Assembly (NCBI GenBank): GCA_947454525.1
Contig: CANGJM010000011.1
Span: 1 to 64,000 of the forward strand
DNA length: 64,000 bases
Reading direction: 5' to 3'
From: Flavobacteriales bacterium
GTDB taxonomy: Bacteria; Bacteroidota; Bacteroidia; Flavobacteriales_D; Crocinitomicaceae
Shown here: positions 1-64,000 of the stretch, one piece after another
How positions within the stretch are numbered: position 1 is the first letter of the stretch
How the letters are laid out: every line of letters starts with the position of its first letter
Position numbers and translations under genes: made by a program
Notes under the pieces: model-generated
What the model was told of the DNA's origin: nothing
Databases searched by the model: none
Seen by the model: only the letters and a program-made list of their open reading frames with translations

Positions 1-48
<48 letters not shown>

Positions 49-222
49 ATAATAACTTTGAATTTTAATAGGAGCTCGAGTATGTATTATGTTCTTTTCT
101 TAAAAACGCTGTTTCCTTATTTCTCAATACTTCAAAGAACTTCTTTAGACGTTAGTAGAACTCGCATTCTAATTAACTTTAAGACTTTTTCCCGTTTGAA
201 CTAACCGTTGTTTGTTCCGTTG
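49..222 (-). other. rRNA leader with boxA-like antitermination site
   Basis: This 174-nt transcribed leader lies between the promoter and mature 16S. The minus strand at 140-131 reads GTTCTTTGAA, resembling the boxA antitermination element found in rRNA leaders. The 5' strand of the 16S processing stem should also lie here, but its partner is outside the window. Confidence 0.55.
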
Positions 223-260
223 TGGGGTGCAAAGATATGTACTCTTTTTGGATGTGCAAC
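223..260 (-). promoter_or_regulatory. rRNA operon promoter, Bacteroidota type
   Basis: On the minus strand a TTG at 259-257 is followed after exactly 19 nt by TATCTTTG at 237-230. This matches the -33/-7 consensus (TTTG / TAnnTTTG) of the Bacteroidota housekeeping sigma factor. Transcription should begin near 223-226 and run into 16S through a leader of about 175 nt. Confidence 0.85.
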
Positions 261-362
261 AATTTTTTGAAAGTTTTTTTGATTTTTTTTCGAATCAAAT
301 TCTAACCTGTTGATATTTGGAGTTTTAGATGTAAAGAAAAAATCTAATATCTATACTACTCC

Positions 363-956
363 TTAGTTATTCGATCTGTAGTGTGCTTTTAAGGCTTGAA
401 TCGATTCACTGGACTGTGAAAATCCTAAGGTCCATTGTTGCGAATGTTGTTCCTTTTCTCGATTCATTAAACAAACACAATTATCCGCTCCTATATATAG
501 GTATGCATTTTCCATGTTCGGATAATCCTCCCCCCAATAATACACGCAAAACTGAAACGCTAATTCAATCGCTTCCTTACGATCGCACAACTCTTCTTTG
601 TTCCGACGCATTTCTACATTTGCCAATACTAATCCAATGCGATCTTTTAGAATACTTACATCCATTTTGCTCCACTTATATAAGGAAGGATATAACCGCT
701 CTAAATCAAACCAATCATTTCTATTAATAATCACGCGATCTCGGACATTCGAATTTAATTTCGCCGCACGAAACCAAAACCGAAGCGCAACAATCACAAT
801 AAGCAAACAAAGGAGTCCAGATAGCTTGGCCAGAATAATCTGATTAGTCAATATGGCACATGGAACCAAAATTAACAGCAAAAAAATTACCGTTAACCAC
901 AGAGGAAAACGGTAATTCACACGATTTTTGTTTTGATTCATGAGCGTATCAATCAT
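363..956 (-). CDS. hypothetical two-helix membrane protein
   Basis: I do not recognise this family. The 197-residue product has a short basic N-terminus, then two hydrophobic segments close together (about residues 19-39 and 44-64), then a soluble domain of about 130 residues rich in charged and aromatic residues with Cys-Val-Cys near the end. This suggests a membrane-anchored protein with a cytoplasmic C-terminal domain. It begins 3 nt after the stop of the small upstream gene, so the two are probably one transcript running towards the rRNA operon. A second in-frame Met at residue 6 is an alternative start. Function unknown. Confidence 0.6.
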   Translation of the reverse strand: MIDTLMNQNKNRVNYRFPLWLTVIFLLLILVPCAILTNQIILAKLSGLLCLLIVIVALRFWFRAAKLNSNVRDRVIINRNDWFDLERLYPSLYKWSKMDVSILKDRIGLVLANVEMRRNKEELCDRKEAIELAFQFCVYYWGEDYPNMENAYLYIGADNCVCLMNREKEQHSQQWTLGFSQSSESIQALKAHYRSNN

Positions 957-959
957 TTA

Positions 960-1157
960 CTATTTTTCGACAACCCATTTGTCATTCAACATTTCACCTT
1001 TAATAGTGACGTCTTTTGTTCTTTTATAATCTTCAGCTGCAATCAGCATTTGTTCCTTCGTATCTCTTCGGATTAAAATAGCACTTGAACCCTGAGATTT
1101 AACTTCTATATAAAATCCATTTCTCAATCGCGCTGGTTTTGTTGGCGGTCTTCCCAT
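960..1157 (-). CDS. small conserved basic protein, unknown function
   Basis: This 65-residue protein starts with MGRPPTKPARLRNGFYIEV and is basic and compact, with predicted strands and no signal peptide or membrane segment. The N-terminal style resembles small cytosolic proteins I have seen in Bacteroidota genomes, but I cannot attach a function. It is the first gene of a two-gene unit with the two-helix membrane protein 3 nt downstream. Its ATG is the only plausible start. No good TAnnTTTG box is visible immediately upstream. Confidence 0.6.
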   Translation of the reverse strand: MGRPPTKPARLRNGFYIEVKSQGSSAILIRRDTKEQMLIAAEDYKRTKDVTIKGEMLNDKWVVEK

Positions 1158-1272
1158 TATCTCTTTATATTAATTCTTAATAAATATAACAACTTTTTTG
1201 GAATTATGTTGTGTTTCGGTAAAATTTCTGTCAAAAACCATGCCTTCTTATTCTATTACAAAAGCTTTAGAG

Positions 1273-1280
1273 TAACTTTG
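1273..1280 (+). promoter_or_regulatory. -7 box 4 nt before ATG of ABC-F gene
   Basis: TAACTTTG matches TAnnTTTG exactly, and only four bases (CGGC) separate it from the ATG at 1285, so the transcript should begin at or next to the start codon. The -33 element is poor: TTC, not TTG, at the expected spacing. Confidence 0.55.
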
Positions 1281-1284
1281 CGGC

Positions 1285-3186
1285 ATGATTCAACTCGAAA
1301 AACTAGGATATTTCTTGCCACAAGGCTATTTATTTGAACAAGTAAGCGTACAAGTGAACCGCGGGGACAAAATTGGACTTGTCGGTAAAAATGGTGCTGG
1401 GAAGTCTACCATGCTTAAATTATTATCCGGACAAATCACTCCAAGTGAAGGAGCTATCCACCAACCAAAGGGATTGAAATATGGCTATTTGACTCAGGAT
1501 ATTGTCATTAAATCAAACGAAACAGTTTACAACTACCTCTTTCTCTCCAATGTTGAATTGAATAGAATTCGCGAACGCTTAGACTTTATCAATCACGAGT
1601 TGGTTAATCGCACGGACTATGAATCCGATTATTATTCTGGTATACTCGATGAACTGAGTGAGTTAAATCACGAATTCCAAGTTCTGGAAGGATTTCAATG
1701 GGAAGAAAAAATCAAAGCAACATTAGACGGACTAGGATTCTCAGACCTTGATCAGCAGAAACTGATTCAAGCTTGTTCCGGTGGATGGAAGATGCGTGCG
1801 GAATTGGCAAGAATCCTTGTGAATAACCCAGACATCCTTTTATTGGATGAGCCGACCAATCACCTTGACATCATTTCCATCAGTTGGCTAGAAAATTATT
1901 TGCAACGATTCGACGGAGCTGTCATTTTGATTTCTCACGACCGTTTGTTCTTGGATAATGTCACAAAACGCACCTTGGAAATAAGTCAAGGACGTGTGTT
2001 GGATTTTCCTTTTGCCTATTCAAAATACAAATTAATGCGCGCCGAAGAAATGGAACGCATGGAGCAATCCAAAAAACAACAGGATAAACAGATCAAACAG
2101 ACTGAACAACTGATTGAGAAGTTTCGCGCCAAAAGCAGCAAAGCATCGTTCGCACAATCCTTAATGAAGAAATTAGAAAAAACGGAACGCATCGAAGTGG
2201 AGAAAGATGTGGTTTCGAAAATCAAGTTAACATTCCCTTTGAGTGTTCATCCTGGTAAATGGGTGCTCGAAATGAATGACCTAAGTAAAACATACGGCGA
2301 TCGCACCTTGTTTGAGTCGGTCAACATCACAGTTGGACGAGGAGAAAAAATCGCTTTGCTCGGTCCGAATGGTGTTGGTAAGTCTACCTTATTGAAATCC
2401 ATCACAAAGGAAATTGAGTACGAAGGAGAAGTGCTATATGGACACAATGTCAATGTGGCGTACTTCGCCCAAGATCAAGCGGAGAAATTAGATCCAACAA
2501 AAACGATTTACGAAACGGTGGATGACATCGCTGTGGGAGAAATTCGAAAAGACCTGCGCTCCATTCTTGGAACCTTTCTCTTTACAGGAGAAGTCGTGGA
2601 GAAAAAAGTCAGCGTTTTATCGGGTGGAGAACGAACACGACTTGCCCTTTGTGTATTATTGTTGAGTCCTTCGAATTTCTTAATCCTGGATGAGCCAACC
2701 AATCACTTGGATCTTCAAAGCAAGGATGTGCTCAAAAGAGCGCTGCAATCCTATGAAGGAACCTTCGTTGTTGTTTCGCATGACCGAGAATTTTTAGATG
2801 GACTTTGTAACCGTATTTGGGATATTGAAAACCGAAACCTGAAAATTCATCATTTCACGTTGAATGAGTATTTGCAGTACAAGATGTCCAAAAAGGACCT
2901 TCCAACGGGAAAAGTAACTGAACTGGTAAAGGAAAAAGTTGCCAAGGTGGAGAAACCCGTTCAAGAAAAGAAACCTACGAATGTCAAAGTAGAGAAAGAA
3001 GTTCAGCAAATAGAACGAAAAATAGATGAGTCTGAAAAACGCATCGCTGAAATGGAAGCACATATTGCTACTTTGGTTTTTGATGAAAACAATACGCACA
3101 CAGCTGTTCTTGGTGAATACGATGCCACTAAACAAAAACTGGCGGCATTAATGGCTGACTGGGAACTCAAAATGAGTGAATTGTAA
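1285..3186 (+). CDS. ABC-F family ATPase (Uup-like)
   Basis: A soluble ATPase with two nucleotide-binding domains and no membrane segments, the hallmark of ABC-F proteins, which act on ribosomes. Domain 1 has Walker A GKNGAGKST at residues 34-42, signature CSGGW near 165 and Walker B plus DEPTNHLD near 190. The inter-domain linker (about 245-305) is charged and helical. Domain 2 has GPNGVGKST near 360, LSGGERTRLAL near 450 and a second DEPTNHLD near 475. Residues after about 560 are Lys/Glu-rich and should form the coiled coil typical of Uup-like members. Length (633) is normal. Sub-family assignment (Uup versus YheS/resistance type) is not certain. Confidence 0.92.
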   Translation: MIQLEKLGYFLPQGYLFEQVSVQVNRGDKIGLVGKNGAGKSTMLKLLSGQITPSEGAIHQPKGLKYGYLTQDIVIKSNETVYNYLFLSNVELNRIRERLDFINHELVNRTDYESDYYSGILDELSELNHEFQVLEGFQWEEKIKATLDGLGFSDLDQQKLIQACSGGWKMRAELARILVNNPDILLLDEPTNHLDIISISWLENYLQRFDGAVILISHDRLFLDNVTKRTLEISQGRVLDFPFAYSKYKLMRAEEMERMEQSKKQQDKQIKQTEQLIEKFRAKSSKASFAQSLMKKLEKTERIEVEKDVVSKIKLTFPLSVHPGKWVLEMNDLSKTYGDRTLFESVNITVGRGEKIALLGPNGVGKSTLLKSITKEIEYEGEVLYGHNVNVAYFAQDQAEKLDPTKTIYETVDDIAVGEIRKDLRSILGTFLFTGEVVEKKVSVLSGGERTRLALCVLLLSPSNFLILDEPTNHLDLQSKDVLKRALQSYEGTFVVVSHDREFLDGLCNRIWDIENRNLKIHHFTLNEYLQYKMSKKDLPTGKVTELVKEKVAKVEKPVQEKKPTNVKVEKEVQQIERKIDESEKRIAEMEAHIATLVFDENNTHTAVLGEYDATKQKLAALMADWELKMSEL

Positions 3187-3200
3187 GCTGAGATTTTCAG

Positions 3201-3208
3201 TATATTTG
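3201..3208 (+). promoter_or_regulatory. -7 box 4 nt before ATG of Rieske-like lipoprotein gene
   Basis: TATATTTG, with TTG at 3181-3183 (17-nt spacing), is followed by four bases (TTTT) and then the ATG at 3213. The predicted transcript is leaderless. The box lies in the short gap after the ABC-F stop codon, so this gene pair has its own promoter. Confidence 0.6.
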
Positions 3209-3212
3209 TTTT

Positions 3213-3638
3213 ATGAGAGCCCTACTTTTCCTTTCTTGTTTGATTCTGTTGTCCTCCAGTAAATGTGACAAAGGAAAACAGAATCCAATTCCTTACGTCC
3301 CGTTTGACATCACGATTGACATTCAACTTCCGAGTTACAATCAATTGCAAGGCGTTGGAGGTTGGAATTACGTGACAGGAGGTTCCCGCGGAATCATTGT
3401 TTACCGTCGAGGAATTGATGAGTTTGTCGCTTTCGATCGACATTCACCGGTAGATCCAGATGGAACATGCTTCCTTCCGCTTTTTCCGGACAATGACAAT
3501 TTCCTTGTGTTAAAGGATACCTGCAACGATGCCAGCTTTTCACTTTACGATGGCTCACCCATTTCCAATAGTGCGTTTGGACTGCGTCAATACGCCGTTC
3601 AATTCAACGGAAGTAATTTAGTTAGAATTTACAATTAA
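3213..3638 (+). CDS. Rieske-like putative lipoprotein
   Basis: A 141-residue exported protein. The N-terminus is hydrophobic and ends in LLSSSKC, an imperfect lipobox with Lys before the Cys. The body resembles a Rieske fold: a strand ending GIIVYRRG, an FAFDRHSP-like segment where the first cluster-binding loop would be, and a second loop with DTCNDASFSLYDGSPI. The usual CxH...CxxH ligands are not complete, so iron-sulfur binding is doubtful. It is followed 4 nt later by a 2Fe-2S ferredoxin gene in what should be one transcript, which hints at an electron-transfer connection. Function is inferred from fold-like features only. Confidence 0.6.
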   Translation: MRALLFLSCLILLSSSKCDKGKQNPIPYVPFDITIDIQLPSYNQLQGVGGWNYVTGGSRGIIVYRRGIDEFVAFDRHSPVDPDGTCFLPLFPDNDNFLVLKDTCNDASFSLYDGSPISNSAFGLRQYAVQFNGSNLVRIYN

Positions 3639-3642
3639 AGAT

Positions 3643-3963
3643 ATGAATGAGATTACCGTAACCATCATCGATCGCGAAGGTGAAGCACATGAGTTGGTTG
3701 GCCCAACGGACATGAACATGAACATCATGGAATTATGCAAAGCATATGAATTACCTGTGCTAGGCGAATGCGGTGGAATGGCAATGTGCGCCACGTGTCA
3801 GTGTTACTTAGAATCTGAAACAGCGCTTCCAGAGCAAAGTGATGCAGAATTGGACATGTTGGACCAAGCGTTCTTTGTGAAAAACAACAGTCGTCTCGGA
3901 TGTCAAATTCAATTAAACGAGGACATCAACGGCATCGTTCTTCGTTTAGCTCCTGAAGCGTAA
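3643..3963 (+). CDS. 2Fe-2S ferredoxin (adrenodoxin type)
   Basis: A 106-residue electron carrier. The cluster-binding cysteines are visible as Cys43, Cys49, Cys52 (C-x5-C-x2-C within GECGGMAMCATC) and Cys87 in LGCQI, the pattern of adrenodoxin/ISC-type ferredoxins. No signal peptide, so it acts in the cytoplasm. The acidic N-terminal and central regions fit an interaction surface for a reductase. It lies directly behind the Rieske-like lipoprotein gene and converges on the MsrB-MsrA gene, whose stop is 6 nt away. Its usual partners (iron-sulfur assembly or a P450/reductase) are not next to it here. Confidence 0.92.
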   Translation: MNEITVTIIDREGEAHELVGPTDMNMNIMELCKAYELPVLGECGGMAMCATCQCYLESETALPEQSDAELDMLDQAFFVKNNSRLGCQIQLNEDINGIVLRLAPEA

Positions 3964-3968
3964 AAACC

Positions 3969-4991
3969 TTAATGGTTTAGTTTCTCCTTGAATACTTTTC
4001 TGAACTTCTCTACTTTCGGACGAACAACGGCTTGACAATACATGTTTTGTGGATTGTTCTCGAAGTAGTTGTGATGGTAATCCTCTGCTTCTGAATAGTT
4101 GTTGATGGCTACAATTTCCGTCACAATCGGATTATCCCACACTTTTTCTTTGGTCAATTTCTCCTTGTAGGCAGTTGCCAATTCTTTTTGCTCCAAATCG
4201 TGGTAGAAAATCACGGAACGGTATTGCGTTCCTGTGTCGTTTCCTTGACGGTTCAATTGGGTTGGATCGTGAACAAACCAGAAGATCTCGAGCAGTTCTT
4301 CAAAAGAAATGACTGTTGGATCATATTCCACTTGCGCTACTTCCGCGTGACCTGTAGTTCCTGTACATACTTGTTCGTATGTGGGATTTACGGTTTTTCC
4401 CCCAGCATAACCCGGAACAACGGATATAATTCCTTTCACATCTTTGAAACATGCCTCGATGCACCAAAAGCATCCAGCACCAAACGTCGCTTTTTTCATT
4501 CCTTTTTTGTTTGTGTAAATATAAGCAATCGGCTCGAAGTCCATAGCAAGGGAATTCAAGCAATAACGCTTGCCGGTTGGATTCGGTCCATCATTAAATA
4601 AGTGTCCGAGGTGCGCATCGCATTTGGCACAGCGAATCTCAATGCGATCCATGCCATCACTTAAATCGCGCACTTGTTTCACTTTTCCTTTCGTCAATAC
4701 ATCGTAAAAACTTGGCCATCCACTACCCGACTCGTACTTCGTTGAGCTGGAAAACAAAGCGGTTCCACATCCAACACAGGTGTAGGTTCCTTTTTCATGG
4801 TGATCCCAGAATTCGCCTGTGAACGGTGCTTCCGTTGCTCCATCGCGAATGACCGCACATACATTTTCCGGAAGGGCTTTGCCATTCCAGTTAGCAAATG
4901 AATTCTTGGTAGAAGGCGCGTCTTTTTTGTCAGGTGTCTGCGCGCAGGCATTCATCAAAAAACTCAAAACGAAAAGCAAGGTTAATCTCAT
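3969..4991 (-). CDS. msrBA: MsrB-MsrA fusion, exported methionine sulfoxide reductase
   Basis: A 340-residue two-domain enzyme that reduces both R- and S-methionine sulfoxide. The N-terminus is a signal peptide ending in FLMNACAQ, probably a lipoprotein signal, so it acts in the cell envelope. Residues about 30-155 are MsrB, with zinc-ligand pairs CVGC and CAKC and catalytic Cys in KRYCLNS. Residues about 165-330 are MsrA, with GAGCFWC. The B-A order is the reverse of the A-B fusions in some pathogens, but is common in Bacteroidota as far as I recall. It is transcribed alone and convergent with the ferredoxin gene. Confidence 0.95.
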   Translation of the reverse strand: MRLTLLFVLSFLMNACAQTPDKKDAPSTKNSFANWNGKALPENVCAVIRDGATEAPFTGEFWDHHEKGTYTCVGCGTALFSSSTKYESGSGWPSFYDVLTKGKVKQVRDLSDGMDRIEIRCAKCDAHLGHLFNDGPNPTGKRYCLNSLAMDFEPIAYIYTNKKGMKKATFGAGCFWCIEACFKDVKGIISVVPGYAGGKTVNPTYEQVCTGTTGHAEVAQVEYDPTVISFEELLEIFWFVHDPTQLNRQGNDTGTQYRSVIFYHDLEQKELATAYKEKLTKEKVWDNPIVTEIVAINNYSEAEDYHHNYFENNPQNMYCQAVVRPKVEKFRKVFKEKLNH

Positions 4992-5040
4992 ATTCTTTAA
5001 ACAAAGTGCATCGAAAAAAGTTCGAAGCTAGATAAAAGCG

Positions 5041-5048
5041 TACTTTTG
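5041..5048 (+). promoter_or_regulatory. -7 box 4 nt before ATG of MFS gene
   Basis: TACTTTTG is followed by CGCC and the ATG at 5053. No clear TTG sits at the -33 position. The predicted mRNA is leaderless. Confidence 0.5.
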
Positions 5049-5052
5049 CGCC

Positions 5053-6216
5053 ATGAAATCAAGGTATAGTCGCAATTTTTGGATCGTATGTTTTGCGATG
5101 TTCTTTTTCATGACCGGTTTTAACCTGATTATGCCGGAATTAAATAATTTCATCACCAACCTTGGCGGAGAAAATAAAAAAGGATTGATCATCCTATTGT
5201 TTTCTGTTTCAGCGGCCATTTCTCGTCCATTTTCTGGAAAAATCGCTGACATCGTCGGACGCAAATGGGTGATGTACGCCGGAGTTATTTGCTCCTTTGT
5301 CATCTGCCTCAGCTATTCCTTCGTGGAATCCATCGCTTTTTTCCTCGTTCTTCGTTTTTTACATGGATTCAGTGCTGGATTCGCTCCAACAGGAGCAACT
5401 GCCTTGTTAACGGATGTTATCCCAGAGAAATCACGTGGAAACGCAATGGGAATTTGGGGAACGTTCATTTCCCTTGGAATTGGCGTTGGACAATCACTCG
5501 GTTCATGGATTTATCAAGCTTTTGGATTTGACACCTTATTTATGTCGGCCGCATTCATTACCTGTATTTCGTTCATCATGATTACGATTGCGACAGAAAC
5601 ATTGGAGAAACGCGAGAAAATAAACGCCAAGCATTTGCGCATTACCTGGAAAGATGTTTTCGAACCGAATGTCCTACCTGCCGCCTTTGTGATGTACCTC
5701 ACCGCTATTTGTTCTGGAATCATCTTCGTGATCACGCCGGATATTTCTGGGATGTTACACATCGAAAACAAAGGATTTTTCTTTGGATTTTACGTGATTT
5801 CGACGATCATCATTCGTTTACTCACGAGTTCTGTTTCGGACCGAATTGGCCGACCACAAACCTTGATCATCGGTGTTTCCATCTTAATTACCAGCATGGT
5901 TCTCATCGCTTTGGTAGACAGCAAAGTCTCCTACATCATCGCAGCCATCGTTTTTGGATTTGCGACGGGAATGTCGAGTCCTACCTTGTTTGCCTGGACA
6001 GCAGATTTGTCACACAAAGATCGTCGTGGTGTTGGCGCTGGAACGCTTTTTCTCGCTTTAGAATTTGGAATTATTTCTGGATCAGTGATCACGTTGTTCG
6101 TTTACGACAATAGTCCAACAGGAATTTACCGCACCTTCCTCATTGGCGCTGGATCTGCTGTTTTAGCGCTTGTCGTGTTGATTTTCCAAGTAAGAAAAAG
6201 TCGCGCTATTCGCTAA
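5053..6216 (+). CDS. MFS transporter
   Basis: A 387-residue inner-membrane transporter of the major facilitator superfamily with about 12 hydrophobic helices. The loop after helix 2 carries the MFS signature as GKIADIVGRKWV (about residue 60), and a second related copy SDRIGRPQT follows helix 8. The pattern suggests a drug/sugar-efflux-like member with proton coupling, but the substrate cannot be read from sequence. The gene is alone, and its last 11 bp overlap the 3' end of the convergent queuosine-precursor transporter gene. Confidence 0.9.
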   Translation: MKSRYSRNFWIVCFAMFFFMTGFNLIMPELNNFITNLGGENKKGLIILLFSVSAAISRPFSGKIADIVGRKWVMYAGVICSFVICLSYSFVESIAFFLVLRFLHGFSAGFAPTGATALLTDVIPEKSRGNAMGIWGTFISLGIGVGQSLGSWIYQAFGFDTLFMSAAFITCISFIMITIATETLEKREKINAKHLRITWKDVFEPNVLPAAFVMYLTAICSGIIFVITPDISGMLHIENKGFFFGFYVISTIIIRLLTSSVSDRIGRPQTLIIGVSILITSMVLIALVDSKVSYIIAAIVFGFATGMSSPTLFAWTADLSHKDRRGVGAGTLFLALEFGIISGSVITLFVYDNSPTGIYRTFLIGAGSAVLALVVLIFQVRKSRAIR

Positions 6217-6931
6217 CCACAGGTGAGTTTCCTTCCGCTTTGTTCAGATACCTGCGCATTAAATAATGTCCCAAGTAGATCAAGGGCGTTAAACTGACCG
6301 CAATCAGTAATTTCAGAATGTAATTCGTTGGTGCGACCGTCATGTAGGTTCCGAAACTCATTTTACCCGGAAGAACGAATCCAATGTACAAAACGATGTA
6401 CGAATCGATGACTTGTGAAACAACCGTACTTCCAGTACTACGCAGCCAAATGAACCGATTCCCTGTTTTGTGTTTGATTTTATCAAACAGGAAAGCGTCC
6501 AACAATTGCGATACAAGAAAGGCACAAATACTTCCCACTATAATCATTTGCGATTGACCAAATACTTTGAGGTAGGATGCATTGTCCGCTAAATCTGATC
6601 CTGGAATTTCATACGCTGGAATCGCCAAGGAAAGGCCTACGATGATGAAACAATAAGCGATGAGTCCGGCGGTGATCCACGAGAGCCTGCGAACCGCTTT
6701 TTGACCGTAAAATTCATTCATTAAATCCGTCAGCAAGAAAACGACGGGCCAAGGCAGGATTCCGATAATCGTTGCAAATGGACCAAAATGACTTCCAAAA
6801 AGATTGAATTCAATCGGAACTTGAATCAATTTATTGCTGATCAACTCCGCTGTCACCGCATTTGTGATAAAGAGTCCAGCAAGGATGATGAACAACCAAT
6901 TTCTTCTTTCGCTCAATTTTTCTTGGTTCAC
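6206..6931 (-). CDS. queuosine precursor transporter (YhhQ/VUT family)
   Basis: An inner-membrane protein that should import queuosine precursors (preQ0/preQ1) for tRNA modification. The sequence has about six helices and family-typical stretches ITNAVTAELISNKLI, LPWPVVFLLTDLMNEFYG and STVVSQVIDSYIV with the Asp and Tyr conserved in COG1738. The frame is open from a TTG at 6949, but that TTG is the end of a TACTTTTG promoter box, so the transcript starts downstream and the likely start is the GTG at 6931 (about 241 residues). The 3' end overlaps the convergent MFS gene by 11 bp. Family assignment is firm; the substrate follows from family knowledge. Confidence 0.9.
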   Translation of the reverse strand: MNQEKLSERRNWLFIILAGLFITNAVTAELISNKLIQVPIEFNLFGSHFGPFATIIGILPWPVVFLLTDLMNEFYGQKAVRRLSWITAGLIAYCFIIVGLSLAIPAYEIPGSDLADNASYLKVFGQSQMIIVGSICAFLVSQLLDAFLFDKIKHKTGNRFIWLRSTGSTVVSQVIDSYIVLYIGFVLPGKMSFGTYMTVAPTNYILKLLIAVSLTPLIYLGHYLMRRYLNKAEGNSPVVSE

Positions 6932-6982
6932 GCTGTTTATTTTACTCAAAAGTAACGATTAATGCGACGCATTGTTCAGGAA

Positions 6983-7516
6983 TCATCCCCCGTAATCTAA
7001 ACGCTTTGTTTTGACATAACGTCGAATGTAGTATTCCGATGTTTTAAAATTATCGATGCGCACTCCGCCATTGGCAGAGTGAATAAACTTAATGGCTGAA
7101 GGCGTGACTTCCACCACCATGGCAACGTGTCCGACAACTGTAGAGTTGACATTGCTTCCTTTGAAAAACATCAAGTCACCCGGTTGGATATCCGACAATT
7201 TGATCGTCTCCCCTAGTTCTGCGAGTCCGTAGCTGGTGCGCACGAGGGAAAAGCCAAAGTTCCCGAAGATGTAATTGATAAATCCCGAACAGTCGAATCC
7301 GGATGGCGTTGTTCCTCCATAACGATACGGCACACCTAGAAAGGTTTTCGCGTACGAGATGATGGCATCCGCTTTGGGATTGGCCGGTCGAACTTTGATG
7401 GTGGTGTCGATGCCCGATGTTAGCAAGCTATCCTTTGTCACCGTTTGAGAAAATCCCGAACGAGTGATCAACAACACAAAAAGAACGAAAAATGTATGTA
7501 GAAATCTCTTTTTCAT
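6983..7516 (-). CDS. NlpC/P60 family cell-wall peptidase
   Basis: A 177-residue exported C40-family hydrolase expected to cut peptide bonds in peptidoglycan. A signal peptide of about 23 residues ends at GFSQ. The catalytic domain covers about residues 45-165: FLGVPYRYGGTTPSGFDCSGF contains the nucleophile Cys, GHVAMVVEV supplies the catalytic His, and FIHS follows as the third polar site. There is no SH3 or LysM domain, so it is a minimal enzyme. A TAATTTTG box at 7534-7527 lies 10 nt upstream of the ATG. It is divergent from the MerR-type gene, with a shared regulatory gap of about 50 bp. Confidence 0.93.
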   Translation of the reverse strand: MKKRFLHTFFVLFVLLITRSGFSQTVTKDSLLTSGIDTTIKVRPANPKADAIISYAKTFLGVPYRYGGTTPSGFDCSGFINYIFGNFGFSLVRTSYGLAELGETIKLSDIQPGDLMFFKGSNVNSTVVGHVAMVVEVTPSAIKFIHSANGGVRIDNFKTSEYYIRRYVKTKRLDYGG

Positions 7517-7526
7517 CTTTCGATTG

Positions 7527-7534
7527 CAAAATTA
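7527..7534 (-). promoter_or_regulatory. -7 box of NlpC/P60 gene
   Basis: TAATTTTG on the minus strand, with a TTG at 7559-7557 (22-nt spacing) as a possible -33 element. The predicted 5' leader is only about 6 nt. Confidence 0.5.
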
Positions 7535-7567
7535 TAACTATTTTCGGAAACTAATTCAAGTAACAAG

Positions 7568-8059
7568 GTGCCTTTAATTGATATTCAACAACTTAGCAAG
7601 CTCTATTATTCCATTGGGGAAGTAGCGGAATTACTCGATGTAAACGCTTCATTACTAAGATTTTGGGAGAAGGAATTTAAATTCGAAATCTCCAAGAAAA
7701 ACGCAAAAGGCAATCGTTTATTTTCGGTAAAAGAAATTGATAAAATCAACCGCATCTATCATTTTGTCAAAATCGAAGGCTATACCTTGGATGGAGCAAA
7801 GAAAGCACTTAAATCGAAAGTCGTTACTGAAACCAAAGTAGAAAGTAGCAGCAATCACGACGCGGTCATTCTACGTTTGGAACAAATTAAACGCAGATTG
7901 ATTCACTTGAAATCAGCTCTTCCAACGGAAACTGTTGAAGAAAAAGTTGTGACTGTCATTCCTCCAACTGCACCGACTGTTGTTCCTCCTGTAGTGAAAA
8001 AACCTGCTGCTCCGAAGTTGACACCGCCTTCAACGGACATGCCTACCTTATTCGATTAG
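7568..8059 (+). CDS. MerR-family transcriptional regulator
   Basis: A 163-residue DNA-binding protein. Residues about 12-80 form the MerR winged helix: YYSIGEVAELLDVNASLLRFWEKEF, then NRLFSVKEIDKINRIYHFVKIEGYTLDGAKKAL. The MerR coiled-coil helix is followed by a Pro/Val/Thr-rich C-terminal tail (about 125-155) instead of an effector domain, so no metal or drug ligand can be assigned. Small MerR proteins of this layout are widespread in Bacteroidota. The start is a GTG; no upstream ATG is in frame. The last 4 bp overlap the stop of the convergent DUF5686 gene. Confidence 0.88.
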   Translation: MPLIDIQQLSKLYYSIGEVAELLDVNASLLRFWEKEFKFEISKKNAKGNRLFSVKEIDKINRIYHFVKIEGYTLDGAKKALKSKVVTETKVESSSNHDAVILRLEQIKRRLIHLKSALPTETVEEKVVTVIPPTAPTVVPPVVKKPAAPKLTPPSTDMPTLFD

Positions 8060-10449
8060 AATACGTAGCCGAAGGATAATTTCGGATAGACATTCGTTTT
8101 CCAGTTACCTGTATTCGCATAAGCCCCAATACGGGTAAACACGCCAATTCCCATGCTGGATTTTCCACTCACAAACAATCCATTGAAGAGAAGTCCCGCT
8201 TCGTGGAAGCCTTTTGACATTGTATTGAAAGTCATGTTGTGCAGCGATTGATTGGACATCGTTCCGTAACCAAAAGCGTAGTGTATCCCAAATTGCGGTT
8301 CGTTCCATTTCGCTTTCGTGCGTTGTGCATTCAAGATATACCGCAAAAACACGTTTACTTGCTGTTGATGGTAGAATTCTGTTACGTTCACCGTTTCAAA
8401 GGTATTCGCAATGGAAATCGAACGTTTGACATAAGAAGCATTCACCGCTTGCTGGTACAACAAAGGCGTCGGGACATTGGTCCATGCAGCACGGACATTC
8501 CACGTGAAGCGTCCATTTCCTGGGATCGTTGTCACATGGAACATGTTGAATTGAACACGCAGAAAATCCATCGAAGCCAAATCTAGAGAAGGAATGTTCC
8601 ATGCTTTCTCCACTTTGATTTGCAGTTTCGGAAACTTCGCCGGTTTTGGCACGAAAACATCGCCTAGAATGACGCCTTTCTCGCGAATGGCCCATGAAAA
8701 CAAAAGTGAACTCATGAAAGCGGAACTCGATGCTTGTTGCATAAACTGGTATCCATTGGCGAATTGATTTTGCTGGTAATTCAATTCGAGCGTGAAGTGT
8801 TTATTGGCACGGACAATCGTTGAAAACTGAATTCCCGCTTTCTCTTGGTAGGACATGTTATTCACGAAGAGCATGCGTCCGGCGTCTTGAGAATAGAACA
8901 TATTTGTTTTGTAGGAAACGTTCCCTCCTACTTCCACCACGTCATTTGCATAGAACAGCTTCAAGTTGGTTTTCGTCGATGGATCCAAATGAAATTCCAA
9001 GAATCCACCGTATTTGACTTTTTTATCGCCGAAGCCATACGCAACAGAAGCGTTTGCTGTCATCCACGGAAGAAAGCGGTCCGAACTTTCGATTCCCAAT
9101 CCGATGCGTGTTTTCTCAAAAGCATTCACGGCGAATAATTTCGTCGCGTCGATATTCAGGTATCCAAGGGGGATTTTACCCGAAAAAAGCACTTTCAACA
9201 AGCGCAAATAGCGATCTAAATGTTCCTCTTTGGAAAGGCTGTCATTTGAAACGTACGTGTTTTTTTCTTTATCCGTCAAGGCATATGGACGCAAACTATC
9301 CCACTCTTGGTCTTTGACGCGTTCAGATCCAACGGTTGTTTGCACGGCAATGTTGTTAAACTTCACTTTTTCCAATTCCGGCGGATTAAACTGAACGGAC
9401 TCCATGTAGGTAGCACCTTTACCCGAAACAAAAGCCGTTTTTCCTTTGGAAACATTAATCGCAGCAAATACCATCAGCACCTCTGTCGATAATTTCATGG
9501 GAAACCATTTTTTTCCATCGATAAAGGCATATTCTTGAACAACGTTAATGAACATTCCCGTTGAACTCGGTTTAAACGGAGCAGCCATGACCTTTTCGAT
9601 CGCATATCCGTTTGTATTGATGAATAAACGTCCAGACAATCCATCAAAGTCCTTTCCCTTACGTGGACGAAAGAAAATCGTAAACGTCGTATCGCGTCCA
9701 TTGAAGGTCGTATCCTCCAGTACAAACAAATAGCGATTGATTCCACCGAAGGCAATGGGATTGACAAATTGTTCCCCCAGCAATTCCACTTGGTTGTCGT
9801 AAAAGTGAAACGACTGCATGGACTGAGCGAACGTAGAGAACATCGGGTCCGTAAATCCTGAAACTTTGTATGCTTCAACGATTTCTTTTTCCTTGTAGGG
9901 AGGTTCGAAATAATGTTTGGAAGCCGTTTCGATCAAAAACAAATGTTGTCGACCGAAGAATTGCTTCATACTGTAGAGATTGGTATCCGTTTGATCCACG
10001 ACGGTATCCTCGAGGATTTTCCGCGAAGCGTCGTCCAAGTCAAAAACAAATTTGCTGTATTGTTTGGAGATGAATCCATCGTTTTCGAAGGGATGGTTTT
10101 TCATGCGATTCGCTATTACTTGCGCCATGATGCGTTCCGCGGGATTGACTCCAGGTTTCACCACGACTTCTTGCACATTTTGCGCTTTGCTTTTCAGATA
10201 AATTTTACCGTCGACCACTTGATTCAGCACGATGCTTGTGTCGTAAAATCCAGTCGCACGAATCTTCACCCATTGATTGGAGTCCAAGACCGTAAAATAA
10301 CCATCGATATCCGTTAAGCGTGGTGTTTCTTTTTCCGGCATAACCTTCCCAAACGAAACTGGATCCTTGGTTTGTTGATCAAGCAATTGAAATTTCTGTG
10401 CGCTCAATTGAAAAGAAGCGATCAACGTGAACAGTAACAATAGACGCAT
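8056..10449 (-). CDS. DUF5686 outer-membrane protein with carboxypeptidase-like N-terminal domain
   Basis: A large (about 797-residue) outer-membrane protein. The signal peptide MRLLLLFTLIASFQLSAQ is followed by a carboxypeptidase-regulatory-like (CarbopepD_reg_2) beta-sandwich of about 80 residues, then the DUF5686 body, which looks like a long C-terminal beta-barrel with alternating aromatic/polar strands ending in the terminal motif YPKLSFGYVF. The reading frame extends 17 residues further upstream, but the signal peptide and a TATTTTTA box just before it favour the ATG at 10449. Members are common in Bacteroidota near TonB-type genes; the molecular role is unknown to me. Confidence 0.85.
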   Translation of the reverse strand: MRLLLLFTLIASFQLSAQKFQLLDQQTKDPVSFGKVMPEKETPRLTDIDGYFTVLDSNQWVKIRATGFYDTSIVLNQVVDGKIYLKSKAQNVQEVVVKPGVNPAERIMAQVIANRMKNHPFENDGFISKQYSKFVFDLDDASRKILEDTVVDQTDTNLYSMKQFFGRQHLFLIETASKHYFEPPYKEKEIVEAYKVSGFTDPMFSTFAQSMQSFHFYDNQVELLGEQFVNPIAFGGINRYLFVLEDTTFNGRDTTFTIFFRPRKGKDFDGLSGRLFINTNGYAIEKVMAAPFKPSSTGMFINVVQEYAFIDGKKWFPMKLSTEVLMVFAAINVSKGKTAFVSGKGATYMESVQFNPPELEKVKFNNIAVQTTVGSERVKDQEWDSLRPYALTDKEKNTYVSNDSLSKEEHLDRYLRLLKVLFSGKIPLGYLNIDATKLFAVNAFEKTRIGLGIESSDRFLPWMTANASVAYGFGDKKVKYGGFLEFHLDPSTKTNLKLFYANDVVEVGGNVSYKTNMFYSQDAGRMLFVNNMSYQEKAGIQFSTIVRANKHFTLELNYQQNQFANGYQFMQQASSSAFMSSLLFSWAIREKGVILGDVFVPKPAKFPKLQIKVEKAWNIPSLDLASMDFLRVQFNMFHVTTIPGNGRFTWNVRAAWTNVPTPLLYQQAVNASYVKRSISIANTFETVNVTEFYHQQQVNVFLRYILNAQRTKAKWNEPQFGIHYAFGYGTMSNQSLHNMTFNTMSKGFHEAGLLFNGLFVSGKSSMGIGVFTRIGAYANTGNWKTNVYPKLSFGYVF

Positions 10450-10499
10450 GTAGTATTTTTTATTAAAAATAAGGAAAATCTTGTAACGCGAGATGTCCA

Positions 10500-10595
10500 T
10501 CCTGCGGAATACCGCATAGCTGGATTGTTAATTTAAGGTTATATGGTGCCGCAGGATTGCAAATCCAGCGGTGCGAGGAATACTGCACCGCTGAA
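10500..10595. repeat. hairpin repeat, composite copy (GGATT type)
   Basis: The core at 10549-10571 has arms CCGCA..GGATT and AATCC..AGCGG around a GCA loop, with one A-A mismatch in an otherwise 10-bp stem. It is flanked on the left by a piece (10500-10516) that recurs beside other copies, and on the right by a partial inverted piece with GCACCGCT at about 10584-10591. It lies between the DUF5686 start and the NYN region. Confidence 0.75.
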
Positions 10596-10704
10596 TTGAA
10601 AATCTAGTTATTCCTAGACAATAAACGAAAATGAAATACGTTTAAATGAATGTGATTCGTGAATAAAAAATCCATTTTTTTTTAAAAAAAAGTATTGTAG
10701 AGAA

Positions 10705-10839
10705 ATGAAAACAAGAAAAAAAATAGTAATTTTGATGTGTATTGTCCATTGCGTTGGTTTTGTCACCTTTAGTCAAAAGATTAAAGGATTGATAGCGACA
10801 AAAACGAACTTTGGACATTTTTTTTGTACTGAAAGATGA
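10705..10839 (+). CDS. 44-residue signal-peptide-like ORF overlapping the NYN gene start
   Basis: An ATG at 10705 opens a 44-codon frame that begins with a good signal-peptide pattern (MKTRKKIVILMCIVHCVGF, then VTFSQ) and has only about 20 residues after it. Its TGA (10837-10839) overlaps the ATG of the NYN gene (10836) in an ATGA arrangement. It could be a tiny exported peptide coupled to NYN translation, or the remnant 5' end of a decayed secreted-protein gene. No family is recognised, and the size makes a chance frame possible, but the signal peptide is convincing. Confidence 0.4.
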   Translation: MKTRKKIVILMCIVHCVGFVTFSQKIKGLIATKTNFGHFFCTER

Positions 10840-11555
10840 GAACCGCTATTCTAATTGATGGCGGTTTTTTTATTCGAAGGTATAAATACATCAAAGGATT
10901 TCAGGTGAATGACTCGGCCGAAATCATGGCGAAAAACTTGGTTTCCTATTGCTTTCGACATATTCAACGCGTGAATAATTACCGTATTCGGTATCGTCTA
11001 GCTCCAACTGAATTATACCGCATTTTTTACTATGATGCCAATCCATTTGATGGGGACTCACATAATCCGATTTCAAAAAAACCTTTCGATTTCAAGAAAA
11101 CAGATCAATATAAATTTAGACATGAACTTTTTTCGGAATTAAAGCGTCAGCGTAAAATCGCGTTGCGTCTGGGCTTTTTGAAAAACGCATCGAAAAACTG
11201 GGTCATTCGAGCAAGATACACGCATGCTCTGATTAACGGAAAAATGAAAATCGAAGATTTAGGTGAGAATGATATTGAGTTTCCCTTAAATCAAAAAGCT
11301 GTTGACATGAAAATTGGACTCGATATCGCCACATTAGCATTTAGGGAACAAGTCGATCAAATCATTTTAATTGCGGGAGACAGCGACTTTGTCCCAGCGG
11401 CAAAGTTTGCACGAAGAGAAGGAGTGGATTTTATTTTAGACCCAATGTTGAATTATATTGACCCGACCCTCCATGAACATATTGATGGATTAATGACCAT
11501 CAAGAAAATGTTTAGTCAAGAAAACGGGGAATTAGGTGAACAAGAATTTCTGTAA
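10836..11555 (+). CDS. NYN-domain (PIN-like) ribonuclease family protein
   Basis: A 239-residue cytosolic protein of the NYN/DUF88 (LabA-like) family, a PIN-related fold that usually cuts RNA. The acidic metal-binding residues are visible: RTAILIDGGFF (Asp8) at the first strand, QKAVDMKIGLDIA in the middle, and LIAGDSDFVPAAKFARREG near residue 185, the classic NYN active-site end. The central insert with many Lys/Arg could bind RNA. No signal peptide. The ATG overlaps the stop of a short signal-peptide ORF. It sits at the edge of the repeat-rich accessory region, apart from housekeeping genes, so a defence or RNA-quality role is possible but not shown. Confidence 0.85.
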   Translation: MRTAILIDGGFFIRRYKYIKGFQVNDSAEIMAKNLVSYCFRHIQRVNNYRIRYRLAPTELYRIFYYDANPFDGDSHNPISKKPFDFKKTDQYKFRHELFSELKRQRKIALRLGFLKNASKNWVIRARYTHALINGKMKIEDLGENDIEFPLNQKAVDMKIGLDIATLAFREQVDQIILIAGDSDFVPAAKFARREGVDFILDPMLNYIDPTLHEHIDGLMTIKKMFSQENGELGEQEFL

Positions 11556-11562
11556 TTCCCAC

Positions 11563-11585
11563 CCAGGATTGCAAATTCATAGTTG
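11563..11585. repeat. degenerate hairpin-repeat trace
   Basis: AGGATTGCAAATTCA keeps the GGATT-GCA-AAT core of the hairpin family, but the outer arms have decayed. It lies just after the NYN gene stop. Confidence 0.35.
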
Positions 11586-11628
11586 AATGATTTAACACAG
11601 AAAAAACATGCTCAGTTAAAAAAATGCG

Positions 11629-11636
11629 TAATGTTG
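11629..11636 (+). promoter_or_regulatory. putative -7 box 4 nt before heme lipoprotein ATG
   Basis: TAATGTTG (one mismatch to TAnnTTTG) is followed by CACT and the ATG at 11641, the same 4-nt spacing seen at other genes here. Confidence 0.35.
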
Positions 11637-11640
11637 CACT

Positions 11641-12003
11641 ATGAAAAAATACGTGCTTATTTTGTGTTCCTTCAGTTTCTTTTCCTGTGAAAAGGATAAA
11701 GTTCCAACACCAATTGTAGTGGGTCCACCTTGTACCATAAGCGATACCGTTTCCTTTCAAAACGAAGTTTTCCCCATCATCAGCAACTATTGTATTTCGT
11801 GCCACAGTTATCCAGGATCCGGAGGCGTTAATTTAGATTCGTATGCGAACATTCAATCCTTTGCCTTATCCGATCAACTCTACCCAACCTTATTGCACAA
11901 TCCAAATGGCATCATCATGCCACCGTTGCCCGCAATTGGACTCGACTCATGTGAAGTGAAATCCATTAAAAAATGGATCGATCAAGGGGCATTGAATAAT
12001 TAA
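11641..12003 (+). CDS. lipoprotein with c-type heme motif
   Basis: A 120-residue exported protein. The signal peptide ends in SFFSC, so Cys16 is the likely lipidated residue. One CxxCH heme-attachment site occurs as CISCH (residues 51-55) in a context (NEVFPIISNYCISCHSYPGSGGVNLDSY) typical of the small cytochrome-like domains of planctomycete/Bacteroidota type. A probable axial Met lies in NGIIMPP near residue 92. It is a single-heme protein of the envelope; the redox partner is unknown, and no oxidase or reductase genes are adjacent. Standalone transcription, convergent with the first RCC1 gene. Confidence 0.8.
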   Translation: MKKYVLILCSFSFFSCEKDKVPTPIVVGPPCTISDTVSFQNEVFPIISNYCISCHSYPGSGGVNLDSYANIQSFALSDQLYPTLLHNPNGIIMPPLPAIGLDSCEVKSIKKWIDQGALNN

Positions 12004-12008
12004 AAGTG

Positions 12009-12034
12009 AGCGCAGGGTTACAAATTTAGCGATG
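12009..12034. repeat. degenerate hairpin-repeat trace
   Basis: GCGCAGGGTTACAAATTTAG followed by CGATGC resembles the GGATT-type hairpin with several substitutions (GGTT-ACA-AATTT). It lies between the convergent heme lipoprotein and RCC1 genes. Confidence 0.35.
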
Positions 12035-12044
12035 CCTGATGAAC

Positions 12045-13436
12045 TTATTGAATCATGATTTTCTTTACAGAGCCGTTGATATCAAAAAGATAGGTTCCCG
12101 GTAAAAACGAATGGATATCTAGCGTATTGGTTCCCGTTTGGAGGGCATAGTTTCCAACGATTCGTCCAGAAAGATCGCGAAGAATCCCTGTGAAACTTCC
12201 TTCTTCTATGAAAACGTGAAGTTCTGTACTTGCTGGATTTGGATAGACTTGGAAGGTGTTTATTTCCAAGGTGTTTAGGCTTGAAAGATCAGCAATACCG
12301 CAGCTAAATTGACTTGTTGAGGTAGTTGTACCATCTCCATGCTGTCCTACATTATTGGATCCAACTGCACAAATAGACGTGTGATTTACATCTAAAGCAA
12401 GTACATGCGCCCCACTAAAAGTTGAGGAAAACGTAGGGCTTTTTGACAAGGCAAATGAGTTGATGTCTTTATCTAACGTAGAAAGTAAAAATAATGAATT
12501 CTGCGCTTGTGTATTGCCCGTGCCGAGCACGCCTAAGTTGTTGTTTCCCCAGGTGTAGACGTTTTCATCTTCTTTAATTCCGTAACAAAATAAATCACCC
12601 GCTTTGACATCTATCCACTTTGACCCTGGTTCCATTTCGATCGGAACCAACTGATCCCCAATTGCAATACTTCCTAACTGACCAGATCCATTTGAACCAA
12701 ATACCCATAAGGTTGAATCGGACCGAATCGCAGCAGAGGAAAATAACCCTGCAGCGACTGAAACCCAATTGAAGTTTGAACCCGCGCTTTCAAAAACTTG
12801 AATCGGAAGTGTATGTGGATCAGTGGTATTATCTCCTAGCTGTCCAAAGGCGTTATCTCCCCAAGAATAAAGCTTGGCACCATTACCGTTATCAAATAGG
12901 GCTAACGAATGATCAGCCTGAAACGATACTGATTTACATACACCAAGAACATTCACTTGGGTTGGTAAAAGTGCATTTTGTAAACCACCAACACCCAATT
13001 GTCCTGTATAATTCAATCCCCAAGTCCAAAGTGTTCCATCGCTTTTAATTGCTCCGGAATAATAACAACCTGCTTGAATTTGAACCCAAGAAGCTGAATT
13101 ACCCACCTGTTGCGGCAACGATACTGGCATCATGTTTCCGAGTCCGAGTTGTCCAAACTGATTTCCACCCATTGCCCAAAGAGTACTATCTGTTTTAAGC
13201 AACAAAACATGTTCACTACCACAAGAAAGTGTCGCCCATGAGTTGTCTTGACCAATCTGAATCGGAATAACTTCCAAGTTACTTGTTGCAGGATGATCGC
13301 CCCAAACCCATAAGGTACCGTCATTTTTAATTGCCATTGAAAACAACTTTCCGGCACTCACCATTTTCCAAGTGGTTTGGCTTTGAGCATGCATTGAAAA
13401 AAGTATGAATAAGCTAAGGAGGTAAAATGTTTTCAT
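12045..13436 (-). CDS. RCC1-repeat protein with T9SS sorting domain (copy 1)
   Basis: A 463-residue secreted protein. The signal peptide ends at MHAQSQ. Residues about 22-370 are RCC1-type repeats: blocks of about 50 residues containing SDGTLWTWG.N..GQLG, which fold into a beta-propeller. After about residue 385 comes a type A T9SS sorting domain (QVYPNPAS near its start, then a RDLSGR strand and a PGTYLFDI strand), so it is exported by T9SS and probably surface-attached. It is a paralog of the next gene, and the DNA encoding the two sorting domains is nearly identical. The propeller's partner is unknown; in this setting RCC1 repeats are probably not GTPase regulators. Confidence 0.9.
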   Translation of the reverse strand: MKTFYLLSLFILFSMHAQSQTTWKMVSAGKLFSMAIKNDGTLWVWGDHPATSNLEVIPIQIGQDNSWATLSCGSEHVLLLKTDSTLWAMGGNQFGQLGLGNMMPVSLPQQVGNSASWVQIQAGCYYSGAIKSDGTLWTWGLNYTGQLGVGGLQNALLPTQVNVLGVCKSVSFQADHSLALFDNGNGAKLYSWGDNAFGQLGDNTTDPHTLPIQVFESAGSNFNWVSVAAGLFSSAAIRSDSTLWVFGSNGSGQLGSIAIGDQLVPIEMEPGSKWIDVKAGDLFCYGIKEDENVYTWGNNNLGVLGTGNTQAQNSLFLLSTLDKDINSFALSKSPTFSSTFSGAHVLALDVNHTSICAVGSNNVGQHGDGTTTSTSQFSCGIADLSSLNTLEINTFQVYPNPASTELHVFIEEGSFTGILRDLSGRIVGNYALQTGTNTLDIHSFLPGTYLFDINGSVKKIMIQ

Positions 13437-13527
13437 TTGTTCTAGTATTGGTGATTAAATGTACGAAAAAAGTGAAGGATTATTTAAACAAGCTAGTTTT
13501 TAATCAGTTAAAGGATGTGAATCTCAT

Positions 13528-14928
13528 TTACTCCACCACAAACTTCGCCACTGCTCCATTTATTTCAACAAGGTAATTGCCTGGCGAAAACGTGTGGATG
13601 TCGATTGTATTTGTTCCAGCTGTCAATGGAATGTTTGCCAAAACACGTCCAGAAAGATCACGAAGAATCGCTGTGGAACTTCCTTCTTCGATGAAAACGT
13701 GCAGTTCTGTACTCGCTGGATTTGGATAGACTTGGAAGGTGTTTATTTCCAAGGTGCTGACGCTTGAAAGGTCACCGATCCCACATTGAAACGAAGAACT
13801 AGCGGTCGTTGAGCCAAGACCAAGTTGTCCTTGGTAATTTGCGCCAGCGGTACAAATGGAATAACGATCTACAGCAATCCCAACTACATGCTCTCCATAC
13901 AAGGTAGACCCAGATGCATCTGTTGCACCGACTGACAAAGCCAGCGTGGAAAATCCATTGGACTCAGGAGCGAAAAAATTAGCAACTGGACTCGGTGAGG
14001 TTTGTTGCTGTTGCGTTCCTATTCCTAATTCTCCTTGTCCATTATATCCCCAAGACCATGTTTGATTGTCCATTGTTACGCCATAACAAAAACCGGAACC
14101 AGCTATCACACGTTCCCATGTATCTCCATTGCCGATTTGCGTCGGAAGTAACCTTGGCTGTACATCACCCAGTCCTAATTGCCCATTTCCATTAAAGCCC
14201 CAACTCCATGCGGTTCCATCTGTTTGGACACCACAGCTATAAAGGTAACCTGAACTCACATTTTTCCATGTTGTACTTCCAATTTGCAATGGTGTGGAAG
14301 CATCAACTTGAGTATTATCTCCAAGCTGACCAGCAACATTAAATCCCCAAGCAAATAATTGTCCAGTTGTTTTCAACGCCAAGGTATGAGCGCCACCCAA
14401 AGAAGCACTCTGCCAATCGATGTCTGTTCCCACTTGCGTTGGGACACTTGTAACGTTCGTATTCCCAATTCCCAGCTGACCATAGTCGTTGTATCCCCAC
14501 ATCCAAAGTGTTCCATTGCTTTTAATGGCCGCACTATGCGCAAGTCCGGCATAGATGGAAACCCAATCTTGATCTGTTCCAATTTGAACAGGAGTGTCGA
14601 CTTGATTCACTTGATTACTTGAAATTTGTCCGACAGAATTCAAGCCCCAGCCCCACAAGGTTCCATCTGACTTAATCGCAAGCGTGTGAAATGCACCACA
14701 TGCCACCTTAATCCAATTGTGTTCTGTTCCAAGTTGAACAGGCGCTTGTGTTCCAGCATTACCCGTTCCTAGTTGACCACTTCCATTGAAACCCCAACAC
14801 CAAAGTGTGCTGTCTGAACGAAGAGCAAATCCGTATTCTGTTCCAGCACTCACCATTTTCCATGTGGTTTGACTCTTTACAGAAAATGTTAGAGTCAAAA
14901 TCAAACTTAAAGCATATAGAGTTCTCAT
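13528..14928 (-). CDS. RCC1-repeat protein with T9SS sorting domain (copy 2)
   Basis: A 466-residue secreted paralog of the downstream RCC1 gene. A signal peptide ends near FSVKSQ, then about seven RCC1-type repeats (each with LW.WG.N..GQLG), then a type A T9SS sorting domain from about residue 390. The mature N-terminus TTWKMVSAG and the sorting-domain start TLEINTFQVYPNPASTEL are identical in both copies, while the propeller bodies differ in many positions. Both are on the minus strand, separated by 91 bp without an obvious terminator. Role: probable surface or secreted propeller; ligand unknown. Confidence 0.9.
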   Translation of the reverse strand: MRTLYALSLILTLTFSVKSQTTWKMVSAGTEYGFALRSDSTLWCWGFNGSGQLGTGNAGTQAPVQLGTEHNWIKVACGAFHTLAIKSDGTLWGWGLNSVGQISSNQVNQVDTPVQIGTDQDWVSIYAGLAHSAAIKSNGTLWMWGYNDYGQLGIGNTNVTSVPTQVGTDIDWQSASLGGAHTLALKTTGQLFAWGFNVAGQLGDNTQVDASTPLQIGSTTWKNVSSGYLYSCGVQTDGTAWSWGFNGNGQLGLGDVQPRLLPTQIGNGDTWERVIAGSGFCYGVTMDNQTWSWGYNGQGELGIGTQQQQTSPSPVANFFAPESNGFSTLALSVGATDASGSTLYGEHVVGIAVDRYSICTAGANYQGQLGLGSTTASSSFQCGIGDLSSVSTLEINTFQVYPNPASTELHVFIEEGSSTAILRDLSGRVLANIPLTAGTNTIDIHTFSPGNYLVEINGAVAKFVVE

Positions 14929-14986
14929 AGAAAATTGTTTAAGTTAAAATTACGGAATTAAAGGGAATTACTTCATCCTCAAAGTC

Positions 14987-15000
14987 GCACCGCAGGATGA
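14987..15000. repeat. truncated hairpin-repeat trace
   Basis: GCACCGCAGGATGA is the left arm of a GGATT-type element without its right half. A TCATCCT at 14973-14979 is its inverse, so a weak hairpin remains. It lies upstream of the second RCC1 gene. Confidence 0.35.
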
Positions 15001-15050
15001 TTAGTAAATAAATGTACGTAATGTGTTGAAGGAAAGGATGTCAACAGATA

Positions 15051-15074
15051 AAAATTAGAATAAGTTCTAATTTT
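15051..15074. other. AT-rich perfect inverted repeat
   Basis: AAAATTAGAA and TTCTAATTTT are perfect 10-bp arms around a 4-nt TAAG loop. It sits between the divergent RCC1 and AbiF-like genes and could be an operator or weak bidirectional terminator. The rest of the 355-bp gap (14929-15283) is AT-rich apart from the small-RNA region. Confidence 0.5.
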
Positions 15075-15214
15075 ATTATAGACTTTTTTTGCCTTTTCAA
15101 AAAATAAAAGTCAAGAAAGAATAAATTCAATTTTAATCCGTTACATAGTATATTGAAAAATCGAATCATTCAACTTAATTATTTTTTTTTGTGTTTCAAT
15201 CATTTGAAAAATTG

Positions 15215-15222
15215 TAAATTTA
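15215..15222 (+). promoter_or_regulatory. putative -7 box for small RNA upstream of AbiF-like gene
   Basis: TAAATTTA (one mismatch to TAnnTTTG). Transcription would start around 15226-15229, just before the terminator hairpin. No clean -33 element is visible, so a start further upstream is equally possible. Confidence 0.35.
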
Positions 15223-15227
15223 CACTA

Positions 15228-15277
15228 ACAGTACCCATTAGCATACCGTAAGATCTGCTAGTGGGTCATTTTTTTTT
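15228..15277 (+). ncRNA. probable small RNA ending in a rho-independent terminator, AbiF-associated
   Basis: ACCCATTAGCA (15233-15243) and TGCTAGTGGGT (15256-15266) form an 11-bp stem with one G-T pair, around a 12-nt loop, followed by nine T residues (15269-15277). The terminator ends only 6 nt before the ATG of the AbiF-like gene, so it must end some other transcript: either a small RNA made from this gap or an attenuated leader. AbiF-family genes are known to carry an adjacent non-coding RNA (the abiF motif). Boundaries on the 5' side are a guess. Confidence 0.55.
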
Positions 15278-15283
15278 AAGGCT

Positions 15284-16207
15284 ATGGCGAACAAAACTCC
15301 ATTATCCATAGCAGATCAAATTACCTTGTTGAAGAACCGAGGGATGATTTTCAAGGATGAGCAATCTGCACAAAATATTCTAGAATATATTAGTTACTAC
15401 CGTCTTAAAGGATATTGGTGGGACATGCAGGAGGATTCAAGAATGCATAACTTGAAACCCAATACTTATTTTGAAGAAATCGTTGAGCGTTATAACTTCG
15501 ATCGTAAATTGAGATTAATACTTTTTGACGCCGTAGAAAGAATTGAAATTGCCTTACGATCTAAAATGATTTACCATTTATCAATGTCATATGGTAGCTT
15601 GTGGTATTTAGATTCCAAACTGTTTGAAAAAACTAAATTACCATCTGACCTTTCAATTACAATTCATCAAAATATAATTTCCGAACTCAAAAAAGAATTT
15701 CATAGAAGTCAAGAAATATTTATAAAGGATCAAAGATTCAGATTCCCTAATGAAGATTCGGATTCTTGGAAAATTCTAGAAATAGCTTCAATGGGCACCT
15801 TGTCAAAGTTGTACAAAAACCTAGTTCATCAACTTCCTGAAAAATCTGCAATTGCTAAAGAAATGGGATTAAATATGCACAGTGAACTTTCAAGTTGGTT
15901 AGAAGCGATTACATATGTACGAAATATAATTGCTCATCATTCAAGGCTTTGGAGTAGAAATATGGTAAAAATCCCAATTGAAAAAATTAACAACCCGAAA
16001 TCAGATTGGTTAAACGGTTCCCTGACACATGTACAATGCAAAAAACCATTTTTAATCATTACAACAATGATCTATTTGTGCGATGAGATTAGTCCTACGA
16101 ATCAAATAAAAACCAAGATTTTAAATCTATTTAAAATGAATCCGAATCTACCGATTTACAAACTTGGATTTTTAGATAATTGGCAAAAACACCCCGTTTG
16201 GAAATAA
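15284..16207 (+). CDS. Abi_2-family abortive infection protein (AbiF/AbiD-like, HEPN)
   Basis: A 307-residue cytosolic protein of the Abi_2 family. The N-terminus fits the family (TPLSIADQITLLKNRGM, ISYYRLKGYW, FDRKLRLILFDAVERIEIALRSK). Near residue 213, RNIIAHHSRLW gives the HEPN ribonuclease motif R-x4-H (Arg213, His218). Such proteins are thought to cut RNA during phage infection and to be restrained by a neighbouring small RNA. A strong terminator hairpin ends 6 nt before the ATG, matching that layout. Length is normal for the family. It is flanked by hairpin repeats and T9SS genes, in accessory DNA. A phage trigger and toxicity are inferred from the family. Confidence 0.9.
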   Translation: MANKTPLSIADQITLLKNRGMIFKDEQSAQNILEYISYYRLKGYWWDMQEDSRMHNLKPNTYFEEIVERYNFDRKLRLILFDAVERIEIALRSKMIYHLSMSYGSLWYLDSKLFEKTKLPSDLSITIHQNIISELKKEFHRSQEIFIKDQRFRFPNEDSDSWKILEIASMGTLSKLYKNLVHQLPEKSAIAKEMGLNMHSELSSWLEAITYVRNIIAHHSRLWSRNMVKIPIEKINNPKSDWLNGSLTHVQCKKPFLIITTMIYLCDEISPTNQIKTKILNLFKMNPNLPIYKLGFLDNWQKHPVWK

Positions 16208-16221
16208 TTAAGTTCGGAACA

Positions 16222-16407
16222 TGCGCCGCTGGATATGCCTTCCCCGCATCGCAGGATTTGCAATCCTGCGGAAATCAAAAAGACATAAAAGACTTACTTC
16301 ATTTTAGCTTTTTCCAAAATTTTAATTGTTGTTAATAGTACCGCAGCAGTGCAACTGCAGCAGTGCAAAGTGCGGTGTGTGGTACCGCAGGATTGCAAAT
16401 CCAGCGG
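16222..16407. repeat. composite repeat with three hairpins
   Basis: This carries a perfect hairpin (16250-16271, GGATT type, opposite orientation), then an AT-rich block (about 16280-16335) that closely matches the block at 34744-34800 and 36413-36469, then a GCAGT-type hairpin at 16341-16363 and a GGATT-type hairpin at 16385-16407. It fills the gap between the convergent AbiF-like gene and the barrel gene at 16477. Confidence 0.8.
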
Positions 16408-16410
16408 TGC

Positions 16411-16476
16411 GATGTGCGGTGCGAAGTACGGTGCAAAGCGCGGTGCGATGTGCGGTGCAAAGTGCGGTGCGATGTG
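16411..16476. repeat. 12-bp tandem repeat array
   Basis: Five consecutive 12-bp units (GATGTGCGGTGC, GAAGTACGGTGC, AAAGCGCGGTGC, GATGTGCGGTGC, AAAGTGCGGTGC) and part of a sixth run directly from the hairpin at 16385-16407 to the stop codon of the barrel gene. The GCGGTGC end is the same as the right end of the hairpin elements, so the array probably arose by slippage from one of them. Confidence 0.8.
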
Positions 16477-17694
16477 CTACCTCATCCTCAATCCAATTCC
16501 TACATTCATTCCAAAATTGATGTACTTGCGGTAACTGAAAATCTGCGGTGGGGTTTTGACACTGTTGAAATTCAAATAAGGGGTAAAACTGATGAACGAT
16601 TGTTTGAATCCAGTTCTAAACTCGAGTTGTAGGCTTTGTTGGAAATTCCATTTTGGAACAAAGAACGATTCCAGGCCAATGCCGCTGCGACTCGGATAAT
16701 ACCCGATTTGTTCTTTAAATCGTGTGCCCAATGAAGCGCTGTAACGTGGTGTCAAAGAGAACTTTTCCCACTGAAATTGATATCCAATGCTCACTGGTAC
16801 TTGAACGAAGGTATATTTGTTTTGATCCGTGTACGTTTTGTCGATATACGTCGTATCGAATTGATTTAAGTTAGACGGATCCACTTGAATCAACGCATCT
16901 ACATACTTGAAGTCCGCTTGTTCACCGATACTCGTGATAAAAGCTCCTATCCCCCATTGAAAATTCCCTGCATACGTGTAAAGGTTCAATCCAAGGTTCT
17001 TTGTTTTTAACAGGGACTCTGACTGTGTCAACATGACATCATAGGAACTCACTAAATTGAAATCGCTATATAAGTAACTTCGCGTAAAATTCAAGCCGGA
17101 ATAGATTTCCAATTCCAGTCTGCGTTCACGGGCTTGCATCGGGATTGATGTTCGTTTTACCGTGAGGTTTGGTATCATTAACAAACTGATAAACAATTCA
17201 TTTAAGCGTTTCATTGTAAGTGTTACTCGGGACGTATCCGAAGCAAGATCTTCAGGATTCCCAGTATAAAGCGGTAGCGAATAATTAGAAAATACTGTGG
17301 ATTCCAAATGATGATCCGCATGCACATTCGACACGCGAGACACGGAGGACATTGAAAAAATGGGTTCAGACGTTTGTGCTTCTGTCTTCTCGGTTGTTTG
17401 ACTTTTACGGTTGGAAACTCGTGTAGTCTCCCTCCCCTGTTTCTTTTGCGTTTGATTGGAAGCTTTGTACCAAGATTCATTTCTTCCCAAACGAAACTGC
17501 AGCATTCCGTAAACGACTACGGTGCATAGTGTCGAAGCACCAAAAATCCACCAGAAAAGCAAACCTTTCTTTTTACGCTTCGGTTCTTCCAAGCGTTTTT
17601 CCAGGTCCGACAGAAAATCGGCATCCAAATCAAGGGATTGATTGAATACCTCGTTTCGATAGTCATTCTCAAATGAAGTGAACTGATTCTTCAT
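16477..17694 (-). CDS. membrane-anchored protein with C-terminal barrel-like domain, probable anti-sigma partner
   Basis: A 405-residue protein coupled to an ECF sigma gene: its ATG overlaps the sigma TGA (ATGA at 17694-17691). Residues 1-45 are acidic and helical and would be cytoplasmic; KRKKKG precedes one transmembrane helix (about residues 48-68); then comes a Ser/Thr/Lys-rich linker and, from about residue 190, a region with amphipathic strands ending GMNVGIGLRMR, like an outer-membrane beta-barrel. This layout (cytoplasmic helix, membrane helix, envelope domain) fits a sigma regulator, but it lacks a recognisable zinc-binding or FecR domain. The frame extends 19 residues upstream inside the sigma gene; the overlap start is preferred. 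Confidence 0.7.
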   Translation of the reverse strand: MKNQFTSFENDYRNEVFNQSLDLDADFLSDLEKRLEEPKRKKKGLLFWWIFGASTLCTVVVYGMLQFRLGRNESWYKASNQTQKKQGRETTRVSNRKSQTTEKTEAQTSEPIFSMSSVSRVSNVHADHHLESTVFSNYSLPLYTGNPEDLASDTSRVTLTMKRLNELFISLLMIPNLTVKRTSIPMQARERRLELEIYSGLNFTRSYLYSDFNLVSSYDVMLTQSESLLKTKNLGLNLYTYAGNFQWGIGAFITSIGEQADFKYVDALIQVDPSNLNQFDTTYIDKTYTDQNKYTFVQVPVSIGYQFQWEKFSLTPRYSASLGTRFKEQIGYYPSRSGIGLESFFVPKWNFQQSLQLEFRTGFKQSFISFTPYLNFNSVKTPPQIFSYRKYINFGMNVGIGLRMR

Positions 17695-18236
17695 AATGTT
17701 GTTTTTTCTAGTTGAACAGCGATTATTTTTCGGGCTTTCAAGATGTGCCATTTCACGGTGTCATAGTTGAGGTCGAGTGCGGTGGCAATCTCCTCTCGGG
17801 ACATATCCTCGATCACAAAAAGGTTAAAGACAATGCGCGTTGATTCCGGTAAAGCATCCACGAACTGAAACAGCAATTTCGACGCGTCCTCACCCTGTAA
17901 AATCACATCCGAATTGTCGCTTGCTTGAAATTCTTTTTCAAAATCAATATCCTTAAATAACTTTTTATTCTTCTGCTTTTTGCGGTATTGGTCGATGAAT
18001 TCGTTTTTGACGATGGTACTGATCCATGCGGCGAAGTCCTTGTTGCGATCGAACGTTTCGATGCGTTCAATGGCTTTTAAAAAGGCGACATTGACGATAC
18101 TCATTTGTTCTTCCTTGTGCAAACTTAAACGCGATAAACGACGCAGCATAAAGGGATAACAATATTCATACAACATCAGTATACTTCGACGGTCTCGCTG
18201 TACAATTTGACGAATAAAGTCCTCTGTGAATTCCAA
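17691..18236 (-). CDS. ECF RNA polymerase sigma factor
   Basis: A 181-residue sigma-70 family factor with regions 2 and 4 only. Region 2 covers about residues 20-90: FLKAIERIETFDRNKDFAAWISTIVKNEFIDQYRK. Region 4 covers about 120-175: ALPESTRIVFNLFVIEDMSREEIATALDLNYDTVKWHILKARKII, the helix-turn-helix that reads the -35 element. The start is a TTG at 18236; an in-frame stop lies just upstream and no ATG is available. It lies 18 nt downstream of an OMP-like gene and is translationally coupled to the following anti-sigma-like gene, so the three should form an operon that senses an envelope signal. Confidence 0.9.
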   Translation of the reverse strand: MEFTEDFIRQIVQRDRRSILMLYEYCYPFMLRRLSRLSLHKEEQMSIVNVAFLKAIERIETFDRNKDFAAWISTIVKNEFIDQYRKKQKNKKLFKDIDFEKEFQASDNSDVILQGEDASKLLFQFVDALPESTRIVFNLFVIEDMSREEIATALDLNYDTVKWHILKARKIIAVQLEKTTL

Positions 18237-18254
18237 CGTTATCGATACCCCGTT

Positions 18255-19076
18255 TTAACGATTCAAATAATACTTGATCCCAAGTTGTTGGGAACACTGA
18301 AAGGAGAACCAAGACGAAGGAACATTTTTCACTGCAAAATAGTCATAACAAAAACGACTTTCGTAGGTGAAATACCAACTTTGTGCAACGTTCTGATTCG
18401 AACTTAGACCATATTCAAAACCAAAACTCGAATAAATGCCCATGTTTAATGTATTGTAATTTGTATTAAAGTTAGAAGTCCTTGCATAATAAGCTACTTG
18501 ACCTGCCGAACCAACACCATTTGGGAAAATATCGTGTCTTGAATTTATTTGTATTTTATTCCATAGGATAAATCCAATGTACGTACCAGCCCCTAATGTC
18601 ACATTAAAACGTTTTGAAACCGGGATTTTCTTCAAATAAGCGTAATCGAATGTCAACACTGGGGATGTGTGATCTAAGCGGAGGATACCAATAGTGGAAT
18701 AAGTTTCCGGTAATGCTGTGCTATCGAAAATAGGCGTTCCCAAAAGAACGAATGATGAAATGCTTTTATTTTGAAGGGTGATTCCAAATCGTTGTATGGC
18801 ATTTTTTTCAGGTTGAACTAAATGAATACTAGCATTAAAAATGGGATGTAAACGCAAATTTGTCAACTGAACTGGTGCTGAAAAATCCGTGTAAGTGGTA
18901 TCTTCGTCCCCAATGTTTTTCGAATAAGTGGCATAGGATGCTGAAGGGATTTTGGAACTCATCAATCCGCCTACATTAAATTGGATTCCTTCCACTTTCC
19001 ATTTTTTGGAAGATTGCGCCATGACATTTGTTAAAGTAACCAGGCAGATACATAGGAGTAATTTCATTTTCATCAT
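18255..19076 (-). CDS. exported hypothetical protein, probable outer-membrane barrel
   Basis: About 273 residues with a signal peptide (KLLLCICLVTLTNVMAQ) and then a strand-rich body with many Tyr/Phe and alternating polar residues (for example VTLGAGTYIGFILW and MGIYSSFGFEYGL), ending in GIKYYLNR. This looks like a small outer-membrane barrel. The longest frame begins 49 codons earlier, but the signal peptide begins at the adjacent ATGs at 19076/19073/19067, so the upstream part is not coding. It is the first gene of an operon with the ECF sigma factor (18 nt downstream) and may be its envelope sensor or a target. No family recognised. Confidence 0.6.
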   Translation of the reverse strand: MMKMKLLLCICLVTLTNVMAQSSKKWKVEGIQFNVGGLMSSKIPSASYATYSKNIGDEDTTYTDFSAPVQLTNLRLHPIFNASIHLVQPEKNAIQRFGITLQNKSISSFVLLGTPIFDSTALPETYSTIGILRLDHTSPVLTFDYAYLKKIPVSKRFNVTLGAGTYIGFILWNKIQINSRHDIFPNGVGSAGQVAYYARTSNFNTNYNTLNMGIYSSFGFEYGLSSNQNVAQSWYFTYESRFCYDYFAVKNVPSSWFSFQCSQQLGIKYYLNR

Positions 19077-19198
19077 ATAAAAGTTGTTGTTCACTTTAGG
19101 AGTACGATTAAAATCCAAGGGAAGGAAGTGAAGAACCAAAATAATACTAATTTCAGACTCGGACTTCCCTTTACCGAAAAAACCACGTATGTAAGAAC

Positions 19199-19882
19199 AT
19201 GAGAACAACTTTAATCTTCGCATTTATCTTGCAGTGTAGCATTCAATGTCCTTTGTATGCTCAATCTAAAAACCAACTATCCATTCAAACAGGACTTTTT
19301 CATAGTTTTCTTGATGGCGGTCCCTTGATGAACGTTGGTAAGTATCGTACCGCGTCAAATATTTTCTTGGAGTCGTATGGTTTACAATACCAACGAAAAT
19401 TAAACCAGTCGCAGTTTTTAGCAGTCAATCTTTCAGGTTATTCCAACTATTACCGTTGGTTGGATGCCGATTATTCAAAAGTTTTACGTTCTGACCAATC
19501 ATACGTAGCGCTTAATGGTACCTTTTCTAATTCTATAGCACTCTCCAAAAAGATTGATTTTTTATATGGAGGCGGCATTGATTTTCGTTTGATTTATTCT
19601 CATCTAGATACGATTTCTCTTAATTCTTCTCCGACCATGAAATTTTATTTTGAAGGAAGACAACTTCAAATCGGCGCACATGGTCGGGTTGGATTATCCT
19701 ATTCACCTTTAACTTGGCTCACCGTTTATACACAATTTAACATGGAGGCTTATTTGTTTTCCAATATTAGGAGTCTAAATTACGAAACTCAATTTTTGAA
19801 CGATTTCACTAATGGAAAGCGCATTAATACCCCTAGCCGCTTCGACCTTTCCCTTCGTTTTGGCGTTGGGTTTAACTTTTAA
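19199..19882 (+). CDS. exported beta-barrel protein, unknown function
   Basis: A 227-residue protein with a signal peptide (MRTTLIFAFILQ...YAQ) and a barrel-like body: strands such as FLAVNLSGYSNYYRWL, GRVGLSYSPLTWLTVYTQFNMEAYLF and the C-terminal FDLSLRFGVGFNF, which ends in the terminal Phe typical of outer-membrane proteins. It is divergent from the operon containing the ECF sigma gene. No named family. It could be controlled by the neighbouring sigma factor, but no sigma-specific site is evident to me. Confidence 0.65.
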   Translation: MRTTLIFAFILQCSIQCPLYAQSKNQLSIQTGLFHSFLDGGPLMNVGKYRTASNIFLESYGLQYQRKLNQSQFLAVNLSGYSNYYRWLDADYSKVLRSDQSYVALNGTFSNSIALSKKIDFLYGGGIDFRLIYSHLDTISLNSSPTMKFYFEGRQLQIGAHGRVGLSYSPLTWLTVYTQFNMEAYLFSNIRSLNYETQFLNDFTNGKRINTPSRFDLSLRFGVGFNF

Positions 19883-19990
19883 CTTTGGTTTTAGGGAATG
19901 TTTTAAACTGAGAAAATAATAAGACGCTGCTTTTTAAGACCACCCCACTATTACCTTTTCAAACGTACTAAAGTTTGAAAAACAATCCAT

Positions 19991-21568
19991 ATGAACTATT
20001 TCGTCTTTTTGATCTCATTATTATCTTTTCCAAATGCCTTTTCACAGATTGGTTCCATTTCAGGTCAGTTTTGCATTGGGTCCACGGAGTCTGAATTTCC
20101 AATTAAGGAAGCATTTCTAGACAATGGTAATCGAATTGTTCTTTTAATAAGTAATTCTCCGGCAGTTGCAGACAAAACAGAAAATTGCAGAGGTGATTAT
20201 GATTTCTGGGTTCTTTGCATCAATCAAAATGATCAAATAATATGGCAGAAAACCATAGGTGGTGTTGATTGGGACAATCCTTCGGGCTTACTTATAACGG
20301 AAGATCAATCAATCTATATTTATGGAGCCACATTATCAACTCCTAGTTTCGAGCAAACGAATGATCTTTTTGGCTCATGGGATGCATGGCTAATCAAAAT
20401 GAATAGCACGGGTGATATCCTTTGGAATAAAAATTACGGTGGAACTGCTTCAGATAGCTTCAATGATATAATCGAACTACCTTCGGGAAATATGATGATT
20501 TTTGGTACTTCTGCATCGGGTGTTTCAGGGAATAAGTCCTCCTCAAACTACGGAGCTAATGATCTTTGGAGCTTGAAATTAAATTCAGACGGAGCTATTC
20601 TCAATGACTGGAGTCTTGGGGGAACTGAACTTGACCAAAGACCATATATCATTCAAACAGCACCCAATCGAATCAAATTAGTGGCTAATTCATATTCCGA
20701 TGTTTCCGGATTGAAAACGGAACCCAGTTTTGGATATTCAGATATTTGGGTACTAGATTTAGATACCAACTGCAATATTATTCAACAAAAAACCATTGGC
20801 GGTTTGGAAGATGACAGTCCTACAGATCTTCTTTGGAGCAACGATGGTAAATTGCTCATTTTAGCAGATAGTTGGTCTAATCAGTCAGGACTAAAAACGG
20901 AGAATGCTTATGGCCTAATGGATACGTGGATCTTAAAGTTAGATGATGATTTAACGATCATGCAACAGAAAACGATTGGAAGCGATTTACAAGATTATGG
21001 TGGTCAATTCATCGAATGGCCAAACGGAAATCTTTGCATCCTCGCTAATTCAGATTCAAATCCCAATCAATTCAAGACAGCACCTAATATGGCTGGAATT
21101 GACATCTGGATGTATGCGTTAGATCCAAATTTTAATTTTCTAGCAGACAAAACAATCGGGACAATACTTGATGAAACAAGTGCTTCACTCACATTAAGTC
21201 CAAATTTATCCGATATTCAGATATTAGCTGCTTCCAAAGGTGGAGTTTCCTTTGACAAAACCTGTCCCAGCAACGGGTCATATGATTTCTGGGGCTTCAC
21301 GCTAAATTCCACTCTTCAAACAACTGAAATTCAAACCACTTCTTCAATAAAGGTCTACCCCAACCCTACTCAAGATTTTATCACTATTGAAAACCTCGTT
21401 TTAGACGAAATTCTAGCAATAACCCTACTTGACTACTCGGGAAAAATTATCAAGCGCTTTGAGCCAAATAACACAACTTTACAACTAACTGATTTAGCAA
21501 CAGGCATTTATTTTCTACAGATTTCTACTGTAAAAGGTGCTTTTTGTGAGAAAATCCATTTCGAATAA
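19991..21568 (+). CDS. T9SS-sorted repeat protein
   Basis: A 525-residue secreted protein. The signal peptide ends in NAFSQ. Residues about 40-430 contain about seven repeats of a unit with QKTIGG, then a Trp/Asp-rich turn (NDLFGSWDAWLIKMN, GANDLWSLKLN, GYSDIWVLDLD), and then a strand pair, which should fold as a propeller. The C-terminal 75 residues form a type A T9SS sorting domain (IKVYPNPTQDF, LDYSGKIIKRF, ATGIYFLQI). It is probably attached to the cell surface or released. Ligand unknown. It stands alone, 98 bp upstream of a barrel gene in the same direction. Confidence 0.85.
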   Translation: MNYFVFLISLLSFPNAFSQIGSISGQFCIGSTESEFPIKEAFLDNGNRIVLLISNSPAVADKTENCRGDYDFWVLCINQNDQIIWQKTIGGVDWDNPSGLLITEDQSIYIYGATLSTPSFEQTNDLFGSWDAWLIKMNSTGDILWNKNYGGTASDSFNDIIELPSGNMMIFGTSASGVSGNKSSSNYGANDLWSLKLNSDGAILNDWSLGGTELDQRPYIIQTAPNRIKLVANSYSDVSGLKTEPSFGYSDIWVLDLDTNCNIIQQKTIGGLEDDSPTDLLWSNDGKLLILADSWSNQSGLKTENAYGLMDTWILKLDDDLTIMQQKTIGSDLQDYGGQFIEWPNGNLCILANSDSNPNQFKTAPNMAGIDIWMYALDPNFNFLADKTIGTILDETSASLTLSPNLSDIQILAASKGGVSFDKTCPSNGSYDFWGFTLNSTLQTTEIQTTSSIKVYPNPTQDFITIENLVLDEILAITLLDYSGKIIKRFEPNNTTLQLTDLATGIYFLQISTVKGAFCEKIHFE

Positions 21569-21666
21569 ACAAAATCATCGACCAAAAAGAAAAACATATC
21601 TCACCCATCCCTTGTAACTTTTCCCGTTACTTATTTGTTAAACTAGTATTCCTACCAAACTAAACT

Positions 21667-22461
21667 ATGAAAAACACCCTTTCTACCGTTTTATTCCTTC
21701 TTGTTTTCCATGTGAATGCCCAGAAGTCCATTTATATTCGACCTTCGACTTCTGTTAAAATAAACAGCAGTACTTTACCTGGAGACGGATTGAATTCACC
21801 GTTAAATCTTAATGGAAATGACTATTTCTCTTACTATAACTATGGTTTACATTACAATACCACCTCCGTAGATTTGGGTATTGGTTTTGGATTAACGTTG
21901 AACAAAAAAGAGCGAATTGAATTGAGCATCGCAGGTGATAATGCAAGTGTCAAAAGTGCGCTTGTTTACAATTCAAACTACTCTAGTTCATTAATTGGGC
22001 GTAGTATTGCCCGCACAACACTTGATTATCAGTATGTTGGTTATACAGGTCAACGTTTGAACTTTCGTGCAATGGCAGGAATAGGATTACTCATTTCTAT
22101 GCGACAAACTTCGGATGTAAACCCGATAAAAATCGAATTACCAAACTATACCCTTCTTGGATTAGATGAAGTCATTCGCTACAAGGGAATCTCCTCTTTA
22201 TTAAAATTGGGGATAGGAATGGATGTCAAAACAAAAAAAGGCAAAGCACTTTGTTCCTTCGATGTATTTTGGACCTACAATCTAGGGGGACAAACGTTTA
22301 TCTCCGATACAAAGACCATAACAATTATTGAAAATGGACAACAAACACAAAACAATTTCACGAATGCAGTAACTTCGAAAGGAAGTGGCATAACTTTTCA
22401 ATTGTCATTTCCGATTCGCGTGTATTCATTTGGAGAAAAAAGCCGTGATAAAGTCGAATGA
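21667..22461 (+). CDS. exported beta-barrel protein, unknown function
   Basis: A 264-residue protein with a signal peptide (KNTLSTVLFLLVFHVNAQ). The body is strand-rich with barrel-like alternation (SVDLGIGFGLTLNKKERIELSIAG, RLNFRAMAGIGLLISM) and a charged C-terminal tail (SFGEKSRDKVE) beyond the last strand. No family recognised. Its stop codon is followed within 10 nt by a remnant of the AT-rich repeat block and by two hairpin elements, which may act as the 3' end of its transcript. Confidence 0.6.
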   Translation: MKNTLSTVLFLLVFHVNAQKSIYIRPSTSVKINSSTLPGDGLNSPLNLNGNDYFSYYNYGLHYNTTSVDLGIGFGLTLNKKERIELSIAGDNASVKSALVYNSNYSSSLIGRSIARTTLDYQYVGYTGQRLNFRAMAGIGLLISMRQTSDVNPIKIELPNYTLLGLDEVIRYKGISSLLKLGIGMDVKTKKGKALCSFDVFWTYNLGGQTFISDTKTITIIENGQQTQNNFTNAVTSKGSGITFQLSFPIRVYSFGEKSRDKVE

Positions 22462-22465
22462 TTTT

Positions 22466-22526
22466 AGCTTTTTGGTACCGCAGCAGTGCAACTGCAGCGG
22501 AACATGGAGCAGTGCGACTGCAGCGG
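22466..22526. repeat. two adjacent GCAGT-type hairpins with partial AT-rich block
   Basis: TTTTAGCTTTTT (the right part of the AT-rich block of the composite repeats) is joined directly to a GCAGT-GCA-ACTGC hairpin (22478-22500), and a second copy with loop GCG follows at 22506-22526. The space between the two reads GGAACATGGAGC. This looks like a deletion derivative of the composite element. Confidence 0.75.
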
Positions 22527-22612
22527 AACATGGGAAGCCATTTCATTTGAATGCGTTTTTAGCTAAATATAGGAATCAAGAAGATGTAAAAAACCGTAAA
22601 AATCAAATCAAT

Positions 22613-23206
22613 ATGCGTAAAATACTCGTTACTAATTTTTCAATCGTTTTTCTTGGATTTAGTGTATTCGCTATTTCGTCTTGTGATTCAACGACAAGCG
22701 ATGAAGTAAAGCACGAAAGACCACAAAAACGAGCGAATAATGAAATAAATGCGGAAGAAACAAGAAATTACGTCCATGCGTTTAACGCCAAAACACAAGT
22801 CCATAATTATTCCAGGAATTTTGATTTTGATGGAGATATTGACAGTGATTCCATGTATTTCGTAGGAACAGGTGGTGCGCATCTCTATTACTACCTCAAG
22901 ATTCGATTGAGCTCCACGAAAAAGACCTATGAATTCCATGATATTCAAATCGATGATCCCACAGTGTACGATGTAAGCTATTTGAAAAAAACAAACTTTC
23001 TCTCCCCCAATCCACCTGCTTGTGTCGTAGATTACTATGGTGATTTAGCACAAACTCATTTCGGCGGAAACCTTTCTGAACATGCCTTGTTTTTCCGTTT
23101 AGAAAAATACGTCTACTCGAAAAGCTGGTTAAGCAAAGGCATAAACTCTGATTATATTTTGCTTTATTTTGATCAGGGAGAATGGACCATTAAAAATTTT
23201 CATTAA
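22613..23206 (+). CDS. putative lipoprotein, unknown function
   Basis: A 197-residue protein starting at the ATG at 22613. The signal peptide KILVTNFSIVFLGFSVF, then AISSC, carries a good lipobox. The mature part begins with a polar linker and continues as a mixed alpha/beta domain with SMYFVGTGGAHLYYYLKIRLSS near the middle and ending LLYFDQGEWTIKNFH. The frame is open 61 codons further upstream, but that stretch runs through the hairpin repeats and the end of the previous gene and is not coding. No family is recognised. It sits in a run of exported proteins separated by short gaps. Confidence 0.6.
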   Translation: MRKILVTNFSIVFLGFSVFAISSCDSTTSDEVKHERPQKRANNEINAEETRNYVHAFNAKTQVHNYSRNFDFDGDIDSDSMYFVGTGGAHLYYYLKIRLSSTKKTYEFHDIQIDDPTVYDVSYLKKTNFLSPNPPACVVDYYGDLAQTHFGGNLSEHALFFRLEKYVYSKSWLSKGINSDYILLYFDQGEWTIKNFH

Positions 23207-23268
23207 TCACTTTTCACTCAAACACCTCTTTTAGGAACATTTAACGTTTGTCAAACCAAACAATAACC

Positions 23269-23940
23269 ATGAAAAAACAACTCTTATTCATCATCTTAAC
23301 AGTGACAACTCTGAACCTTACTGGACAAAATGATTTGATCGGTTTGAAAGTCGGACTCAACTCGACCAATACATCCAGTGATTTTCTCAGTTCAACAAAT
23401 TATGCCAAAACGGGTCTAAGCGCGGGACTGACTTATGAGCATTTATTTAAGAGACATTTAATCTTTGGCACAGACTTGATTTACAATCAACGTGGATTTA
23501 AGGACGACGTCATTTTTTATGATATTGAAGGTAATCCTACCAGTGAAAAGTACACCACGAAATATAATTATAACTATGTCTCATTGCCCCTAAAACTTGG
23601 TTTTACCTTCGGGAAAAAACTTGAAGGATTTACACATTTCGGGGTAATTCCTTCTTTTCTAGTTAACGCAAATACAATAGTTCCCACTTTTGACTCAAAC
23701 GCGAATCGCCATGGCGAAGAAACTTTTGACATAACATACTGCGTATCAAAATTTGACTTCGCTGGACTGTTTGAAATCGGCGCTAATTATCCATTGAATG
23801 AAACGTATTTATTTTTTGCTTCTTTTTCCTATCAACGAAGTTTTACCACACTGACCAATGCTAACTATTTTACCAACTCCACCATAAAAATGTATGGAAT
23901 GGCGCTGAACCTTGGAGTGAAATATGCGTTGACGAAATGA
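23269..23940 (+). CDS. PorT-like outer-membrane beta-barrel protein
   Basis: A 223-residue protein with a signal peptide (KKQLLFIILTVTTLNLTGQ) followed directly by LIGLKVGLNSTNTSS, the start usual for the Bacteroidota porin-family/outer-membrane-beta-barrel (PorT-like) domain. Internal strands (GLTYEHLFKRHLIFGTDLIYNQRG, YVSLPLKLGFTFG, FAGLFEIGANYPL) and the end MALNLGVKYALTK fit an eight-stranded barrel. The ATG at 23269 is preferred to the upstream in-frame TTG at 23248. It is one of several related small barrels in this region; no substrate is known. Confidence 0.75.
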   Translation: MKKQLLFIILTVTTLNLTGQNDLIGLKVGLNSTNTSSDFLSSTNYAKTGLSAGLTYEHLFKRHLIFGTDLIYNQRGFKDDVIFYDIEGNPTSEKYTTKYNYNYVSLPLKLGFTFGKKLEGFTHFGVIPSFLVNANTIVPTFDSNANRHGEETFDITYCVSKFDFAGLFEIGANYPLNETYLFFASFSYQRSFTTLTNANYFTNSTIKMYGMALNLGVKYALTK

Positions 23941-24054
23941 TTCAAACTAAGAGCAGAAAATCATTATCCAAATATTAAAAGAACTCATTCAATCCGGCTT
24001 GTAACTTTCAACATTGCTTATTTGTTCTACTCATAAATCAACCAATCAAAACAC

Positions 24055-24798
24055 ATGAAAAAAATCATTAGCTGTTTAATTTTAACAATCCATTTAAGCG
24101 CTTTTTCCCAACAGAAATTAGAAGTGGGATTAGGGATTTCTAATTTCGGTCAAATTGAAAATCCGATCTCAAATTTTTACAACGTAGACTATCCGAATGG
24201 GTTTAATATGGATACATACATTAATGAGAATCATTCAATGGTCCTAAAATACAATGTAAACTTTTCGTACAATTTAAAGGATAGTTTGAATGTAAGATTG
24301 AGATTAGGCTATGGACAAAACAACAAAATGAGGGTGATGGATTACCCTTCGGCTTTATCACATATCAATGAACACCAGTCGTTTTTGGAATTCTGTCCTT
24401 CCATTGGCAAATCCAAAAAATTCGGTTTATTCACGTTACATGCAGGTATGGAAATCCCAATCTACCTCGTTTCAACGTATAATTATTCAAATGTTTCGGA
24501 CATCAGAGATTCCGCACTTCAAGTGACTAGCACGAATGAATCCTTAGAGAAAATTGACGGTGGATTTCTTATTGGCATCAATCAATTCATTCATCTTCAA
24601 TTGAAAGTCTCCAAAAACATCAGTGTTTTTTCCGAGTTAAATTTTGGACTCATGTACGCTCAACTGGGAGGGAATTACACCGAAAAAATAACAGTTGGTG
24701 CGGCTGAGCCGATACCATACAGCATTGAGAAAAAGTATACGAAATTGTTTTTTACAGCACCTCAAATTCAATTTGGGATCACTTTTCATTTGTTTTAA
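24055..24798 (+). CDS. exported beta-barrel protein, unknown function
   Basis: A 247-residue protein with a signal peptide (KKIISCLILTIHLSAFSQ) and a barrel-like body (LEVGLGISNFGQI, MVLKYNVNFSYNL, FTLHAGMEIPIYLVSTYNY, NFGLMYAQLGG) that ends in APQIQFGITFHLF with a terminal Phe. It is followed 14 nt later by a lipoprotein gene, so the two probably form one transcript. I do not recognise a specific family. Confidence 0.65.
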   Translation: MKKIISCLILTIHLSAFSQQKLEVGLGISNFGQIENPISNFYNVDYPNGFNMDTYINENHSMVLKYNVNFSYNLKDSLNVRLRLGYGQNNKMRVMDYPSALSHINEHQSFLEFCPSIGKSKKFGLFTLHAGMEIPIYLVSTYNYSNVSDIRDSALQVTSTNESLEKIDGGFLIGINQFIHLQLKVSKNISVFSELNFGLMYAQLGGNYTEKITVGAAEPIPYSIEKKYTKLFFTAPQIQFGITFHLF

Positions 24799-24812
24799 TA
24801 AAATAAAGAGGT

Positions 24813-25496
24813 ATGAAATGGACCTATCTATTTATCGTTTTACTTGTTTTTACAAGCTGTAAACCAAGGAAAAAAAAGTGTTCGAGATCCTACAAGATGG
24901 AACATCCAATGAACATTTATCCAATTAAGGAAACATATGATATTGGAGACACCATTTGGATTGAACTAAACCTACCGAATTCATTTAAAACAACAGCCTA
25001 TAATAATTTTACGGGAGAAGCATTTGATAAAACCGTGACACTTGATCATTTCGATTTTCATCGAACGTTTATTGGTTTCAGTAAAATCGATTTGAGTTCC
25101 AATACGATTAAAACAGGATGGCAAGACTTCAGTCCCATATTATTTCCCGAGTTCAACCAAATGCAGCAAGAATTTGGCATGGAATACCGTTACAACTATA
25201 GTTCGGGCATGTACCACTACAAATTTGGTGTCATCTGCAAATCGAAAGGCATTTTCTTTATTGGTACTTTTTGGAAACATTATAACAATGAAGCTTGCTT
25301 AGGTTTTCTCAATGAACAAGACATTAGTCCAGATTGTGAAAAAGAAATCATTGTTGATATTCATTTTCCAATTAATGTACAAAATGACGGAACGTGTCAA
25401 ACCAATTATGCTGTTTTTGAAGCCATGACCTTTCCTTTCAATGAAGGAGACCGTGAACAAGCTAAAAAATACTATTACACGTTTAAGGTTCATTAG
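24813..25496 (+). CDS. putative lipoprotein, unknown function
   Basis: A 227-residue protein. The signal peptide is very short and ends in VFTSC (lipidated Cys near residue 16), followed by a basic patch KPRKKKCSR. The mature domain has an early strand (YDIGDTIWIELNLP) that resembles a beta-sandwich opening and a Tyr-rich middle. It lies 14 nt behind the barrel gene and could be its partner on the inner leaflet of the outer membrane. No family recognised. The following 159 bp before the next start hold a TAAATTTG promoter box at 25621. Confidence 0.6.
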   Translation: MKWTYLFIVLLVFTSCKPRKKKCSRSYKMEHPMNIYPIKETYDIGDTIWIELNLPNSFKTTAYNNFTGEAFDKTVTLDHFDFHRTFIGFSKIDLSSNTIKTGWQDFSPILFPEFNQMQQEFGMEYRYNYSSGMYHYKFGVICKSKGIFFIGTFWKHYNNEACLGFLNEQDISPDCEKEIIVDIHFPINVQNDGTCQTNYAVFEAMTFPFNEGDREQAKKYYYTFKVH

Positions 25497-25620
25497 TCTG
25501 TTTTTATGAAAAAGCCCAACGTTAAAAAGAATTTTTCGGTTCCGCGGAATAACAAAGCCCAAGGAGTAAACACCCCACATTCTTTAGCCCGACTTTATTT
25601 TTTCAAGAACAAATTACACT

Positions 25621-25628
25621 TAAATTTG
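25621..25628 (+). promoter_or_regulatory. -7 box of the large T9SS protein gene
   Basis: TAAATTTG matches the consensus exactly. A T-rich stretch occupies the -33 position, but there is no clear TTG. The leader to the ATG at 25656 would be about 22-24 nt. Confidence 0.45.
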
Positions 25629-25655
25629 TCTTTTAGTTAAACAATTGTTTTTCAG

Positions 25656-28493
25656 ATGTTCAAGTATGTGCTGTTCTTTTTGCTTTTGTTGCCTGGCTTG
25701 GTGAAGGCGCAAATCAACGTGCCTCATACTTTGTATCAGCAGTTTAATGGACCTTATGATTATACTATAATCGGAAATACTCAGAACCCTTATGATAATT
25801 GGACTTTTCCACCGCAGCCATGTGTCATGCTTACAAGTTCATCAGCAACATTAAATTTAGCTTCAAATCAAACCATTGTCGGAGCCTATTTGGTTTGGGC
25901 TGGAATTGGGAACGGTCAAGGTACAAATATCACTCTCAATGGTATAAATATTCAACCAGATATCGTTAATGTTTTAGATGCGCATCCATCAACATTTATT
26001 TTCCCTTTTAATTATTTTTCAGCAGTTAAAAATATTACTAATTATGTTCAAACTTATGGTAACGGTCTCTATCAAGTATCTAACTTTGACTTAAATCCTT
26101 TTATCGCTAACTATTGTTCGAATGCAGTCTATTATTCTGGATGGAACATTGTGGTTGTTTATTCGAGTCCAACACTAGCTAATAAGCAATTGAATATTTA
26201 TGATGGTTTTCAATTTGTTGGAAATCCAGTAACTACAACTTATAGTTTTCCAATTTCTAATTTGAATGTGACGAATACAATTGGGGCCAAAATGACTTAT
26301 ATTGTTTACAATGGCAGTCCAAATTCATTTTTTGGTGAATCAGTAAAAGTAAATGGCAACACATTGAGTAATGCTCAAAATCCACCCAATAATCCATTTA
26401 ATGGCACGAATAGTTTTACTGGGAGTAATACAAGTTGGAACATGGATGTGGACACTTATTCTATCAACAATTACATCAACGTTGGAAATACTAGTTTACA
26501 ATTTACATTAAACTCTCTAACCAACCGTAATGTCTCCACCATCATCACCTCCATCCAATCCGAACTGCCTGATGCCACAATTTCACTTGACAATATAACT
26601 GGCCAAGACATTTGCCAAAATCATGATTTGACCTTGGATTATACAGTCTACAATGTCAACTCGAACGATACTTTGCTGGCGGGTACGCCTATCTCGGTTT
26701 ATGCGAATAATAATGTGCTGTTATCAACTTTTACTTTGCCTTCAAATATTCTCATTGGTGATAGTTTGTCTTTAAGTACAATGGTAACAATTCCCGCAAG
26801 TATTGCTAGTCCTTTTAACTTGAGCATGGTCGTAAACCAAAATGCGACGCAATTGGGCGTTTATCCCGAGAGTAATTTTGGCAACAATACTTCGAATGAT
26901 TCTACGATTTCCCTTACGACCGTTATCTATCCAAATTTTGGAAACGTTGGTCCTTTTTGTCAAGGAACAAGCTACACCTTGCCATCTGTTTCTTTGAACA
27001 ATGTTGATGGCGTTTGTTCGCCTGCGTTCAATAACCAAAGTTCAGGAACGTATTACTTTTTACCGAACGACACGACCTGCAACCAACCTTTGCAACTAAC
27101 CGTGCAGATTGTTCCGCAAATCACGCCAATCTTCAATTTCGCTACGAGTTTGTGTCAGAATGATAACCTGCTTTTTCCAGTTTCCACGCAAACAGGCGCC
27201 TTCGGAACATGGTCTCCAGCTTTTGATAACCAGAACACGACCACTTATACCTTCACACCAACGATTTCTACGCCAGCCTTGGGTTGTCCCACACCAGCAC
27301 AACATACGGTGAATATTATTCCATCAACGGTTCCAACCTTTAGTTTATTAGATTCCATTTGCTTGAACGGACAACTTACTTTTCCAACCGTTTCCACGAA
27401 TTCCATTTCAGGAACCTGGTCTCCGGCTTTTGATAATCAAAACAGTGCGACGTATACGTTTGTGCCAGATAATAGTAACACTGCAACCTGTCTTGTTTCC
27501 ACACAACATACTGTGGTGATTGTTCCACCGATAACTCCGAATTTTTCCTTTGTGAATAGTTTGTGCGAAGGATCTGCGTTTGTTTTTCCTTCGACAAGTT
27601 TGAACAGCATTTCCGGAACTTGGACACCAGCTTTCAATAATCTTTCCAGCGCGACGTATACGTTTAGTCCAGATAGCAACACAGTCCTTGGTGCGTGTGC
27701 AAACTCGGTCAATGAAACCATGACAATCATTCCTAACTTGGATCCATCGTTTACCTTCAGTGATTCGTTGTGTGCGGATGCGGTCTTTGATTTTCCGTCA
27801 ACGTCCGTTGAAGGCGTTTCCGGTGTGTGGACTCCAAGTTTTAACAATCAATCCACGCAGAACTACACGTTCACACCGGACCTCTCTGGAATCGTATTCA
27901 CGAACATCGGTCAACGTTGTCCGCAGGTGATTAGTCAAACCATGACGATCATCCCGAATCCAGTGGCTGATTTCACGCCAGAAAATACGGTGCTCTCTCT
28001 TTTTGCTCCAACGACACTTTTAGAAAACAACTCTTCGAATGCCTACAGTTATTTCTGGAATTTCGGTGATGGGACAAGCAACGACAGTATTTTCTCGCCC
28101 GAACATACCTTCCCAGAAAATGCCGGAACGTACTTGGTTTCCCTCGAAGTCAGCAACGAACTTGGCTGTTTAGACTCCACCTCGCAGAGCATTGTCATTG
28201 AACACGATCCTGTGGTCTTCATTCCCAATGCCTTCACACCCGATGAAGACGACTTAAACAATGAGTTTACCGCGGTTTTTCCTGAAAACATGAAATTGGC
28301 GAGCTTCGAGATGTTCATCTACGACCGTTGGGGAGAATTGGTCTTTTACAGCCAAAATCCCAAAGAAGGTTGGGACGGTTCACTAGCGGGATACGATGCG
28401 CCTGATGGTGTGTATTCGTATTTAGTGAAATACAAAGAGTTGGGGTACGTGAATAAATTTCTGGTGACGGGAAGTGTGGTGGTGATACGGTAG
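25656..28493 (+). CDS. large T9SS type B surface protein with repeats, PKD and CHU_C-type C-terminus
   Basis: A 945-residue secreted protein, probably an adhesin. The signal peptide ends in LVKAQ. Residues about 20-300 form an Asn/Thr-rich domain; about 305-420 resemble a CARDB-like domain. From about 425 to 770 there are five repeats of about 65 residues, each with a Cys near the start (SLC..), FP, GTWSPAFNNQ and TYTFTPD. About 770-850 is a PKD domain (SYFWNFGDGTS, then SLEVSNELGC). The end carries the gliding-motility-associated, type B T9SS domain (VFIPNAFTPDEDDLNN, FEMFIYDRWGELVF, PDGVYSYLVKY). The repeat DNA is more GC-rich than the N-terminal part. Confidence 0.9.
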   Translation: MFKYVLFFLLLLPGLVKAQINVPHTLYQQFNGPYDYTIIGNTQNPYDNWTFPPQPCVMLTSSSATLNLASNQTIVGAYLVWAGIGNGQGTNITLNGINIQPDIVNVLDAHPSTFIFPFNYFSAVKNITNYVQTYGNGLYQVSNFDLNPFIANYCSNAVYYSGWNIVVVYSSPTLANKQLNIYDGFQFVGNPVTTTYSFPISNLNVTNTIGAKMTYIVYNGSPNSFFGESVKVNGNTLSNAQNPPNNPFNGTNSFTGSNTSWNMDVDTYSINNYINVGNTSLQFTLNSLTNRNVSTIITSIQSELPDATISLDNITGQDICQNHDLTLDYTVYNVNSNDTLLAGTPISVYANNNVLLSTFTLPSNILIGDSLSLSTMVTIPASIASPFNLSMVVNQNATQLGVYPESNFGNNTSNDSTISLTTVIYPNFGNVGPFCQGTSYTLPSVSLNNVDGVCSPAFNNQSSGTYYFLPNDTTCNQPLQLTVQIVPQITPIFNFATSLCQNDNLLFPVSTQTGAFGTWSPAFDNQNTTTYTFTPTISTPALGCPTPAQHTVNIIPSTVPTFSLLDSICLNGQLTFPTVSTNSISGTWSPAFDNQNSATYTFVPDNSNTATCLVSTQHTVVIVPPITPNFSFVNSLCEGSAFVFPSTSLNSISGTWTPAFNNLSSATYTFSPDSNTVLGACANSVNETMTIIPNLDPSFTFSDSLCADAVFDFPSTSVEGVSGVWTPSFNNQSTQNYTFTPDLSGIVFTNIGQRCPQVISQTMTIIPNPVADFTPENTVLSLFAPTTLLENNSSNAYSYFWNFGDGTSNDSIFSPEHTFPENAGTYLVSLEVSNELGCLDSTSQSIVIEHDPVVFIPNAFTPDEDDLNNEFTAVFPENMKLASFEMFIYDRWGELVFYSQNPKEGWDGSLAGYDAPDGVYSYLVKYKELGYVNKFLVTGSVVVIR

Positions 28494-28498
28494 GATTA

Positions 28499-28655
28499 CC
28501 GCAGCAGTGCAACTGCAGCGGTGCGTGGAGCAGTACAACTGCAGCGTAACGGAGGTACGGTGAGGTATTGTCGCAGCAGTGTAACTGCAGCGTAACGGTA
28601 TAACTGCAGCGTAACGGTATCGTGGTACTGCTGGATTGCAAATCCAGCAATGCGT
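28499..28655. repeat. cluster of five hairpin repeats
   Basis: Tandem copies follow the stop of the 945-residue gene: GCAGT-type at 28499-28521, about 28527-28546 (loop ACA), 28571-28592 (loop GTA) and a half copy near 28600-28612, then a GGATT-type copy at 28629-28649 with perfect GCTGGATT/AATCCAGC arms. Spacers contain GCGTAACGG and GGTACGG words. The 327-bp gap up to 28820 otherwise holds an AT-rich stretch with TAATTTTA at about 28784-28791. Confidence 0.8.
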
Positions 28656-28820
28656 GGTCTTTGAGACATTTTTGGGCTGGTTGGTAACCTCCACCCGGTG
28701 TATTGCAACTTTAGCCATGCCTAGTTAAAGTTGTATGTTGAATAAAATATTCATTTTCAGTTTTAACTTATAATTAAATTTTACTAATTTTAAGTAGCTT
28801 AAAACTAAACTCTTGCAAAC

Positions 28821-29456
28821 ATGAAAAAGTTAATCCTCTTCAGTTTATTGTTTCAAAACATCGTTCACGCTCAACTTTACGTAGGTGGTGAATTATCCTT
28901 CGCTAGTAGCTTGAGTCGAGACAGCTATTTAGATGTCAATCCATTCTATTTATACCAAATAACCCCAGGAATATCTGGTATGTACATCAACAAGAAAAAC
29001 ACCATGTTCAAAGGAAGCGTTGGGTTTGTAAAAGATCGATTTACGGACATTTCAGCGAATAGTTATTTAAACGACTACACACAATTTAGCTTGCAAGCGT
29101 CCGTTTTGAACTCTCAATTGAAAAACAACTGGCACCAAAGCTTGTCCATTGGTTTTTTCATGAATAAGCTGAATAGTTATGGCGTAGCGCAGGCAAACGA
29201 ACTGAAATACACGCTTACCGAGAATTTGGGCACCAATGTGAAATTTGGAATCGTATCTGAATATTCAATCCGTTGTCAAAACAGTAATTGGCTCAGTTCC
29301 ATCACGCTAAATACGAAAGGTGATATTTCAGGACTTACTGTATTATCCAAAAATGATTTAGTGATTAGAGACAATCTCATTCAGGTTGGCATCGTTCTAA
29401 ATGTCAATAAAAAAATCAACTGGGAAAACACGAAAAAATTTCTGATAAGAGCCTAA
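28821..29456 (+). CDS. exported beta-barrel protein, unknown function
   Basis: A 211-residue protein with a signal peptide (KKLILFSLLFQNIVHAQ) then LYVGGELSFASSLSR, a normal start for a small outer-membrane barrel. Strand-like segments recur (MFKGSVGFVKDRFT, FSLQASVLNSQL, SLSIGFFMNKLNSYG, IQVGIVLNVNKKIN). The C-terminus is charged (WENTKKFLIRA), so a terminal outer-membrane signature is lacking. No family recognised. It is bracketed by hairpin repeats on both sides. Confidence 0.6.
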   Translation: MKKLILFSLLFQNIVHAQLYVGGELSFASSLSRDSYLDVNPFYLYQITPGISGMYINKKNTMFKGSVGFVKDRFTDISANSYLNDYTQFSLQASVLNSQLKNNWHQSLSIGFFMNKLNSYGVAQANELKYTLTENLGTNVKFGIVSEYSIRCQNSNWLSSITLNTKGDISGLTVLSKNDLVIRDNLIQVGIVLNVNKKINWENTKKFLIRA

Positions 29457-29530
29457 ACACTTTGTGCTAATTTCTTTGCGGATAAGTTTTTTCAAGTTTT
29501 GGATAAGGTTCTATATTGCTGTAAGTAGGT

Positions 29531-29580
29531 ATTCTGCTGGATTGAAAATCCAGCAATGCGGTGTTGCAAATCCAGCGATG
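29531..29580. repeat. hairpin repeat, GGATT type, plus half copy
   Basis: GCTGGATT and AATCCAGC form a perfect 8-bp stem with loop GAA at 29536-29554, followed by the right half of another copy (TTGCAAATCCAGCGATGCG) at about 29563-29581. Confidence 0.7.
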
Positions 29581-29637
29581 CGTGGTTTACGCTTAAAAAT
29601 GAACAAATAATTATTAAACGATTTAGATAAATCAGAA

Positions 29638-29817
29638 ATGGTCAACACAAAATTCATCACGTTTTTTCTTATAAATTCAGTCCTGTTTGGTGCGATCAAT
29701 ATACTCATTGATGTCTTCTTCTCGCGCAACATCGATTGGACAGGAGCCATCATAAAAAGCCTTTTGTTCGGAGTGCTTTATACCTTGTTCTATCGAAAGA
29801 AGATACAAAAACAATAA
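29638..29817 (+). CDS. 59-residue small membrane protein
   Basis: An ATG at 29638 opens 59 codons ending in TAA at 29815-29817. The product has two hydrophobic segments (about FITFFLINSVLFGAINILI and WTGAIIKSLLFGVLYTLFY) separated by a short polar turn FFSRN, and a basic C-terminus RKKIQKQ, which fits a two-helix inner-membrane protein with positive-inside ends. It lies 56 nt upstream of a lipoprotein gene in the same direction. No family recognised; the composition makes a real gene likely. Confidence 0.6.
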   Translation: MVNTKFITFFLINSVLFGAINILIDVFFSRNIDWTGAIIKSLLFGVLYTLFYRKKIQKQ

Positions 29818-29873
29818 AAAAGAAGTTTCCAACGGTATGTGTTCCACTTTCAAGCGTTAAATTTATCATTACT

Positions 29874-30452
29874 ATGAAATTTACTTCTTTTCTGATTTTA
29901 GCGTGCGTACTCTCATCCTGCAACATCATCCGAATCCTCCAACTGAAGGAACCAAACGATGAGTCAGAGCAAGAAGTGAGCAAATTTATAAAACACTACA
30001 ACTTTGACTATAGTGTATTTGCCGATGATTCCAAGTATTGGATGCAAAAATCGAAAGCATACGGTATCAATGATGACACAAGCAAATCCTCCCAAGTCCA
30101 ACTTCGGATTTACCATCCTGATGGAAGCTTATATTCCGCCTATTCACAATGTATGGGAGATTTTAACGATCGGAATTTTGTCGATAGTTTCCCACTCAAA
30201 AAGAACGATTATCCGTATGTCAATGCGCAATTGAGCTTTAAAAATGAGCTGGAATTTCTCGCGCTTAAGACAGAAACAAAAGAACAGATTTTGCTTCAAT
30301 CCATGCATCATAAATACACGTATGTGGTGTATTATGCGATTTGGACTAGTTGGGCAGCGAAACATGTCCTAAGACGAGTATCAAAGATTAAAAGGGAACA
30401 TCCTACTGACGTTCTTGTACTGTTGGTGAATGTCGCTAGGGATGCGAAGTAA
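29874..30452 (+). CDS. putative lipoprotein, unknown function
   Basis: A 192-residue protein starting at 29874, where the signal peptide KFTSFLILACVLSSC carries a good lipobox. A TAAATTTA box precedes the start (29858-29865). The mature domain starts with charged helices (EPNDESEQEVSKFIKHYNF) and has mixed alpha/beta character with a C-terminal helix (AAKHVLRRVSKIKREHPTD). The frame is open 46 codons upstream, but this runs across the small membrane-protein gene and has no signal peptide. No family recognised. Confidence 0.6.
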   Translation: MKFTSFLILACVLSSCNIIRILQLKEPNDESEQEVSKFIKHYNFDYSVFADDSKYWMQKSKAYGINDDTSKSSQVQLRIYHPDGSLYSAYSQCMGDFNDRNFVDSFPLKKNDYPYVNAQLSFKNELEFLALKTETKEQILLQSMHHKYTYVVYYAIWTSWAAKHVLRRVSKIKREHPTDVLVLLVNVARDAK

Positions 30453-30613
30453 GGGAAGATCTTACGCATTTATAACGCTAAGCTCACTACAACAAATTAG
30501 CATAAAAGATCGATGTTCAACTTTTTTGAAATTTTAGCGATATTTGGGTAACAAACCGTGAATTGACTGCAAATCGGAGTGATTGATTTAGTAACACAAG
30601 CAAAAAGAGTCAA

Positions 30614-31159
30614 ATGAAAAAAATCAAATTTTACCTAATGGTCACTTGGATCATTTTCAGTCGAAGTTTCGATGCTTATTGTACAAATTTGCACACACCC
30701 GATTTACAAAAAGAAGCAAATCCATTGGTTTCTTCTTTGGGATTGACCTGGTCACCTCTACTGATGATTTTATCCTTACTGATGATTTATGTCATTTTTG
30801 CTTACTATCAGTTTGTTTTTAAGCCGATTACACTGGATCCAAAAGAACGTGGATACAGTTTCAAAGATTACGCAACCTATCGCTACCTTGGAAAAAAAGC
30901 AAAATGGTCCGCCCTACTCTTTCAATTCCCGACTTCCATCACCCGTTTTAATCAAGTGATGGGACAACTCATGGCCCCATGTTTAGCATTTGCAGGAATC
31001 GTTTCAAGCATCATGTGGCTGCTCATTTTCAACAGTAGTTACTATCGGTCCATTCACCACGCTTCAGTGATTTATTCTTTATTGATTGCTGGATGTTTGT
31101 TTATTGTTCTGCGCATTTTCAAGAAAGAATATCTTTCTTATCAAGGGGTCCAATTTTAA
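30614..31159 (+). CDS. hypothetical membrane protein with four to five hydrophobic segments
   Basis: A 181-residue protein. The N-terminus looks like a signal peptide or first helix (FYLMVTWIIFSRSFDAYC); further helices are at about residues 50-70 (LLMILSLLMIYVIFAYYQFVF), 115-140 (MAPCLAFAGIVSSIMWLLIF) and 148-168. A hydrophilic central loop (about 75-110) contains TLDPKERGYSFKDYATYRYL. Function unknown. It is followed 24 nt later by a lipoprotein gene, and the three genes 30614-32297 run in one direction with short gaps, so they may form an operon. Confidence 0.55.
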   Translation: MKKIKFYLMVTWIIFSRSFDAYCTNLHTPDLQKEANPLVSSLGLTWSPLLMILSLLMIYVIFAYYQFVFKPITLDPKERGYSFKDYATYRYLGKKAKWSALLFQFPTSITRFNQVMGQLMAPCLAFAGIVSSIMWLLIFNSSYYRSIHHASVIYSLLIAGCLFIVLRIFKKEYLSYQGVQF

Positions 31160-31183
31160 ACGATTCAAGGCATTATTCACTCC

Positions 31184-31612
31184 ATGAAAAATAGAAAAGA
31201 TCCATTGTTTTCAATCGTCGTTTTGGGAATGCTGATTTTCACCTGCGTCTCATGCCAACATACGAAATCCCATTCACAAAAGCCAGAAGGAAAAACGGTT
31301 ATTCGTCCAATGGATTCTACGGATATCTATGGAAACCATTTTAAACAAGACATCAAAGTATACGACCACAATGGAACATTGAAAGAACATTTTTTTCAAG
31401 GTGATTTCGGAGGGAACGGATGCCTCGTTGGAACCTACTATAAATTTGCCAAAAATGGCGCTTTAAGACTTCGCATAAAAATCCATAACGATTCATTTGA
31501 CGAAGCTTATTTACTTTACATTTATTATAAAAATGGAAAGCCAAGCAAACAACGCAAGTTCAAAAATCATTTTCAATATGAAATTCCCATCGTGCCTTTT
31601 GATGAAAAATAA
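31184..31612 (+). CDS. putative lipoprotein with MORN-like repeats
   Basis: A 142-residue protein with a signal sequence ending in TCVSC (lipidated Cys near residue 24). The mature part has strand-turn patterns of MORN or toxin-immunity type (KVYDHNGTLKEHFFQG, GTYYKFAKNGALRLRIKI, LYIYYKNGKPSKQRKF), with three units each around xxYxxxGxL. This resembles the antitoxin-repeat or MORN-like proteins that are common in Bacteroidota, but the match is weak. The stop at 31612 overlaps or abuts the next gene (possible starts 31602 or 31620). Confidence 0.55.
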   Translation: MKNRKDPLFSIVVLGMLIFTCVSCQHTKSHSQKPEGKTVIRPMDSTDIYGNHFKQDIKVYDHNGTLKEHFFQGDFGGNGCLVGTYYKFAKNGALRLRIKIHNDSFDEAYLLYIYYKNGKPSKQRKFKNHFQYEIPIVPFDEK

Positions 31613-31619
31613 TGATTTC

Positions 31620-32297
31620 ATGCATCGTTTAAACTGGAAAACAAGCTTTCTCACCTTGTTCACAGGTGTTCTTTTAGCACAACAGGATGTACTCGCTACA
31701 ACAAAGAATCCGTCCATTAATTTACTTCCCTCGTTCGAAAATCGGGACTTCAATAGACACATTGATTCCACCGCAAAGAAATCAACGATTGTTTACCTTG
31801 CTTTAGACGGAGAGAGAGACAGCAGCAAAAAAGCAAAATCCATCCTGGGGGACCCACTCGTTTCAGACAGTAAATTTGTCATGAAATTAAAACAGACATG
31901 TTCCACCTCCCTAGACAAATGTATCTACGATCAAATAACGGTGGACTACTTCTCCCTTTTCCAGAAGTTAACACAAGAAAAACAGTACACTTTGCTAAAA
32001 GATGGTTCCTTGGAAGTGAAGCTAGTGAAAATCAAGAGTGAAAATGAAGATCAAAAAGTCGAAGTATTTCTGTCAACCTATTTGAACGGAGTTAAAACCG
32101 ATTCAATATTAATCTATAATTATCTAAATATCCCTGAAAATTCAGTTGCGAACGAAATGATTTACTACATCGATGAAACGCTACGCATTTGGCAACTTTC
32201 AGTTACCTATGAAGAAAACTCCATAAGCGTTGACTCATGGGAAAGGTTCGTCATTGACCAGAAAACAGGTCATATAAACAAGGACACTAATTTCTAA
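31620..32297 (+). CDS. exported hypothetical protein
   Basis: About 225 residues. The ATG at 31620 gives a signal peptide HRLNWKTSFLTLFTGVLLA, then QQDVLA; an ATG at 31602 adds six residues and overlaps the previous gene by 11 bp, which would couple the two. The mature part is polar and mixed alpha/beta (VEVFLSTYLNGVKTDSILIYNYL) with no recognisable domain. It is probably periplasmic. It belongs to the run of unknown exported genes that follows the lipoprotein gene at 31184. Confidence 0.5.
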   Translation: MHRLNWKTSFLTLFTGVLLAQQDVLATTKNPSINLLPSFENRDFNRHIDSTAKKSTIVYLALDGERDSSKKAKSILGDPLVSDSKFVMKLKQTCSTSLDKCIYDQITVDYFSLFQKLTQEKQYTLLKDGSLEVKLVKIKSENEDQKVEVFLSTYLNGVKTDSILIYNYLNIPENSVANEMIYYIDETLRIWQLSVTYEENSISVDSWERFVIDQKTGHINKDTNF

Positions 32298-32364
32298 CAA
32301 TCTTAAACGCGCGTGCCGTTCACACAATAATTTTTGCCATTGTTCGTTATGAATACGTTCAATT

Positions 32365-32372
32365 TATTTTTC
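32365..32372 (+). promoter_or_regulatory. -7 box 4 nt before ATG of OMP gene (copy 1)
   Basis: TATTTTTC (one mismatch to TAnnTTTG) with ATCC before the ATG at 32377. The same TCCATGCA start context is conserved in the duplicate gene at 34129. Confidence 0.4.
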
Positions 32373-32376
32373 ATCC

Positions 32377-32940
32377 ATGCAAAAAATAGCACTCTTACTC
32401 ATCGTACTAATTTGTCAAGTACCTTTCCTTCAATCACAAGTCAATAAATTAGATTCAACAAATCAATTTGGACTTCACCTAGGTGTAAATTTTGGAGGTG
32501 GTTTTGCTGGTGGGACCGTTGGGGGTGGTGGATTAAAAATGTGTCCACGAATTGGAGTCTCTTACAAAGACAGATTCGTCCTCGGATTAGAATCAAATTC
32601 AGACTATCAAATTGTTTACAGGAAGGATACCATAATGGATCCGAGCACTTGTTTAATAAAATGGGTTGGTCCATTTGTTCGATACTATTTCTATCCTGCT
32701 CACTATAAGTTGAATCTGATTGCGAGTGTAAATTATGTATATGGAAGCGTTTACGTTTGGAGTGAAGAAGAGAAATCTAGAACGACCTACAATACCGCTT
32801 TTTTAGGCTTGGGATTTACTTATAAAGTAAAACAAACACACATAGAATTTGGATATCGCTACACCTTTTTGTTGAATAACACGCCAAACGTAGTGAAGTG
32901 GAGCAATTCTATATTTCTGGGAGTAACGAGGAATTTTTAG
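32377..32940 (+). CDS. outer-membrane barrel protein, duplicated (copy 1)
   Basis: A 187-residue protein with a signal peptide (QKIALLLIVLICQVPFLQSQ) and a body starting LDSTNQFGLHLGVNFGGGFAGG, then strands such as FVRYYFYPAHYKLNLIASVNY, FLGLGFTYKVKQTHIEFGYRYTFLLN and the terminal IFLGVTRNF (Phe end). It is an eight-stranded-type small barrel. Copy 2 at 34129 has the same length and very similar sequence, including the DNA just past the stop, so this is a recent duplication. Ligand unknown. Confidence 0.75.
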   Translation: MQKIALLLIVLICQVPFLQSQVNKLDSTNQFGLHLGVNFGGGFAGGTVGGGGLKMCPRIGVSYKDRFVLGLESNSDYQIVYRKDTIMDPSTCLIKWVGPFVRYYFYPAHYKLNLIASVNYVYGSVYVWSEEEKSRTTYNTAFLGLGFTYKVKQTHIEFGYRYTFLLNNTPNVVKWSNSIFLGVTRNF

Positions 32941-32945
32941 AAAGG

Positions 32946-32955
32946 AACCGCACCG
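32946..32955. repeat. truncated repeat end (GCACCG)
   Basis: GAACCGCACCG directly after the stop of copy 1 matches the left end of the composite repeat at 34697-34708 that follows copy 2. In copy 1 the rest of the element is absent. Confidence 0.4.
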
Positions 32956-33004
32956 TTAGATTTCACCAACTATGTTAATCAACGAAAGAAAAAGTAATTT
33001 TTAT

Positions 33005-34105
33005 ATGAATATCCAAGCTAACTCTTGTGATTTACGTTCAAAGCTTCCTTTATGGATTCTGTTTTTCATCACCCTTTATGGAAACAGCGTTTCGGCGCAA
33101 CAAATGGATTACTACCAACACATCAATCGCGCGGAAGAATTGTTTGTGTTAAACCATGATCCTTCTTGCTTTAAGGAGTTTAATAAAGCATTCCACACCA
33201 AAGCCCGATACTTTGCCAAAGACGCGTATATCGCCGCACAAATTGCCCTTTACCTCAAAGACGATCAAAAAGTATTGCTGTACTTAAAACGCGCTTTTGA
33301 ACTTGGACTTCCATTTACGGCATTGACATCCGCTCCGATTTTTCAGCGCATTGAAACAAATTCCATTTATCCAAAAATTGTCCAAGTATACCAATCCTGT
33401 CAGAAACCAACATTTGATGCAGTGGTGCGCGATAAAATCTATGATCAATGCTTTAAAAGCGATAGCTTGAAATTTTACATGGGGAGGGATTCCAAAAAAA
33501 TAGCGCAATTCACACAATATGAAGATTCATTTAGAGACTATTTGAAAGTGGAATTTTTATCCAAAGGGATTTTCCCGAATGAAAACCTGATTGGAATCGC
33601 AACGGATTCGATTTATGAAGATTTTATGCGTCGTTTTGGACATGTTGATCCATATGCTGCAGAGGAAAAACAACTTTTTGGTTCAACGAATTCAATTCCC
33701 ACAGAATACGGACTCGTGTCAAAATACTCGTTCTCCGTTCTGCTACACTCTTCTTGCTCCTTCCCAAATTACCAGAAGTTGCTTTACGAAGCTGTATTAA
33801 ACGGATACATGCAGCCCATTGAATATGGACTCCTCCACGAGACAAGTGTTTCTTGGAATCAAGGAATGAAAAACCCACATGAAGGCTGTAGTCCTTTATT
33901 GAGTGATGCGTATTACAACATTTTGGGATTTGACCCGACGAAGTCCACACAAACAAAAATAGATGAGTCCGATACAGAAGGAATGAAACGAGTCGAAAAG
34001 AATAGAGCTGCTATTGGCATGCAGAAATACAGTATTGACCAATTAAAACGCATCGATCAAAAGAATTTAGGTATTAAATTTTTCTTTTATTTCTTGGAAA
34101 GATGA
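33005..34105 (+). CDS. exported hypothetical protein of a two-member local family
   Basis: About 366 residues with a signal peptide (RSKLPLWILFFITLYGNSVSAQ). Its N-terminal third looks like TPR-type helices (CFKEFNKAFHTKARYFAKDAYIAAQIALYL, YLKRAFELGLPF). It shares order and short motifs with the protein at 52542 (helical pairs, GLPF/GVPF, PNENLIGIA versus PGEKLIGLS, a Tyr-Gly segment near the end). Function unknown. The frame also opens at 32972; the ATG at 33005 fits the signal peptide. Its stop lies 23 nt before the second OMP copy, so it is sandwiched between the duplicated genes. Confidence 0.6.
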   Translation: MNIQANSCDLRSKLPLWILFFITLYGNSVSAQQMDYYQHINRAEELFVLNHDPSCFKEFNKAFHTKARYFAKDAYIAAQIALYLKDDQKVLLYLKRAFELGLPFTALTSAPIFQRIETNSIYPKIVQVYQSCQKPTFDAVVRDKIYDQCFKSDSLKFYMGRDSKKIAQFTQYEDSFRDYLKVEFLSKGIFPNENLIGIATDSIYEDFMRRFGHVDPYAAEEKQLFGSTNSIPTEYGLVSKYSFSVLLHSSCSFPNYQKLLYEAVLNGYMQPIEYGLLHETSVSWNQGMKNPHEGCSPLLSDAYYNILGFDPTKSTQTKIDESDTEGMKRVEKNRAAIGMQKYSIDQLKRIDQKNLGIKFFFYFLER

Positions 34106-34128
34106 GCGCACATGTAAAACATTTATCC

Positions 34129-34692
34129 ATGCATAAAAGAGCACTCTTACTCATCGTACTGATCAGTCAAGTACCTTTCTTTCAATCCCAAGTCAATAAA
34201 TTAGATTCAACAAATCAATTTGGACTTCACCTAGGCGGGAACTTTGGCGCTGGTTTTGCTGCTGGCACCGTTGGTGGTGGCTTATTAAAAGTATGTCCAC
34301 GAATTGGCGTAAACTACAAAGAGAGATTCGTCTTGGGAATAGAATCAAATTCAGATTATCAAATTGTTTACCTAAAGAATTCTTCGATAGAGCCTAGTCT
34401 CCGCTTAATTAAATGGGTTGGTCCATTTGTCCGATATTATTTCTACCCTGCTCATTATAAGTTGAATCTTATGGCAAGTGTAAATTATGTATTTGGAAGC
34501 GCTTATAAATATAGCTCTGAACTGAAATATAGAGAGACATTCAATACCGCTTTTTTAGGCTTGGGTTTTAGTTACAAAGTAAAACACACACAGATTGAAT
34601 TTGGATGTCGCTATACCTTTTTAATGAATAACACACCGATTTTAGTAAGGTGGACCAATTCTTTATTTTTGGGTGTAACGAGGAATTTTTAG
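34129..34692 (+). CDS. outer-membrane barrel protein, duplicated (copy 2)
   Basis: A 187-residue near-copy of the protein at 32377: signal peptide HKRALLLIVLISQVPFFQSQ, same LDSTNQFGLHLGGNFG opening and same ending LFLGVTRNF. The frame is open from 34102, overlapping the previous stop, but the start context (ATCCATGCA) shared with copy 1 places the ATG at 34129. Differences are concentrated in the presumed surface loops (for example DTIMDPSTC versus NSSIEPSLR), which suggests diversification of an exposed face. It is followed by a complete composite repeat. Confidence 0.75.
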   Translation: MHKRALLLIVLISQVPFFQSQVNKLDSTNQFGLHLGGNFGAGFAAGTVGGGLLKVCPRIGVNYKERFVLGIESNSDYQIVYLKNSSIEPSLRLIKWVGPFVRYYFYPAHYKLNLMASVNYVFGSAYKYSSELKYRETFNTAFLGLGFSYKVKHTQIEFGCRYTFLMNNTPILVRWTNSLFLGVTRNF

Positions 34693-34698
34693 AACGGA

Positions 34699-34857
34699 AC
34701 CGCACCGCTTGACGTGCATCCTGCGGAATACAGCACCGCTGGAAAAGACATAAAATGTTTAGTTCTTTTAGCTTTGTTGAAAATTTTAATTGTTGTTAAG
34801 AGTTCCGCAGCAGTGCAACTGCAGCGGAACAGCGTGGATTACAATCCAGCGGTGCAT
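34699..34857. repeat. composite repeat, full copy
   Basis: Left end CGCACCGCT (34700-34708); a second GCACCGCT at 34733-34740; AT-rich block (34744-34800, with GACATAAAATGTTTAG and TTTTAATTGTTGTTAA); GCAGT-type hairpin at 34805-34827; GGATT-like hairpin at 34832-34852 and right end AGCGGTGC (34848-34855). The outer ends are inverted repeats of each other. It lies between convergent genes. Confidence 0.8.
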
Positions 34858-34868
34858 AGATGACAAAT

Positions 34869-35648
34869 TTATCCCAAACGAAAAGGCACATCATCTTGAT
34901 GTAAGAGATAATAATTCATCAATGATTTCTGAAGTCGTTTATCCTTAAACATTCTGCGATACAAATCTTCACGAACCTTCATTAAATACGCATCATCTGA
35001 ACTAAAATGAGGCAAGTTCTTTTGGCAAACCTTTGCTTTGTTTTGAGTGAACGCAAGGTCAATTGGTGATGTTTCTTGATCAAAATCCGAGAAAATCGCT
35101 TCGTAACAAAAGGCCTCCAGGAGCGTGTAATCTTTTTGCCAATTACTTTCTCGCTGTCCGTTCAATCCGATGCAGACATGAGCCTGAACACTTGAGTCCG
35201 GATTCACTTTGTCGCAATAGAAAAACCGAGAAGCTACTTCAACTAATTCACGCTTACTAAACGTTTGCGTTTTGTTTGAAGCATTCTTTTCTATGGCCTC
35301 AATTGTTTGACGAACATAGCCTTGCAATGTAGAATCGTTAGACAATTGTTCAATGTAGGATTGTTTAAGCAAATTCGTGTCTGGATACAAATCAAACAAT
35401 GTCCGGCGCATGTCAACCTGCTCCGGCGCATGAATTCTTGGTGTATTCAAGATGAGGTAATCAAAACGTCGGTGCACATTCCAATAAGGACTATCAGCTG
35501 AAAGGGAGGCCATGGCAGAAACTTTTTCCTTTCCAGACACTTCGTAAGGAAACAATTCGATGTGTAATTGAGCAGGAAAGGGAACCTTTTGCGCACAAAT
35601 GGGCTGAATGAATAATACCAGGAATAAGAATCGAATCAGTTTGACCAT
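34869..35648 (-). CDS. exported hypothetical protein
   Basis: A 259-residue protein. The ATG at 35648 gives a signal peptide (VKLIRFLFLVLFIQPICAQ); the frame is open 22 codons further upstream into a hairpin repeat, which is not coding. The mature part is helix-rich and polar, with several Cys (FFYCDKVNPDSSVQAHVCIGLN, FCYEAIFSDF, KVCQKNLP). It is probably periplasmic. No family recognised. The 3' end lies 14 nt beyond the composite repeat at 34699-34857. Confidence 0.6.
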   Translation of the reverse strand: MVKLIRFLFLVLFIQPICAQKVPFPAQLHIELFPYEVSGKEKVSAMASLSADSPYWNVHRRFDYLILNTPRIHAPEQVDMRRTLFDLYPDTNLLKQSYIEQLSNDSTLQGYVRQTIEAIEKNASNKTQTFSKRELVEVASRFFYCDKVNPDSSVQAHVCIGLNGQRESNWQKDYTLLEAFCYEAIFSDFDQETSPIDLAFTQNKAKVCQKNLPHFSSDDAYLMKVREDLYRRMFKDKRLQKSLMNYYLLHQDDVPFRLG

Positions 35649-35698
35649 GTAGGAAATACGTTTAAGTGTTGATAGAGTTACACCGTACTCGCGGATAG

Positions 35699-35743
35699 TA
35701 CCGCAGCACTGCAACTACAGCGGTGCACAGTGCGGTGCATGAG
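35699..35743. repeat. hairpin repeat, variant GCAGT type
   Basis: CCGCAGCACT-GCA-ACTACAGCGG at 35701-35723 has two mismatched positions in the inner stem, followed by the 12-bp-type words GCGGTGCACA and GTGCGGTGC. It lies upstream of the exported-protein gene at 34869-35648. Confidence 0.6.
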
Positions 35744-35768
35744 TTTGAGTCATTTAGCAAAAAATCTA

Positions 35769-36077
35769 TTATTGATTGATTTTACTTGTTTCATCCCAAC
35801 GATTATCGAAAATTGCGATGATGGAAATTTTATTCTTTTTAACTGAATAATATACAGAAAGAACTTTGCTTAAAACTGCTCTTCTAAATTTCTTCTTTTT
35901 TGATTCAGAATAAATTGTGGGATAAAGGATGATTATTTTCTCAAAATCAGCTAAAACCTTATAGAAATTAGTTATTTCTTTTTCAGTGAAATTCTTACGT
36001 AGATAAAAGACAATTTCTTTAGCGTTTTCTAAAGATTGTTTTGAATATTCAACAGTGAGGTTCTTTTTCTCAGCCAT
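35769..36077 (-). CDS. ParE/RelE-family toxin
   Basis: A 102-residue protein of the type II toxin (RelE/ParE) superfamily: a helical N-terminus (VEYSKQSLENAKEIVFYLRKNFTEKEI), then AILSKVLSVYYSVKKNKISIIAIFDNRWD, the strand pair and conserved Tyr/Arg-rich core of the fold. These toxins cut mRNA on ribosomes (RelE) or inhibit gyrase (ParE); which applies here is not clear from sequence. Its start overlaps the last 8 bp of the antitoxin gene upstream, the usual antitoxin-toxin coupling. No transmembrane segment. Confidence 0.85.
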   Translation of the reverse strand: MAEKKNLTVEYSKQSLENAKEIVFYLRKNFTEKEITNFYKVLADFEKIIILYPTIYSESKKKKFRRAVLSKVLSVYYSVKKNKISIIAIFDNRWDETSKINQ

Positions 36078-36306
36078 TTTTCAATTCTTCCCAAAATTGA
36101 GACGATGAAATTACATTTCCACTTTCAATGTCATCCATTCCATTTCTCAACATTTTCTGTTGATTTTCGGAAAGATCATCCCACCAATCATCTTTCGATT
36201 TTGATTTTTTCAGACCATCAAGAAACTCAATCATGTTCTCATCTGAAAGCCTATTAATCCAAGCAATCAAATCTAATTTCGTTTGGTTAAGTTCAGCTGT
36301 TGACAT
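36070..36306 (-). CDS. type II antitoxin of the ParE-like pair
   Basis: A 78-residue small acidic protein (MSTAELNQTKLDLIAWINRLS at the N-terminus, then DDWWDDLSENQQKMLRNGMDDIESG). The C-terminal half should wrap the toxin; the N-terminus may dimerise but has no obvious HTH. This size, charge and position upstream of a RelE/ParE toxin are typical of the antitoxin class seen with YafQ/ParE-like toxins in Bacteroidota. It has a textbook promoter (36325-36354). Confidence 0.8.
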   Translation of the reverse strand: MSTAELNQTKLDLIAWINRLSDENMIEFLDGLKKSKSKDDWWDDLSENQQKMLRNGMDDIESGNVISSSQFWEELKNG

Positions 36307-36324
36307 TCTTTGTTTGTTTAAAAC

Positions 36325-36354
36325 AAATATAATGAGTTTAATGAATTAATCAAA
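36325..36354 (-). promoter_or_regulatory. promoter of the ParE-like toxin-antitoxin operon
   Basis: TTG at 36354-36352, then exactly 19 nt, then TATATTTG at 36332-36325 on the minus strand: a perfect Bacteroidota-type promoter. The leader to the antitoxin ATG is about 15 nt. Confidence 0.75.
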
Positions 36355-36365
36355 TCATTTACAAT

Positions 36366-36534
36366 CCCGCACCGCTAGAAGTGCATTCTGCGGAACACCG
36401 CACCGCTTGAAGAGACATAAAATGTTTAGTTCATTTTAGCTTTTTTGAAAATTTTAATTGTTGTTAAAAGTTCCGCAGCAATGCAACTGCAGCGGAACAG
36501 AGTGTAACAGCGTGGATTACAAACCAGCGGCGCG
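36366..36534. repeat. composite repeat, full copy
   Basis: Left end CCGCACCGCT (36367-36376), second GCACCGCT at 36400-36407, AT-rich block at about 36413-36469 nearly identical to 34744-34800, GCAGT-type hairpin (inner arm GCAAT) at 36473-36495, then a CGTGGATTACAA element and right end CAGCGGCGC at about 36525-36533. It separates the two toxin-antitoxin-like pairs. Confidence 0.8.
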
Positions 36535-36563
36535 AAGTGTAATGCGAGGTTCAGTATATGGAT

Positions 36564-36986
36564 TCATTTCGCTTTATTTGAAATTACGTGTAGATTTTGT
36601 AAGATGTCAACCTGGATAAGCATCCGGTTTTTAAGGTCTTCATTTGCTTGCATGAAAACACGTTTAATTTCATCCTTGTAATAATTCTTTATCTCTTTTT
36701 TTGAGTAAACCGATGAAATGACAACGACCCCACTTCCCTCGAAAACCAAGAAATAAATACGGTATCCGCCGCTTTTCTCCTTGTTGATACTATTTTTCAG
36801 TCTTGATTTCTTGCAGGAAGTGTTTTTGCCTTTTGGCCCAAGTGTTTCATCAACATTTCGTATGCGCTCAATGGTTTCCAATTCTTGAAAAAAGGCACAG
36901 ATGTCCAATTGAACGTTTTTGGTTGCCGCTTTTTTTGACAATTTGGCAATCTCTTGATTCGCTCTTTGCGTCAAGTAAAATTTCAT
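36564..36986 (-). CDS. RelE-like protein, probable toxin of a second pair
   Basis: A 140-residue cytosolic protein. The N-terminus KFYLTQRANQEIAKLSKKAATK and middle GYRIYFLVFEGSGVVVISSVYSKKEIK are the alpha-helix and strand pair of the RelE fold; the C-terminal helix (LKNRMLIQVDILQNLHVISNK) is longer than usual. Basic residues near the strands fit RNA binding. It begins 16 nt after the stop of a coiled-coil gene, and the two share one strong promoter. This is an unusual partner combination; the toxin assignment is based on fold-like sequence and location. Confidence 0.6.
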   Translation of the reverse strand: MKFYLTQRANQEIAKLSKKAATKNVQLDICAFFQELETIERIRNVDETLGPKGKNTSCKKSRLKNSINKEKSGGYRIYFLVFEGSGVVVISSVYSKKEIKNYYKDEIKRVFMQANEDLKNRMLIQVDILQNLHVISNKAK

Positions 36987-37002
36987 TTGAATTAAAAACG
37001 AA

Positions 37003-37464
37003 TTAGCTGTTTTTCAAATGATCCGCCAGGTCATTTGTTAAGTCCTTCCATTCTTGATCGTGCTTCAAGTCGATACTTGATAAAATGTCCTCTGCGGCTT
37101 CTTCCATTTCCGAAATAACGTTTATGAAGTGAGCAAGTGTGGATTTTAACGATTCTTTGTAGAATGCATGTTTCGCAAAAATACGGTGGTGGGATTTTGA
37201 TTTCTCAACGAGGATAAGCATTAATGCAGCTACCGCTTTGAAATTCTTTTCCATTTCTGTTGAACATCCATGGATGTTCGTGATTTGTTGGAATGCACTT
37301 TCATTGATGGACTCTCCTAATTTTATGAGGGTATCCATGTTTTTTTTAAGCTTATTCGATTGATCAAGAAAATCATTGATATCATGGAAAATTACATCAG
37401 ATTTCTCTTCGTATTTCTTGATTTTCTTACTAATTTGTTGAGTTGTTGTTTCCATGATATGCAT
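37003..37464 (-). CDS. helical coiled-coil protein, possible antitoxin-like partner of RelE-like protein
   Basis: About 153 residues, almost entirely helical with heptad-like spacing (QISKKIKKYEEKSDVIFHDINDFL, EKNFKAVAALMLILVEKSKSHHRIF) and an acidic C-terminus. No HTH or DNA-binding motif is obvious. The frame is open from a TTG at 37500, but that TTG and the following TAACTTTG (37478-37471) form a perfect promoter inside it, so the start is the ATG at 37464, or possibly 37455. It precedes the RelE-like gene by 16 nt. Size and fold are unlike known RelE antitoxins. No family recognised. Confidence 0.6.
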   Translation of the reverse strand: MHIMETTTQQISKKIKKYEEKSDVIFHDINDFLDQSNKLKKNMDTLIKLGESINESAFQQITNIHGCSTEMEKNFKAVAALMLILVEKSKSHHRIFAKHAFYKESLKSTLAHFINVISEMEEAAEDILSSIDLKHDQEWKDLTNDLADHLKNS

Positions 37465-37470
37465 GCTACA

Positions 37471-37500
37471 CAAAGTTAAATCATTTACGCTTTCATTCAA
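37471..37500 (-). promoter_or_regulatory. promoter of the coiled-coil/RelE-like pair
   Basis: TTG at 37500-37498, 19 nt, then TAACTTTG at 37478-37471 on the minus strand, a perfect consensus. The first ATG is 6 nt downstream (37464), so the mRNA is leaderless or nearly so. Confidence 0.75.
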
Positions 37501-37581
37501 CGCGATAAACTGGATTTTATTTTAAATGAATTAAAATTGATTCGAGAAAATTAACGTAGGAATGCAACTAAAACGATCAGG

Positions 37582-37625
37582 GTACCGCAGCAGTGCAACT
37601 GCAGCGGTGCAAAGCGGAACAGCGG
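37582..37625. repeat. hairpin repeat, GCAGT type
   Basis: GCAGT-GCA-ACTGC with CCGCA/AGCGG flanks at 37585-37607, followed by GTGCAAAGCGGAAC and AGCGGAAC words. This is the rightmost copy in the window. Confidence 0.75.
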
Positions 37626-37649
37626 AACGATGTGAGTCGTAGCTTTACG

Positions 37650-38426
37650 TTAACCTAAAAACTCCTCGAAATACGTCGCTGCCAATTTCATTCTGGATCC
37701 ATACCAGGAACACATTTCGCCATCGATGAGGTGAATCTGCGCGGATGGAAAGATGGCTTGAAACTTGTTGACGTGTTCCGACTTGAAAGGAAAGGGTTCA
37801 GAACTTAAAAAGATGTGGTCAACCGTTGCTGGTGCGACATCGGACAAAGATGGATAACGGCTCTGTTTACAGGCATTCTGAAAACCGATTTTCGTTAACA
37901 AGGAATCGATAAAGGTGTTTTTTCCTGCGACAAACGCGGGCTCGTCCCAAATGAAATAGAGGAAGGTTTTTCCTTGTCCAAGGTTTTGAAGGGACGCAAA
38001 TGCCTCGATGCTTTCTTCGACCAATAACTCGGCTTCGTCCTCTTTTTCAGTCATGACGCCGATGGAATGGATCATCGCAAAAGCATCTTCCAGCGTTTCA
38101 ATGTCACTCATCCAAACGGGAAATTCTTTTTCCAAGGCTTCGATGTCCTCTTTGGTGTTTTCTTCTTTGTTGCCAATGATCAAATCGGGATTCAAGGAAC
38201 GAATCAACTCCAAATTCAACTGTTTTGTCCCGCCAATGCGTTGCTTGACACGAAACCAAGAGACCGGATGAACACAGAACTTCGTAATGCCAATGACTTC
38301 GGATGCTAATCCGAGATCATGGAGCAATTCCGTTTGCGAGGGGACCAAGGAAATGATTCGTTTTGGTTCAAGGGGAACATGTACTTTGCGTCCCATTTGA
38401 TCCACGAAATTTCTTCCAATCATCAA
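37650..38426 (-). CDS. helical-backbone metal receptor / BtuF-like binding protein without signal peptide
   Basis: A 258-residue protein of the periplasmic-binding family used for vitamin B12, heme and iron-siderophores (PF01497-like): VDQMGRKVHVPLEPKRIISLVPSQTELLHDLGLASEVIGIT at the start, NPDLIIGNKEENTKEDIEALEKEF in the middle and VAPATVDHIFLSSEPFPF in the second lobe. There is no signal peptide or lipobox, so it appears cytosolic, unlike canonical members. Its start overlaps the CBS stop by 4 bp (38423-38426). This linkage to cystathionine beta-synthase suggests a role in sulfur or cobalamin metabolism, but it is unproven. Confidence 0.8.
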   Translation of the reverse strand: MMIGRNFVDQMGRKVHVPLEPKRIISLVPSQTELLHDLGLASEVIGITKFCVHPVSWFRVKQRIGGTKQLNLELIRSLNPDLIIGNKEENTKEDIEALEKEFPVWMSDIETLEDAFAMIHSIGVMTEKEDEAELLVEESIEAFASLQNLGQGKTFLYFIWDEPAFVAGKNTFIDSLLTKIGFQNACKQSRYPSLSDVAPATVDHIFLSSEPFPFKSEHVNKFQAIFPSAQIHLIDGEMCSWYGSRMKLAATYFEEFLG

Positions 38427-39784
38427 GAGATCGCTGAAATAACGTCGTAACGAGAAACAATGTGGTACTTACCGTTCTCCAAGTGAACCAATACCGCTGG
38501 CGTTTGCTTGTTGATTAACTTGCAAATATCTTCGATGTGCGTCGCGTGATTTACCACTGGAAAAGGTGCATTCATAATGGAAGAAATCGGTGCATCGCGC
38601 AAAGCTGGATCTTCCACCAACAATTGATACACATGACTGTCGTCGATCGAACCAACAAATACGCCGTCTTTCATCACTGGAATTTGTGAGATTCCAAAGT
38701 TGCGCATTTTCGCAATAGCATGAGAAACCAACTCTTCTGCATACAAGGAAACCAATGGTTTATCCGCATGTTTCGCGACTAAATCCGCAGCTGTAACAAT
38801 GTTTTCGTCCAAGAATCCGCGTTCTTTCATCCACTCGTCGTTGAAGATTTTTCCAACGTAACGACTTCCATGGTCGTGGAATAAAACCACTACGATGTGG
38901 TCGGCTGTCAACTGGTCTTTCAGTTGCAACAAACCTTTGATGGCAGATCCTGCGGAATTTCCTACGAAAATTCCTTCTTCACGTGCAATTCTACGCGTAT
39001 ATACGGCAGCGTCTTTATCTGTTACTTTTTCGAATAAATCAATCACGTCAAAATCAACGTTGGCTGGCAAAATGTCTTCCCCAATTCCTTCGGTGATGTA
39101 TGGATAGATTTCGTTTTCATCGAAAATTCCTGTTTCCTTATACTTTTTGAATACGGAACCATAGGTATCAATTCCCCAAATCTTGATGTTTGGATTTTTC
39201 TCTTTTAAGTACTTCCCAACGCCTGAAATGGTTCCTCCGGTTCCAACTCCCACCACAAAGTGTGTGATTTTTCCTTCAGTCTGTTCCCAGATTTCTGGAC
39301 CTGTGGATTCGTAATGCGCTTGACGGTTCGATAAATTATCATACTGATTCACGTACCACGAATTCGGAATTTCTTCCGCCAATCGACGAGAAACGGAATA
39401 GTAAGAACGTGGATCCGTTGGCTCAACCGCCGTCGGACAAACCACGACCTCTGCTCCTACCGCACGCAAAATATCCATTTTCTCTTTGGATTGTTTATCG
39501 TTAAGTACGCATACCAATTTGTATCCTTTGATAATTGCTGCCAAGGCCAATCCCATTCCCGTATTTCCTGAAGTTCCTTCGATGATGGTTCCTCCCGGAT
39601 GTAACAATCCTGCTTTTTCTGCATCTTCAATCATTTTTACAGCCATGCGGTCCTTCACAGAATTTCCTGGATTCGTCGTTTCGACTTTCGCGAATACTTG
39701 CGCGGAAACTTCAGCTGTTAATTTGTTGATGCGCACCAATGGCGTATTTCCAATGGTTTCGAGGATGTTATTGTATACTTTCAT
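38423..39784 (-). CDS. cystathionine beta-synthase (PLP plus CBS domains)
   Basis: A 453-residue cytosolic PLP enzyme. Residues about 1-310 are the fold-II beta-replacement domain: NTPLVRINKL, NPGNSVKDRMA with the PLP Lys, EGTSGNTGMGLA, and the phosphate-binding GTGGTISG. Residues about 335-453 hold two CBS regulatory domains (LYAEELVSHAIAKMRNFGISQIPVM and NHATHIEDICKLINKQTPAVLV). It would condense serine (or O-acetylserine) with homocysteine. A TAACTTTG box at 39806-39799 lies 14 nt upstream. It overlaps the BtuF-like gene by 4 bp. Confidence 0.92.
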   Translation of the reverse strand: MKVYNNILETIGNTPLVRINKLTAEVSAQVFAKVETTNPGNSVKDRMAVKMIEDAEKAGLLHPGGTIIEGTSGNTGMGLALAAIIKGYKLVCVLNDKQSKEKMDILRAVGAEVVVCPTAVEPTDPRSYYSVSRRLAEEIPNSWYVNQYDNLSNRQAHYESTGPEIWEQTEGKITHFVVGVGTGGTISGVGKYLKEKNPNIKIWGIDTYGSVFKKYKETGIFDENEIYPYITEGIGEDILPANVDFDVIDLFEKVTDKDAAVYTRRIAREEGIFVGNSAGSAIKGLLQLKDQLTADHIVVVLFHDHGSRYVGKIFNDEWMKERGFLDENIVTAADLVAKHADKPLVSLYAEELVSHAIAKMRNFGISQIPVMKDGVFVGSIDDSHVYQLLVEDPALRDAPISSIMNAPFPVVNHATHIEDICKLINKQTPAVLVHLENGKYHIVSRYDVISAIS

Positions 39785-39798
39785 GCGTTGATTTTGGA

Positions 39799-39806
39799 CA
39801 AAGTTA
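39799..39806 (-). promoter_or_regulatory. -7 box of the CBS/BtuF-like operon
   Basis: TAACTTTG matches the consensus; no clear TTG at the -33 position. The leader to the ATG at 39784 is about 10 nt. Confidence 0.5.
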
Positions 39807-39870
39807 AGTAAATGATTTTAGGCAGTCACGGATTTTTCCTTGACGCAGGGAAAAGCAGAAAAAAAACACC

Positions 39871-39878
39871 TAATTTTA
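39871..39878 (+). promoter_or_regulatory. -7 box 4 nt before ATG of GH20 gene
   Basis: TAATTTTA (one mismatch to TAnnTTTG) then GTTC and the ATG at 39883. The mRNA would be leaderless. Confidence 0.45.
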
Positions 39879-39882
39879 GTTC

Positions 39883-42096
39883 ATGAAAAATTGCCTTTCT
39901 TTCCTTTTATGTTGCTTGATGTATACAAGCCACGCACAAGTTTCTAGCATCCTTCCAAGTCCGGTGACGTATGTTCAGCGCGAAGGATCCTTTCAAATCA
40001 ACCAAGCACTGACGGTAAATCCGTCCGAAATCAATCCATCGCTGTTCGCACAATTGAAAGAACTAGGAACCATTTATCACCAATTACGCATCGAACCGAA
40101 TGTCCAAAATGCGATGCTTCAATTCAAAAAATTGGAGAATGTCAAACAGGATTCCTACAGCATTAATGTGGCTGAACGCATCACGATTTCTTATTCAAGC
40201 GATGCTTCTTGTTATTACGCCATGACTTCCCTCATGCAATTGATGAAGCGCAACGAAAATGGACTTTCCCTGCCAATGTGTTTTGTGAAGGATTATCCGA
40301 ATTTTCAATGGCGCGGACTGCATTTGGATGTTTCCCGTCATTTTTTCACGGTGGAAGAAATCAAACGCTTCATTGATTTGATGTCCTATTACAAGTTCAA
40401 TACCTTTCACTGGCACTTAACCGACGACCAAGGATGGCGCATCGAAATCAAGAAGTATCCAAAACTGACGGAAATTGGTGCTTGGCGAGATAGCACCGTG
40501 GACAATCACTACACCACCGTTCCAAGAACCTACACGAAAGCGCGCTACGGTGGATTTTACACACAAGAACAAATCAAGGATGTTGTTGCCTACGCGGAAG
40601 CAAAATACGTGACGATTGTCCCGGAGATTGAAATGCCCGGTCACGCACGCGCTGCATTGGCCGCTTATCCAGAATATTCGTGTACGGGCAAAGCACAAGG
40701 AGTCGAAGGACTTTGGGGGATTTTCGATGATATTTTCTGTTCCAAACCGGCATCCATTCAATTTTTAAAAGACATTTTGGATGAAGTGATTCCGTTGTTT
40801 CCGGGGCAATACATCCACATTGGTGGCGATGAAGCACCGAAAACACGCTGGCATAGTTGTCCGAAGTGTCAGGACATCATGAAGGAAAATCACTTAAAGG
40901 ACGAACACGAATTACAGAGTTACTTCATTCGTCAAATGGATGCATACGTGACAGCGAAAGGAAAAAAAATCATTGGCTGGGATGAAATCCTCGAAGGTGG
41001 ACTTTCGCCCAATGCAGCTGTGATGTCATGGCGTGGATTCGATGGCGGATTGGAAGCAGCAAAGCAAGGACATTACGTCGTGATGACTCCAGGATCTCAC
41101 TGTTATTTCGATCATTACCAAGGAAAAGGGAAAGATGAACCTTTGGCGATTGGCGGCTACACTTCCTTGGAAAAAGTCTTTACATTTAATCCAATTCCTC
41201 CTGATTTAGGTCCGGAAGTTTCGTCGTATATTTTAGGTGGACAAGCGAACATTTGGACGGAGTACATTCCTACTTTTTCCAAAGTGGAATACATGGCGTA
41301 TCCACGTGCCATTGCCTTGAGCGAAGCGCTTTGGTGTACAAACAAACCGACGTACGATGTCTTTTTATCCGTGCTCGTTCAAGATCACTTTCCGCAATTG
41401 GAACGATGGAAAGTCAATTATTCAAAAAGTGCGTTAAAGGCTTCTTTACAGACCTTCCGCAAAGGAAATGGAATTGAAATACAATCTACTGGAATGAATT
41501 TTAAAGAAGGTGAAATGACGGTCACAACAAGCTCCATTTCCCTAATGCGAGCAAGAAAAAAAACAAATCAGGTTTCATTCACAATTCCTTCTAATTATCC
41601 AGGTATAGGGCAAACAGTTAACATTACGAATCACCTAGGACTTGGAGCAAAAGTGAACTACATCACGCAACCGAGTCCAAAATACAATGCTAGCGACATC
41701 GTTTTAGTCGATGGTCAATTCGGTGCGCGTCCATGGAAAGGACACGAATGGATTGGCTTTGACACGAATGTGATTGTGTTGGAAATTGACCTAGGAAAAA
41801 TAACAAAGATTCGCGAAGTGAAAGTGAGTTTCCTCCAAGACGAAAACAGTTGGATTCACACACCGAATCAAGTGGAAATCGAATCCATTTTACCAGTTCG
41901 GCCTTACTTAGTTGGCAGATCAAAGGCTCCAAGTCTAGACACAAAGAATCCAAATTCTGAGATTTGGAACATTCGTGGTTTTGGAACGTCTCAAATCTTG
42001 CGAATTACGATAAAGGGAGCTGACAAAATACCACAAGGTCAGCCCGGAGAAGGAAACATGCCTTGGATTTTCATCGATGAAATTCAAATCAATTAA
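39883..42096 (+). CDS. beta-N-acetylhexosaminidase (GH20), exported
   Basis: A 737-residue glycoside hydrolase that should release terminal GlcNAc/GalNAc from chitin or glycan chains. The signal peptide ends at YTSHAQ. Residues about 20-140 are the GH20b lead domain. The catalytic barrel (about 145-500) contains FRGL-like WRGLHLDVSRHF, FNTFHWHLTDDQGWRIEI, VPEIEMPGHARAALAAYPE and the acid pair in IHIGGDEAPK. The C-terminal 140 residues (VLVDGQFGARPWKGHEWIGFDTNVIVLEIDLG...) look like an F5/8-type discoidin domain. It is followed after 3 nt by a VanW-family gene, so the two should be co-transcribed. Confidence 0.95.
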   Translation: MKNCLSFLLCCLMYTSHAQVSSILPSPVTYVQREGSFQINQALTVNPSEINPSLFAQLKELGTIYHQLRIEPNVQNAMLQFKKLENVKQDSYSINVAERITISYSSDASCYYAMTSLMQLMKRNENGLSLPMCFVKDYPNFQWRGLHLDVSRHFFTVEEIKRFIDLMSYYKFNTFHWHLTDDQGWRIEIKKYPKLTEIGAWRDSTVDNHYTTVPRTYTKARYGGFYTQEQIKDVVAYAEAKYVTIVPEIEMPGHARAALAAYPEYSCTGKAQGVEGLWGIFDDIFCSKPASIQFLKDILDEVIPLFPGQYIHIGGDEAPKTRWHSCPKCQDIMKENHLKDEHELQSYFIRQMDAYVTAKGKKIIGWDEILEGGLSPNAAVMSWRGFDGGLEAAKQGHYVVMTPGSHCYFDHYQGKGKDEPLAIGGYTSLEKVFTFNPIPPDLGPEVSSYILGGQANIWTEYIPTFSKVEYMAYPRAIALSEALWCTNKPTYDVFLSVLVQDHFPQLERWKVNYSKSALKASLQTFRKGNGIEIQSTGMNFKEGEMTVTTSSISLMRARKKTNQVSFTIPSNYPGIGQTVNITNHLGLGAKVNYITQPSPKYNASDIVLVDGQFGARPWKGHEWIGFDTNVIVLEIDLGKITKIREVKVSFLQDENSWIHTPNQVEIESILPVRPYLVGRSKAPSLDTKNPNSEIWNIRGFGTSQILRITIKGADKIPQGQPGEGNMPWIFIDEIQIN

Positions 42097-42099
42097 TGG

Positions 42100-42921
42100 A
42101 TGTGGAAGTCCGTTGAAAAACCCGTTCATCGCGGGAAATGGCGCAAATTCTTCGGGAAAGAATACTTTATTCTAAAGCGAAAGTGGCGTTGGTTGAACAA
42201 CAAACGTTCCTTCGCACGAAAACGCATACATTCGGGATTGGAACATGAATACATGAAGCACAAGTCCATGTTGTTACGACCATTGAAGGACGTGGACATG
42301 ATTCTGCAACACAACAAAGTGAAAAATTTGGAACTTGCCATCGGGCACATCCACGGGATTGTTATTCGTCCGGGAGAAACGTTTTCCATTTGGAAATTGG
42401 TTGGACGTCCAACAAAAAGCAAAGGATACCTAGACGGACTCACCTTGGAAAACGGTCAAATCGGGCGAGGAGTCGGCGGTGGACTTTGTCAACTTGGAAA
42501 CTTGCTGTATTGGATGGCGCTACATTCTCCTTTAGAAATCACCGAGCGTTGGAGACATGGATTCGATGTGTTTCCAGATATCAATCGAAGCATTCCCTTT
42601 GCTTGTGGCGCAACACTTTCGTACAATTATGTCGATTTACAACTAAGAAATTCCACGCAACAAGATTTCGTCATTGAACTTTGGTTGGACAAAAGCCATT
42701 TGAATGGACGTCTGACTTCCAACCTTCCTTCAGATTACACATATCAAGTCATTGAAACGGATCATCAAATTCAACAACAATGGTGGGGTGGCTACACAAG
42801 ACACAATCGGATTTGGAAAGAATCCACGCACAAAGATTCCGGAGAACAAACAATGGATTTAGTCACCGAAAACAATGCAATTATGATGTACAATCCCTTA
42901 CTCGAAGGTTCGAAGGGATGA
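42100..42921 (+). CDS. VanW family protein
   Basis: A 273-residue protein of the VanW family, originally found in vancomycin-resistance clusters but widespread with unknown function. Family-typical motifs are present: IVIRPGETFSIWKLVGRPTKSKGYLDGL and GRGVGGGLCQLGNLLYWMALHSPLEI, with the Gly-rich Cys-Gln segment. The basic N-terminal 60 residues contain no signal peptide or membrane helix. The gene follows the GH20 gene after 3 nt. A cell-envelope or peptidoglycan role is inferred from the family and its neighbour. Van resistance is not implied. Confidence 0.9.
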   Translation: MWKSVEKPVHRGKWRKFFGKEYFILKRKWRWLNNKRSFARKRIHSGLEHEYMKHKSMLLRPLKDVDMILQHNKVKNLELAIGHIHGIVIRPGETFSIWKLVGRPTKSKGYLDGLTLENGQIGRGVGGGLCQLGNLLYWMALHSPLEITERWRHGFDVFPDINRSIPFACGATLSYNYVDLQLRNSTQQDFVIELWLDKSHLNGRLTSNLPSDYTYQVIETDHQIQQQWWGGYTRHNRIWKESTHKDSGEQTMDLVTENNAIMMYNPLLEGSKG

Positions 42922-42970
42922 CTCGACAAACTCTTAACGTAAATCAAGGACTTGAACCTTTCTTCTGACG

Positions 42971-42978
42971 TACATTTG
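42971..42978 (+). promoter_or_regulatory. -7 box 4 nt before ATG of DOPA-dioxygenase-family gene
   Basis: TACATTTG then TCAC and the ATG at 42983. A TTG at about 42952-42954 gives 16-nt spacing. The predicted mRNA is leaderless. Confidence 0.55.
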
Positions 42979-42982
42979 TCAC

Positions 42983-43867
42983 ATGGAAAGAAAGACCTTC
43001 CTCAAACTCATCGGATTATCCACAATTGGAATGAGCATGACTAGTTTAGCTGATTTAAATCGTATGTCCCACGGATTTACGCATACACCAAAAATGCCCG
43101 TTCTCTTTGTAGGACATGGAAGTCCCATGAATGCGATTGAAGAAAATCAATTCGTGCAAGGATTCCGAAATGCAGCGAAGTCGATACCAAAACCGAATGC
43201 CATTCTATGTGTTTCGGCACATTGGTTAACGAACGGAACAAAGGTGACCGCGATGGGCATGCCGCCAACGATTCACGATTTTGGTGGATTTCCACAAGCT
43301 TTGTTTGATGTCCAATATCCCGCTCCTGGAAGTCCAGAACTAGCGAAAGAAGCGCAAGCTTTACTGGCTCCAACACATGTCGATTTAGACGATGCGTGGG
43401 GACTCGATCACGGAACATGGTCAGTACTCAAACATTTTTATCCCGATGCAGATATTCCGGTTATTCAGTTAAGCATCGATTATGGAAAACCCATGCAATG
43501 GCATTTTGACTTGGCTAAACAGTTACAAGCCCTGCGCGAAAAAGGAGTGCTGATTATCGGAAGCGGAAACATGGTTCACAATCTTGGACGCGTGGATTTC
43601 AGTCGCATCAACGAAGTTGGCTACGGCTATGACTGGGCAATCGAAGCACGTTCTGTACTGAACAAAGAACTTCTGGAGGGAAATTTCCAAGCCTTGATCG
43701 ATTACCAAAAAGGTCCGAAGTCCTTGCAACTCGCCATTCCAACTCCGGATCACTACATTCCCCTACTCTATACCTTGGGACTCAAAACAAAAACAGATGA
43801 ACTGACTTTGTTTAACGATCAATTACTTGCGGGAAGTTTAAGCATGACTTCTGTCCGAATTGGATAG
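42983..43867 (+). CDS. ygiD: 4,5-DOPA extradiol dioxygenase family protein (YgiD-like)
   Basis: A 294-residue class III extradiol dioxygenase (LigB superfamily). Metal ligands are visible as His in [15 protein letters not shown], His in [12 protein letters not shown], and His in [17 protein letters not shown], with SGNMVHNLG near the C-terminus. E. coli YgiD opens the ring of DOPA, giving betalamic-type products; other members act on aromatic diols. The N-terminal residues [22 protein letters not shown] look like a signal or Tat-type peptide, but only one basic pair (ERK) is present, so export is uncertain. It is a single gene upstream of menB. Confidence 0.9.
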
Positions 43868-43910
43868 CTATTTTCTTCAAAAAGAAACATTCCATTGACG
43901 TCGGATGTTG

Positions 43911-43918
43911 TACCTTTG
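43911..43918 (+). promoter_or_regulatory. -7 box of menB
   Basis: TACCTTTG matches the consensus; the leader to the ATG at 43933 is about 10 nt. No clear TTG at the -33 position. Confidence 0.5.
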
Positions 43919-43932
43919 CAAAAACTTTTTTT

Positions 43933-44754
43933 ATGGCTACGCGTAATTGGCAAACAATTAAAAAATACGAAGACATTAAATTCGAGTTCTTCGAAGGAAT
44001 TGGTAAAATCACGATTAATCGTCCACGCGTATACAACGCGTTTCGTCCAGAGACGAATTTCGAAATGTTGGACGCGATGAACATCTGTCGCGAACGTCCG
44101 GACATCAACGTGGTTGTGTTCACCGGAGAAGGCGACAAAGCATTCTGTTCAGGCGGCGATCAAAACGTAAAAGGCGTTGGTGGATACATTTCTGAAAATG
44201 GTGTTCCTCGTTTAAATGTTTTGGATTTACACAAAGCCATTCGTTCCCTGCCTAAACCAGTTATTGCCATGGTGAATGGATATGCGATTGGTGGTGGACA
44301 CGTACTTCACGTTGTGTGCGATTTAACGATTGCTTCAGAAAATGCGATTTTTGGTCAAACTGGACCGAAAGTAGGAAGTTTTGACGGAGGATTCGGTTCT
44401 TCGTACTTGGCGCGCCACGTCGGACAGAAAAAAGCACGTGAAATTTGGTTCCTTTGTAATCAATACACCGCTGAAGAAGCAGAAAAAATGGGCATGGTCA
44501 ACAAAGTTGTTCCATTTGACCAATTAGAAGATACCGTTGTTGAATGGTCAAAAACGATCATGAAAAGAAGTCCATTGGCAATCCGCATGATCAAACGTGC
44601 AATGAATGCTGAACTAGACGGACAACACGGATTAATGGAATTGGCTGGCGATGCTACCCTACTCTATTATTTAACCGAAGAAGCACAAGAAGGAAAACAT
44701 GCCTTCCTAGAAAAAAGAGATCCTGATTTTTTACAATACCCAAAATTCCCTTGA
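43933..44754 (+). CDS. menB: 1,4-dihydroxy-2-naphthoyl-CoA synthase
   Basis: A 273-residue crotonase-superfamily enzyme of menaquinone synthesis, converting O-succinylbenzoyl-CoA to DHNA-CoA. Visible features: [17 protein letters not shown] (substrate loop), [17 protein letters not shown] (oxyanion loop and second loop with Gly-Gly-Asp), [40 protein letters not shown] (core) and an Arg/Asp-rich C-terminus [15 protein letters not shown] typical for MenB. It is followed after 1 nt by the dipeptidase gene. Other men genes are not in the window. Confidence 0.95.
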
Positions 44755-44755
44755 T

Positions 44756-46192
44756 ATGTCAGTAAGAGACCTACAACCAAACGCATTATGGAACCATTTT
44801 GCTGATTTGAATGCCGTTCCTCGTCCTTCGAAAAAAGAAGAACGCGTGCGTCAATTCATGATCGATTTTGGAAACTCATTGAACTTGAAAACGGTGGAAG
44901 ATGCCATCGGAAACGTGTACATCTATAAAGCAGCAACTGCGGGAATGGAAAATCGTCCAACGGTGATTCTTCAAGCGCACTTGGACATGGTTCATCAAAA
45001 GAATTCCGACACGACTTTCGACTTCGATCAGCAAGGAATCGAAATGATTGTCGATGGTGATTGGGTACGTGCAAACGGAACAACACTTGGTGCCGATAAC
45101 GGAATTGGCGTAGCAGCAATCATGGCGATTTTGTCCTCGACAGATATTCCACATCCAGCGGTTGAAGCATTTTTCACGGTGGACGAAGAAACAGGAATGA
45201 CGGGAGCCATCAAAATGGACCCAAGCTTTTTGAGTGGATCGATTCTATTGAACATTGACACCGAAGACGACGACGAATTATCCATCGGATGCGCCGGAGG
45301 AATCGACACAAATACGACCTACGCTTACGGACAAGTTCCATTAGAAGGAGAATCGTTCACCCTTTCCGTTCGCGGATTGTTGGGCGGACATTCCGGAATG
45401 GACATCGACAAAGGACGTGGAAATGCAAACAAATGGATGGCGAGAATCCTTTGGGAAATGAAACAAGTGACAAACATCCAATTGATTTCCTTCGATGGTG
45501 GAAGTTTGCGCAATGCCATTCCGCGTGAAGCAACTGCGGTGATTGCTAGCAGCGATATTTCTGCTGTAAAATCAGTCTTCGCAGAGATTTCAGCAACGTT
45601 GAAAGAAGAATACGTAAGCATTGAACCAAATTGTCAATTTGACCTTCAAGCGACAGCGACATCAGAACAAGCGATGGCAGAGAACGATTTCTCGAAAATC
45701 ATTTCCTTGCTTTGTTCCGTTCACAATGGCGTTTACAGAATGAGTCCAGACATCGCTGGCTTGGTAGAAACATCTTCCAGTTTAGCGAGAATCATTATCA
45801 AGGACGGAAGTTTTGTTTCACAATCCTTGCAACGAAGCAGCGTTGAATCAACGAAACGCGAAGTTTGCATGGTGATGCGTGGTGCCTTCGAAAATGCAGG
45901 CTGTCACGTAGAACAAACAGGCGATTATCCAGGTTGGAAACCAAATCCAAATTCGGGTATTTTGAACGTCATGGAAAACTTATACCACGAACTTTTCAAC
46001 GAAAAAGTACAGGTGAAAGCGTGTCACGCAGGATTGGAATGTGGGATTTTAGGAAAGCACCTTCCAGGAGTGGACATGATTTCTTTCGGACCAAATATCC
46101 GCGCAGCACATTCACCGGATGAAAAAGTACAGATTTCTTCTGTTCAGAAATTCTGGAACTATTATTTAGAAACCTTTAAAAGAATTGCTTGA
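44756..46192 (+). CDS. pepD: aminoacyl-histidine dipeptidase (PepD/M20 type)
   Basis: A 478-residue cytosolic zinc dipeptidase of family M20C, which cleaves dipeptides such as carnosine-type X-His and Gly-Gly. Metal-ligand motifs: QAHLDMVHQKN (His), TLGADNGIGVAAIMA (bridging Asp), FFTVDEETGMTGA (Glu-Glu) and, near the C-terminus, ACHAGLECGILG (His). Length is normal. It is expressed with menB (1-nt gap). The linkage is probably coincidental. Confidence 0.93.
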   Translation: MSVRDLQPNALWNHFADLNAVPRPSKKEERVRQFMIDFGNSLNLKTVEDAIGNVYIYKAATAGMENRPTVILQAHLDMVHQKNSDTTFDFDQQGIEMIVDGDWVRANGTTLGADNGIGVAAIMAILSSTDIPHPAVEAFFTVDEETGMTGAIKMDPSFLSGSILLNIDTEDDDELSIGCAGGIDTNTTYAYGQVPLEGESFTLSVRGLLGGHSGMDIDKGRGNANKWMARILWEMKQVTNIQLISFDGGSLRNAIPREATAVIASSDISAVKSVFAEISATLKEEYVSIEPNCQFDLQATATSEQAMAENDFSKIISLLCSVHNGVYRMSPDIAGLVETSSSLARIIIKDGSFVSQSLQRSSVESTKREVCMVMRGAFENAGCHVEQTGDYPGWKPNPNSGILNVMENLYHELFNEKVQVKACHAGLECGILGKHLPGVDMISFGPNIRAAHSPDEKVQISSVQKFWNYYLETFKRIA

Positions 46193-46220
46193 TCTCCACC
46201 CATCAAGAAATCAAAATCCT

Positions 46221-46228
46221 TATTTTTA
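46221..46228 (+). promoter_or_regulatory. -7 box 4 nt before ATG of ribBA
   Basis: TATTTTTA (one mismatch to TAnnTTTG), then GCAC and the ATG at 46233; leaderless transcript predicted. This leaves no room for an FMN riboswitch. Confidence 0.45.
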
Positions 46229-46232
46229 GCAC

Positions 46233-47444
46233 ATGAATTTTCAATTAAATACAATCGAAGAAGCCATTTCAGAAATCCAACAAGGACGCGTAGTCATTGT
46301 AGTGGATGACGAAGGACGTGAAAACGAAGGCGACTTCTTAACAGCAGCAAGAAACGCGACCCCCGAAGTCATCAATTTCATGGCGACACACGGACGCGGT
46401 TTGATCTGCGCTCCAATCAGTGAAGAACGTTGTGATGCTTTAGGATTAGAAATGATGGTGCAGAGTAATTCTGCTGCCTACGAAACACCGTTCACGGTGA
46501 GCATTGATTTAATTGGACACGGATGTACAACCGGAATTTCTGCAAGTGATCGTTCTAAAACGATTTTAGCCTTAATTGACCCGACGATTCGACCAGAAGA
46601 ATTAGGGAAACCTGGACACATTTTCCCATTAAGAGCACGCAAGGGCGGCGTTTTGCGTCGTGCAGGACATACAGAAGCAGCGGTGGATTTATCCCGTTTA
46701 GCTGGATTCGAAGAAGCAGGTGTAATCGTTGAAATCTTGAATGAAGATGGAACGATGGCACGTGTCCCAAGTTTGATTGAAATCGCGAAAAAATTCGATT
46801 TAAAAATAGTTTCCATCGAGGATTTGATCAAATACCGTGTGGAACATGAGTCCTTGATTGAAGAACAAGTTTCCGTTCACATGCCGACAGAATTCGGTGA
46901 TTTTCAATTGCGCGCGTTCAAAGACACGAGCAACGACCAAGATCATTTGGTATTGACAAAAGGAACATGGACAAAAGATGAACCCGTATTGGTTCGTGTG
47001 CATTCCTCTTGTTTAACCGGAGACATTTTTGGTTCGTGTCGTTGCGACTGTGGACCTCAATTGCACAAAGCGATGGAAGTCATTGAAAAAGAAGGAAAAG
47101 GCGCGATTGTTTACATGAATCAAGAAGGAAGAGGAATCGGACTTTTAAATAAATTGAAAGCCTACAAATTGCAAGAAGAAGGATTAGACACCTACGAAGC
47201 AAATGAGAAATTAGGATTCAAAGCAGACGAAAGAGATTACGGAATTGGTGCACAAATCATCCGTTCCATCGGAATTTCCAAAATGCGTTTGATGTCCAAC
47301 AACCCAAAGAAACGTACCGGTTTAATTGGCTACGGATTAGAAATCGTTGAAAACGTTGGCTTGGAAATAGCAAGCAATGTGCACAATCAACATTACTTGG
47401 AAACGAAACGCGACAAAATGGGTCACAACCTAAAACTAGACTAA
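46233..47444 (+). CDS. ribBA: bifunctional DHBP synthase / GTP cyclohydrolase II (riboflavin synthesis)
   Basis: A 403-residue fusion that supplies both precursors of riboflavin. Residues 1-205 are DHBP synthase (RibB): [17 protein letters not shown], then [12 protein letters not shown], and [30 protein letters not shown]. Residues about 210-403 are GTP cyclohydrolase II (RibA): zinc Cys in [19 protein letters not shown] and the GTP-binding NQEGRGIGL with a C-terminal [14 protein letters not shown]. The Arg finger and catalytic Glu motifs of both halves look intact. It is followed directly (TAAATG) by the LolD-like ATPase gene. Confidence 0.97.
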
Positions 47445-48095
47445 ATGCTAAAGGCAACAGGAATACAAAAAGCGTACGGCGATCTTTCGATCTTGAAAGG
47501 CGTTGACTTAACTGTTGCTTCTGGGGAAGTGATTTCCATCGTTGGATCTTCCGGCGCTGGAAAAACAACCTTACTACAAATATTAGGAACCTTGGATCGT
47601 CCAGACCAAGGTGAATTGCTCATTGATGGCATCAATCCATTTACGCTTTCCTCCAAAGGACTCGCGGATTTTCGCAATAAATCCATTGGATTCATCTTTC
47701 AGTTTCATCAATTGTTACCGGAATTCTCCGCCTTGGAAAATGCGATGTTACCCGCGTTGATTGGTGGAAAAAGCAAAAAAGAAGCCGAAGAAAGCGCACA
47801 GCACTTGTTTCAAAAATTGAACATCGGACACCGTACAACGCACAAACCGTCGGAATTGTCCGGAGGTGAGCAACAACGCGTCGCGGTTTGTCGTTCCTTG
47901 ATGAATCAACCTGCGGTGATCTTCGCAGACGAACCCTCCGGAAACTTGGACACCAAAAACGCACAGGAATTACATGAATTGTTTTTTCAATTACGCGAAG
48001 AATTCAAGCAAACCTTCGTGATAGTAACACACAACGAATCCTTCGCTCAAATGGCGGATCGTTCCTTGGTGATGCGTGATGGAAATTTCATCTAA
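47445..48095 (+). CDS. ABC transporter ATP-binding protein, LolD-like
   Basis: A 216-residue ATPase of the LolD/MacB type, which powers lipoprotein release from the inner membrane. Walker [10 protein letters not shown] near residue 36; [25 protein letters not shown] is the LolD-like Q-loop; [32 protein letters not shown] gives the signature and Walker [13 protein letters not shown] the switch His. It starts one base after the ribBA stop and precedes a TIGR02757 gene. The permease partner (LolC/E) is not adjacent. Confidence 0.9.
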
Positions 48096-48100
48096 ACGCT

Positions 48101-48853
48101 GTGAGTCCAAGTGAATTAAAAGAATTCCTCGATTTCAAAGCGTCCTTCTACGAGCAAGGACATTTCTTGGAAGAAGATCCCATTCAACTCCCCCATCGAT
48201 ATAACCAGAAAGAGGACATTGAAATTGTGGCCTTCCTTGTATCCATGATTGCTTGGGGAAACCGAAAAAGCATTGTCAAAAGTGGTGAACGCATCATCAA
48301 CATCATGGGAAATTCACCCTATGATTACATCATGTCCTACACGGGCGAGATTCCAACATCGTTTGTCCACCGCACTTTCAACAACCAAGACCTCAGTGGC
48401 TTTTTTTCGTGTTTACACAGACTTTACCAGGACCAAGGACTCGAAGCTGCTTTTTCCAAACAACAGGCCACAGACGACTTGAAAATGCGCATCACACACT
48501 TTCGTGAAGAATTTTTCAAGGGTGAACATTTGTCCAGAACGCACAAACACATTTCCAATCCTGCTTCCGGTTCCGCAGCGAAACGCTTGGTCATGTTCCT
48601 CCGATGGATGGTTCGTTCAGCCGACAAAGGCGTAGACTTCGGAATATGGAAAAGCATTTCCACTTCCGAATTAATGATTCCCCTAGATGTCCACACCGGC
48701 AATGTCGCACGTAAACTCGGACTCCTCACCCGCACACAAAACGACTGGAAAACAAACGAAGAACTCATCGACACCTTCCGTTCCTTTGACGCAAACGATC
48801 CAGCAAAATACGATTTCGCCCTATTTGGATTAGGAGCGTATGAGGGGTTTTGA
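48101..48853 (+). CDS. TIGR02757 family protein (DUF2400)
   Basis: A 250-residue soluble helical protein matching the TIGR02757 pattern: DPIQLPHRYNQKEDIEIVAFLVSMIAWGNRKSIVKSGERIINIMGNSPYDYI near the start and LIPLDVHTGNVARKLGLL, RTQNDWKTNEELIDTFRSFDANDPAKYDFALFGLGAYEG near the end. The family is related to HhH-GPD DNA glycosylases; function is unknown but may be DNA repair. The start is a GTG at 48101, 5 nt after the LolD-like stop; no ATG is available in frame upstream. Confidence 0.9.
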   Translation: MSPSELKEFLDFKASFYEQGHFLEEDPIQLPHRYNQKEDIEIVAFLVSMIAWGNRKSIVKSGERIINIMGNSPYDYIMSYTGEIPTSFVHRTFNNQDLSGFFSCLHRLYQDQGLEAAFSKQQATDDLKMRITHFREEFFKGEHLSRTHKHISNPASGSAAKRLVMFLRWMVRSADKGVDFGIWKSISTSELMIPLDVHTGNVARKLGLLTRTQNDWKTNEELIDTFRSFDANDPAKYDFALFGLGAYEGF

Positions 48854-49049
48854 GAATTCAGTTTTTCCCTCTTCCAAACGAGTGAATATCTTCAGAATTA
48901 ACAACAATCAATCCGGCAGCGTGTTTATTTTGTTTTGAATTTCAGGATAACGGTATTGAAATATTTTATCTTTACTAAATAAAATAAATTGAGATTAACA
49001 TAATTACCAAAAGATTGGAAGAATAAGTATTCCATTATACCCATTTCAT

Positions 49050-50468
49050 ATGAAATATTACCTAATTATCATATCCATTGCAATTTCACAATTGCTTACC
49101 GCTCAAAGTGGGAACACGTTCACCGTTGGAATGAGTTCTGGATTAGGAATGTCAAAAAACACCACCCTTGGTGAAAACAAACAACTGGACAATCTTTCTA
49201 ATATTCATACGGCATTAAATTTCAGCTACGGGATAAAACTTCCAAAAAATCTAAGTTGCGACCTTAATTTCAGCCTAGATAACATTAGTTATTTCCCATA
49301 TCCGATAGATATAGGAAGGTGGACTACTGGGCAATATTTAAGTAGTAATCTAGGTGCTGGATTACGCTATAAAAACCCTATTAAAACTAACTTTTTTTCT
49401 CTAGGGCTTAGCGGAGGATTTAAATTAATGAGGAACGGTCAATCGAGCTATCAAGCATACACAGGATCGTACCTTTCAAAAACCAACTATCAATTTGAAG
49501 GAACTGCAAATCCATTTATGAGGCTGCAATTCGGTTACGAATTTCCACTAAAAAATAAAAATTTAATAGGAATTGATTTAAGTTTCAATGGGTCTTTTCG
49601 CCCCATCTACTCCATGGAGTTCAACTATACCGACTCAGGACCTTCCTCCCATGGTACATATACGTATTCGGGAAACAGTATTCATTTAGGCGTACATTAT
49701 ACATGGACGAAAAATAAAAAAAATGCTGATATAGAAACTTTTTTGAAGGACAGTGTAAATCGCAAGGAAGCAAAAAAAATAGTTACGATAAACAATCGTT
49801 TTCAATCTTCGAAAGCTGTATTAATTCAACTACATCAAGGTGGATTTATGAATCAAAGTAAGATTAGGAATATTTCGGATAATGTTTTCAAAAACGCCTC
49901 AGCGCCGAGTTCTAGTACTCGCCTAAACGCTACCATTGGATGGAAAAATAATTGGTCTTTTCAACCCGGTGTTTCCATTGATTCGTATTTTCTGTGGTTG
50001 CGAAAAAATTTCTCGGGTTTAAGTGGGTCTAGTCTTTTCAATTTATTTACGGTTGATTTAGGCATGCAAAGAAGGATGCTTTCCTTTCCAAAAACGAATA
50101 GGTATTTGTGTAATGTTAACGGAGGAATTTCATTCTCCTACTTAAGTGGTAGCGGAGGTGGAGGCGGATCTGTTACGTCCTTCGACTATAATACGAACCA
50201 AGTCATTTTATCCTATAACTATTCGTACCAATACAACAACAAAATTTTTCCTTTGGCATATATCGGGGTAAGTAAAGACCTTAGATTAAGTAATCACATT
50301 CTGTTTACTATTGCTTACCGTCATCAGTTTGGTTTGAGTAAAGGAATGCTCATTCCTTTTAACTATACAGCAGAAAATCAAGCAACCGTTTTCACTCAAA
50401 TTAGGGTGAATGGAAATGCCGATTGTCTTAGTTTTGGATTGACTTATCGTTTCAACAATAAAAGATAA
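49050..50468 (+). CDS. exported beta-barrel protein, unknown function
   Basis: A 472-residue protein with a signal peptide ending in LLTAQ. It has two similar halves: residues about 20-225 and 260-470 each start with a strand pair (GNTFTVGMSSGLGMS...; GWKNNWSFQPGVSIDSYF...) and end in long strands (SIHLGVHYTWTKNKK; ADCLSFGLTYRFNNKR), with Gly/Ser-rich loops (SGSGGGGGSV). This suggests one barrel with a loop insertion, or two fused small barrels. Outer-membrane location is likely. No family recognised. Confidence 0.6.
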   Translation: MKYYLIIISIAISQLLTAQSGNTFTVGMSSGLGMSKNTTLGENKQLDNLSNIHTALNFSYGIKLPKNLSCDLNFSLDNISYFPYPIDIGRWTTGQYLSSNLGAGLRYKNPIKTNFFSLGLSGGFKLMRNGQSSYQAYTGSYLSKTNYQFEGTANPFMRLQFGYEFPLKNKNLIGIDLSFNGSFRPIYSMEFNYTDSGPSSHGTYTYSGNSIHLGVHYTWTKNKKNADIETFLKDSVNRKEAKKIVTINNRFQSSKAVLIQLHQGGFMNQSKIRNISDNVFKNASAPSSSTRLNATIGWKNNWSFQPGVSIDSYFLWLRKNFSGLSGSSLFNLFTVDLGMQRRMLSFPKTNRYLCNVNGGISFSYLSGSGGGGGSVTSFDYNTNQVILSYNYSYQYNNKIFPLAYIGVSKDLRLSNHILFTIAYRHQFGLSKGMLIPFNYTAENQATVFTQIRVNGNADCLSFGLTYRFNNKR

Positions 50469-50509
50469 TGTGACTTGACTTGTGAAATAATTATTATTTA
50501 ACTTATCTT

Positions 50510-50968
50510 ATGAAATTTCAAATAATCATTTTTTGTTTTGCGTTTTCAAACTTTGTTCATGCACAAATCTCCGATTACAAAGAATACCGCAAAACACAAG
50601 TCAAATTAACTTGTACGCCGCAAGACTCATTAACAATTGTTAATAAACTTAATGAATTACTGTTGCTTGACACTAGTCAATTCACAACAAATCTAGATTG
50701 GTACTACCAAGATTTAGGTTGGGCTTATTACAAAAGTTTCATGGAATTAAAAGACAGCAGTTTACTCGGAAAGTCAATCGATGCCTACCTCAAACAAAAA
50801 GAGCCAGGTTCAAACGATTATTGGAATATCATGCATATATACTTTATTCAGCATGATTGTGAGAATGGTGAAAAATATTTAGCCTTATACAAAAAGAACA
50901 CTTCCCGAGAATTTTATAAGGAAAGAAAAGAACAAATTTCAAGAATTCGCAAGCGATGTGAGGGGTGA
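50510..50968 (+). CDS. exported small helical protein (TPR-like)
   Basis: A 152-residue protein with a signal peptide (KFQIIIFCFAFSNFVHAQ). The mature part has helix pairs resembling TPR units (LNELLLLDTSQFTTNLDWYYQDLGWAYYKSFMEL, SLLGKSIDAYLKQKEPGSNDYWNIMHIYFI) and Cys residues near the C-terminus. It is probably periplasmic. A short stretch like its central DNA (DWYYQDLG region) recurs downstream at about 53850-53900. No family recognised. Confidence 0.6.
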   Translation: MKFQIIIFCFAFSNFVHAQISDYKEYRKTQVKLTCTPQDSLTIVNKLNELLLLDTSQFTTNLDWYYQDLGWAYYKSFMELKDSSLLGKSIDAYLKQKEPGSNDYWNIMHIYFIQHDCENGEKYLALYKKNTSREFYKERKEQISRIRKRCEG

Positions 50969-50996
50969 ATCCACATTCAACCTAAAACTTTATCCA

Positions 50997-51122
50997 ATGA
51001 TTACAAGTAATCAAGCAACAATTATCAAGAATGTCCTTGACAGAATCAATCCTACACTGATTGGTGTTTTTGGTTCATATGCGCGTGGAGAAGAAAACGA
51101 AAAAAGTGATGTAATTCTTTAA
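50997..51122 (+). pseudogene. truncated 5' fragment of the MNT nucleotidyltransferase gene
   Basis: About 110 bp from the ATG are nearly identical to the 5' end of the gene at 53548, with only a few base differences, then the sequence diverges and stops after 41 codons. The fragment keeps GSYARG and GEENEKSD but ends just before the second Asp (the DxD), so it cannot bind metal or catalyse. It lies about 2.5 kb from the intact gene. The rest of the gap 50969-51361 is AT-rich non-coding DNA. Confidence 0.75.
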
Positions 51123-51361
51123 ACTTCCTTGATTAAAAAACTAGTTCCAATTTGAACTGATACCATGAAGCTTTTGTTTAGTGGTGGTTGAGATTTGTAA
51201 GAAATATTGTGTAAATTAGGATTGTGAAATTATACATAATCGTTATTTTCTTTCACCATCATACTTTTTAAAAACACCTTATTTTAATCTCGCTAATAGA
51301 ATTAAAAAACTATTTAGATCAAAATTTTTCCCTTCGAAATAAACAAACATAAATACACTTA

Positions 51362-52516
51362 ATGATGAAAGCACTTTTCTCTCTTTTCTTTTTGTTTCTC
51401 GCTTTGAGTTCATTCTCACAAAATCAATCGAAACTAAAAGTCATCGAAACAGGAATCGAAACCTTTAAAATGACTGACTCTGGTGAACCCAAAAGTATAA
51501 AAACGTGGACGGTTTCACCACTGACAAAGATAGATATTTACGAAGCAGGTGGTTTTTTAAGCAACCATAACGTGGTAACATTCTATACCGATAAGGAAAC
51601 ATTTGAAGTGAAGGTTTCTTTGAAAAAACCTATATATGATTTCATCTTTCTTTACAAAGGTGATACATGTTATACACGTGTTCATTTTAATCAAGTTCCA
51701 GATTATTTAGACACACTGCGAAAAGGTAAAAAATACAATCTTACGGAAAAAAGCGAACTCCCAAAATTCACTTATCAGGATATGAATCACCCCGAGTTAG
51801 TATCCTTACGCAGAAAATACAATCTCGATTCGATTGCTGGTACTGCGAGTGAAATTCAACAAATGATCAATTTAATGCATTGGGTACATAATACAATCCA
51901 ACACGATGGACAACATGAAATTCCCAAAATAAAAAATGCTGATAATATGATTCAAGCATGTAAAGACACTAGTAGAGGATTGAATTGTCGAGGTTTAGCA
52001 ATTACTCTGAATGAATGTTATTTAGCAATGGGTTTTAAATCTCGTTATGTAACGTGTATGCCACGTGAGTTGGAATTTGAAGATTGTCACGTCATCAATA
52101 TGGTATATTCAAATTATTTAAAAAAGTGGATTTATTTAGACCCAACGAATAATGCATATATAATGGATGAAAAAGGAACTTTATTGAGTATTGAAGAAGT
52201 TCGTCAAAGAATGATAGAAAAAAAACTTTTGATATTAAATCCAGAAGCTAATTGGAATAATCTTGAGGCTACAGACCCTAAATTTTATTTGACATTTTAT
52301 ATGGCGAAAAATTTATACAGAATTCAATGTCCTGTTTCAAGTGAATACAATTATGAAACACCGGCTCAAAATAAAACTGTAGAGTACATTGAATTACTAC
52401 CGCTTAATGCATTAAATTCTGTTCCACAGAAAAAGGAATCTTCCAAAAGTGATACTGGTTCTAAATTTATTCAATATGTAACATACGACCCTGTTAGATT
52501 TTGGGCTAAACCGTAG
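51362..52516 (+). CDS. transglutaminase-like domain protein, exported
   Basis: A 384-residue protein. The signal peptide ends in FSQ (MKALFSLFFLFLALSSFSQ). The N-terminal half (about 20-160) is strand-rich; the transglutaminase-like core follows: Cys in GLNCRGLAITLNECYLAMGFKSRYV (about residue 210), His in EDCHVINMVYS and Asp in WIYLDPTNNAYI, in the right order for a papain-like catalytic triad. It could be a protease, amidase or structural homologue, acting in the periplasm. Substrate unknown. The adjacent gene downstream is unrelated but in the same direction (24 nt). Confidence 0.75.
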   Translation: MMKALFSLFFLFLALSSFSQNQSKLKVIETGIETFKMTDSGEPKSIKTWTVSPLTKIDIYEAGGFLSNHNVVTFYTDKETFEVKVSLKKPIYDFIFLYKGDTCYTRVHFNQVPDYLDTLRKGKKYNLTEKSELPKFTYQDMNHPELVSLRRKYNLDSIAGTASEIQQMINLMHWVHNTIQHDGQHEIPKIKNADNMIQACKDTSRGLNCRGLAITLNECYLAMGFKSRYVTCMPRELEFEDCHVINMVYSNYLKKWIYLDPTNNAYIMDEKGTLLSIEEVRQRMIEKKLLILNPEANWNNLEATDPKFYLTFYMAKNLYRIQCPVSSEYNYETPAQNKTVEYIELLPLNALNSVPQKKESSKSDTGSKFIQYVTYDPVRFWAKP

Positions 52517-52541
52517 GTGGGATGATCAATATTGAAAAACT

Positions 52542-53522
52542 ATGAAGATCCTTTTATCGCTATTAATGTCAGTTTGCTGTACAGAATTATTTGGTCAAAA
52601 CTACGTTGAATATCAAAAAACGTTTAACCGAATTGACAATGACATTTTATCTAATAATTTATCGATAGCTTCAAAACGACTTGATACAATTTATCATTCT
52701 TTTGATTTCATCTATGCAAAACATTGTATCAAAGCATTACAAATATCTTGTCTTCAAAATGACACTTCTGATGTAGACAAATGGCTCAAGAAATGTTTTA
52801 TTCAAGGAGTACCTTTTTGGATCATTCGGAATAATGAAATAACATCCAAAGTGTTTCAATATCCACAGACAAAAAATACCCTATTATCTTATGACAGTTT
52901 AAGAACAATTTACAATTCATCTTTAAACATTCAAATCTCTAGGACAATTGATAGCTTATATGTTCTTGACCAAAAATATACAAATAAAGTAAACAATGGT
53001 TTCATTTTGTTTCGACATACTATTTACGGAATTTTATGGCTAAACAATAACCGAAGACAATTTAATGTGATTAAAGATATCATTGACCAATACGGTTTCC
53101 CTGGAGAAAAATTAATTGGATTATCACAGTATTACCAAGACTCAATTGAAGCGAAAAAAGATGTATTATTTTATGGTCCATCAATTGACGACTATAGAGC
53201 ATACATCATGCTCATTCATTATTTTAGTAGTCCTCGCGATGACATCAATGAAGCATTAATTACAAGTGTTCGTCAAGGTTTCTTACCTGCATATCAATAT
53301 GGCGCAATAAATGATTTTAATGTTCTTTATGGAAAGAAAAAAAACAGTTCTGAATTTTATAATGTTTGGCATGACGACCCAAACATTGAAAATAATCCCC
53401 AAATTAATTCGCGTAGACAACTTATCGGATTATCTCCCATTTTAGAACAAAATAGAAATAATCAAATAAGTACAGACCGTAGAAAAAGTAAAACAATTAA
53501 CTCGGAGATTATTCTTGAATAG
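52542..53522 (+). CDS. exported hypothetical protein of a two-member local family
   Basis: A 326-residue protein with a signal peptide (KILLSLLMSVCCTELFGQ) and alpha-helical repeats (LSIASKRLDTIYHSFDFIYAKHCIKALQ...WLKKCFIQGVPFWIIR), YGFPGEKLIGLSQYYQDSIE, and a C-terminal part with GFLPAYQYGAINDFNVLYG and RRQLIGLSPILEQ. Similar segments in the same order occur in the protein at 33005, so they are distant paralogs. Function unknown; Asn-rich C-terminus. It follows the transglutaminase-like gene after 24 nt. Confidence 0.6.
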   Translation: MKILLSLLMSVCCTELFGQNYVEYQKTFNRIDNDILSNNLSIASKRLDTIYHSFDFIYAKHCIKALQISCLQNDTSDVDKWLKKCFIQGVPFWIIRNNEITSKVFQYPQTKNTLLSYDSLRTIYNSSLNIQISRTIDSLYVLDQKYTNKVNNGFILFRHTIYGILWLNNNRRQFNVIKDIIDQYGFPGEKLIGLSQYYQDSIEAKKDVLFYGPSIDDYRAYIMLIHYFSSPRDDINEALITSVRQGFLPAYQYGAINDFNVLYGKKKNSSEFYNVWHDDPNIENNPQINSRRQLIGLSPILEQNRNNQISTDRRKSKTINSEIILE

Positions 53523-53547
53523 TTGAAAAAAATTATTGCCTTATCCT

Positions 53548-53829
53548 ATGATTACAAGTAATCAAGCAACAATTATCAAGAATGTCCTTGACAGAATTAA
53601 ACCGACACTGATTGGTGTTTTTGGTTCATATGCGCGTGGAGAAGAAAACGAAAATAGTGACCTTGATTTACTAATTGATTTTGAACAAAAGGTAGGCTTA
53701 CTGGAATTAATTGGCATTGAACAGGAATTAACGGAATTGTTAGGAATCAAAGTTGACCTAATTACAGAAAGATCCGTTCATCCTTCACTCAAACCATCGA
53801 TTGAAAAAGATTTAATCAGAATTGTTTAA
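53548..53829 (+). CDS. MNT-type nucleotidyltransferase (MntA-like antitoxin family)
   Basis: A 93-residue minimal nucleotidyltransferase. The active site is intact: GSYARGEENENSDLDLLIDF places Gly26-Ser27 and Asp38/Asp40 as the GS...DxD motif, followed by LLELIGIEQELTELLGIKVDLIT. Such proteins usually pair with a HEPN toxin and silence it by adding AMP. No HEPN partner follows; the next gene is on the opposite strand. The frame extends four residues upstream to a TTG (53536), but the ATG at 53548 is shared with the truncated copy at 50997 and is preferred. Confidence 0.85.
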   Translation: MITSNQATIIKNVLDRIKPTLIGVFGSYARGEENENSDLDLLIDFEQKVGLLELIGIEQELTELLGIKVDLITERSVHPSLKPSIEKDLIRIV

Positions 53830-53847
53830 CGCTTCGATAACTCCGAA

Positions 53848-53902
53848 AACAGAATAAATTCACCACGAAAATAGATTGATTCTACCAAGATTTAGGAGTG
53901 AT
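53848..53902 (+). pseudogene. short remnant resembling the TPR-like gene at 50510
   Basis: CTACCAAGATTTAGG at 53882-53896 and flanking words (AATTCACCACGAAAATAGATTG) match the part of the 50510 gene that encodes NLDWYYQDLG. No open frame remains. It suggests that the gene pair TPR-like plus MNT was once duplicated and then decayed. Confidence 0.35.
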
Positions 53903-53911
53903 AATCAATCC

Positions 53912-54604
53912 TTATGAAATTTTACAGGACTTATTTAGCTGATAAAAACCCAAAACCATAATTACTAGATAAATAACCGTCGCAAAGGTTAACCCCGCAA
54001 TTGGGAAAGCGAATAGAAAAACAATGGAATAAAGCAAGTAACTTATTTGCCTTAAACGAAATTGATCTTGATACGTTACTTTTTTAGGTCGCAGCATAAG
54101 AAGGAATCCGAGTAACGAAAAACCTGTGAAATAGCAATAAAGCGGATAGCCCTCAATTCCTGAATCGGACTTCCATAAAATGATGGATTGAAAGAAACAA
54201 AGCACAATGGAAAGTGAGACCATCGCTTTAAATTCAATCGTTTTTTTATCGACAATACCTTCACTTTGAACTAATTCATTACATTCCGAGGGAAAGTCAA
54301 ATTGTTCTTGGGATACCGGCATCGTTTGTAGGCGATTTCGAAACATGAGATCGATATAATTCAAGGGAAATGCCTTCCGAAATGAAAGAAATACCAAAAA
54401 ATGCTTTTCGTTAATCGGCAAATTCTCCTCACCTAAAACGTGCTTATGATAATCCAATTTTAGCTGAAGTTCCGTTAATTCATCGTCAGGAATACGTACA
54501 GATTGATTAGGCGACAGGACATATGCATGTCCATTTTTCGTCCTTGCTTGAACACTTCTCGCTGCATAAAGTGACCCCGGAGTAATAAATTTAAATTGTG
54601 CCAT
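53912..54604 (-). CDS. hypothetical membrane protein
   Basis: A 230-residue protein with a soluble N-terminal half (about 1-120) and four hydrophobic helices in the C-terminal half (starting at about residues 128, 149, 185 and 205), separated by short polar loops such as RPKKVTYQDQFRLRQISY. The N-terminal part has a strand-rich start (AQFKFITPGSLYAARSVQAR) and a charged helix. No family recognised. It lies 17 nt from the next minus-strand gene, so the two may be co-expressed. Confidence 0.55.
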   Translation of the reverse strand: MAQFKFITPGSLYAARSVQARTKNGHAYVLSPNQSVRIPDDELTELQLKLDYHKHVLGEENLPINEKHFLVFLSFRKAFPLNYIDLMFRNRLQTMPVSQEQFDFPSECNELVQSEGIVDKKTIEFKAMVSLSIVLCFFQSIILWKSDSGIEGYPLYCYFTGFSLLGFLLMLRPKKVTYQDQFRLRQISYLLYSIVFLFAFPIAGLTFATVIYLVIMVLGFYQLNKSCKIS

Positions 54605-54621
54605 CTAGGAGAATTTGAGAA

Positions 54622-55083
54622 TTAAAAATTGCTTAAGAGTCGGACATCGTCAACAGAAACAACCAATGGTTCATTGGCCTTTGACTGAATGAGCACTAGA
54701 TTATTTTTGCTTTTCGACATGACTTTCACCGAGCCAAAACCGATGCATGTGTAGTTTCCATAATAACCGAAAAGGCCATGAATACCAATGTTCCGTTTTA
54801 AATCTAAAAAGTCAATTTCATCAATTTTTTCTATTTCCGACAGTGAAATAGAAATTGAACCTGCTACTCGTTGAAAAACAAGTTCAGTTTCATTCCGATA
54901 TATTTTCCACGGAATGAGTATCAACGAAGCCATTATTGCACCTAGAAATAGGATACAAATACTGATAATAAGGGAGAATTGAGTTTTTGTAAAAAACAAA
55001 AGTAAAATGAGCACAACGAAAATTGCAGGTATGATTAGTACCGTTTGCCGATCGTAACTAGATGGAATGACGTTTTTCGACAT
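54622..55083 (-). CDS. membrane protein with PH-like domain
   Basis: A 153-residue protein with two close N-terminal helices (about 15-32 and 36-58: VLIIPAIFVVLILLLFFT, FSLIISICILFLGAIMASLILI) followed by a strand-rich domain of about 90 residues (IYRNETELVFQRVAGSISISLSEIEKID... GLFGYYGNYTCIGFGSVKVMSKSKNNLVLIQS), the layout of bacterial PH-domain proteins (bPH family). A signalling or structural role at the inner membrane is possible. It sits upstream of the four-helix gene on the same strand. Confidence 0.6.
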   Translation of the reverse strand: MSKNVIPSSYDRQTVLIIPAIFVVLILLLFFTKTQFSLIISICILFLGAIMASLILIPWKIYRNETELVFQRVAGSISISLSEIEKIDEIDFLDLKRNIGIHGLFGYYGNYTCIGFGSVKVMSKSKNNLVLIQSKANEPLVVSVDDVRLLSNF

Positions 55084-55125
55084 GTCATAATTTGATGCGA
55101 GATAAAACGATACAGCCGGAAAAAT

Positions 55126-55320
55126 TTAAGCTTTATTTGGCGTAATCAGCTTCTTATTGGCCATTCTGATTAATCCAGTTACAGCAATAAATCCAAATCC
55201 AACAACTAACTTGTAGCTCTGGAAAATATTGTCTTGAAATAAGTCAGTCAAAGCACTGATTAAAATCACTAGGAAAAAAATCCAGATTATTGCAAAAACG
55301 ATCAAAGTTGTGTTTTTCAT
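55126..55320 (-). CDS. 64-residue small membrane protein
   Basis: Two hydrophobic helices (about 6-28: LIVFAIIWIFFLVILISALT; and 38-54: LVVGFGFIAVTGLI) with a short polar loop (DLFQDNIFQSYK) and a basic C-terminus (RMANKKLITPNKA) give a hairpin membrane protein. It is the first of three minus-strand membrane-protein genes, 42 nt from the PH-like one. No family recognised. The 171-bp gap to its right (55321-55491) is AT-rich and has a short resemblance to the 3' end of the MNT gene. Confidence 0.55.
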   Translation of the reverse strand: MKNTTLIVFAIIWIFFLVILISALTDLFQDNIFQSYKLVVGFGFIAVTGLIRMANKKLITPNKA

Positions 55321-55491
55321 AGCATGAAAATTTATAATTTGTTATCCCTTACTTGTTCTTTTGTTTTACTAAGTGATAACATAGTACTAAGAACTACAAT
55401 CAAATTTAACGATAAAAAAATCAATTCATCACAAACGCAAACAATTAATTTTGAAGGAACTAATCCGAATTGTTTAACGCTCCGTTAAAAC

Positions 55492-55926
55492 CTAATTCAA
55501 CTCTGGAAACGGAATCAATTCCATGGCATTGGTGTAATCAGAGCCTTCGAGTGGATAAAGAATCAAAAGATTTTCGTTGGTGAATTCAAATTCAAATTCA
55601 CGTTTTTCATCGGGAAAAATCATCGTGACGTAGTGTTTTTCGTGATCAAACTCCATCTTTCCATGAACTCCTTTTCCCGCTGCTAATTTCTGAAGATTCG
55701 TGAGTAGGCAGTTTCCGGATTGGTAAAAAATGATGACTTCTTGTTGCAAGGACTGCTTAAAACTCACCGCTCCATCTGGGGAAATGGTTTTTTCCACCAT
55801 CCAAACTTTGCTGTTGCCATCCGTAAATCCCTGAGTGAAATCTACCGTGTCCGTGCGGATGCTCCCTGAACATGCGCTCAACAAGGAAACAAGCAGGAGA
55901 AAACTAAAAAAGTAACTTTTCTTCAT
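55492..55926 (-). CDS. putative lipoprotein, unknown function
   Basis: A 144-residue protein with signal peptide KKSYFFSFLLLVSLLSAC (lipobox LSAC, Cys near residue 19). The mature part is strand-rich (VWMVEKTISPDGAVSFKQSL, EVIIFYQSGNCLLTNLQK, HYVTMIFPDEKREFEFEFTNENLLILYPLEGSD), similar to lipocalin-like or DUF-type beta-sandwich lipoproteins of Bacteroidota. Its start overlaps the upstream gene by 23 bp. Confidence 0.6.
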   Translation of the reverse strand: MKKSYFFSFLLLVSLLSACSGSIRTDTVDFTQGFTDGNSKVWMVEKTISPDGAVSFKQSLQQEVIIFYQSGNCLLTNLQKLAAGKGVHGKMEFDHEKHYVTMIFPDEKREFEFEFTNENLLILYPLEGSDYTNAMELIPFPELN

Positions 55927-56578
55927 GGAGGATTTTGTTCACTTCAATGGAAACGGAATCAATGAGTTCCGGCTTCACTTTCCCTTTACAATTGTAAGAA
56001 TAAAGTTCCTCACAACTGCTGAATTCGTATTTACCATCCTTCCACTTGAACACGCAATGGTAGGCCTCGTCGTACTCATCTAAACGAAAGCGAATCACCA
56101 AATCATCGTAGGTCGATGGTCCATTTTTTCTGCGCTCAATCACATTTCCTTTGATGGTATTTGTCAATACAAGCTGACCTTTTTCGCGTTCAAAAATGAG
56201 AATACGTCTGGATTTAAAGTTTTCAGGGTCATTCGGATAGGCAGCTCCATTGACTAACAGCAAAAAGGCATTTTTCAATGAAACGGCATCATTCAATTTG
56301 AAAAAACGGAAAAACTTTGGTGAACATGATCCTAGTTGACCGTCGAGAATCGTGGTATCACATATCTTTAATTCCTTCAACAATTTCAACTCATTTCCAT
56401 CCGTAAAGGTGTTTTGATTGAAGTCTGTGGAAATGTATTCGATGCGGGAAGTTTCCTTTTTCGGAGTTTCTATCACCGTTGGCTGATCAGATTTCTGGTT
56501 CATTGTTACCATGATGATCACCACAACAAGTGTCACAAAAACAATGAGTAGGCCTTTTTTCGTTTTTAATCGATTCAT
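55904..56578 (-). CDS. single-helix membrane-anchored hypothetical protein
   Basis: A 224-residue protein with an N-terminal helix (KGLLIVFVTLVVVIIMVTM) after a basic start and a polar extracytoplasmic domain that contains FTDGNELKLLKELKICDTTILDGQLGSCS and a Cys-rich end (FKWKDGKYEFSSCEELYSYNCKGKV). It is probably periplasmic and anchored in the inner membrane. Its 3' end overlaps the following lipoprotein gene by 23 bp, which fits a functional pair. A TAATTTAG word 4 nt before the ATG may be its -7 box. No family recognised. Confidence 0.55.
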   Translation of the reverse strand: MNRLKTKKGLLIVFVTLVVVIIMVTMNQKSDQPTVIETPKKETSRIEYISTDFNQNTFTDGNELKLLKELKICDTTILDGQLGSCSPKFFRFFKLNDAVSLKNAFLLLVNGAAYPNDPENFKSRRILIFEREKGQLVLTNTIKGNVIERRKNGPSTYDDLVIRFRLDEYDEAYHCVFKWKDGKYEFSSCEELYSYNCKGKVKPELIDSVSIEVNKILHEEKLLF

Positions 56579-56587
56579 GCTTCTAAA

Positions 56588-57445
56588 TTACGAATTAAAA
56601 ATAGTGCTTGAGGCAAGAAAGGCTTTTTGAAAAGCATCCATGTCCAAACCGGTTTCGATGTTTCGTTCCGTCATCCACGCTGTCAACTGCTCTGTGGCAA
56701 GATTTCCTGTGAGCTCATCCTTCGCCATCGGACAACCGCCAAATCCTTTGATTGCTGTATCAAAACGACGACATCCACCTTCGTATGCGGATTCAATCAC
56801 CGCCGCTGCTTTTTCGCGAACGGTATGAAAATGCGCGCCAAATTCCACATTTGGCAAGGCAAATTGAAGGATAGGAAACAGATTTCGCACATCCCTTGGA
56901 TCAGCGCAACCAATTGTATCCGACAGTGCTAAAATGGAAACGCCAAAGTCTTTGTGTAACCGTTCTGACCAACTCAAAACCAATTCGGGATTCCATTCCT
57001 CCCCGTAAGGATTTCCGAATCCCATGGAAAGATATACCACCAATTCTTTCTTTGACTGTTGCGCAATGGATTGTAATTTTTCTACTTGAAACAAGGAATC
57101 TTCGATGGACGTATTCGTATTTCGTTGTTGAAATTGTTCAGAAATGGAAAATGGGTATCCTAGGTACTGAATTTCATCAAAGGATGCCGCATCGTTTGCT
57201 CCGCGCTCATTGGCAACAATCGCCAATAATTTGGAAGAAGTATTCAGGTTTAAACCCTTCAACACTTCGGCTGTATCGCGCATCTGCGGAATGGCTTTCG
57301 GAGAAACGAAACTTCCAAAATCGATGGTATCGAATCCACAGTTCAACAGTTGATTGATGTACTGCGTCTTTAATTCCGTCGGAATAAACTCATGCAATCC
57401 TTGCATCGCATCTCTTGGACACTCGACGATTTTCAAACTAGGCAT
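56588..57445 (-). CDS. hydroxymethylglutaryl-CoA lyase family protein
   Basis: A 285-residue TIM-barrel enzyme of the HMGL-like family: [22 protein letters not shown] (metal-binding Asp), [70 protein letters not shown] (His metal ligands and the signature Cys in GFGGCPMA). HMG-CoA lyase produces acetoacetate and acetyl-CoA, consistent with leucine breakdown. The first eight bases overlap the end of pyrD (57438-57445), so it is translated with pyrD; this combination is unusual and may be accidental. Confidence 0.92.
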
Positions 57446-58481
57446 GCTGTGCTTTTTTGATCAATGCTTGATTGATTTCCTTGATTAATCCTGGTCCTTC
57501 GTAGATGAATCCAGAATACAATTGAACCAAGGTCGCTCCAGCATCTATTTTATCTAATGCGTCTTTTGCTGTGTGAATTCCACCAACGGCAATCATTGGA
57601 ATGCTTCCCTTTGATTTTGTATGAATGTAGCGAATCACTTCCGTTGAACGTTCCGTTAAGGGCTTACCAGAAACTCCACCAGCGCCCAAAGCTTCCACTT
57701 CCGCACTCGGAGTGATTAATCCTTCGCGACTAATGGTCGTATTTGTTGCAATGAGTCCAGCGATTTTTGTTTCCTGTACAATCTCGATGATTTCATCCAA
57801 TTGTTCATTCATCAAATCTGGCGCAATTTTCAATAAAATAGGTTTTGGAGTCGCTTTCGCTTCGTTTTTTTGCTGCAAGGTGGACAATAATTCCATTAAA
57901 GGTCCTTTTTCTTGCAAGGCACGTAAGTTTGGAGTATTTGGTGAGGAAACATTCACGACAAAATAATCTACCTCATCGAACAGGGCATCAAAACATATCA
58001 GGTAATCGTTCAGCGCCTCTTCGTTGGGAGTCCACTTATTCTTCCCAATGTTTCCACCAATGATGAGTTGGTGATTTTTTCTTGCCTTCAAGTGTTTCAA
58101 GGCTTCTTGTACACCGTCGTTATTGAATCCCATGCGATTCAAAATTGCCTCGTCTTTTTTCAAACGAAACAATCGTGGGAGGTCGTTGCCTGGTTGAGCC
58201 AAGGGAGTGACGGTTCCGATTTCAATGAATCCAAAACCACAACTTTCCAATTCGTTGAAATACTTGGCATTTTTATCAAATCCAGCGGCAAGTCCAACTG
58301 GATTAGGGAATTTTAAACCGATGAATTCACGTTCCAAAGCGGGATGTTCTACGTGATACATGGAACGAAAAATCCACTTTGTTGGTGGAAATTTCACGAT
58401 TAATTGTAGGAGTCCAACAACAAAATAATGGACTTTTTCCGCGTCAAAGCGGAACAAAATGGAACGAACGATTTGGTACAT
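57438..58481 (-). CDS. pyrD: dihydroorotate dehydrogenase (quinone), class 2
   Basis: A 347-residue enzyme of pyrimidine synthesis, oxidising dihydroorotate with quinone. Features: an N-terminal helical membrane-association segment (about residues 1-45), [15 protein letters not shown] (FMN site), [16 protein letters not shown] with the catalytic Ser, [19 protein letters not shown], and [19 protein letters not shown] and [19 protein letters not shown] for phosphate binding. The frame is open from a TTG at 58487, but that TTG ends a TACATTTG box; the ATG at 58481, 3 nt after the box, is the real start. Its 3' end overlaps the HMGL-like gene by 8 bp. Confidence 0.95.
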
Positions 58482-58484
58482 ATA

Positions 58485-58492
58485 CAAATGTA
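58485..58492 (-). promoter_or_regulatory. -7 box of pyrD
   Basis: TACATTTG on the minus strand ends 3 nt before the ATG at 58481 (leaderless). It also shows that the upstream TTG is not the start. Confidence 0.5.
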
Positions 58493-58529
58493 AAAACTAA
58501 TTTCTACATCGCAGGGAAAGTACCAAAGT

Positions 58530-58697
58530 TTAGAACCAAATCAATGCAGTAAAAACACCACCTAGGACATAAATCCAGGGATTCATGATCCATTTTTGAT
58601 ACTTTACTCCACCATAAATGGAATCAAAATCCATTCGTTGTCGAATTTGTTCGGAGCTAGGCTCTTCCCTGTCCAGTAGAAATTTTATCATGTTCAT
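58530..58697 (-). CDS. 55-residue membrane peptide coupled to ECF sigma factor
   Basis: The ATG at 58697 overlaps the TGA of the ECF sigma gene (ATGA at 58697-58694). The product (NMIKFLLDREEPSSEQIRQR... ending NPWIYVLGGVFTALIWF) has a charged N-terminal part of about 37 residues and one C-terminal transmembrane helix. Cytoplasmic helix plus membrane anchor is the minimal form of an anti-sigma factor, although no known anti-sigma domain is present. The coupling copies the arrangement at 17691. It is too short for standard gene finders, but the overlap makes a real gene likely. Confidence 0.6.
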   Translation of the reverse strand: MNMIKFLLDREEPSSEQIRQRMDFDSIYGGVKYQKWIMNPWIYVLGGVFTALIWF

Positions 58698-59266
58698 TCT
58701 TTTTTATTAAACAATTCTTTCAATTTCAAAAGCGCACGAAACGTTTTTACTTTTGCGTTATTTTCAGAAAGTCCAACAATTTCACCAATTTCTCGGAAAG
58801 AACGTTTTTCAAAAAAACGCATTTCGATTAACTGTAATTGTGCTTCCTTCAGTTTTCCTAAAGCCACTAATAATTTTGCGCGGTTTTCCTCGCTGCTGTC
58901 ATCTGTGAAATCATCCATCACCTGCTTTAAGGTTACGGAATCGATGCTCACGGTACGTTGCGCTTTTTTATCGCGGAAAGATTGATACAACTCACTCTTC
59001 GCAATGCGAAACAACCAAGAAGAGAAAGGCACTCCCCTGTTCTCATATTTTTGGATACTTCCCATTGCTTTGATGAATACACAAGAAGTGATGTCATACG
59101 CACTTTCGGTTTCATCCACACGTTTGAACACATAGCGAAAAATCGCTTCGTGGTAACGTTCGTACAAAGGAGCAAAATAACGCGGATGTTCTTTCGCACG
59201 TTCAACGAGTTTCATTTCCTCATCCAGACGAAATGCACTCTGATGGTAAGTCAAGTTGACAGCCAT
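58694..59266 (-). CDS. ECF RNA polymerase sigma factor
   Basis: A 190-residue sigma-70 family factor with region 2 (about 30-100: YERYHEAIFRYVFKRVDETESAYDITSCVFIKAMGSIQKYENRGVPFSSWLFRIAKSELYQSFRDKK) and region 4 (about 130-185: ALGKLKEAQLQLIEMRFFEKRSFREIGEIVGLSENNAKVKTFRALLKLKEL). Start ATG at 59266. The gene lies upstream of, and coupled to, a 55-residue membrane peptide. Target promoters are unknown. The 129-bp upstream gap holds no clear TAnnTTTG box. Confidence 0.92.
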   Translation of the reverse strand: MAVNLTYHQSAFRLDEEMKLVERAKEHPRYFAPLYERYHEAIFRYVFKRVDETESAYDITSCVFIKAMGSIQKYENRGVPFSSWLFRIAKSELYQSFRDKKAQRTVSIDSVTLKQVMDDFTDDSSEENRAKLLVALGKLKEAQLQLIEMRFFEKRSFREIGEIVGLSENNAKVKTFRALLKLKELFNKKE

Positions 59267-59395
59267 AAGATTTGGTTTTAGTTCTAGTTTGATTTTTTGG
59301 AGATCGCGAGGCTTGCAGTCCTCACTTATAGGGATAACGCTTAAATTTTAAAAACGTATCAGTTTTTTTGAAAAAAAATTCAAAATAAGTTGAAA

Positions 59396-61477
59396 TTAAA
59401 TGGAAATCCTAAGCTGGATAAGCAAATCCGACTTTCGATTTCCGGTGATTTGCTCCGCTCCAGAGCTAATTGAGCTGCGATTTTCGTATAAAAAGACGCC
59501 ATATTTGATCCATAAATCACAGGAACGCCAAAAACTGTAACGCAACAAGACATACGCTCGACTTCCTTGGTAATAATACGCGGGAACAGCAAATACGTAC
59601 AAGGCATTGCTTTCGAAGGTGTAAATGCGTGTATCGTAACTATCGGTATCAAACAAAGCAAAACGCAGCGACAAATCAAATGGACTACTTTTCGGTTTGA
59701 AAATTAAATCCTGCGAAAACAACATTCCTTTCTCCGGGGTATTGCTCGCTCGGTGAACCGTTACGTATTCCAAACGCGTTTTGAGTGAGATGAATTCGTT
59801 TAAGACACAGGACATGTTCAAACGGTAATTGCGCTGCATGACATCTTCGATTTCCGTGACGGTTCCATCGCTATCTCGGCTGTTTTTCTGACGCATTTGT
59901 TGACGAAAACGTCCGTAAATCTCAAAGGTTTTAGATGGCCTGTATACCGGCTGTAGCAAAATTTCATGTCCGTAGGATGGTGAATCGACGCCGTATTTCA
60001 TCCAGGGAAATTTAAATAAATCGACGTACGCGTTTAAGGACCAAGCGGAAGCAAGTTTCCATTTGACCGCTGCATACGTTCCCTCCTCGTTTTGTGTGTT
60101 ACTTCCTTCAGAGAATCCAGCATTGTACAAGGTTTGATAATCCTTTTGGTAGTTGCGGTACAAAACACCAAAGCTGAATCTTGGATCCAGGGACATCATC
60201 GCGGCATGCACCATTGCCCATCCGTTTTGAGCAGCAACATCCGGACGCAGGACTTTGGAAACCTCTCCAAAGACATTCATGTTTCTAAATACATAACTGT
60301 AATCGGAGCTCAATGAAGTGAAGGTTGTTCCACGGAAATCAAATTGATTGTAGTACTGAATATCCTTCGAATACGGCTTATCGTATCCCTGATGAACCAG
60401 TGCTCCACCCCAGCGAAAAGCACCATTGACATACCGGACATTCGCTCCCAATATTCGTTCGTTCAGTCCGTTCTTTTTCGCAATTTCATTCGTCGTTCGG
60501 TGCAAACCAGTTAAGTCAATCGTCGAAACGAATTCCAACTCATCGTAAGTCGAATCTGACAAAGTAACACCGTCCATTTTCTTTTGTGAAGCGAACACAA
60601 GCAAGGACCAATTTCGGTATCCAAAATCCGCAGCGGCACCACGTAAAAAACGAGATTCATCCACAGAGGTATAAGCGCGAATGGGAATCACTGTGCGCTT
60701 CATGGTTGTTAAATCGGCTGTTTTACCAAAAGCGTAACTGGACCAAAGATTTAGTCCTTGTCCAACTTGAATCTGGTAATCACCGATAACCGCCGACTTC
60801 AAATACTTTCCACCTTTAAAAAACGCATGAGCGGAATAAAAATCGAAACCTTGTTTTTGTGTTCCACGAAAAAACTGTTCTCCTGCGTCCTTTTCGGCGG
60901 TTATTCCCACGGAAATATTAGTCTTGTAGGTATAGCGAAAACGGGAATAGTAGCGGTCGCCATTTCCGTAATAGTACTTATTCGAAGCTTGTTGAACAGA
61001 ATCACTGACATCCAGATATCCTGCTTTGGATTCCATCATGGGTTGGTAACGGATGTATTCCTCGAATTGTCCCTGCTTCATCGCTTCCTTCCACGTAATG
61101 TGCAATTGATCGAGACGGTCATCCACGTGAACGAACGGAAGAACCAACTGAATCACTTGAGCATCCCAATAGTTCAAACTTTGCAATTCATAAATAGAGA
61201 TAAATTTACCAAAGGCCTTTCGGTGCAAGAGCACATCGTTGATTTGAACACCCGTGAGCAAATACAATTCCTCCAGTTCTTCACCGGTGGTTGTGTTGAG
61301 ATTGATGGGATGATCGAAATAATAATTCAGCTGTTCGATGATGTTGGTTAAGTCCATGTTTTCGGACTGCACTTGTTCAGAGATAAATTCGATGCGTTGC
61401 TGAATAATTTCACTGCGGTCTTGCGCAAAAACGTTCCCAAAGGACAGCAGAAGCAAGCAGCAGCAAAGGAATCTCAT
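59396..61477 (-). CDS. outer-membrane protein with N-terminal helix-hairpin-helix domain
   Basis: A 693-residue exported protein. The signal peptide ends in NVFAQ. Residues about 50-115 contain two HhH-type segments (INLNTTTGEELEELYLLTGVQINDVLLHRKAFGKFISIYELQSLN), similar to ComEA-like domains. The rest (about 120-693) is a long strand-rich region with the pattern of a large outer-membrane barrel (for example FWRSCDLWIKYGVFLYEN, and the C-terminal DLLIQLRISI). Members of this type occur in Bacteroidota in pairs with a PorV/PorQ-like barrel. Here the barrel gene lies 1 nt upstream (61479), which fits an operon. A role in DNA uptake or outer-membrane transport is only inferred. Confidence 0.75.
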   Translation of the reverse strand: MRFLCCCLLLLSFGNVFAQDRSEIIQQRIEFISEQVQSENMDLTNIIEQLNYYFDHPINLNTTTGEELEELYLLTGVQINDVLLHRKAFGKFISIYELQSLNYWDAQVIQLVLPFVHVDDRLDQLHITWKEAMKQGQFEEYIRYQPMMESKAGYLDVSDSVQQASNKYYYGNGDRYYSRFRYTYKTNISVGITAEKDAGEQFFRGTQKQGFDFYSAHAFFKGGKYLKSAVIGDYQIQVGQGLNLWSSYAFGKTADLTTMKRTVIPIRAYTSVDESRFLRGAAADFGYRNWSLLVFASQKKMDGVTLSDSTYDELEFVSTIDLTGLHRTTNEIAKKNGLNERILGANVRYVNGAFRWGGALVHQGYDKPYSKDIQYYNQFDFRGTTFTSLSSDYSYVFRNMNVFGEVSKVLRPDVAAQNGWAMVHAAMMSLDPRFSFGVLYRNYQKDYQTLYNAGFSEGSNTQNEEGTYAAVKWKLASAWSLNAYVDLFKFPWMKYGVDSPSYGHEILLQPVYRPSKTFEIYGRFRQQMRQKNSRDSDGTVTEIEDVMQRNYRLNMSCVLNEFISLKTRLEYVTVHRASNTPEKGMLFSQDLIFKPKSSPFDLSLRFALFDTDSYDTRIYTFESNALYVFAVPAYYYQGSRAYVLLRYSFWRSCDLWIKYGVFLYENRSSISSGAEQITGNRKSDLLIQLRISI

Positions 61478-61478
61478 C

Positions 61479-62291
61479 TTACTTTACATCAAATTGAAAA
61501 GACACATGTGGCGACCAACCGAGTAGTTGATGGTAGGCTGTTCCAAAATCTAACTGAAACTGATCTTTGAATCGTCCACCAACCCCAAAGGCGAAGGACA
61601 ACGGAGCCGTTGAGATTCCCCCACGAAAATACCATTTCTCACTTGGCTTGTATTCCGTGGCAAATTTGACTTGAAGTGGCGAAATGACATTTTTTTCAAG
61701 TTCAACTAATACAATTAACTGTTCCGACAAACGGTAGTTCATTCCCAACCGCAAGGCACTTGGTAAGCGTTCATTGAGATTTGGAGAAACCTTGGAACGA
61801 CCAAGATTGACCGCCGCGAATCCGAAATGGATGCGTTCATTGAACTTTACTAATAATCCAAGATCCGCACTAAAGGAAACCGAAGTTCCGTAATTTTCAT
61901 TTAATCGAAGCAGGTGATGGTTTAACTTTACGCCCATGGAGACCTTTTCTGATAGGGCCATAGAAACACCTAGCCCACTTTTCATCGTCCGGTATTGCTG
62001 ATAACCATAAAGTTGACTTCCAGCCGAAAGAACTACTTTTTTCACAGGAATGGCATACACCACGCCTTGGGACTGTAATTCTTTTAATCCAAATCGATTT
62101 TGGTAACTGATTCCGAATGCTTGTTTTTTGATTCCCACAAGCGCCGCAGGATTATTCACGTGCGCCCAAACATCGTTGAGTGTCACGCTGGCATTCGCCA
62201 AGGACAAGGAACGAGCTCCATTGGTTAAATTCGTTTGACCCAAAGCGGATAAGGACAAAGAAATAGAGAATAAAATGACGAGTTGTTTCAC
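61479..62291 (-). CDS. PorV/PorQ-type outer-membrane protein (FadL-like barrel)
   Basis: About 270 residues with a signal peptide (VKQLVILFSISLSLSALGQ) and then GARSLSLANASVTLNDVWAHVNNPAALVGIKKQAFGISYQNRFG, which is the start motif of PorV/PorQ/UPF0164-type barrels (FadL-like fold). The C-terminus PHVSFQFDVK fits the barrel closing strand. The frame extends to an ATG at 62321, but a TATTTTAG box lies inside that stretch, so the GTG at 62291 is the likely start. It precedes the HhH-domain OMP gene by 1 nt. Function beyond an outer-membrane location is unknown. Confidence 0.7.
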   Translation of the reverse strand: MKQLVILFSISLSLSALGQTNLTNGARSLSLANASVTLNDVWAHVNNPAALVGIKKQAFGISYQNRFGLKELQSQGVVYAIPVKKVVLSAGSQLYGYQQYRTMKSGLGVSMALSEKVSMGVKLNHHLLRLNENYGTSVSFSADLGLLVKFNERIHFGFAAVNLGRSKVSPNLNERLPSALRLGMNYRLSEQLIVLVELEKNVISPLQVKFATEYKPSEKWYFRGGISTAPLSFAFGVGGRFKDQFQLDFGTAYHQLLGWSPHVSFQFDVK

Positions 62292-62392
62292 AATCACTGA
62301 ATTGAAGCAACTAAAATACATTTTTCGATTGAATCAAGCCATAAGTTGTCGATTGTAATCGTTTAGTCGAAGTTCAATTCAAACTTCTGTCG

Positions 62393-62400
62393 TATATTTG
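62393..62400 (+). promoter_or_regulatory. -7 box of methylmalonyl-CoA mutase operon
   Basis: TATATTTG matches the consensus; no clear TTG at the -33 position. The leader to the ATG at 62423 is about 18 nt. Confidence 0.5.
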
Positions 62401-62422
62401 AAAAAAGAAACTTTAGACAGCT

Positions 62423-63643
62423 ATGTCCAATTTAAACTACCCATTTGAACCCGTTGCTCATGAAGATTGGGTACTCCAAATTCACAAAGAATTACGCGGT
62501 CAAACGGAACAAATTGAATTCAAAGACTCGATTGAAGAGTTGGAATTAAACATCACAGAAGTCCCGACAAACTTGCTCACCATTTCTTCTCCATCGGAAT
62601 CGAATGAAGTAAACAGCGTGCATTTCGAGCGCATCGTGGATGAAAAAGAAAGTAACCGACGAATCCTCCTTGCTCTCATGCAAGGCGCGAATGCCTTATT
62701 CATCCGCATCGAAAAGGAAGAAGTAGATTGGAAGTTGGTGTTTGATCAAATTGAATTGGCGTACATCCGCACAGAGATACTCATGCAAGGAGAAGCACAG
62801 ATCAGCCACTTAACGACACAGTTAACGAAGGAACAACTTTCGCACATTGTGTTACTTTCTGACGAATTAAGAGACCAAAATCGCTCCACTTGCATTCCAT
62901 ATTTCAATGGATTCGAGTTACAGCAAATCGGAGCGAATGCGCAACAAGAATTAAGTTTAATCGCGACAGCTTACCACCACTATTTATCCGAAGGAAATCG
63001 TTCGGAAGTTGTATTTAGTGTAGGAGTCGGATCACAGTATTTTGTCCAAATGGCAAAAATACGCGCACTTCATTATTTGATTCAAAAAATTGCCGCGTTA
63101 CATGGTGTCGCTCATCCAGCATACCGAATTCAAGCACACATCGGATGGACGAATAAATCCTTGAAGGATCCATACACAAATTTACTGCGTCAAACGAGTG
63201 AGGCGATGTCCGCTTATGCTGGCGGAGTTCAAGGACTTGTAATTCATCCGTGGGATGAATATGCGCAAGAAGGTAAAGAGGATTTTACGTTGCGTATGTC
63301 CTTGAATGTTTACAACTTACTCAACGATGAAGCGCATTTTGACTGGGTACAAGATCCCATGAAAGGAAGTCGGATTGTGGAGGCGTTGACCGTTCAGATT
63401 GTCGAGAAAACATGGGGACGCATTCAATCCTTATCCGAAGTTCATGGAAAAGAATTGATTGATACCTGTCTTTCGGACATCGCTCAAACCAGACTGAAAC
63501 GTGAAGACGCATGGTTGAGCGGAAAAGAAAAACTCATTGGCGTGCATACATTCCTGAACAATGATGAAAGCAAAGCCAAATCATGGGGAACCATGCCCAA
63601 CTATTTAGGAAAAGAATATTTAACCGTTGAAAGAACACATTGA
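62423..63643 (+). CDS. mutA: methylmalonyl-CoA mutase, small subunit
   Basis: A 406-residue subunit of the B12-dependent mutase that interconverts methylmalonyl-CoA and succinyl-CoA. It has the TIM-barrel half (about 80-380: [20 protein letters not shown] at the start, [42 protein letters not shown] and [44 protein letters not shown]). The B12-binding domain of the large subunit is missing, as usual for the small subunit. The large-subunit gene starts 1 nt after its stop, so the two are co-translated. Confidence 0.93.
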
Positions 63644-63644
63644 G

Positions 63645-64000
63645 ATGAATAAAATCGATTTAAAAACGATTCCAGCTTTCGAAGTAGCGCATTCAACGGA
63701 ACAGATGGACGTTGTTGAACGAATGACGAACGAAGGATTTAGCGTGAAGTCCACATATACGTTGACAGATGTGGCGAACATCGAGCACACGCAATTCACT
63801 TCCGGATTCGCGCCATACCTTGGTGGACCATACGCTTCTATGTATGTGTCCAAACCTTGGACCATTCGTCAATACGCCGGATTTTCCACAGCGGAAGAGT
63901 CCAATGCATTCTACCGTAGAAATTTAGCTGCCGGACAAAAAGGATTATCCGTAGCCTTCGATTTAGCAACACACCGCGGTTACGATTCCGATCATGAGCG
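63645..64000 (+). CDS. mutB: methylmalonyl-CoA mutase, large subunit (5' part)
   Basis: The ATG at 63645 opens a frame that runs to the window end without a stop (118 full codons). The protein has the large-subunit start: [73 protein letters not shown], containing the substrate-binding Tyr and GGPY. The cobalamin-binding DxHxxG motif lies beyond the window. It follows mutA after 1 nt. Confidence 0.95.

Follow-up and report, generated by a model that had tools for sequence, protein, structure and literature searches.

Hairpin repeats at the locus

The window is the whole stretch of DNA that was analysed, 64,000 nucleotides of contig C11 in the draft assembly of a Flavobacteriales bacterium. 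It harbors a 27-kb variable island whose modules contain genes for secreted repeat proteins, an Abi gene and one with an NYN domain, besides small genes without a known role. The genes at 36564-37500 were considered as a toxin-antitoxin pair, a candidate that was dropped for want of Pfam support and of a PADLOC match for the first gene. At nine places in the window, all intergenic by gene limits that we set ourselves with starts trimmed by eye, short imperfect palindromes form 29-nt hairpins. In brief, a hairpin has paired five-base arms around a GCA loop, outer ends reading GTT...AAC, and a foot trinucleotide (TGC, AAC or AGC) on its 3' side. Both arm versions named in an earlier sequence-only reading, GGATT/AATCC and GCAGT/ACTGC, were found.

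The left edge of the island is a GGATT/AATCC copy with foot TGC (10546..10574, plus strand), and left of it lies a minus-strand stretch (10487..10524; D17) that we read by eye as a decayed copy. A minus-strand GGATT/AATCC copy (16246..16274) is the left partner of a plus-strand GCAGT/ACTGC copy with foot TGC and one changed outer stem base, GCAG for GCGG (16338..16366). Between these inverted copies is a REPIN-like spacer (16278..16335; D7) that recurs at 34742 and 36410. Also on the plus strand are a GGATT/AATCC copy with foot TGC (16382..16410) and tandem 12-bp units resembling the foot (GCGGTGCRAWGT; 16404..16487; D6). A plus-strand GCAGT/ACTGC copy with foot AAC (22475..22503) has a partial tandem copy at 22501-22529. 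Three plus-strand copies follow: one with GCAGT/ACTGC arms and foot TGC (28496..28524), one with GCAGT arms and foot AAC (28568..28596), with a further partial copy at 28522-28550, and one with GGATT arms and foot TGC, in which T-A replaces the A-A mismatch (28625..28653) and which forms a GCAGT-GGATT composite with 28568. A plus-strand copy with GGATT arms (29531..29559) is followed by a half copy (29553-29581).

Two REPIN-like pairs lie farther right, each with a decayed minus-strand left partner read by eye (D17; 34706..34743 and 36373..36410) and the D7 spacer (34742..34799 and 36410..36467). The right partner of the one is a plus-strand GCAGT/ACTGC copy whose outer stem GTTC/GAAC is fully paired (34802..34830), and that of the other is a plus-strand GCAGT-type copy with one broken pair, GCAAT/ACTGC, and foot AAC (36470..36498). 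The remaining plus-strand copies are a GCAGT type in which two pairs are broken (GCACT/ACTAC) and the foot is TGC (35698..35726), and the GCAGT/ACTGC copy with foot TGC that forms the right edge of the island (37582..37610).

The repeats are real. The frame CCGCA-N5-GCA-N5-AGCGG has 10 matches in the window with up to two mismatches (8 exact, 1 with one and 1 with two mismatches), against a mean of 0.38 and a maximum of 2 in 100 dinucleotide shuffles. Similarity to the two arm consensuses gave 15 copies with at least 17 of 19 core letters, 14 on the plus and 1 on the minus strand, with the partial tandem pieces at 22501 and 28522 counted in, so the earlier figure of about 15 copies is fair. 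The copies that had been listed exist, but several are looser than the frame claimed for them: those at 28629 and 29536 have T in place of the frame A, with the CCGCA/AGCGG ends missing in both, the loop of 29536 is GAA, 16341 ends in AGCAG, and the copy at 16250 belongs to the minus strand. A weaker relative of the hairpin lies at 12007. Genome-wide, 28 of 33 distinct copies have the A-A mismatch that was said to persist in most of them, and the broken pairs of the variants at 35701 and 36473 are without compensation. Eight hairpins tried as DNA folded at -8 to -12 kcal/mol, the one at 34802 being the strongest.

Distribution in the genome

With up to two mismatches, the frame matched 47 times genome-wide against 15 times for a reversed control, so many of the two-mismatch matches outside the window are chance. 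Strict matches number 24, whereas canonical REPs usually exceed 100 copies, and 14 of the 24 are on C11, which makes up 4.4% of the assembly and would be expected to hold about one. The proportion on this contig is 6/12 by clusters that we defined, and 9/14 for the exact frame of the earlier reading. Nearly all copies on C11 are on one strand; the GC and AT skew in their surroundings was too weak for orienting contigs to replication. Of 18 close neighbour pairs in this genome, 17 are direct. Most copies in this genome look like old copies that are now tandem or decayed.

Among 41 copies in this genome with at least 16 of 19 letters, the foot is TGC or AAC in 30 and AGC in 3, two of these being the hairpins that flank the transposase gene described below; this speaks against recent mobility. 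The TGC foot is found on 14 GGATT-type and 6 GCAGT-type copies. AGC is the foot in 26/74 copies from other genomes of the genus and in 39/44 from four other family genomes. It stands at the outward foot of 59 of the 90 nearest hairpins flanking such transposase genes, against 8/90 on the inward side. The rarity of AGC among the dispersed copies here thus sets them apart from the flanking ones. None of the 35 copies with 17 of 19 letters in the genome stretches read has GTAG or GTGG at its 5' end, and CGTC was not among the listed feet.

The RAYT gene and its flanking hairpins

The genome has a single Y1_Tnp match (E 0.001), counted in a draft assembly, so the RAYT-type transposase that the earlier reading had proposed to look for does exist. 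Its gene is on the same contig as the window (C11:100978-101553). The product belongs to the REP-associated tyrosine transposases by its match to NF047646 REP_Tyr_transpos (90.9 bits, cut-off 80); the IS200 transposase model NF033573 scored 21.5 bits, below its cut-off of 55, and a PDB sequence search gave no match at E 0.1. RAYT subclass 2.6 comes from Bacteroidetes and is characterized by NH[LIV]H, YIH[QN]NP, WQ and a Ser-Ser tail (PMC6006769). The protein has TNHLHM, YIHNNP and a Ser-Ser tail (YSSAS), in line with three of these motifs, and reads WKSGNH where the published motif is WQ; WQ is present in a number of relatives.

Inverted GCAGT hairpins bracket the gene, 127 nt before and 24 nt after it, as canonical REPs do. 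Together with the lone RAYT, they favor the mobile, REP-like hairpins among the options that had been put forward. RAYT homologues, fragments included, were found in 43 of 100 family genomes.

Arm types, covariation and RAYT lineage

Paired arm change had been taken as a sign of selection on the hairpin, to be given up if only two fixed arm types without further compensated arms turned up. Within this genome that is largely the case, and the inference has to be corrected. The changes around the two arm types are one-sided or broken, as is to be expected if these are two REP families. Of five covariation measures in the own-genome alignment, two did not stand out from shuffles: 5 pairs had changed on both sides (4.6 in shuffles, 281/500), and further pair types numbered 12 (10.6 in shuffles, 99/500). 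Across relatives, by contrast, all 10 stem pairs changed on both sides, and compensated arms form a series with GGGTT/AACCC, GCATT/AATGC, GGACA/TGTCC and GGGC/GCCC. In 38 RAYT-flanking hairpins, a set selected on pairing and AGC, covariation was 0.637 against 0.157 shuffled (0/500). A pattern search matched 21 of the 100 family genomes and none with the reversed control. One of them, G037, has 10 GCAGT-like matches, yet no RAYT match.

The arm type tracks the RAYT tree across relatives. The tree comprised 63 RAYTs, with no subclass 2.6 reference sequences among them; 53 were labelled with 17 types of flanking arms, the labels and hairpins being assigned by us, partly by eye. The labels require 19 changes, where the lowest of 500 shuffles required 34, and GCAGT and GGATT (17 rows) are separated by one change, reached by 1 of 1000 shuffles.

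That the two arm types are unrelated look-alikes without any covariation signal would agree with the picture within this genome, which has two arm types and, around them, changes that are one-sided or broken. However, frame, loop, mismatch and foot are common to both types, the compensated arms of relatives keep the same loop and frame, and arm types follow the RAYT tree with few changes. This explanation is largely refuted, and we regard it as exceedingly improbable.

Interpretation as REP elements

We interpret the hairpins as REP elements of a Bacteroidetes RAYT, an HuH/Y1 nuclease of subclass 2.6, and put the probability of this at roughly 0.87. The GCAGT family would belong to the RAYT at C11:100978-101553, and the GGATT family to a sister RAYT lineage that was not found in the assembly and is present in genus-mates: G076 and G328 have RAYTs with GGATT flanks. 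In this reading the hairpins are two families of small elements of a known bacterial type that were probably once mobile. From what is general to the family we infer that the RAYT would bind the folded hairpin in single-stranded DNA and would take its specificity and its choice of strand from the arms, the GCA loop, the mid-stem mismatch and the foot trinucleotide. It would cut beside the foot, and single REPs or inverted doublets would move to other intergenic sites. Counted against the REP reading were the low copy number, the few AGC feet, the WK in the RAYT, the direct pairs, the weak covariation within the genome, and genome G037.

The GGATT copies look orphaned here, as judged from a draft assembly in which the lone RAYT could serve both arm types. 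Were one RAYT to mobilise both, GGATT would be no orphan family, which is possible although not likely. The TGC foot shared by both types in this genome fits with it, as do seven direct GCAGT-GGATT composites in constant order, found in this genome, G328, G361 and G326. The single tree change between GGATT-flanked and GCAGT-flanked RAYTs, and the GGATT-flanked RAYTs of the two genus-mates, do not.

It is highly improbable that the hairpins are RNA-level elements, that is transcript 3' ends, RNase targets or protein-binding RNA hairpins under selection in the transcript. Three places start soon after a stop codon (28496 by 3, 22475 by 14 and 29531 by 75 bases), and each of the eight hairpins tried has a better fold than its own shuffles have on average. 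The same hairpin, however, flanks RAYTs in other genomes, the window has no Rfam match at gathering score, and copies occupy tandem, convergent and divergent gene gaps alike in our reading of the genes. The earlier suggestion of transcript 3' ends, taken as intrinsic terminators, was rejected: none of 12 hairpins is directly followed by a T-run (the 12 bases after each contain no more than 5 T; downstream of hairpin 28625 there is a TTTTT at a distance of 15 bases), and not one of the 13 terminator-like sites found between 20000 and 38000, a scan that left out copies 10546-16410, coincides with a hairpin.

Possible recombination at the variable island

In G174, a member of the same genus, the sequences found here to the left of REP 10546 and to the right of REP 37582 run on contiguously and overlap in a single hybrid REP, whereas this genome has a REP at either end of 27 kb. 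The hybrid resembles copy 10546 in its left flank and copy 37582 in its arms and right flank. At this site, the genes that lie here between REPs 36470 and 37582 are missing from the genus-mate G076. Of 72 match ends in the synteny comparison, 63 were kept: 31 in REP gaps, 19 in other gaps and 13 inside genes. Per base, breaks are alike in REP gaps (31 in 2069 bp) and other gaps (19 in 1471 bp), not clearly enriched, and they recur across relatives and are therefore not independent.

Outer ends of integron attC sites run in the reverse order of GTT...AAC. We consider it quite unlikely that the hairpins are attC-like or other recombination sites bounding gene cassettes, in one orientation between modules and recombined by the RAYT or by REP homology. 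The shared strand of 14 of the 15 copies in the window would suit such sites, and so would the contiguous flanks in G174 and the genes missing from G076; the reversed ends and the even density of breaks stand against them. An integron was rejected, since none of the six tyrosine recombinase (PF00589) matches in the genome is on C11.

Returning to the REP elements themselves, we tentatively speculate, while holding it to be unlikely, that in a modular island the REPs of this RAYT class serve as working junctions. Gene modules would then be gained and lost between two fixed chromosomal genes as REPs of the same orientation recombine, either through homology or through the RAYT acting on single strands, and the hybrid REP in G174 would be the scar of one such event. 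REP-driven recombination at the island is unproven.

Relation to known REP systems

The RAYTs of subclass 2.6 are flanked by "atypical secondary structures" without GT[AG]G, with copies elsewhere in the genome (PMC6006769), and our system is alike in its Bacteroidetes host, protein motifs and tail, flanking hairpins and dispersed copies. The excerpted text of that paper names no foot tag, whereas in the present analysis the AGC foot persists from one arm type to another and the arm type follows the RAYT lineage; titles and opening parts of abstracts in the literature, supplements aside, likewise gave no description of an AGC foot for these REPs. With canonical GTAG-tagged REPs (PMC2817692, PMC8266576) the hairpins share the imperfect palindrome, the inverted REPs flanking a RAYT, agreeing REP and RAYT trees, and a mid-stem mismatch as in E. 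coli REPs. They differ in having no 5' GT[AG]G head, a low copy number, and a conserved tag that, in the reading direction used here, is 3' (5'-GCT if the opposite strand is taken). A further likeness is that in a few species REPs are gathered within 200 kb of the RAYT (PMC2817692, PMC8266576).

As in REPINs (PMC3116915), inverted REP doublets with outward feet surround a spacer in the relatives G045, G037 and G082, and 21 of 25 inverted neighbour pairs are in -+ order, feet outward. In this genome there are three pairs with a common spacer, two of them with decayed left halves, and close neighbours are mostly direct. The CGTC-tagged REPs, also from Bacteroidetes, are similarly short tagged palindromes (PMC3733652); according to the excerpted text of that source they do not flank RAYTs, whereas the present hairpins do and have no CGTC tag.

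The REPs of Bacteroidetes RAYTs are described only as "atypical" in the excerpted text of PMC6006769, and their anatomy is now testable. The arm type tracks the RAYT lineage, AGC is retained in most arm types, and the GCA loop and mid-stem mismatch are common to the GCAGT and GGATT families, a pattern suggestive of which parts determine specificity. Two arm families with one resident RAYT found offer a natural experiment on the fate of a REP family, whether it dies out once its transposase is lost, and the island with REPs at its edges prompts the question of an influence of such repeats on gene content as well.

Hairpin repeats in the window and the genome

The sequence-only reading described a hairpin repeat with the frame CCGCA, five arm bases, GCA, five arm bases and AGCGG, and with two arm types, GGATT/AATCC and GCAGT/ACTGC. 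The frame is real. It matches the window ten times (eight exactly, the others with one and two mismatches), against a mean of 0.38 and a maximum of 2 in 100 shuffles of the window. Scored by similarity to both arm consensuses, 15 copies retain at least 17 of the 19 core letters, in line with the earlier estimate of about 15. Of these, 14 are on the plus strand and one on the minus strand, and they occupy nine intergenic places, with gene limits set by us.

A looser core pattern, composed after the window copies had been inspected, matches strictly at 24 places in the whole genome (2.83 Mb in 34 contigs). Contig C11, which contains the window, holds 14 of them against approximately one expected from its length, although these copies are not independent; counted as clusters defined by us, 6 of 12 are on C11. 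The exact frame gives 9 of 14 matches on this contig. Part of PMC2817692 describes a comparable gathering of REPs, short hairpin elements, near their REP-associated tyrosine transposase (RAYT) in a few species. A separate GGATT-type cluster, with eight loose plus-strand matches across approximately 5 kb, is located on a contig other than that of the RAYT (L034, G000:C10:64000-70500), and some of its copies have GGC as foot, the trinucleotide at the 3' side of the hairpin. In a related genome, seven GCAGT hairpins with foot TGC form a direct tandem array of 88-89 bp units (L156:481-1029, G067:C10).

The RAYT gene

The sequence-only reading asked whether the genome has a RAYT-type Y1 transposase. 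Searched with the Pfam Y1_Tnp model, the genome yielded one gene, on C11, 63 kb past the copy at 37582. Its product has 191 residues, the motifs TNHLH and YIHNNP and a Ser-Ser tail, and passes the NCBIfam model NF047646 (REP-associated tyrosine transposase). The gene is located between inverted GCAGT hairpin copies, one on each side, the same layout as that given for RAYTs and REPs in a section of PMC2817692. The motifs appear to fit RAYT subclass 2.6, which the relevant part of PMC6006769 describes as coming from Bacteroidetes and flanked by 'atypical secondary structures' without GT[AG]G; the published WQ is, however, replaced by WK.

The protein matched 23 loci in named genomes; among those assigned to a family or genus, the closest come from Crocinitomicaceae, Brumimicrobium and Crocinitomix. 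At E 0.001, 43 of 100 family genomes contain a homologue, fragments counted; at E 1e-30, 45 of 299 genomes of the order do. Two loci, L105 (G085:C152:1-1116) and L106 (G067:C6:391531-392937), have several partial RAYT reading frames in series, spanning the C-terminal part of the protein only.

Stem covariation and arm types

The proposed paired change of the arms holds across relatives, less so within this genome. Among 31 own-genome copies the stem is paired at 85.2% of positions (76.2% shuffled, 0/500) and covariation is 0.248 (0.130 shuffled, 0/500). Pairs changed on both sides (5 vs 4.6, 281/500) and further pair types (12 vs 10.6, 99/500) were not above shuffles in this set. The inner-stem signal here is the two arm types, and surrounding changes are one-sided or broken. 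In 38 RAYT-flanking hairpins from many lineages, all 10 pairs are changed on both sides, with covariation 0.637 (0.157 shuffled, 0/500) and 22 further pair types (19.0 shuffled, 32/500). This set was picked on pairing and an AGC foot, which biases the percentage paired and the arm variety less so.

A pattern of loop and frame only matched in 21 of 100 family genomes, with zero matches in the reversed control, and revealed additional compensated arms, GGGTT/AACCC among them; the arms are uncompensated in a few matches (G001, G040). A looser pattern matched in 35 of 86 genus genomes, with 4 matches in the reversed control; the arms are uncompensated in many of the single matches, which may be due to chance.

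The loci read gave 63 different RAYT proteins, whose flanks were scanned for hairpins. Arm labels of 17 types, assigned partly by eye, were given to 53 RAYTs, leaving ten unlabelled. They need 19 changes on a quick RAYT tree, compared with 34 to 43 in 500 shuffles. One change separates the seven GCAGT rows from the ten GGATT rows, which 1 in 1000 shuffles reaches. GGATT-flanked RAYTs are present within the genus, in G076 and G328. The GGATT copies of this genome look orphaned, because no GGATT-flanked RAYT was found in its draft assembly. That one RAYT serves both arm types is consistent with seven direct composites in four genomes, each with a GGATT copy after a GCAGT copy, and we consider it rather unlikely.

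Foot tag and doublets

The 63 RAYTs have 126 flank sides, and on 90 of these a hairpin was found within 260 nt, the nearest being picked irrespective of foot. On the outward side, 59 of these 90 hairpins have AGC 9 to 11 nt past the loop, compared with 8 on the inward side; at exactly 10 nt the counts are 49 and 5, respectively. Outward and inward counts are 41 and 11 of 53 per RAYT, and 13 and 7 of 17 per arm type, units that share descent and are not independent. By eye, two further arm types missed by the scan show AGC; the CGAGCG and CAAGCG types are without it. Read on the other strand, the tag is 5'-GCT and sits at the foot of the hairpin, where PMC8266576 places the proposed guide of canonical REPs; by analogy it may act as a guide.

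The AGC foot occurs in 39 of 44 copies in G082, G045, G037 and G060, where two G045 copies flank its RAYT, and in 26 of 74 copies in 14 other genus genomes. Since only 3 of 41 own-genome copies have AGC (TGC 20, AAC 10), and copies flanking GGATT-type genus RAYTs are mostly TGC-footed, the majority of copies in this genome may be old or part of a TGC-using lineage.

Neighbouring copies at most 200 nt apart, in 14 genomes, are arranged -+ 21 times, +- 4 times and directly 41 times; in this genome 17 of 18 close pairs are direct. Three places in the window (16278, 34742 and 36410) have a common spacer, to the left of which lies a minus-strand partner; the partners at 34706 and 36373 are decayed, and the one at 16246 is almost intact. 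These three pairs are likely remnants of REPINs, the inverted REP doublets around a spacer described in PMC3116915.

A variable island between REP copies

Window positions 10546-37610 form a 27-kb variable island flanked by two conserved genes. In G174, window regions 107-10574 and 37581-42097 are contiguous and overlap by one REP, a hybrid whose left flank is that of copy 10546 and whose arms and right flank are those of copy 37582. In G248 the same outer genes are joined without an intervening REP. Some window modules are found in G328, G326, G368, G258 and G076, with order or number changed. The modules include a NYN-domain gene, an AbiD/Abi_2-like gene adjoining a REP cluster (15284-16207), a gene with RCC1 repeats and genes whose products end in secretion-signal tails; Pfam gave no match for several of the small genes. 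Breakpoints per base are about equally dense in REP gaps and other gaps, and REP-driven exchange of modules is therefore a lead and not a result.

Two adjacent minus-strand genes (12045-14928) contain repeats spaced approximately 150 nt, with 74% similarity over 300 nt; the product of the first has RCC1 repeats and a secretion tail. Duplicated pieces, 83-84% alike and 1752 bp apart, are found at 32370-34712 in genes 32377-32940 and 34102-34692. A small minus-strand gene at 37003-37500 matches an ISL3 transposase family at 23.3 bits, barely above the cut-off of 23.

It is well supported that the hairpins and the RAYT are a new member of the already known REP/RAYT kind. The data show where they lie, their association and the covariation of the stems. 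By analogy with the RAYT family, the protein would recognise the folded single strand of the hairpin, cut it and move it, spreading single elements or inverted doublets of them. The foot tag and the island are the features that deserve a test.
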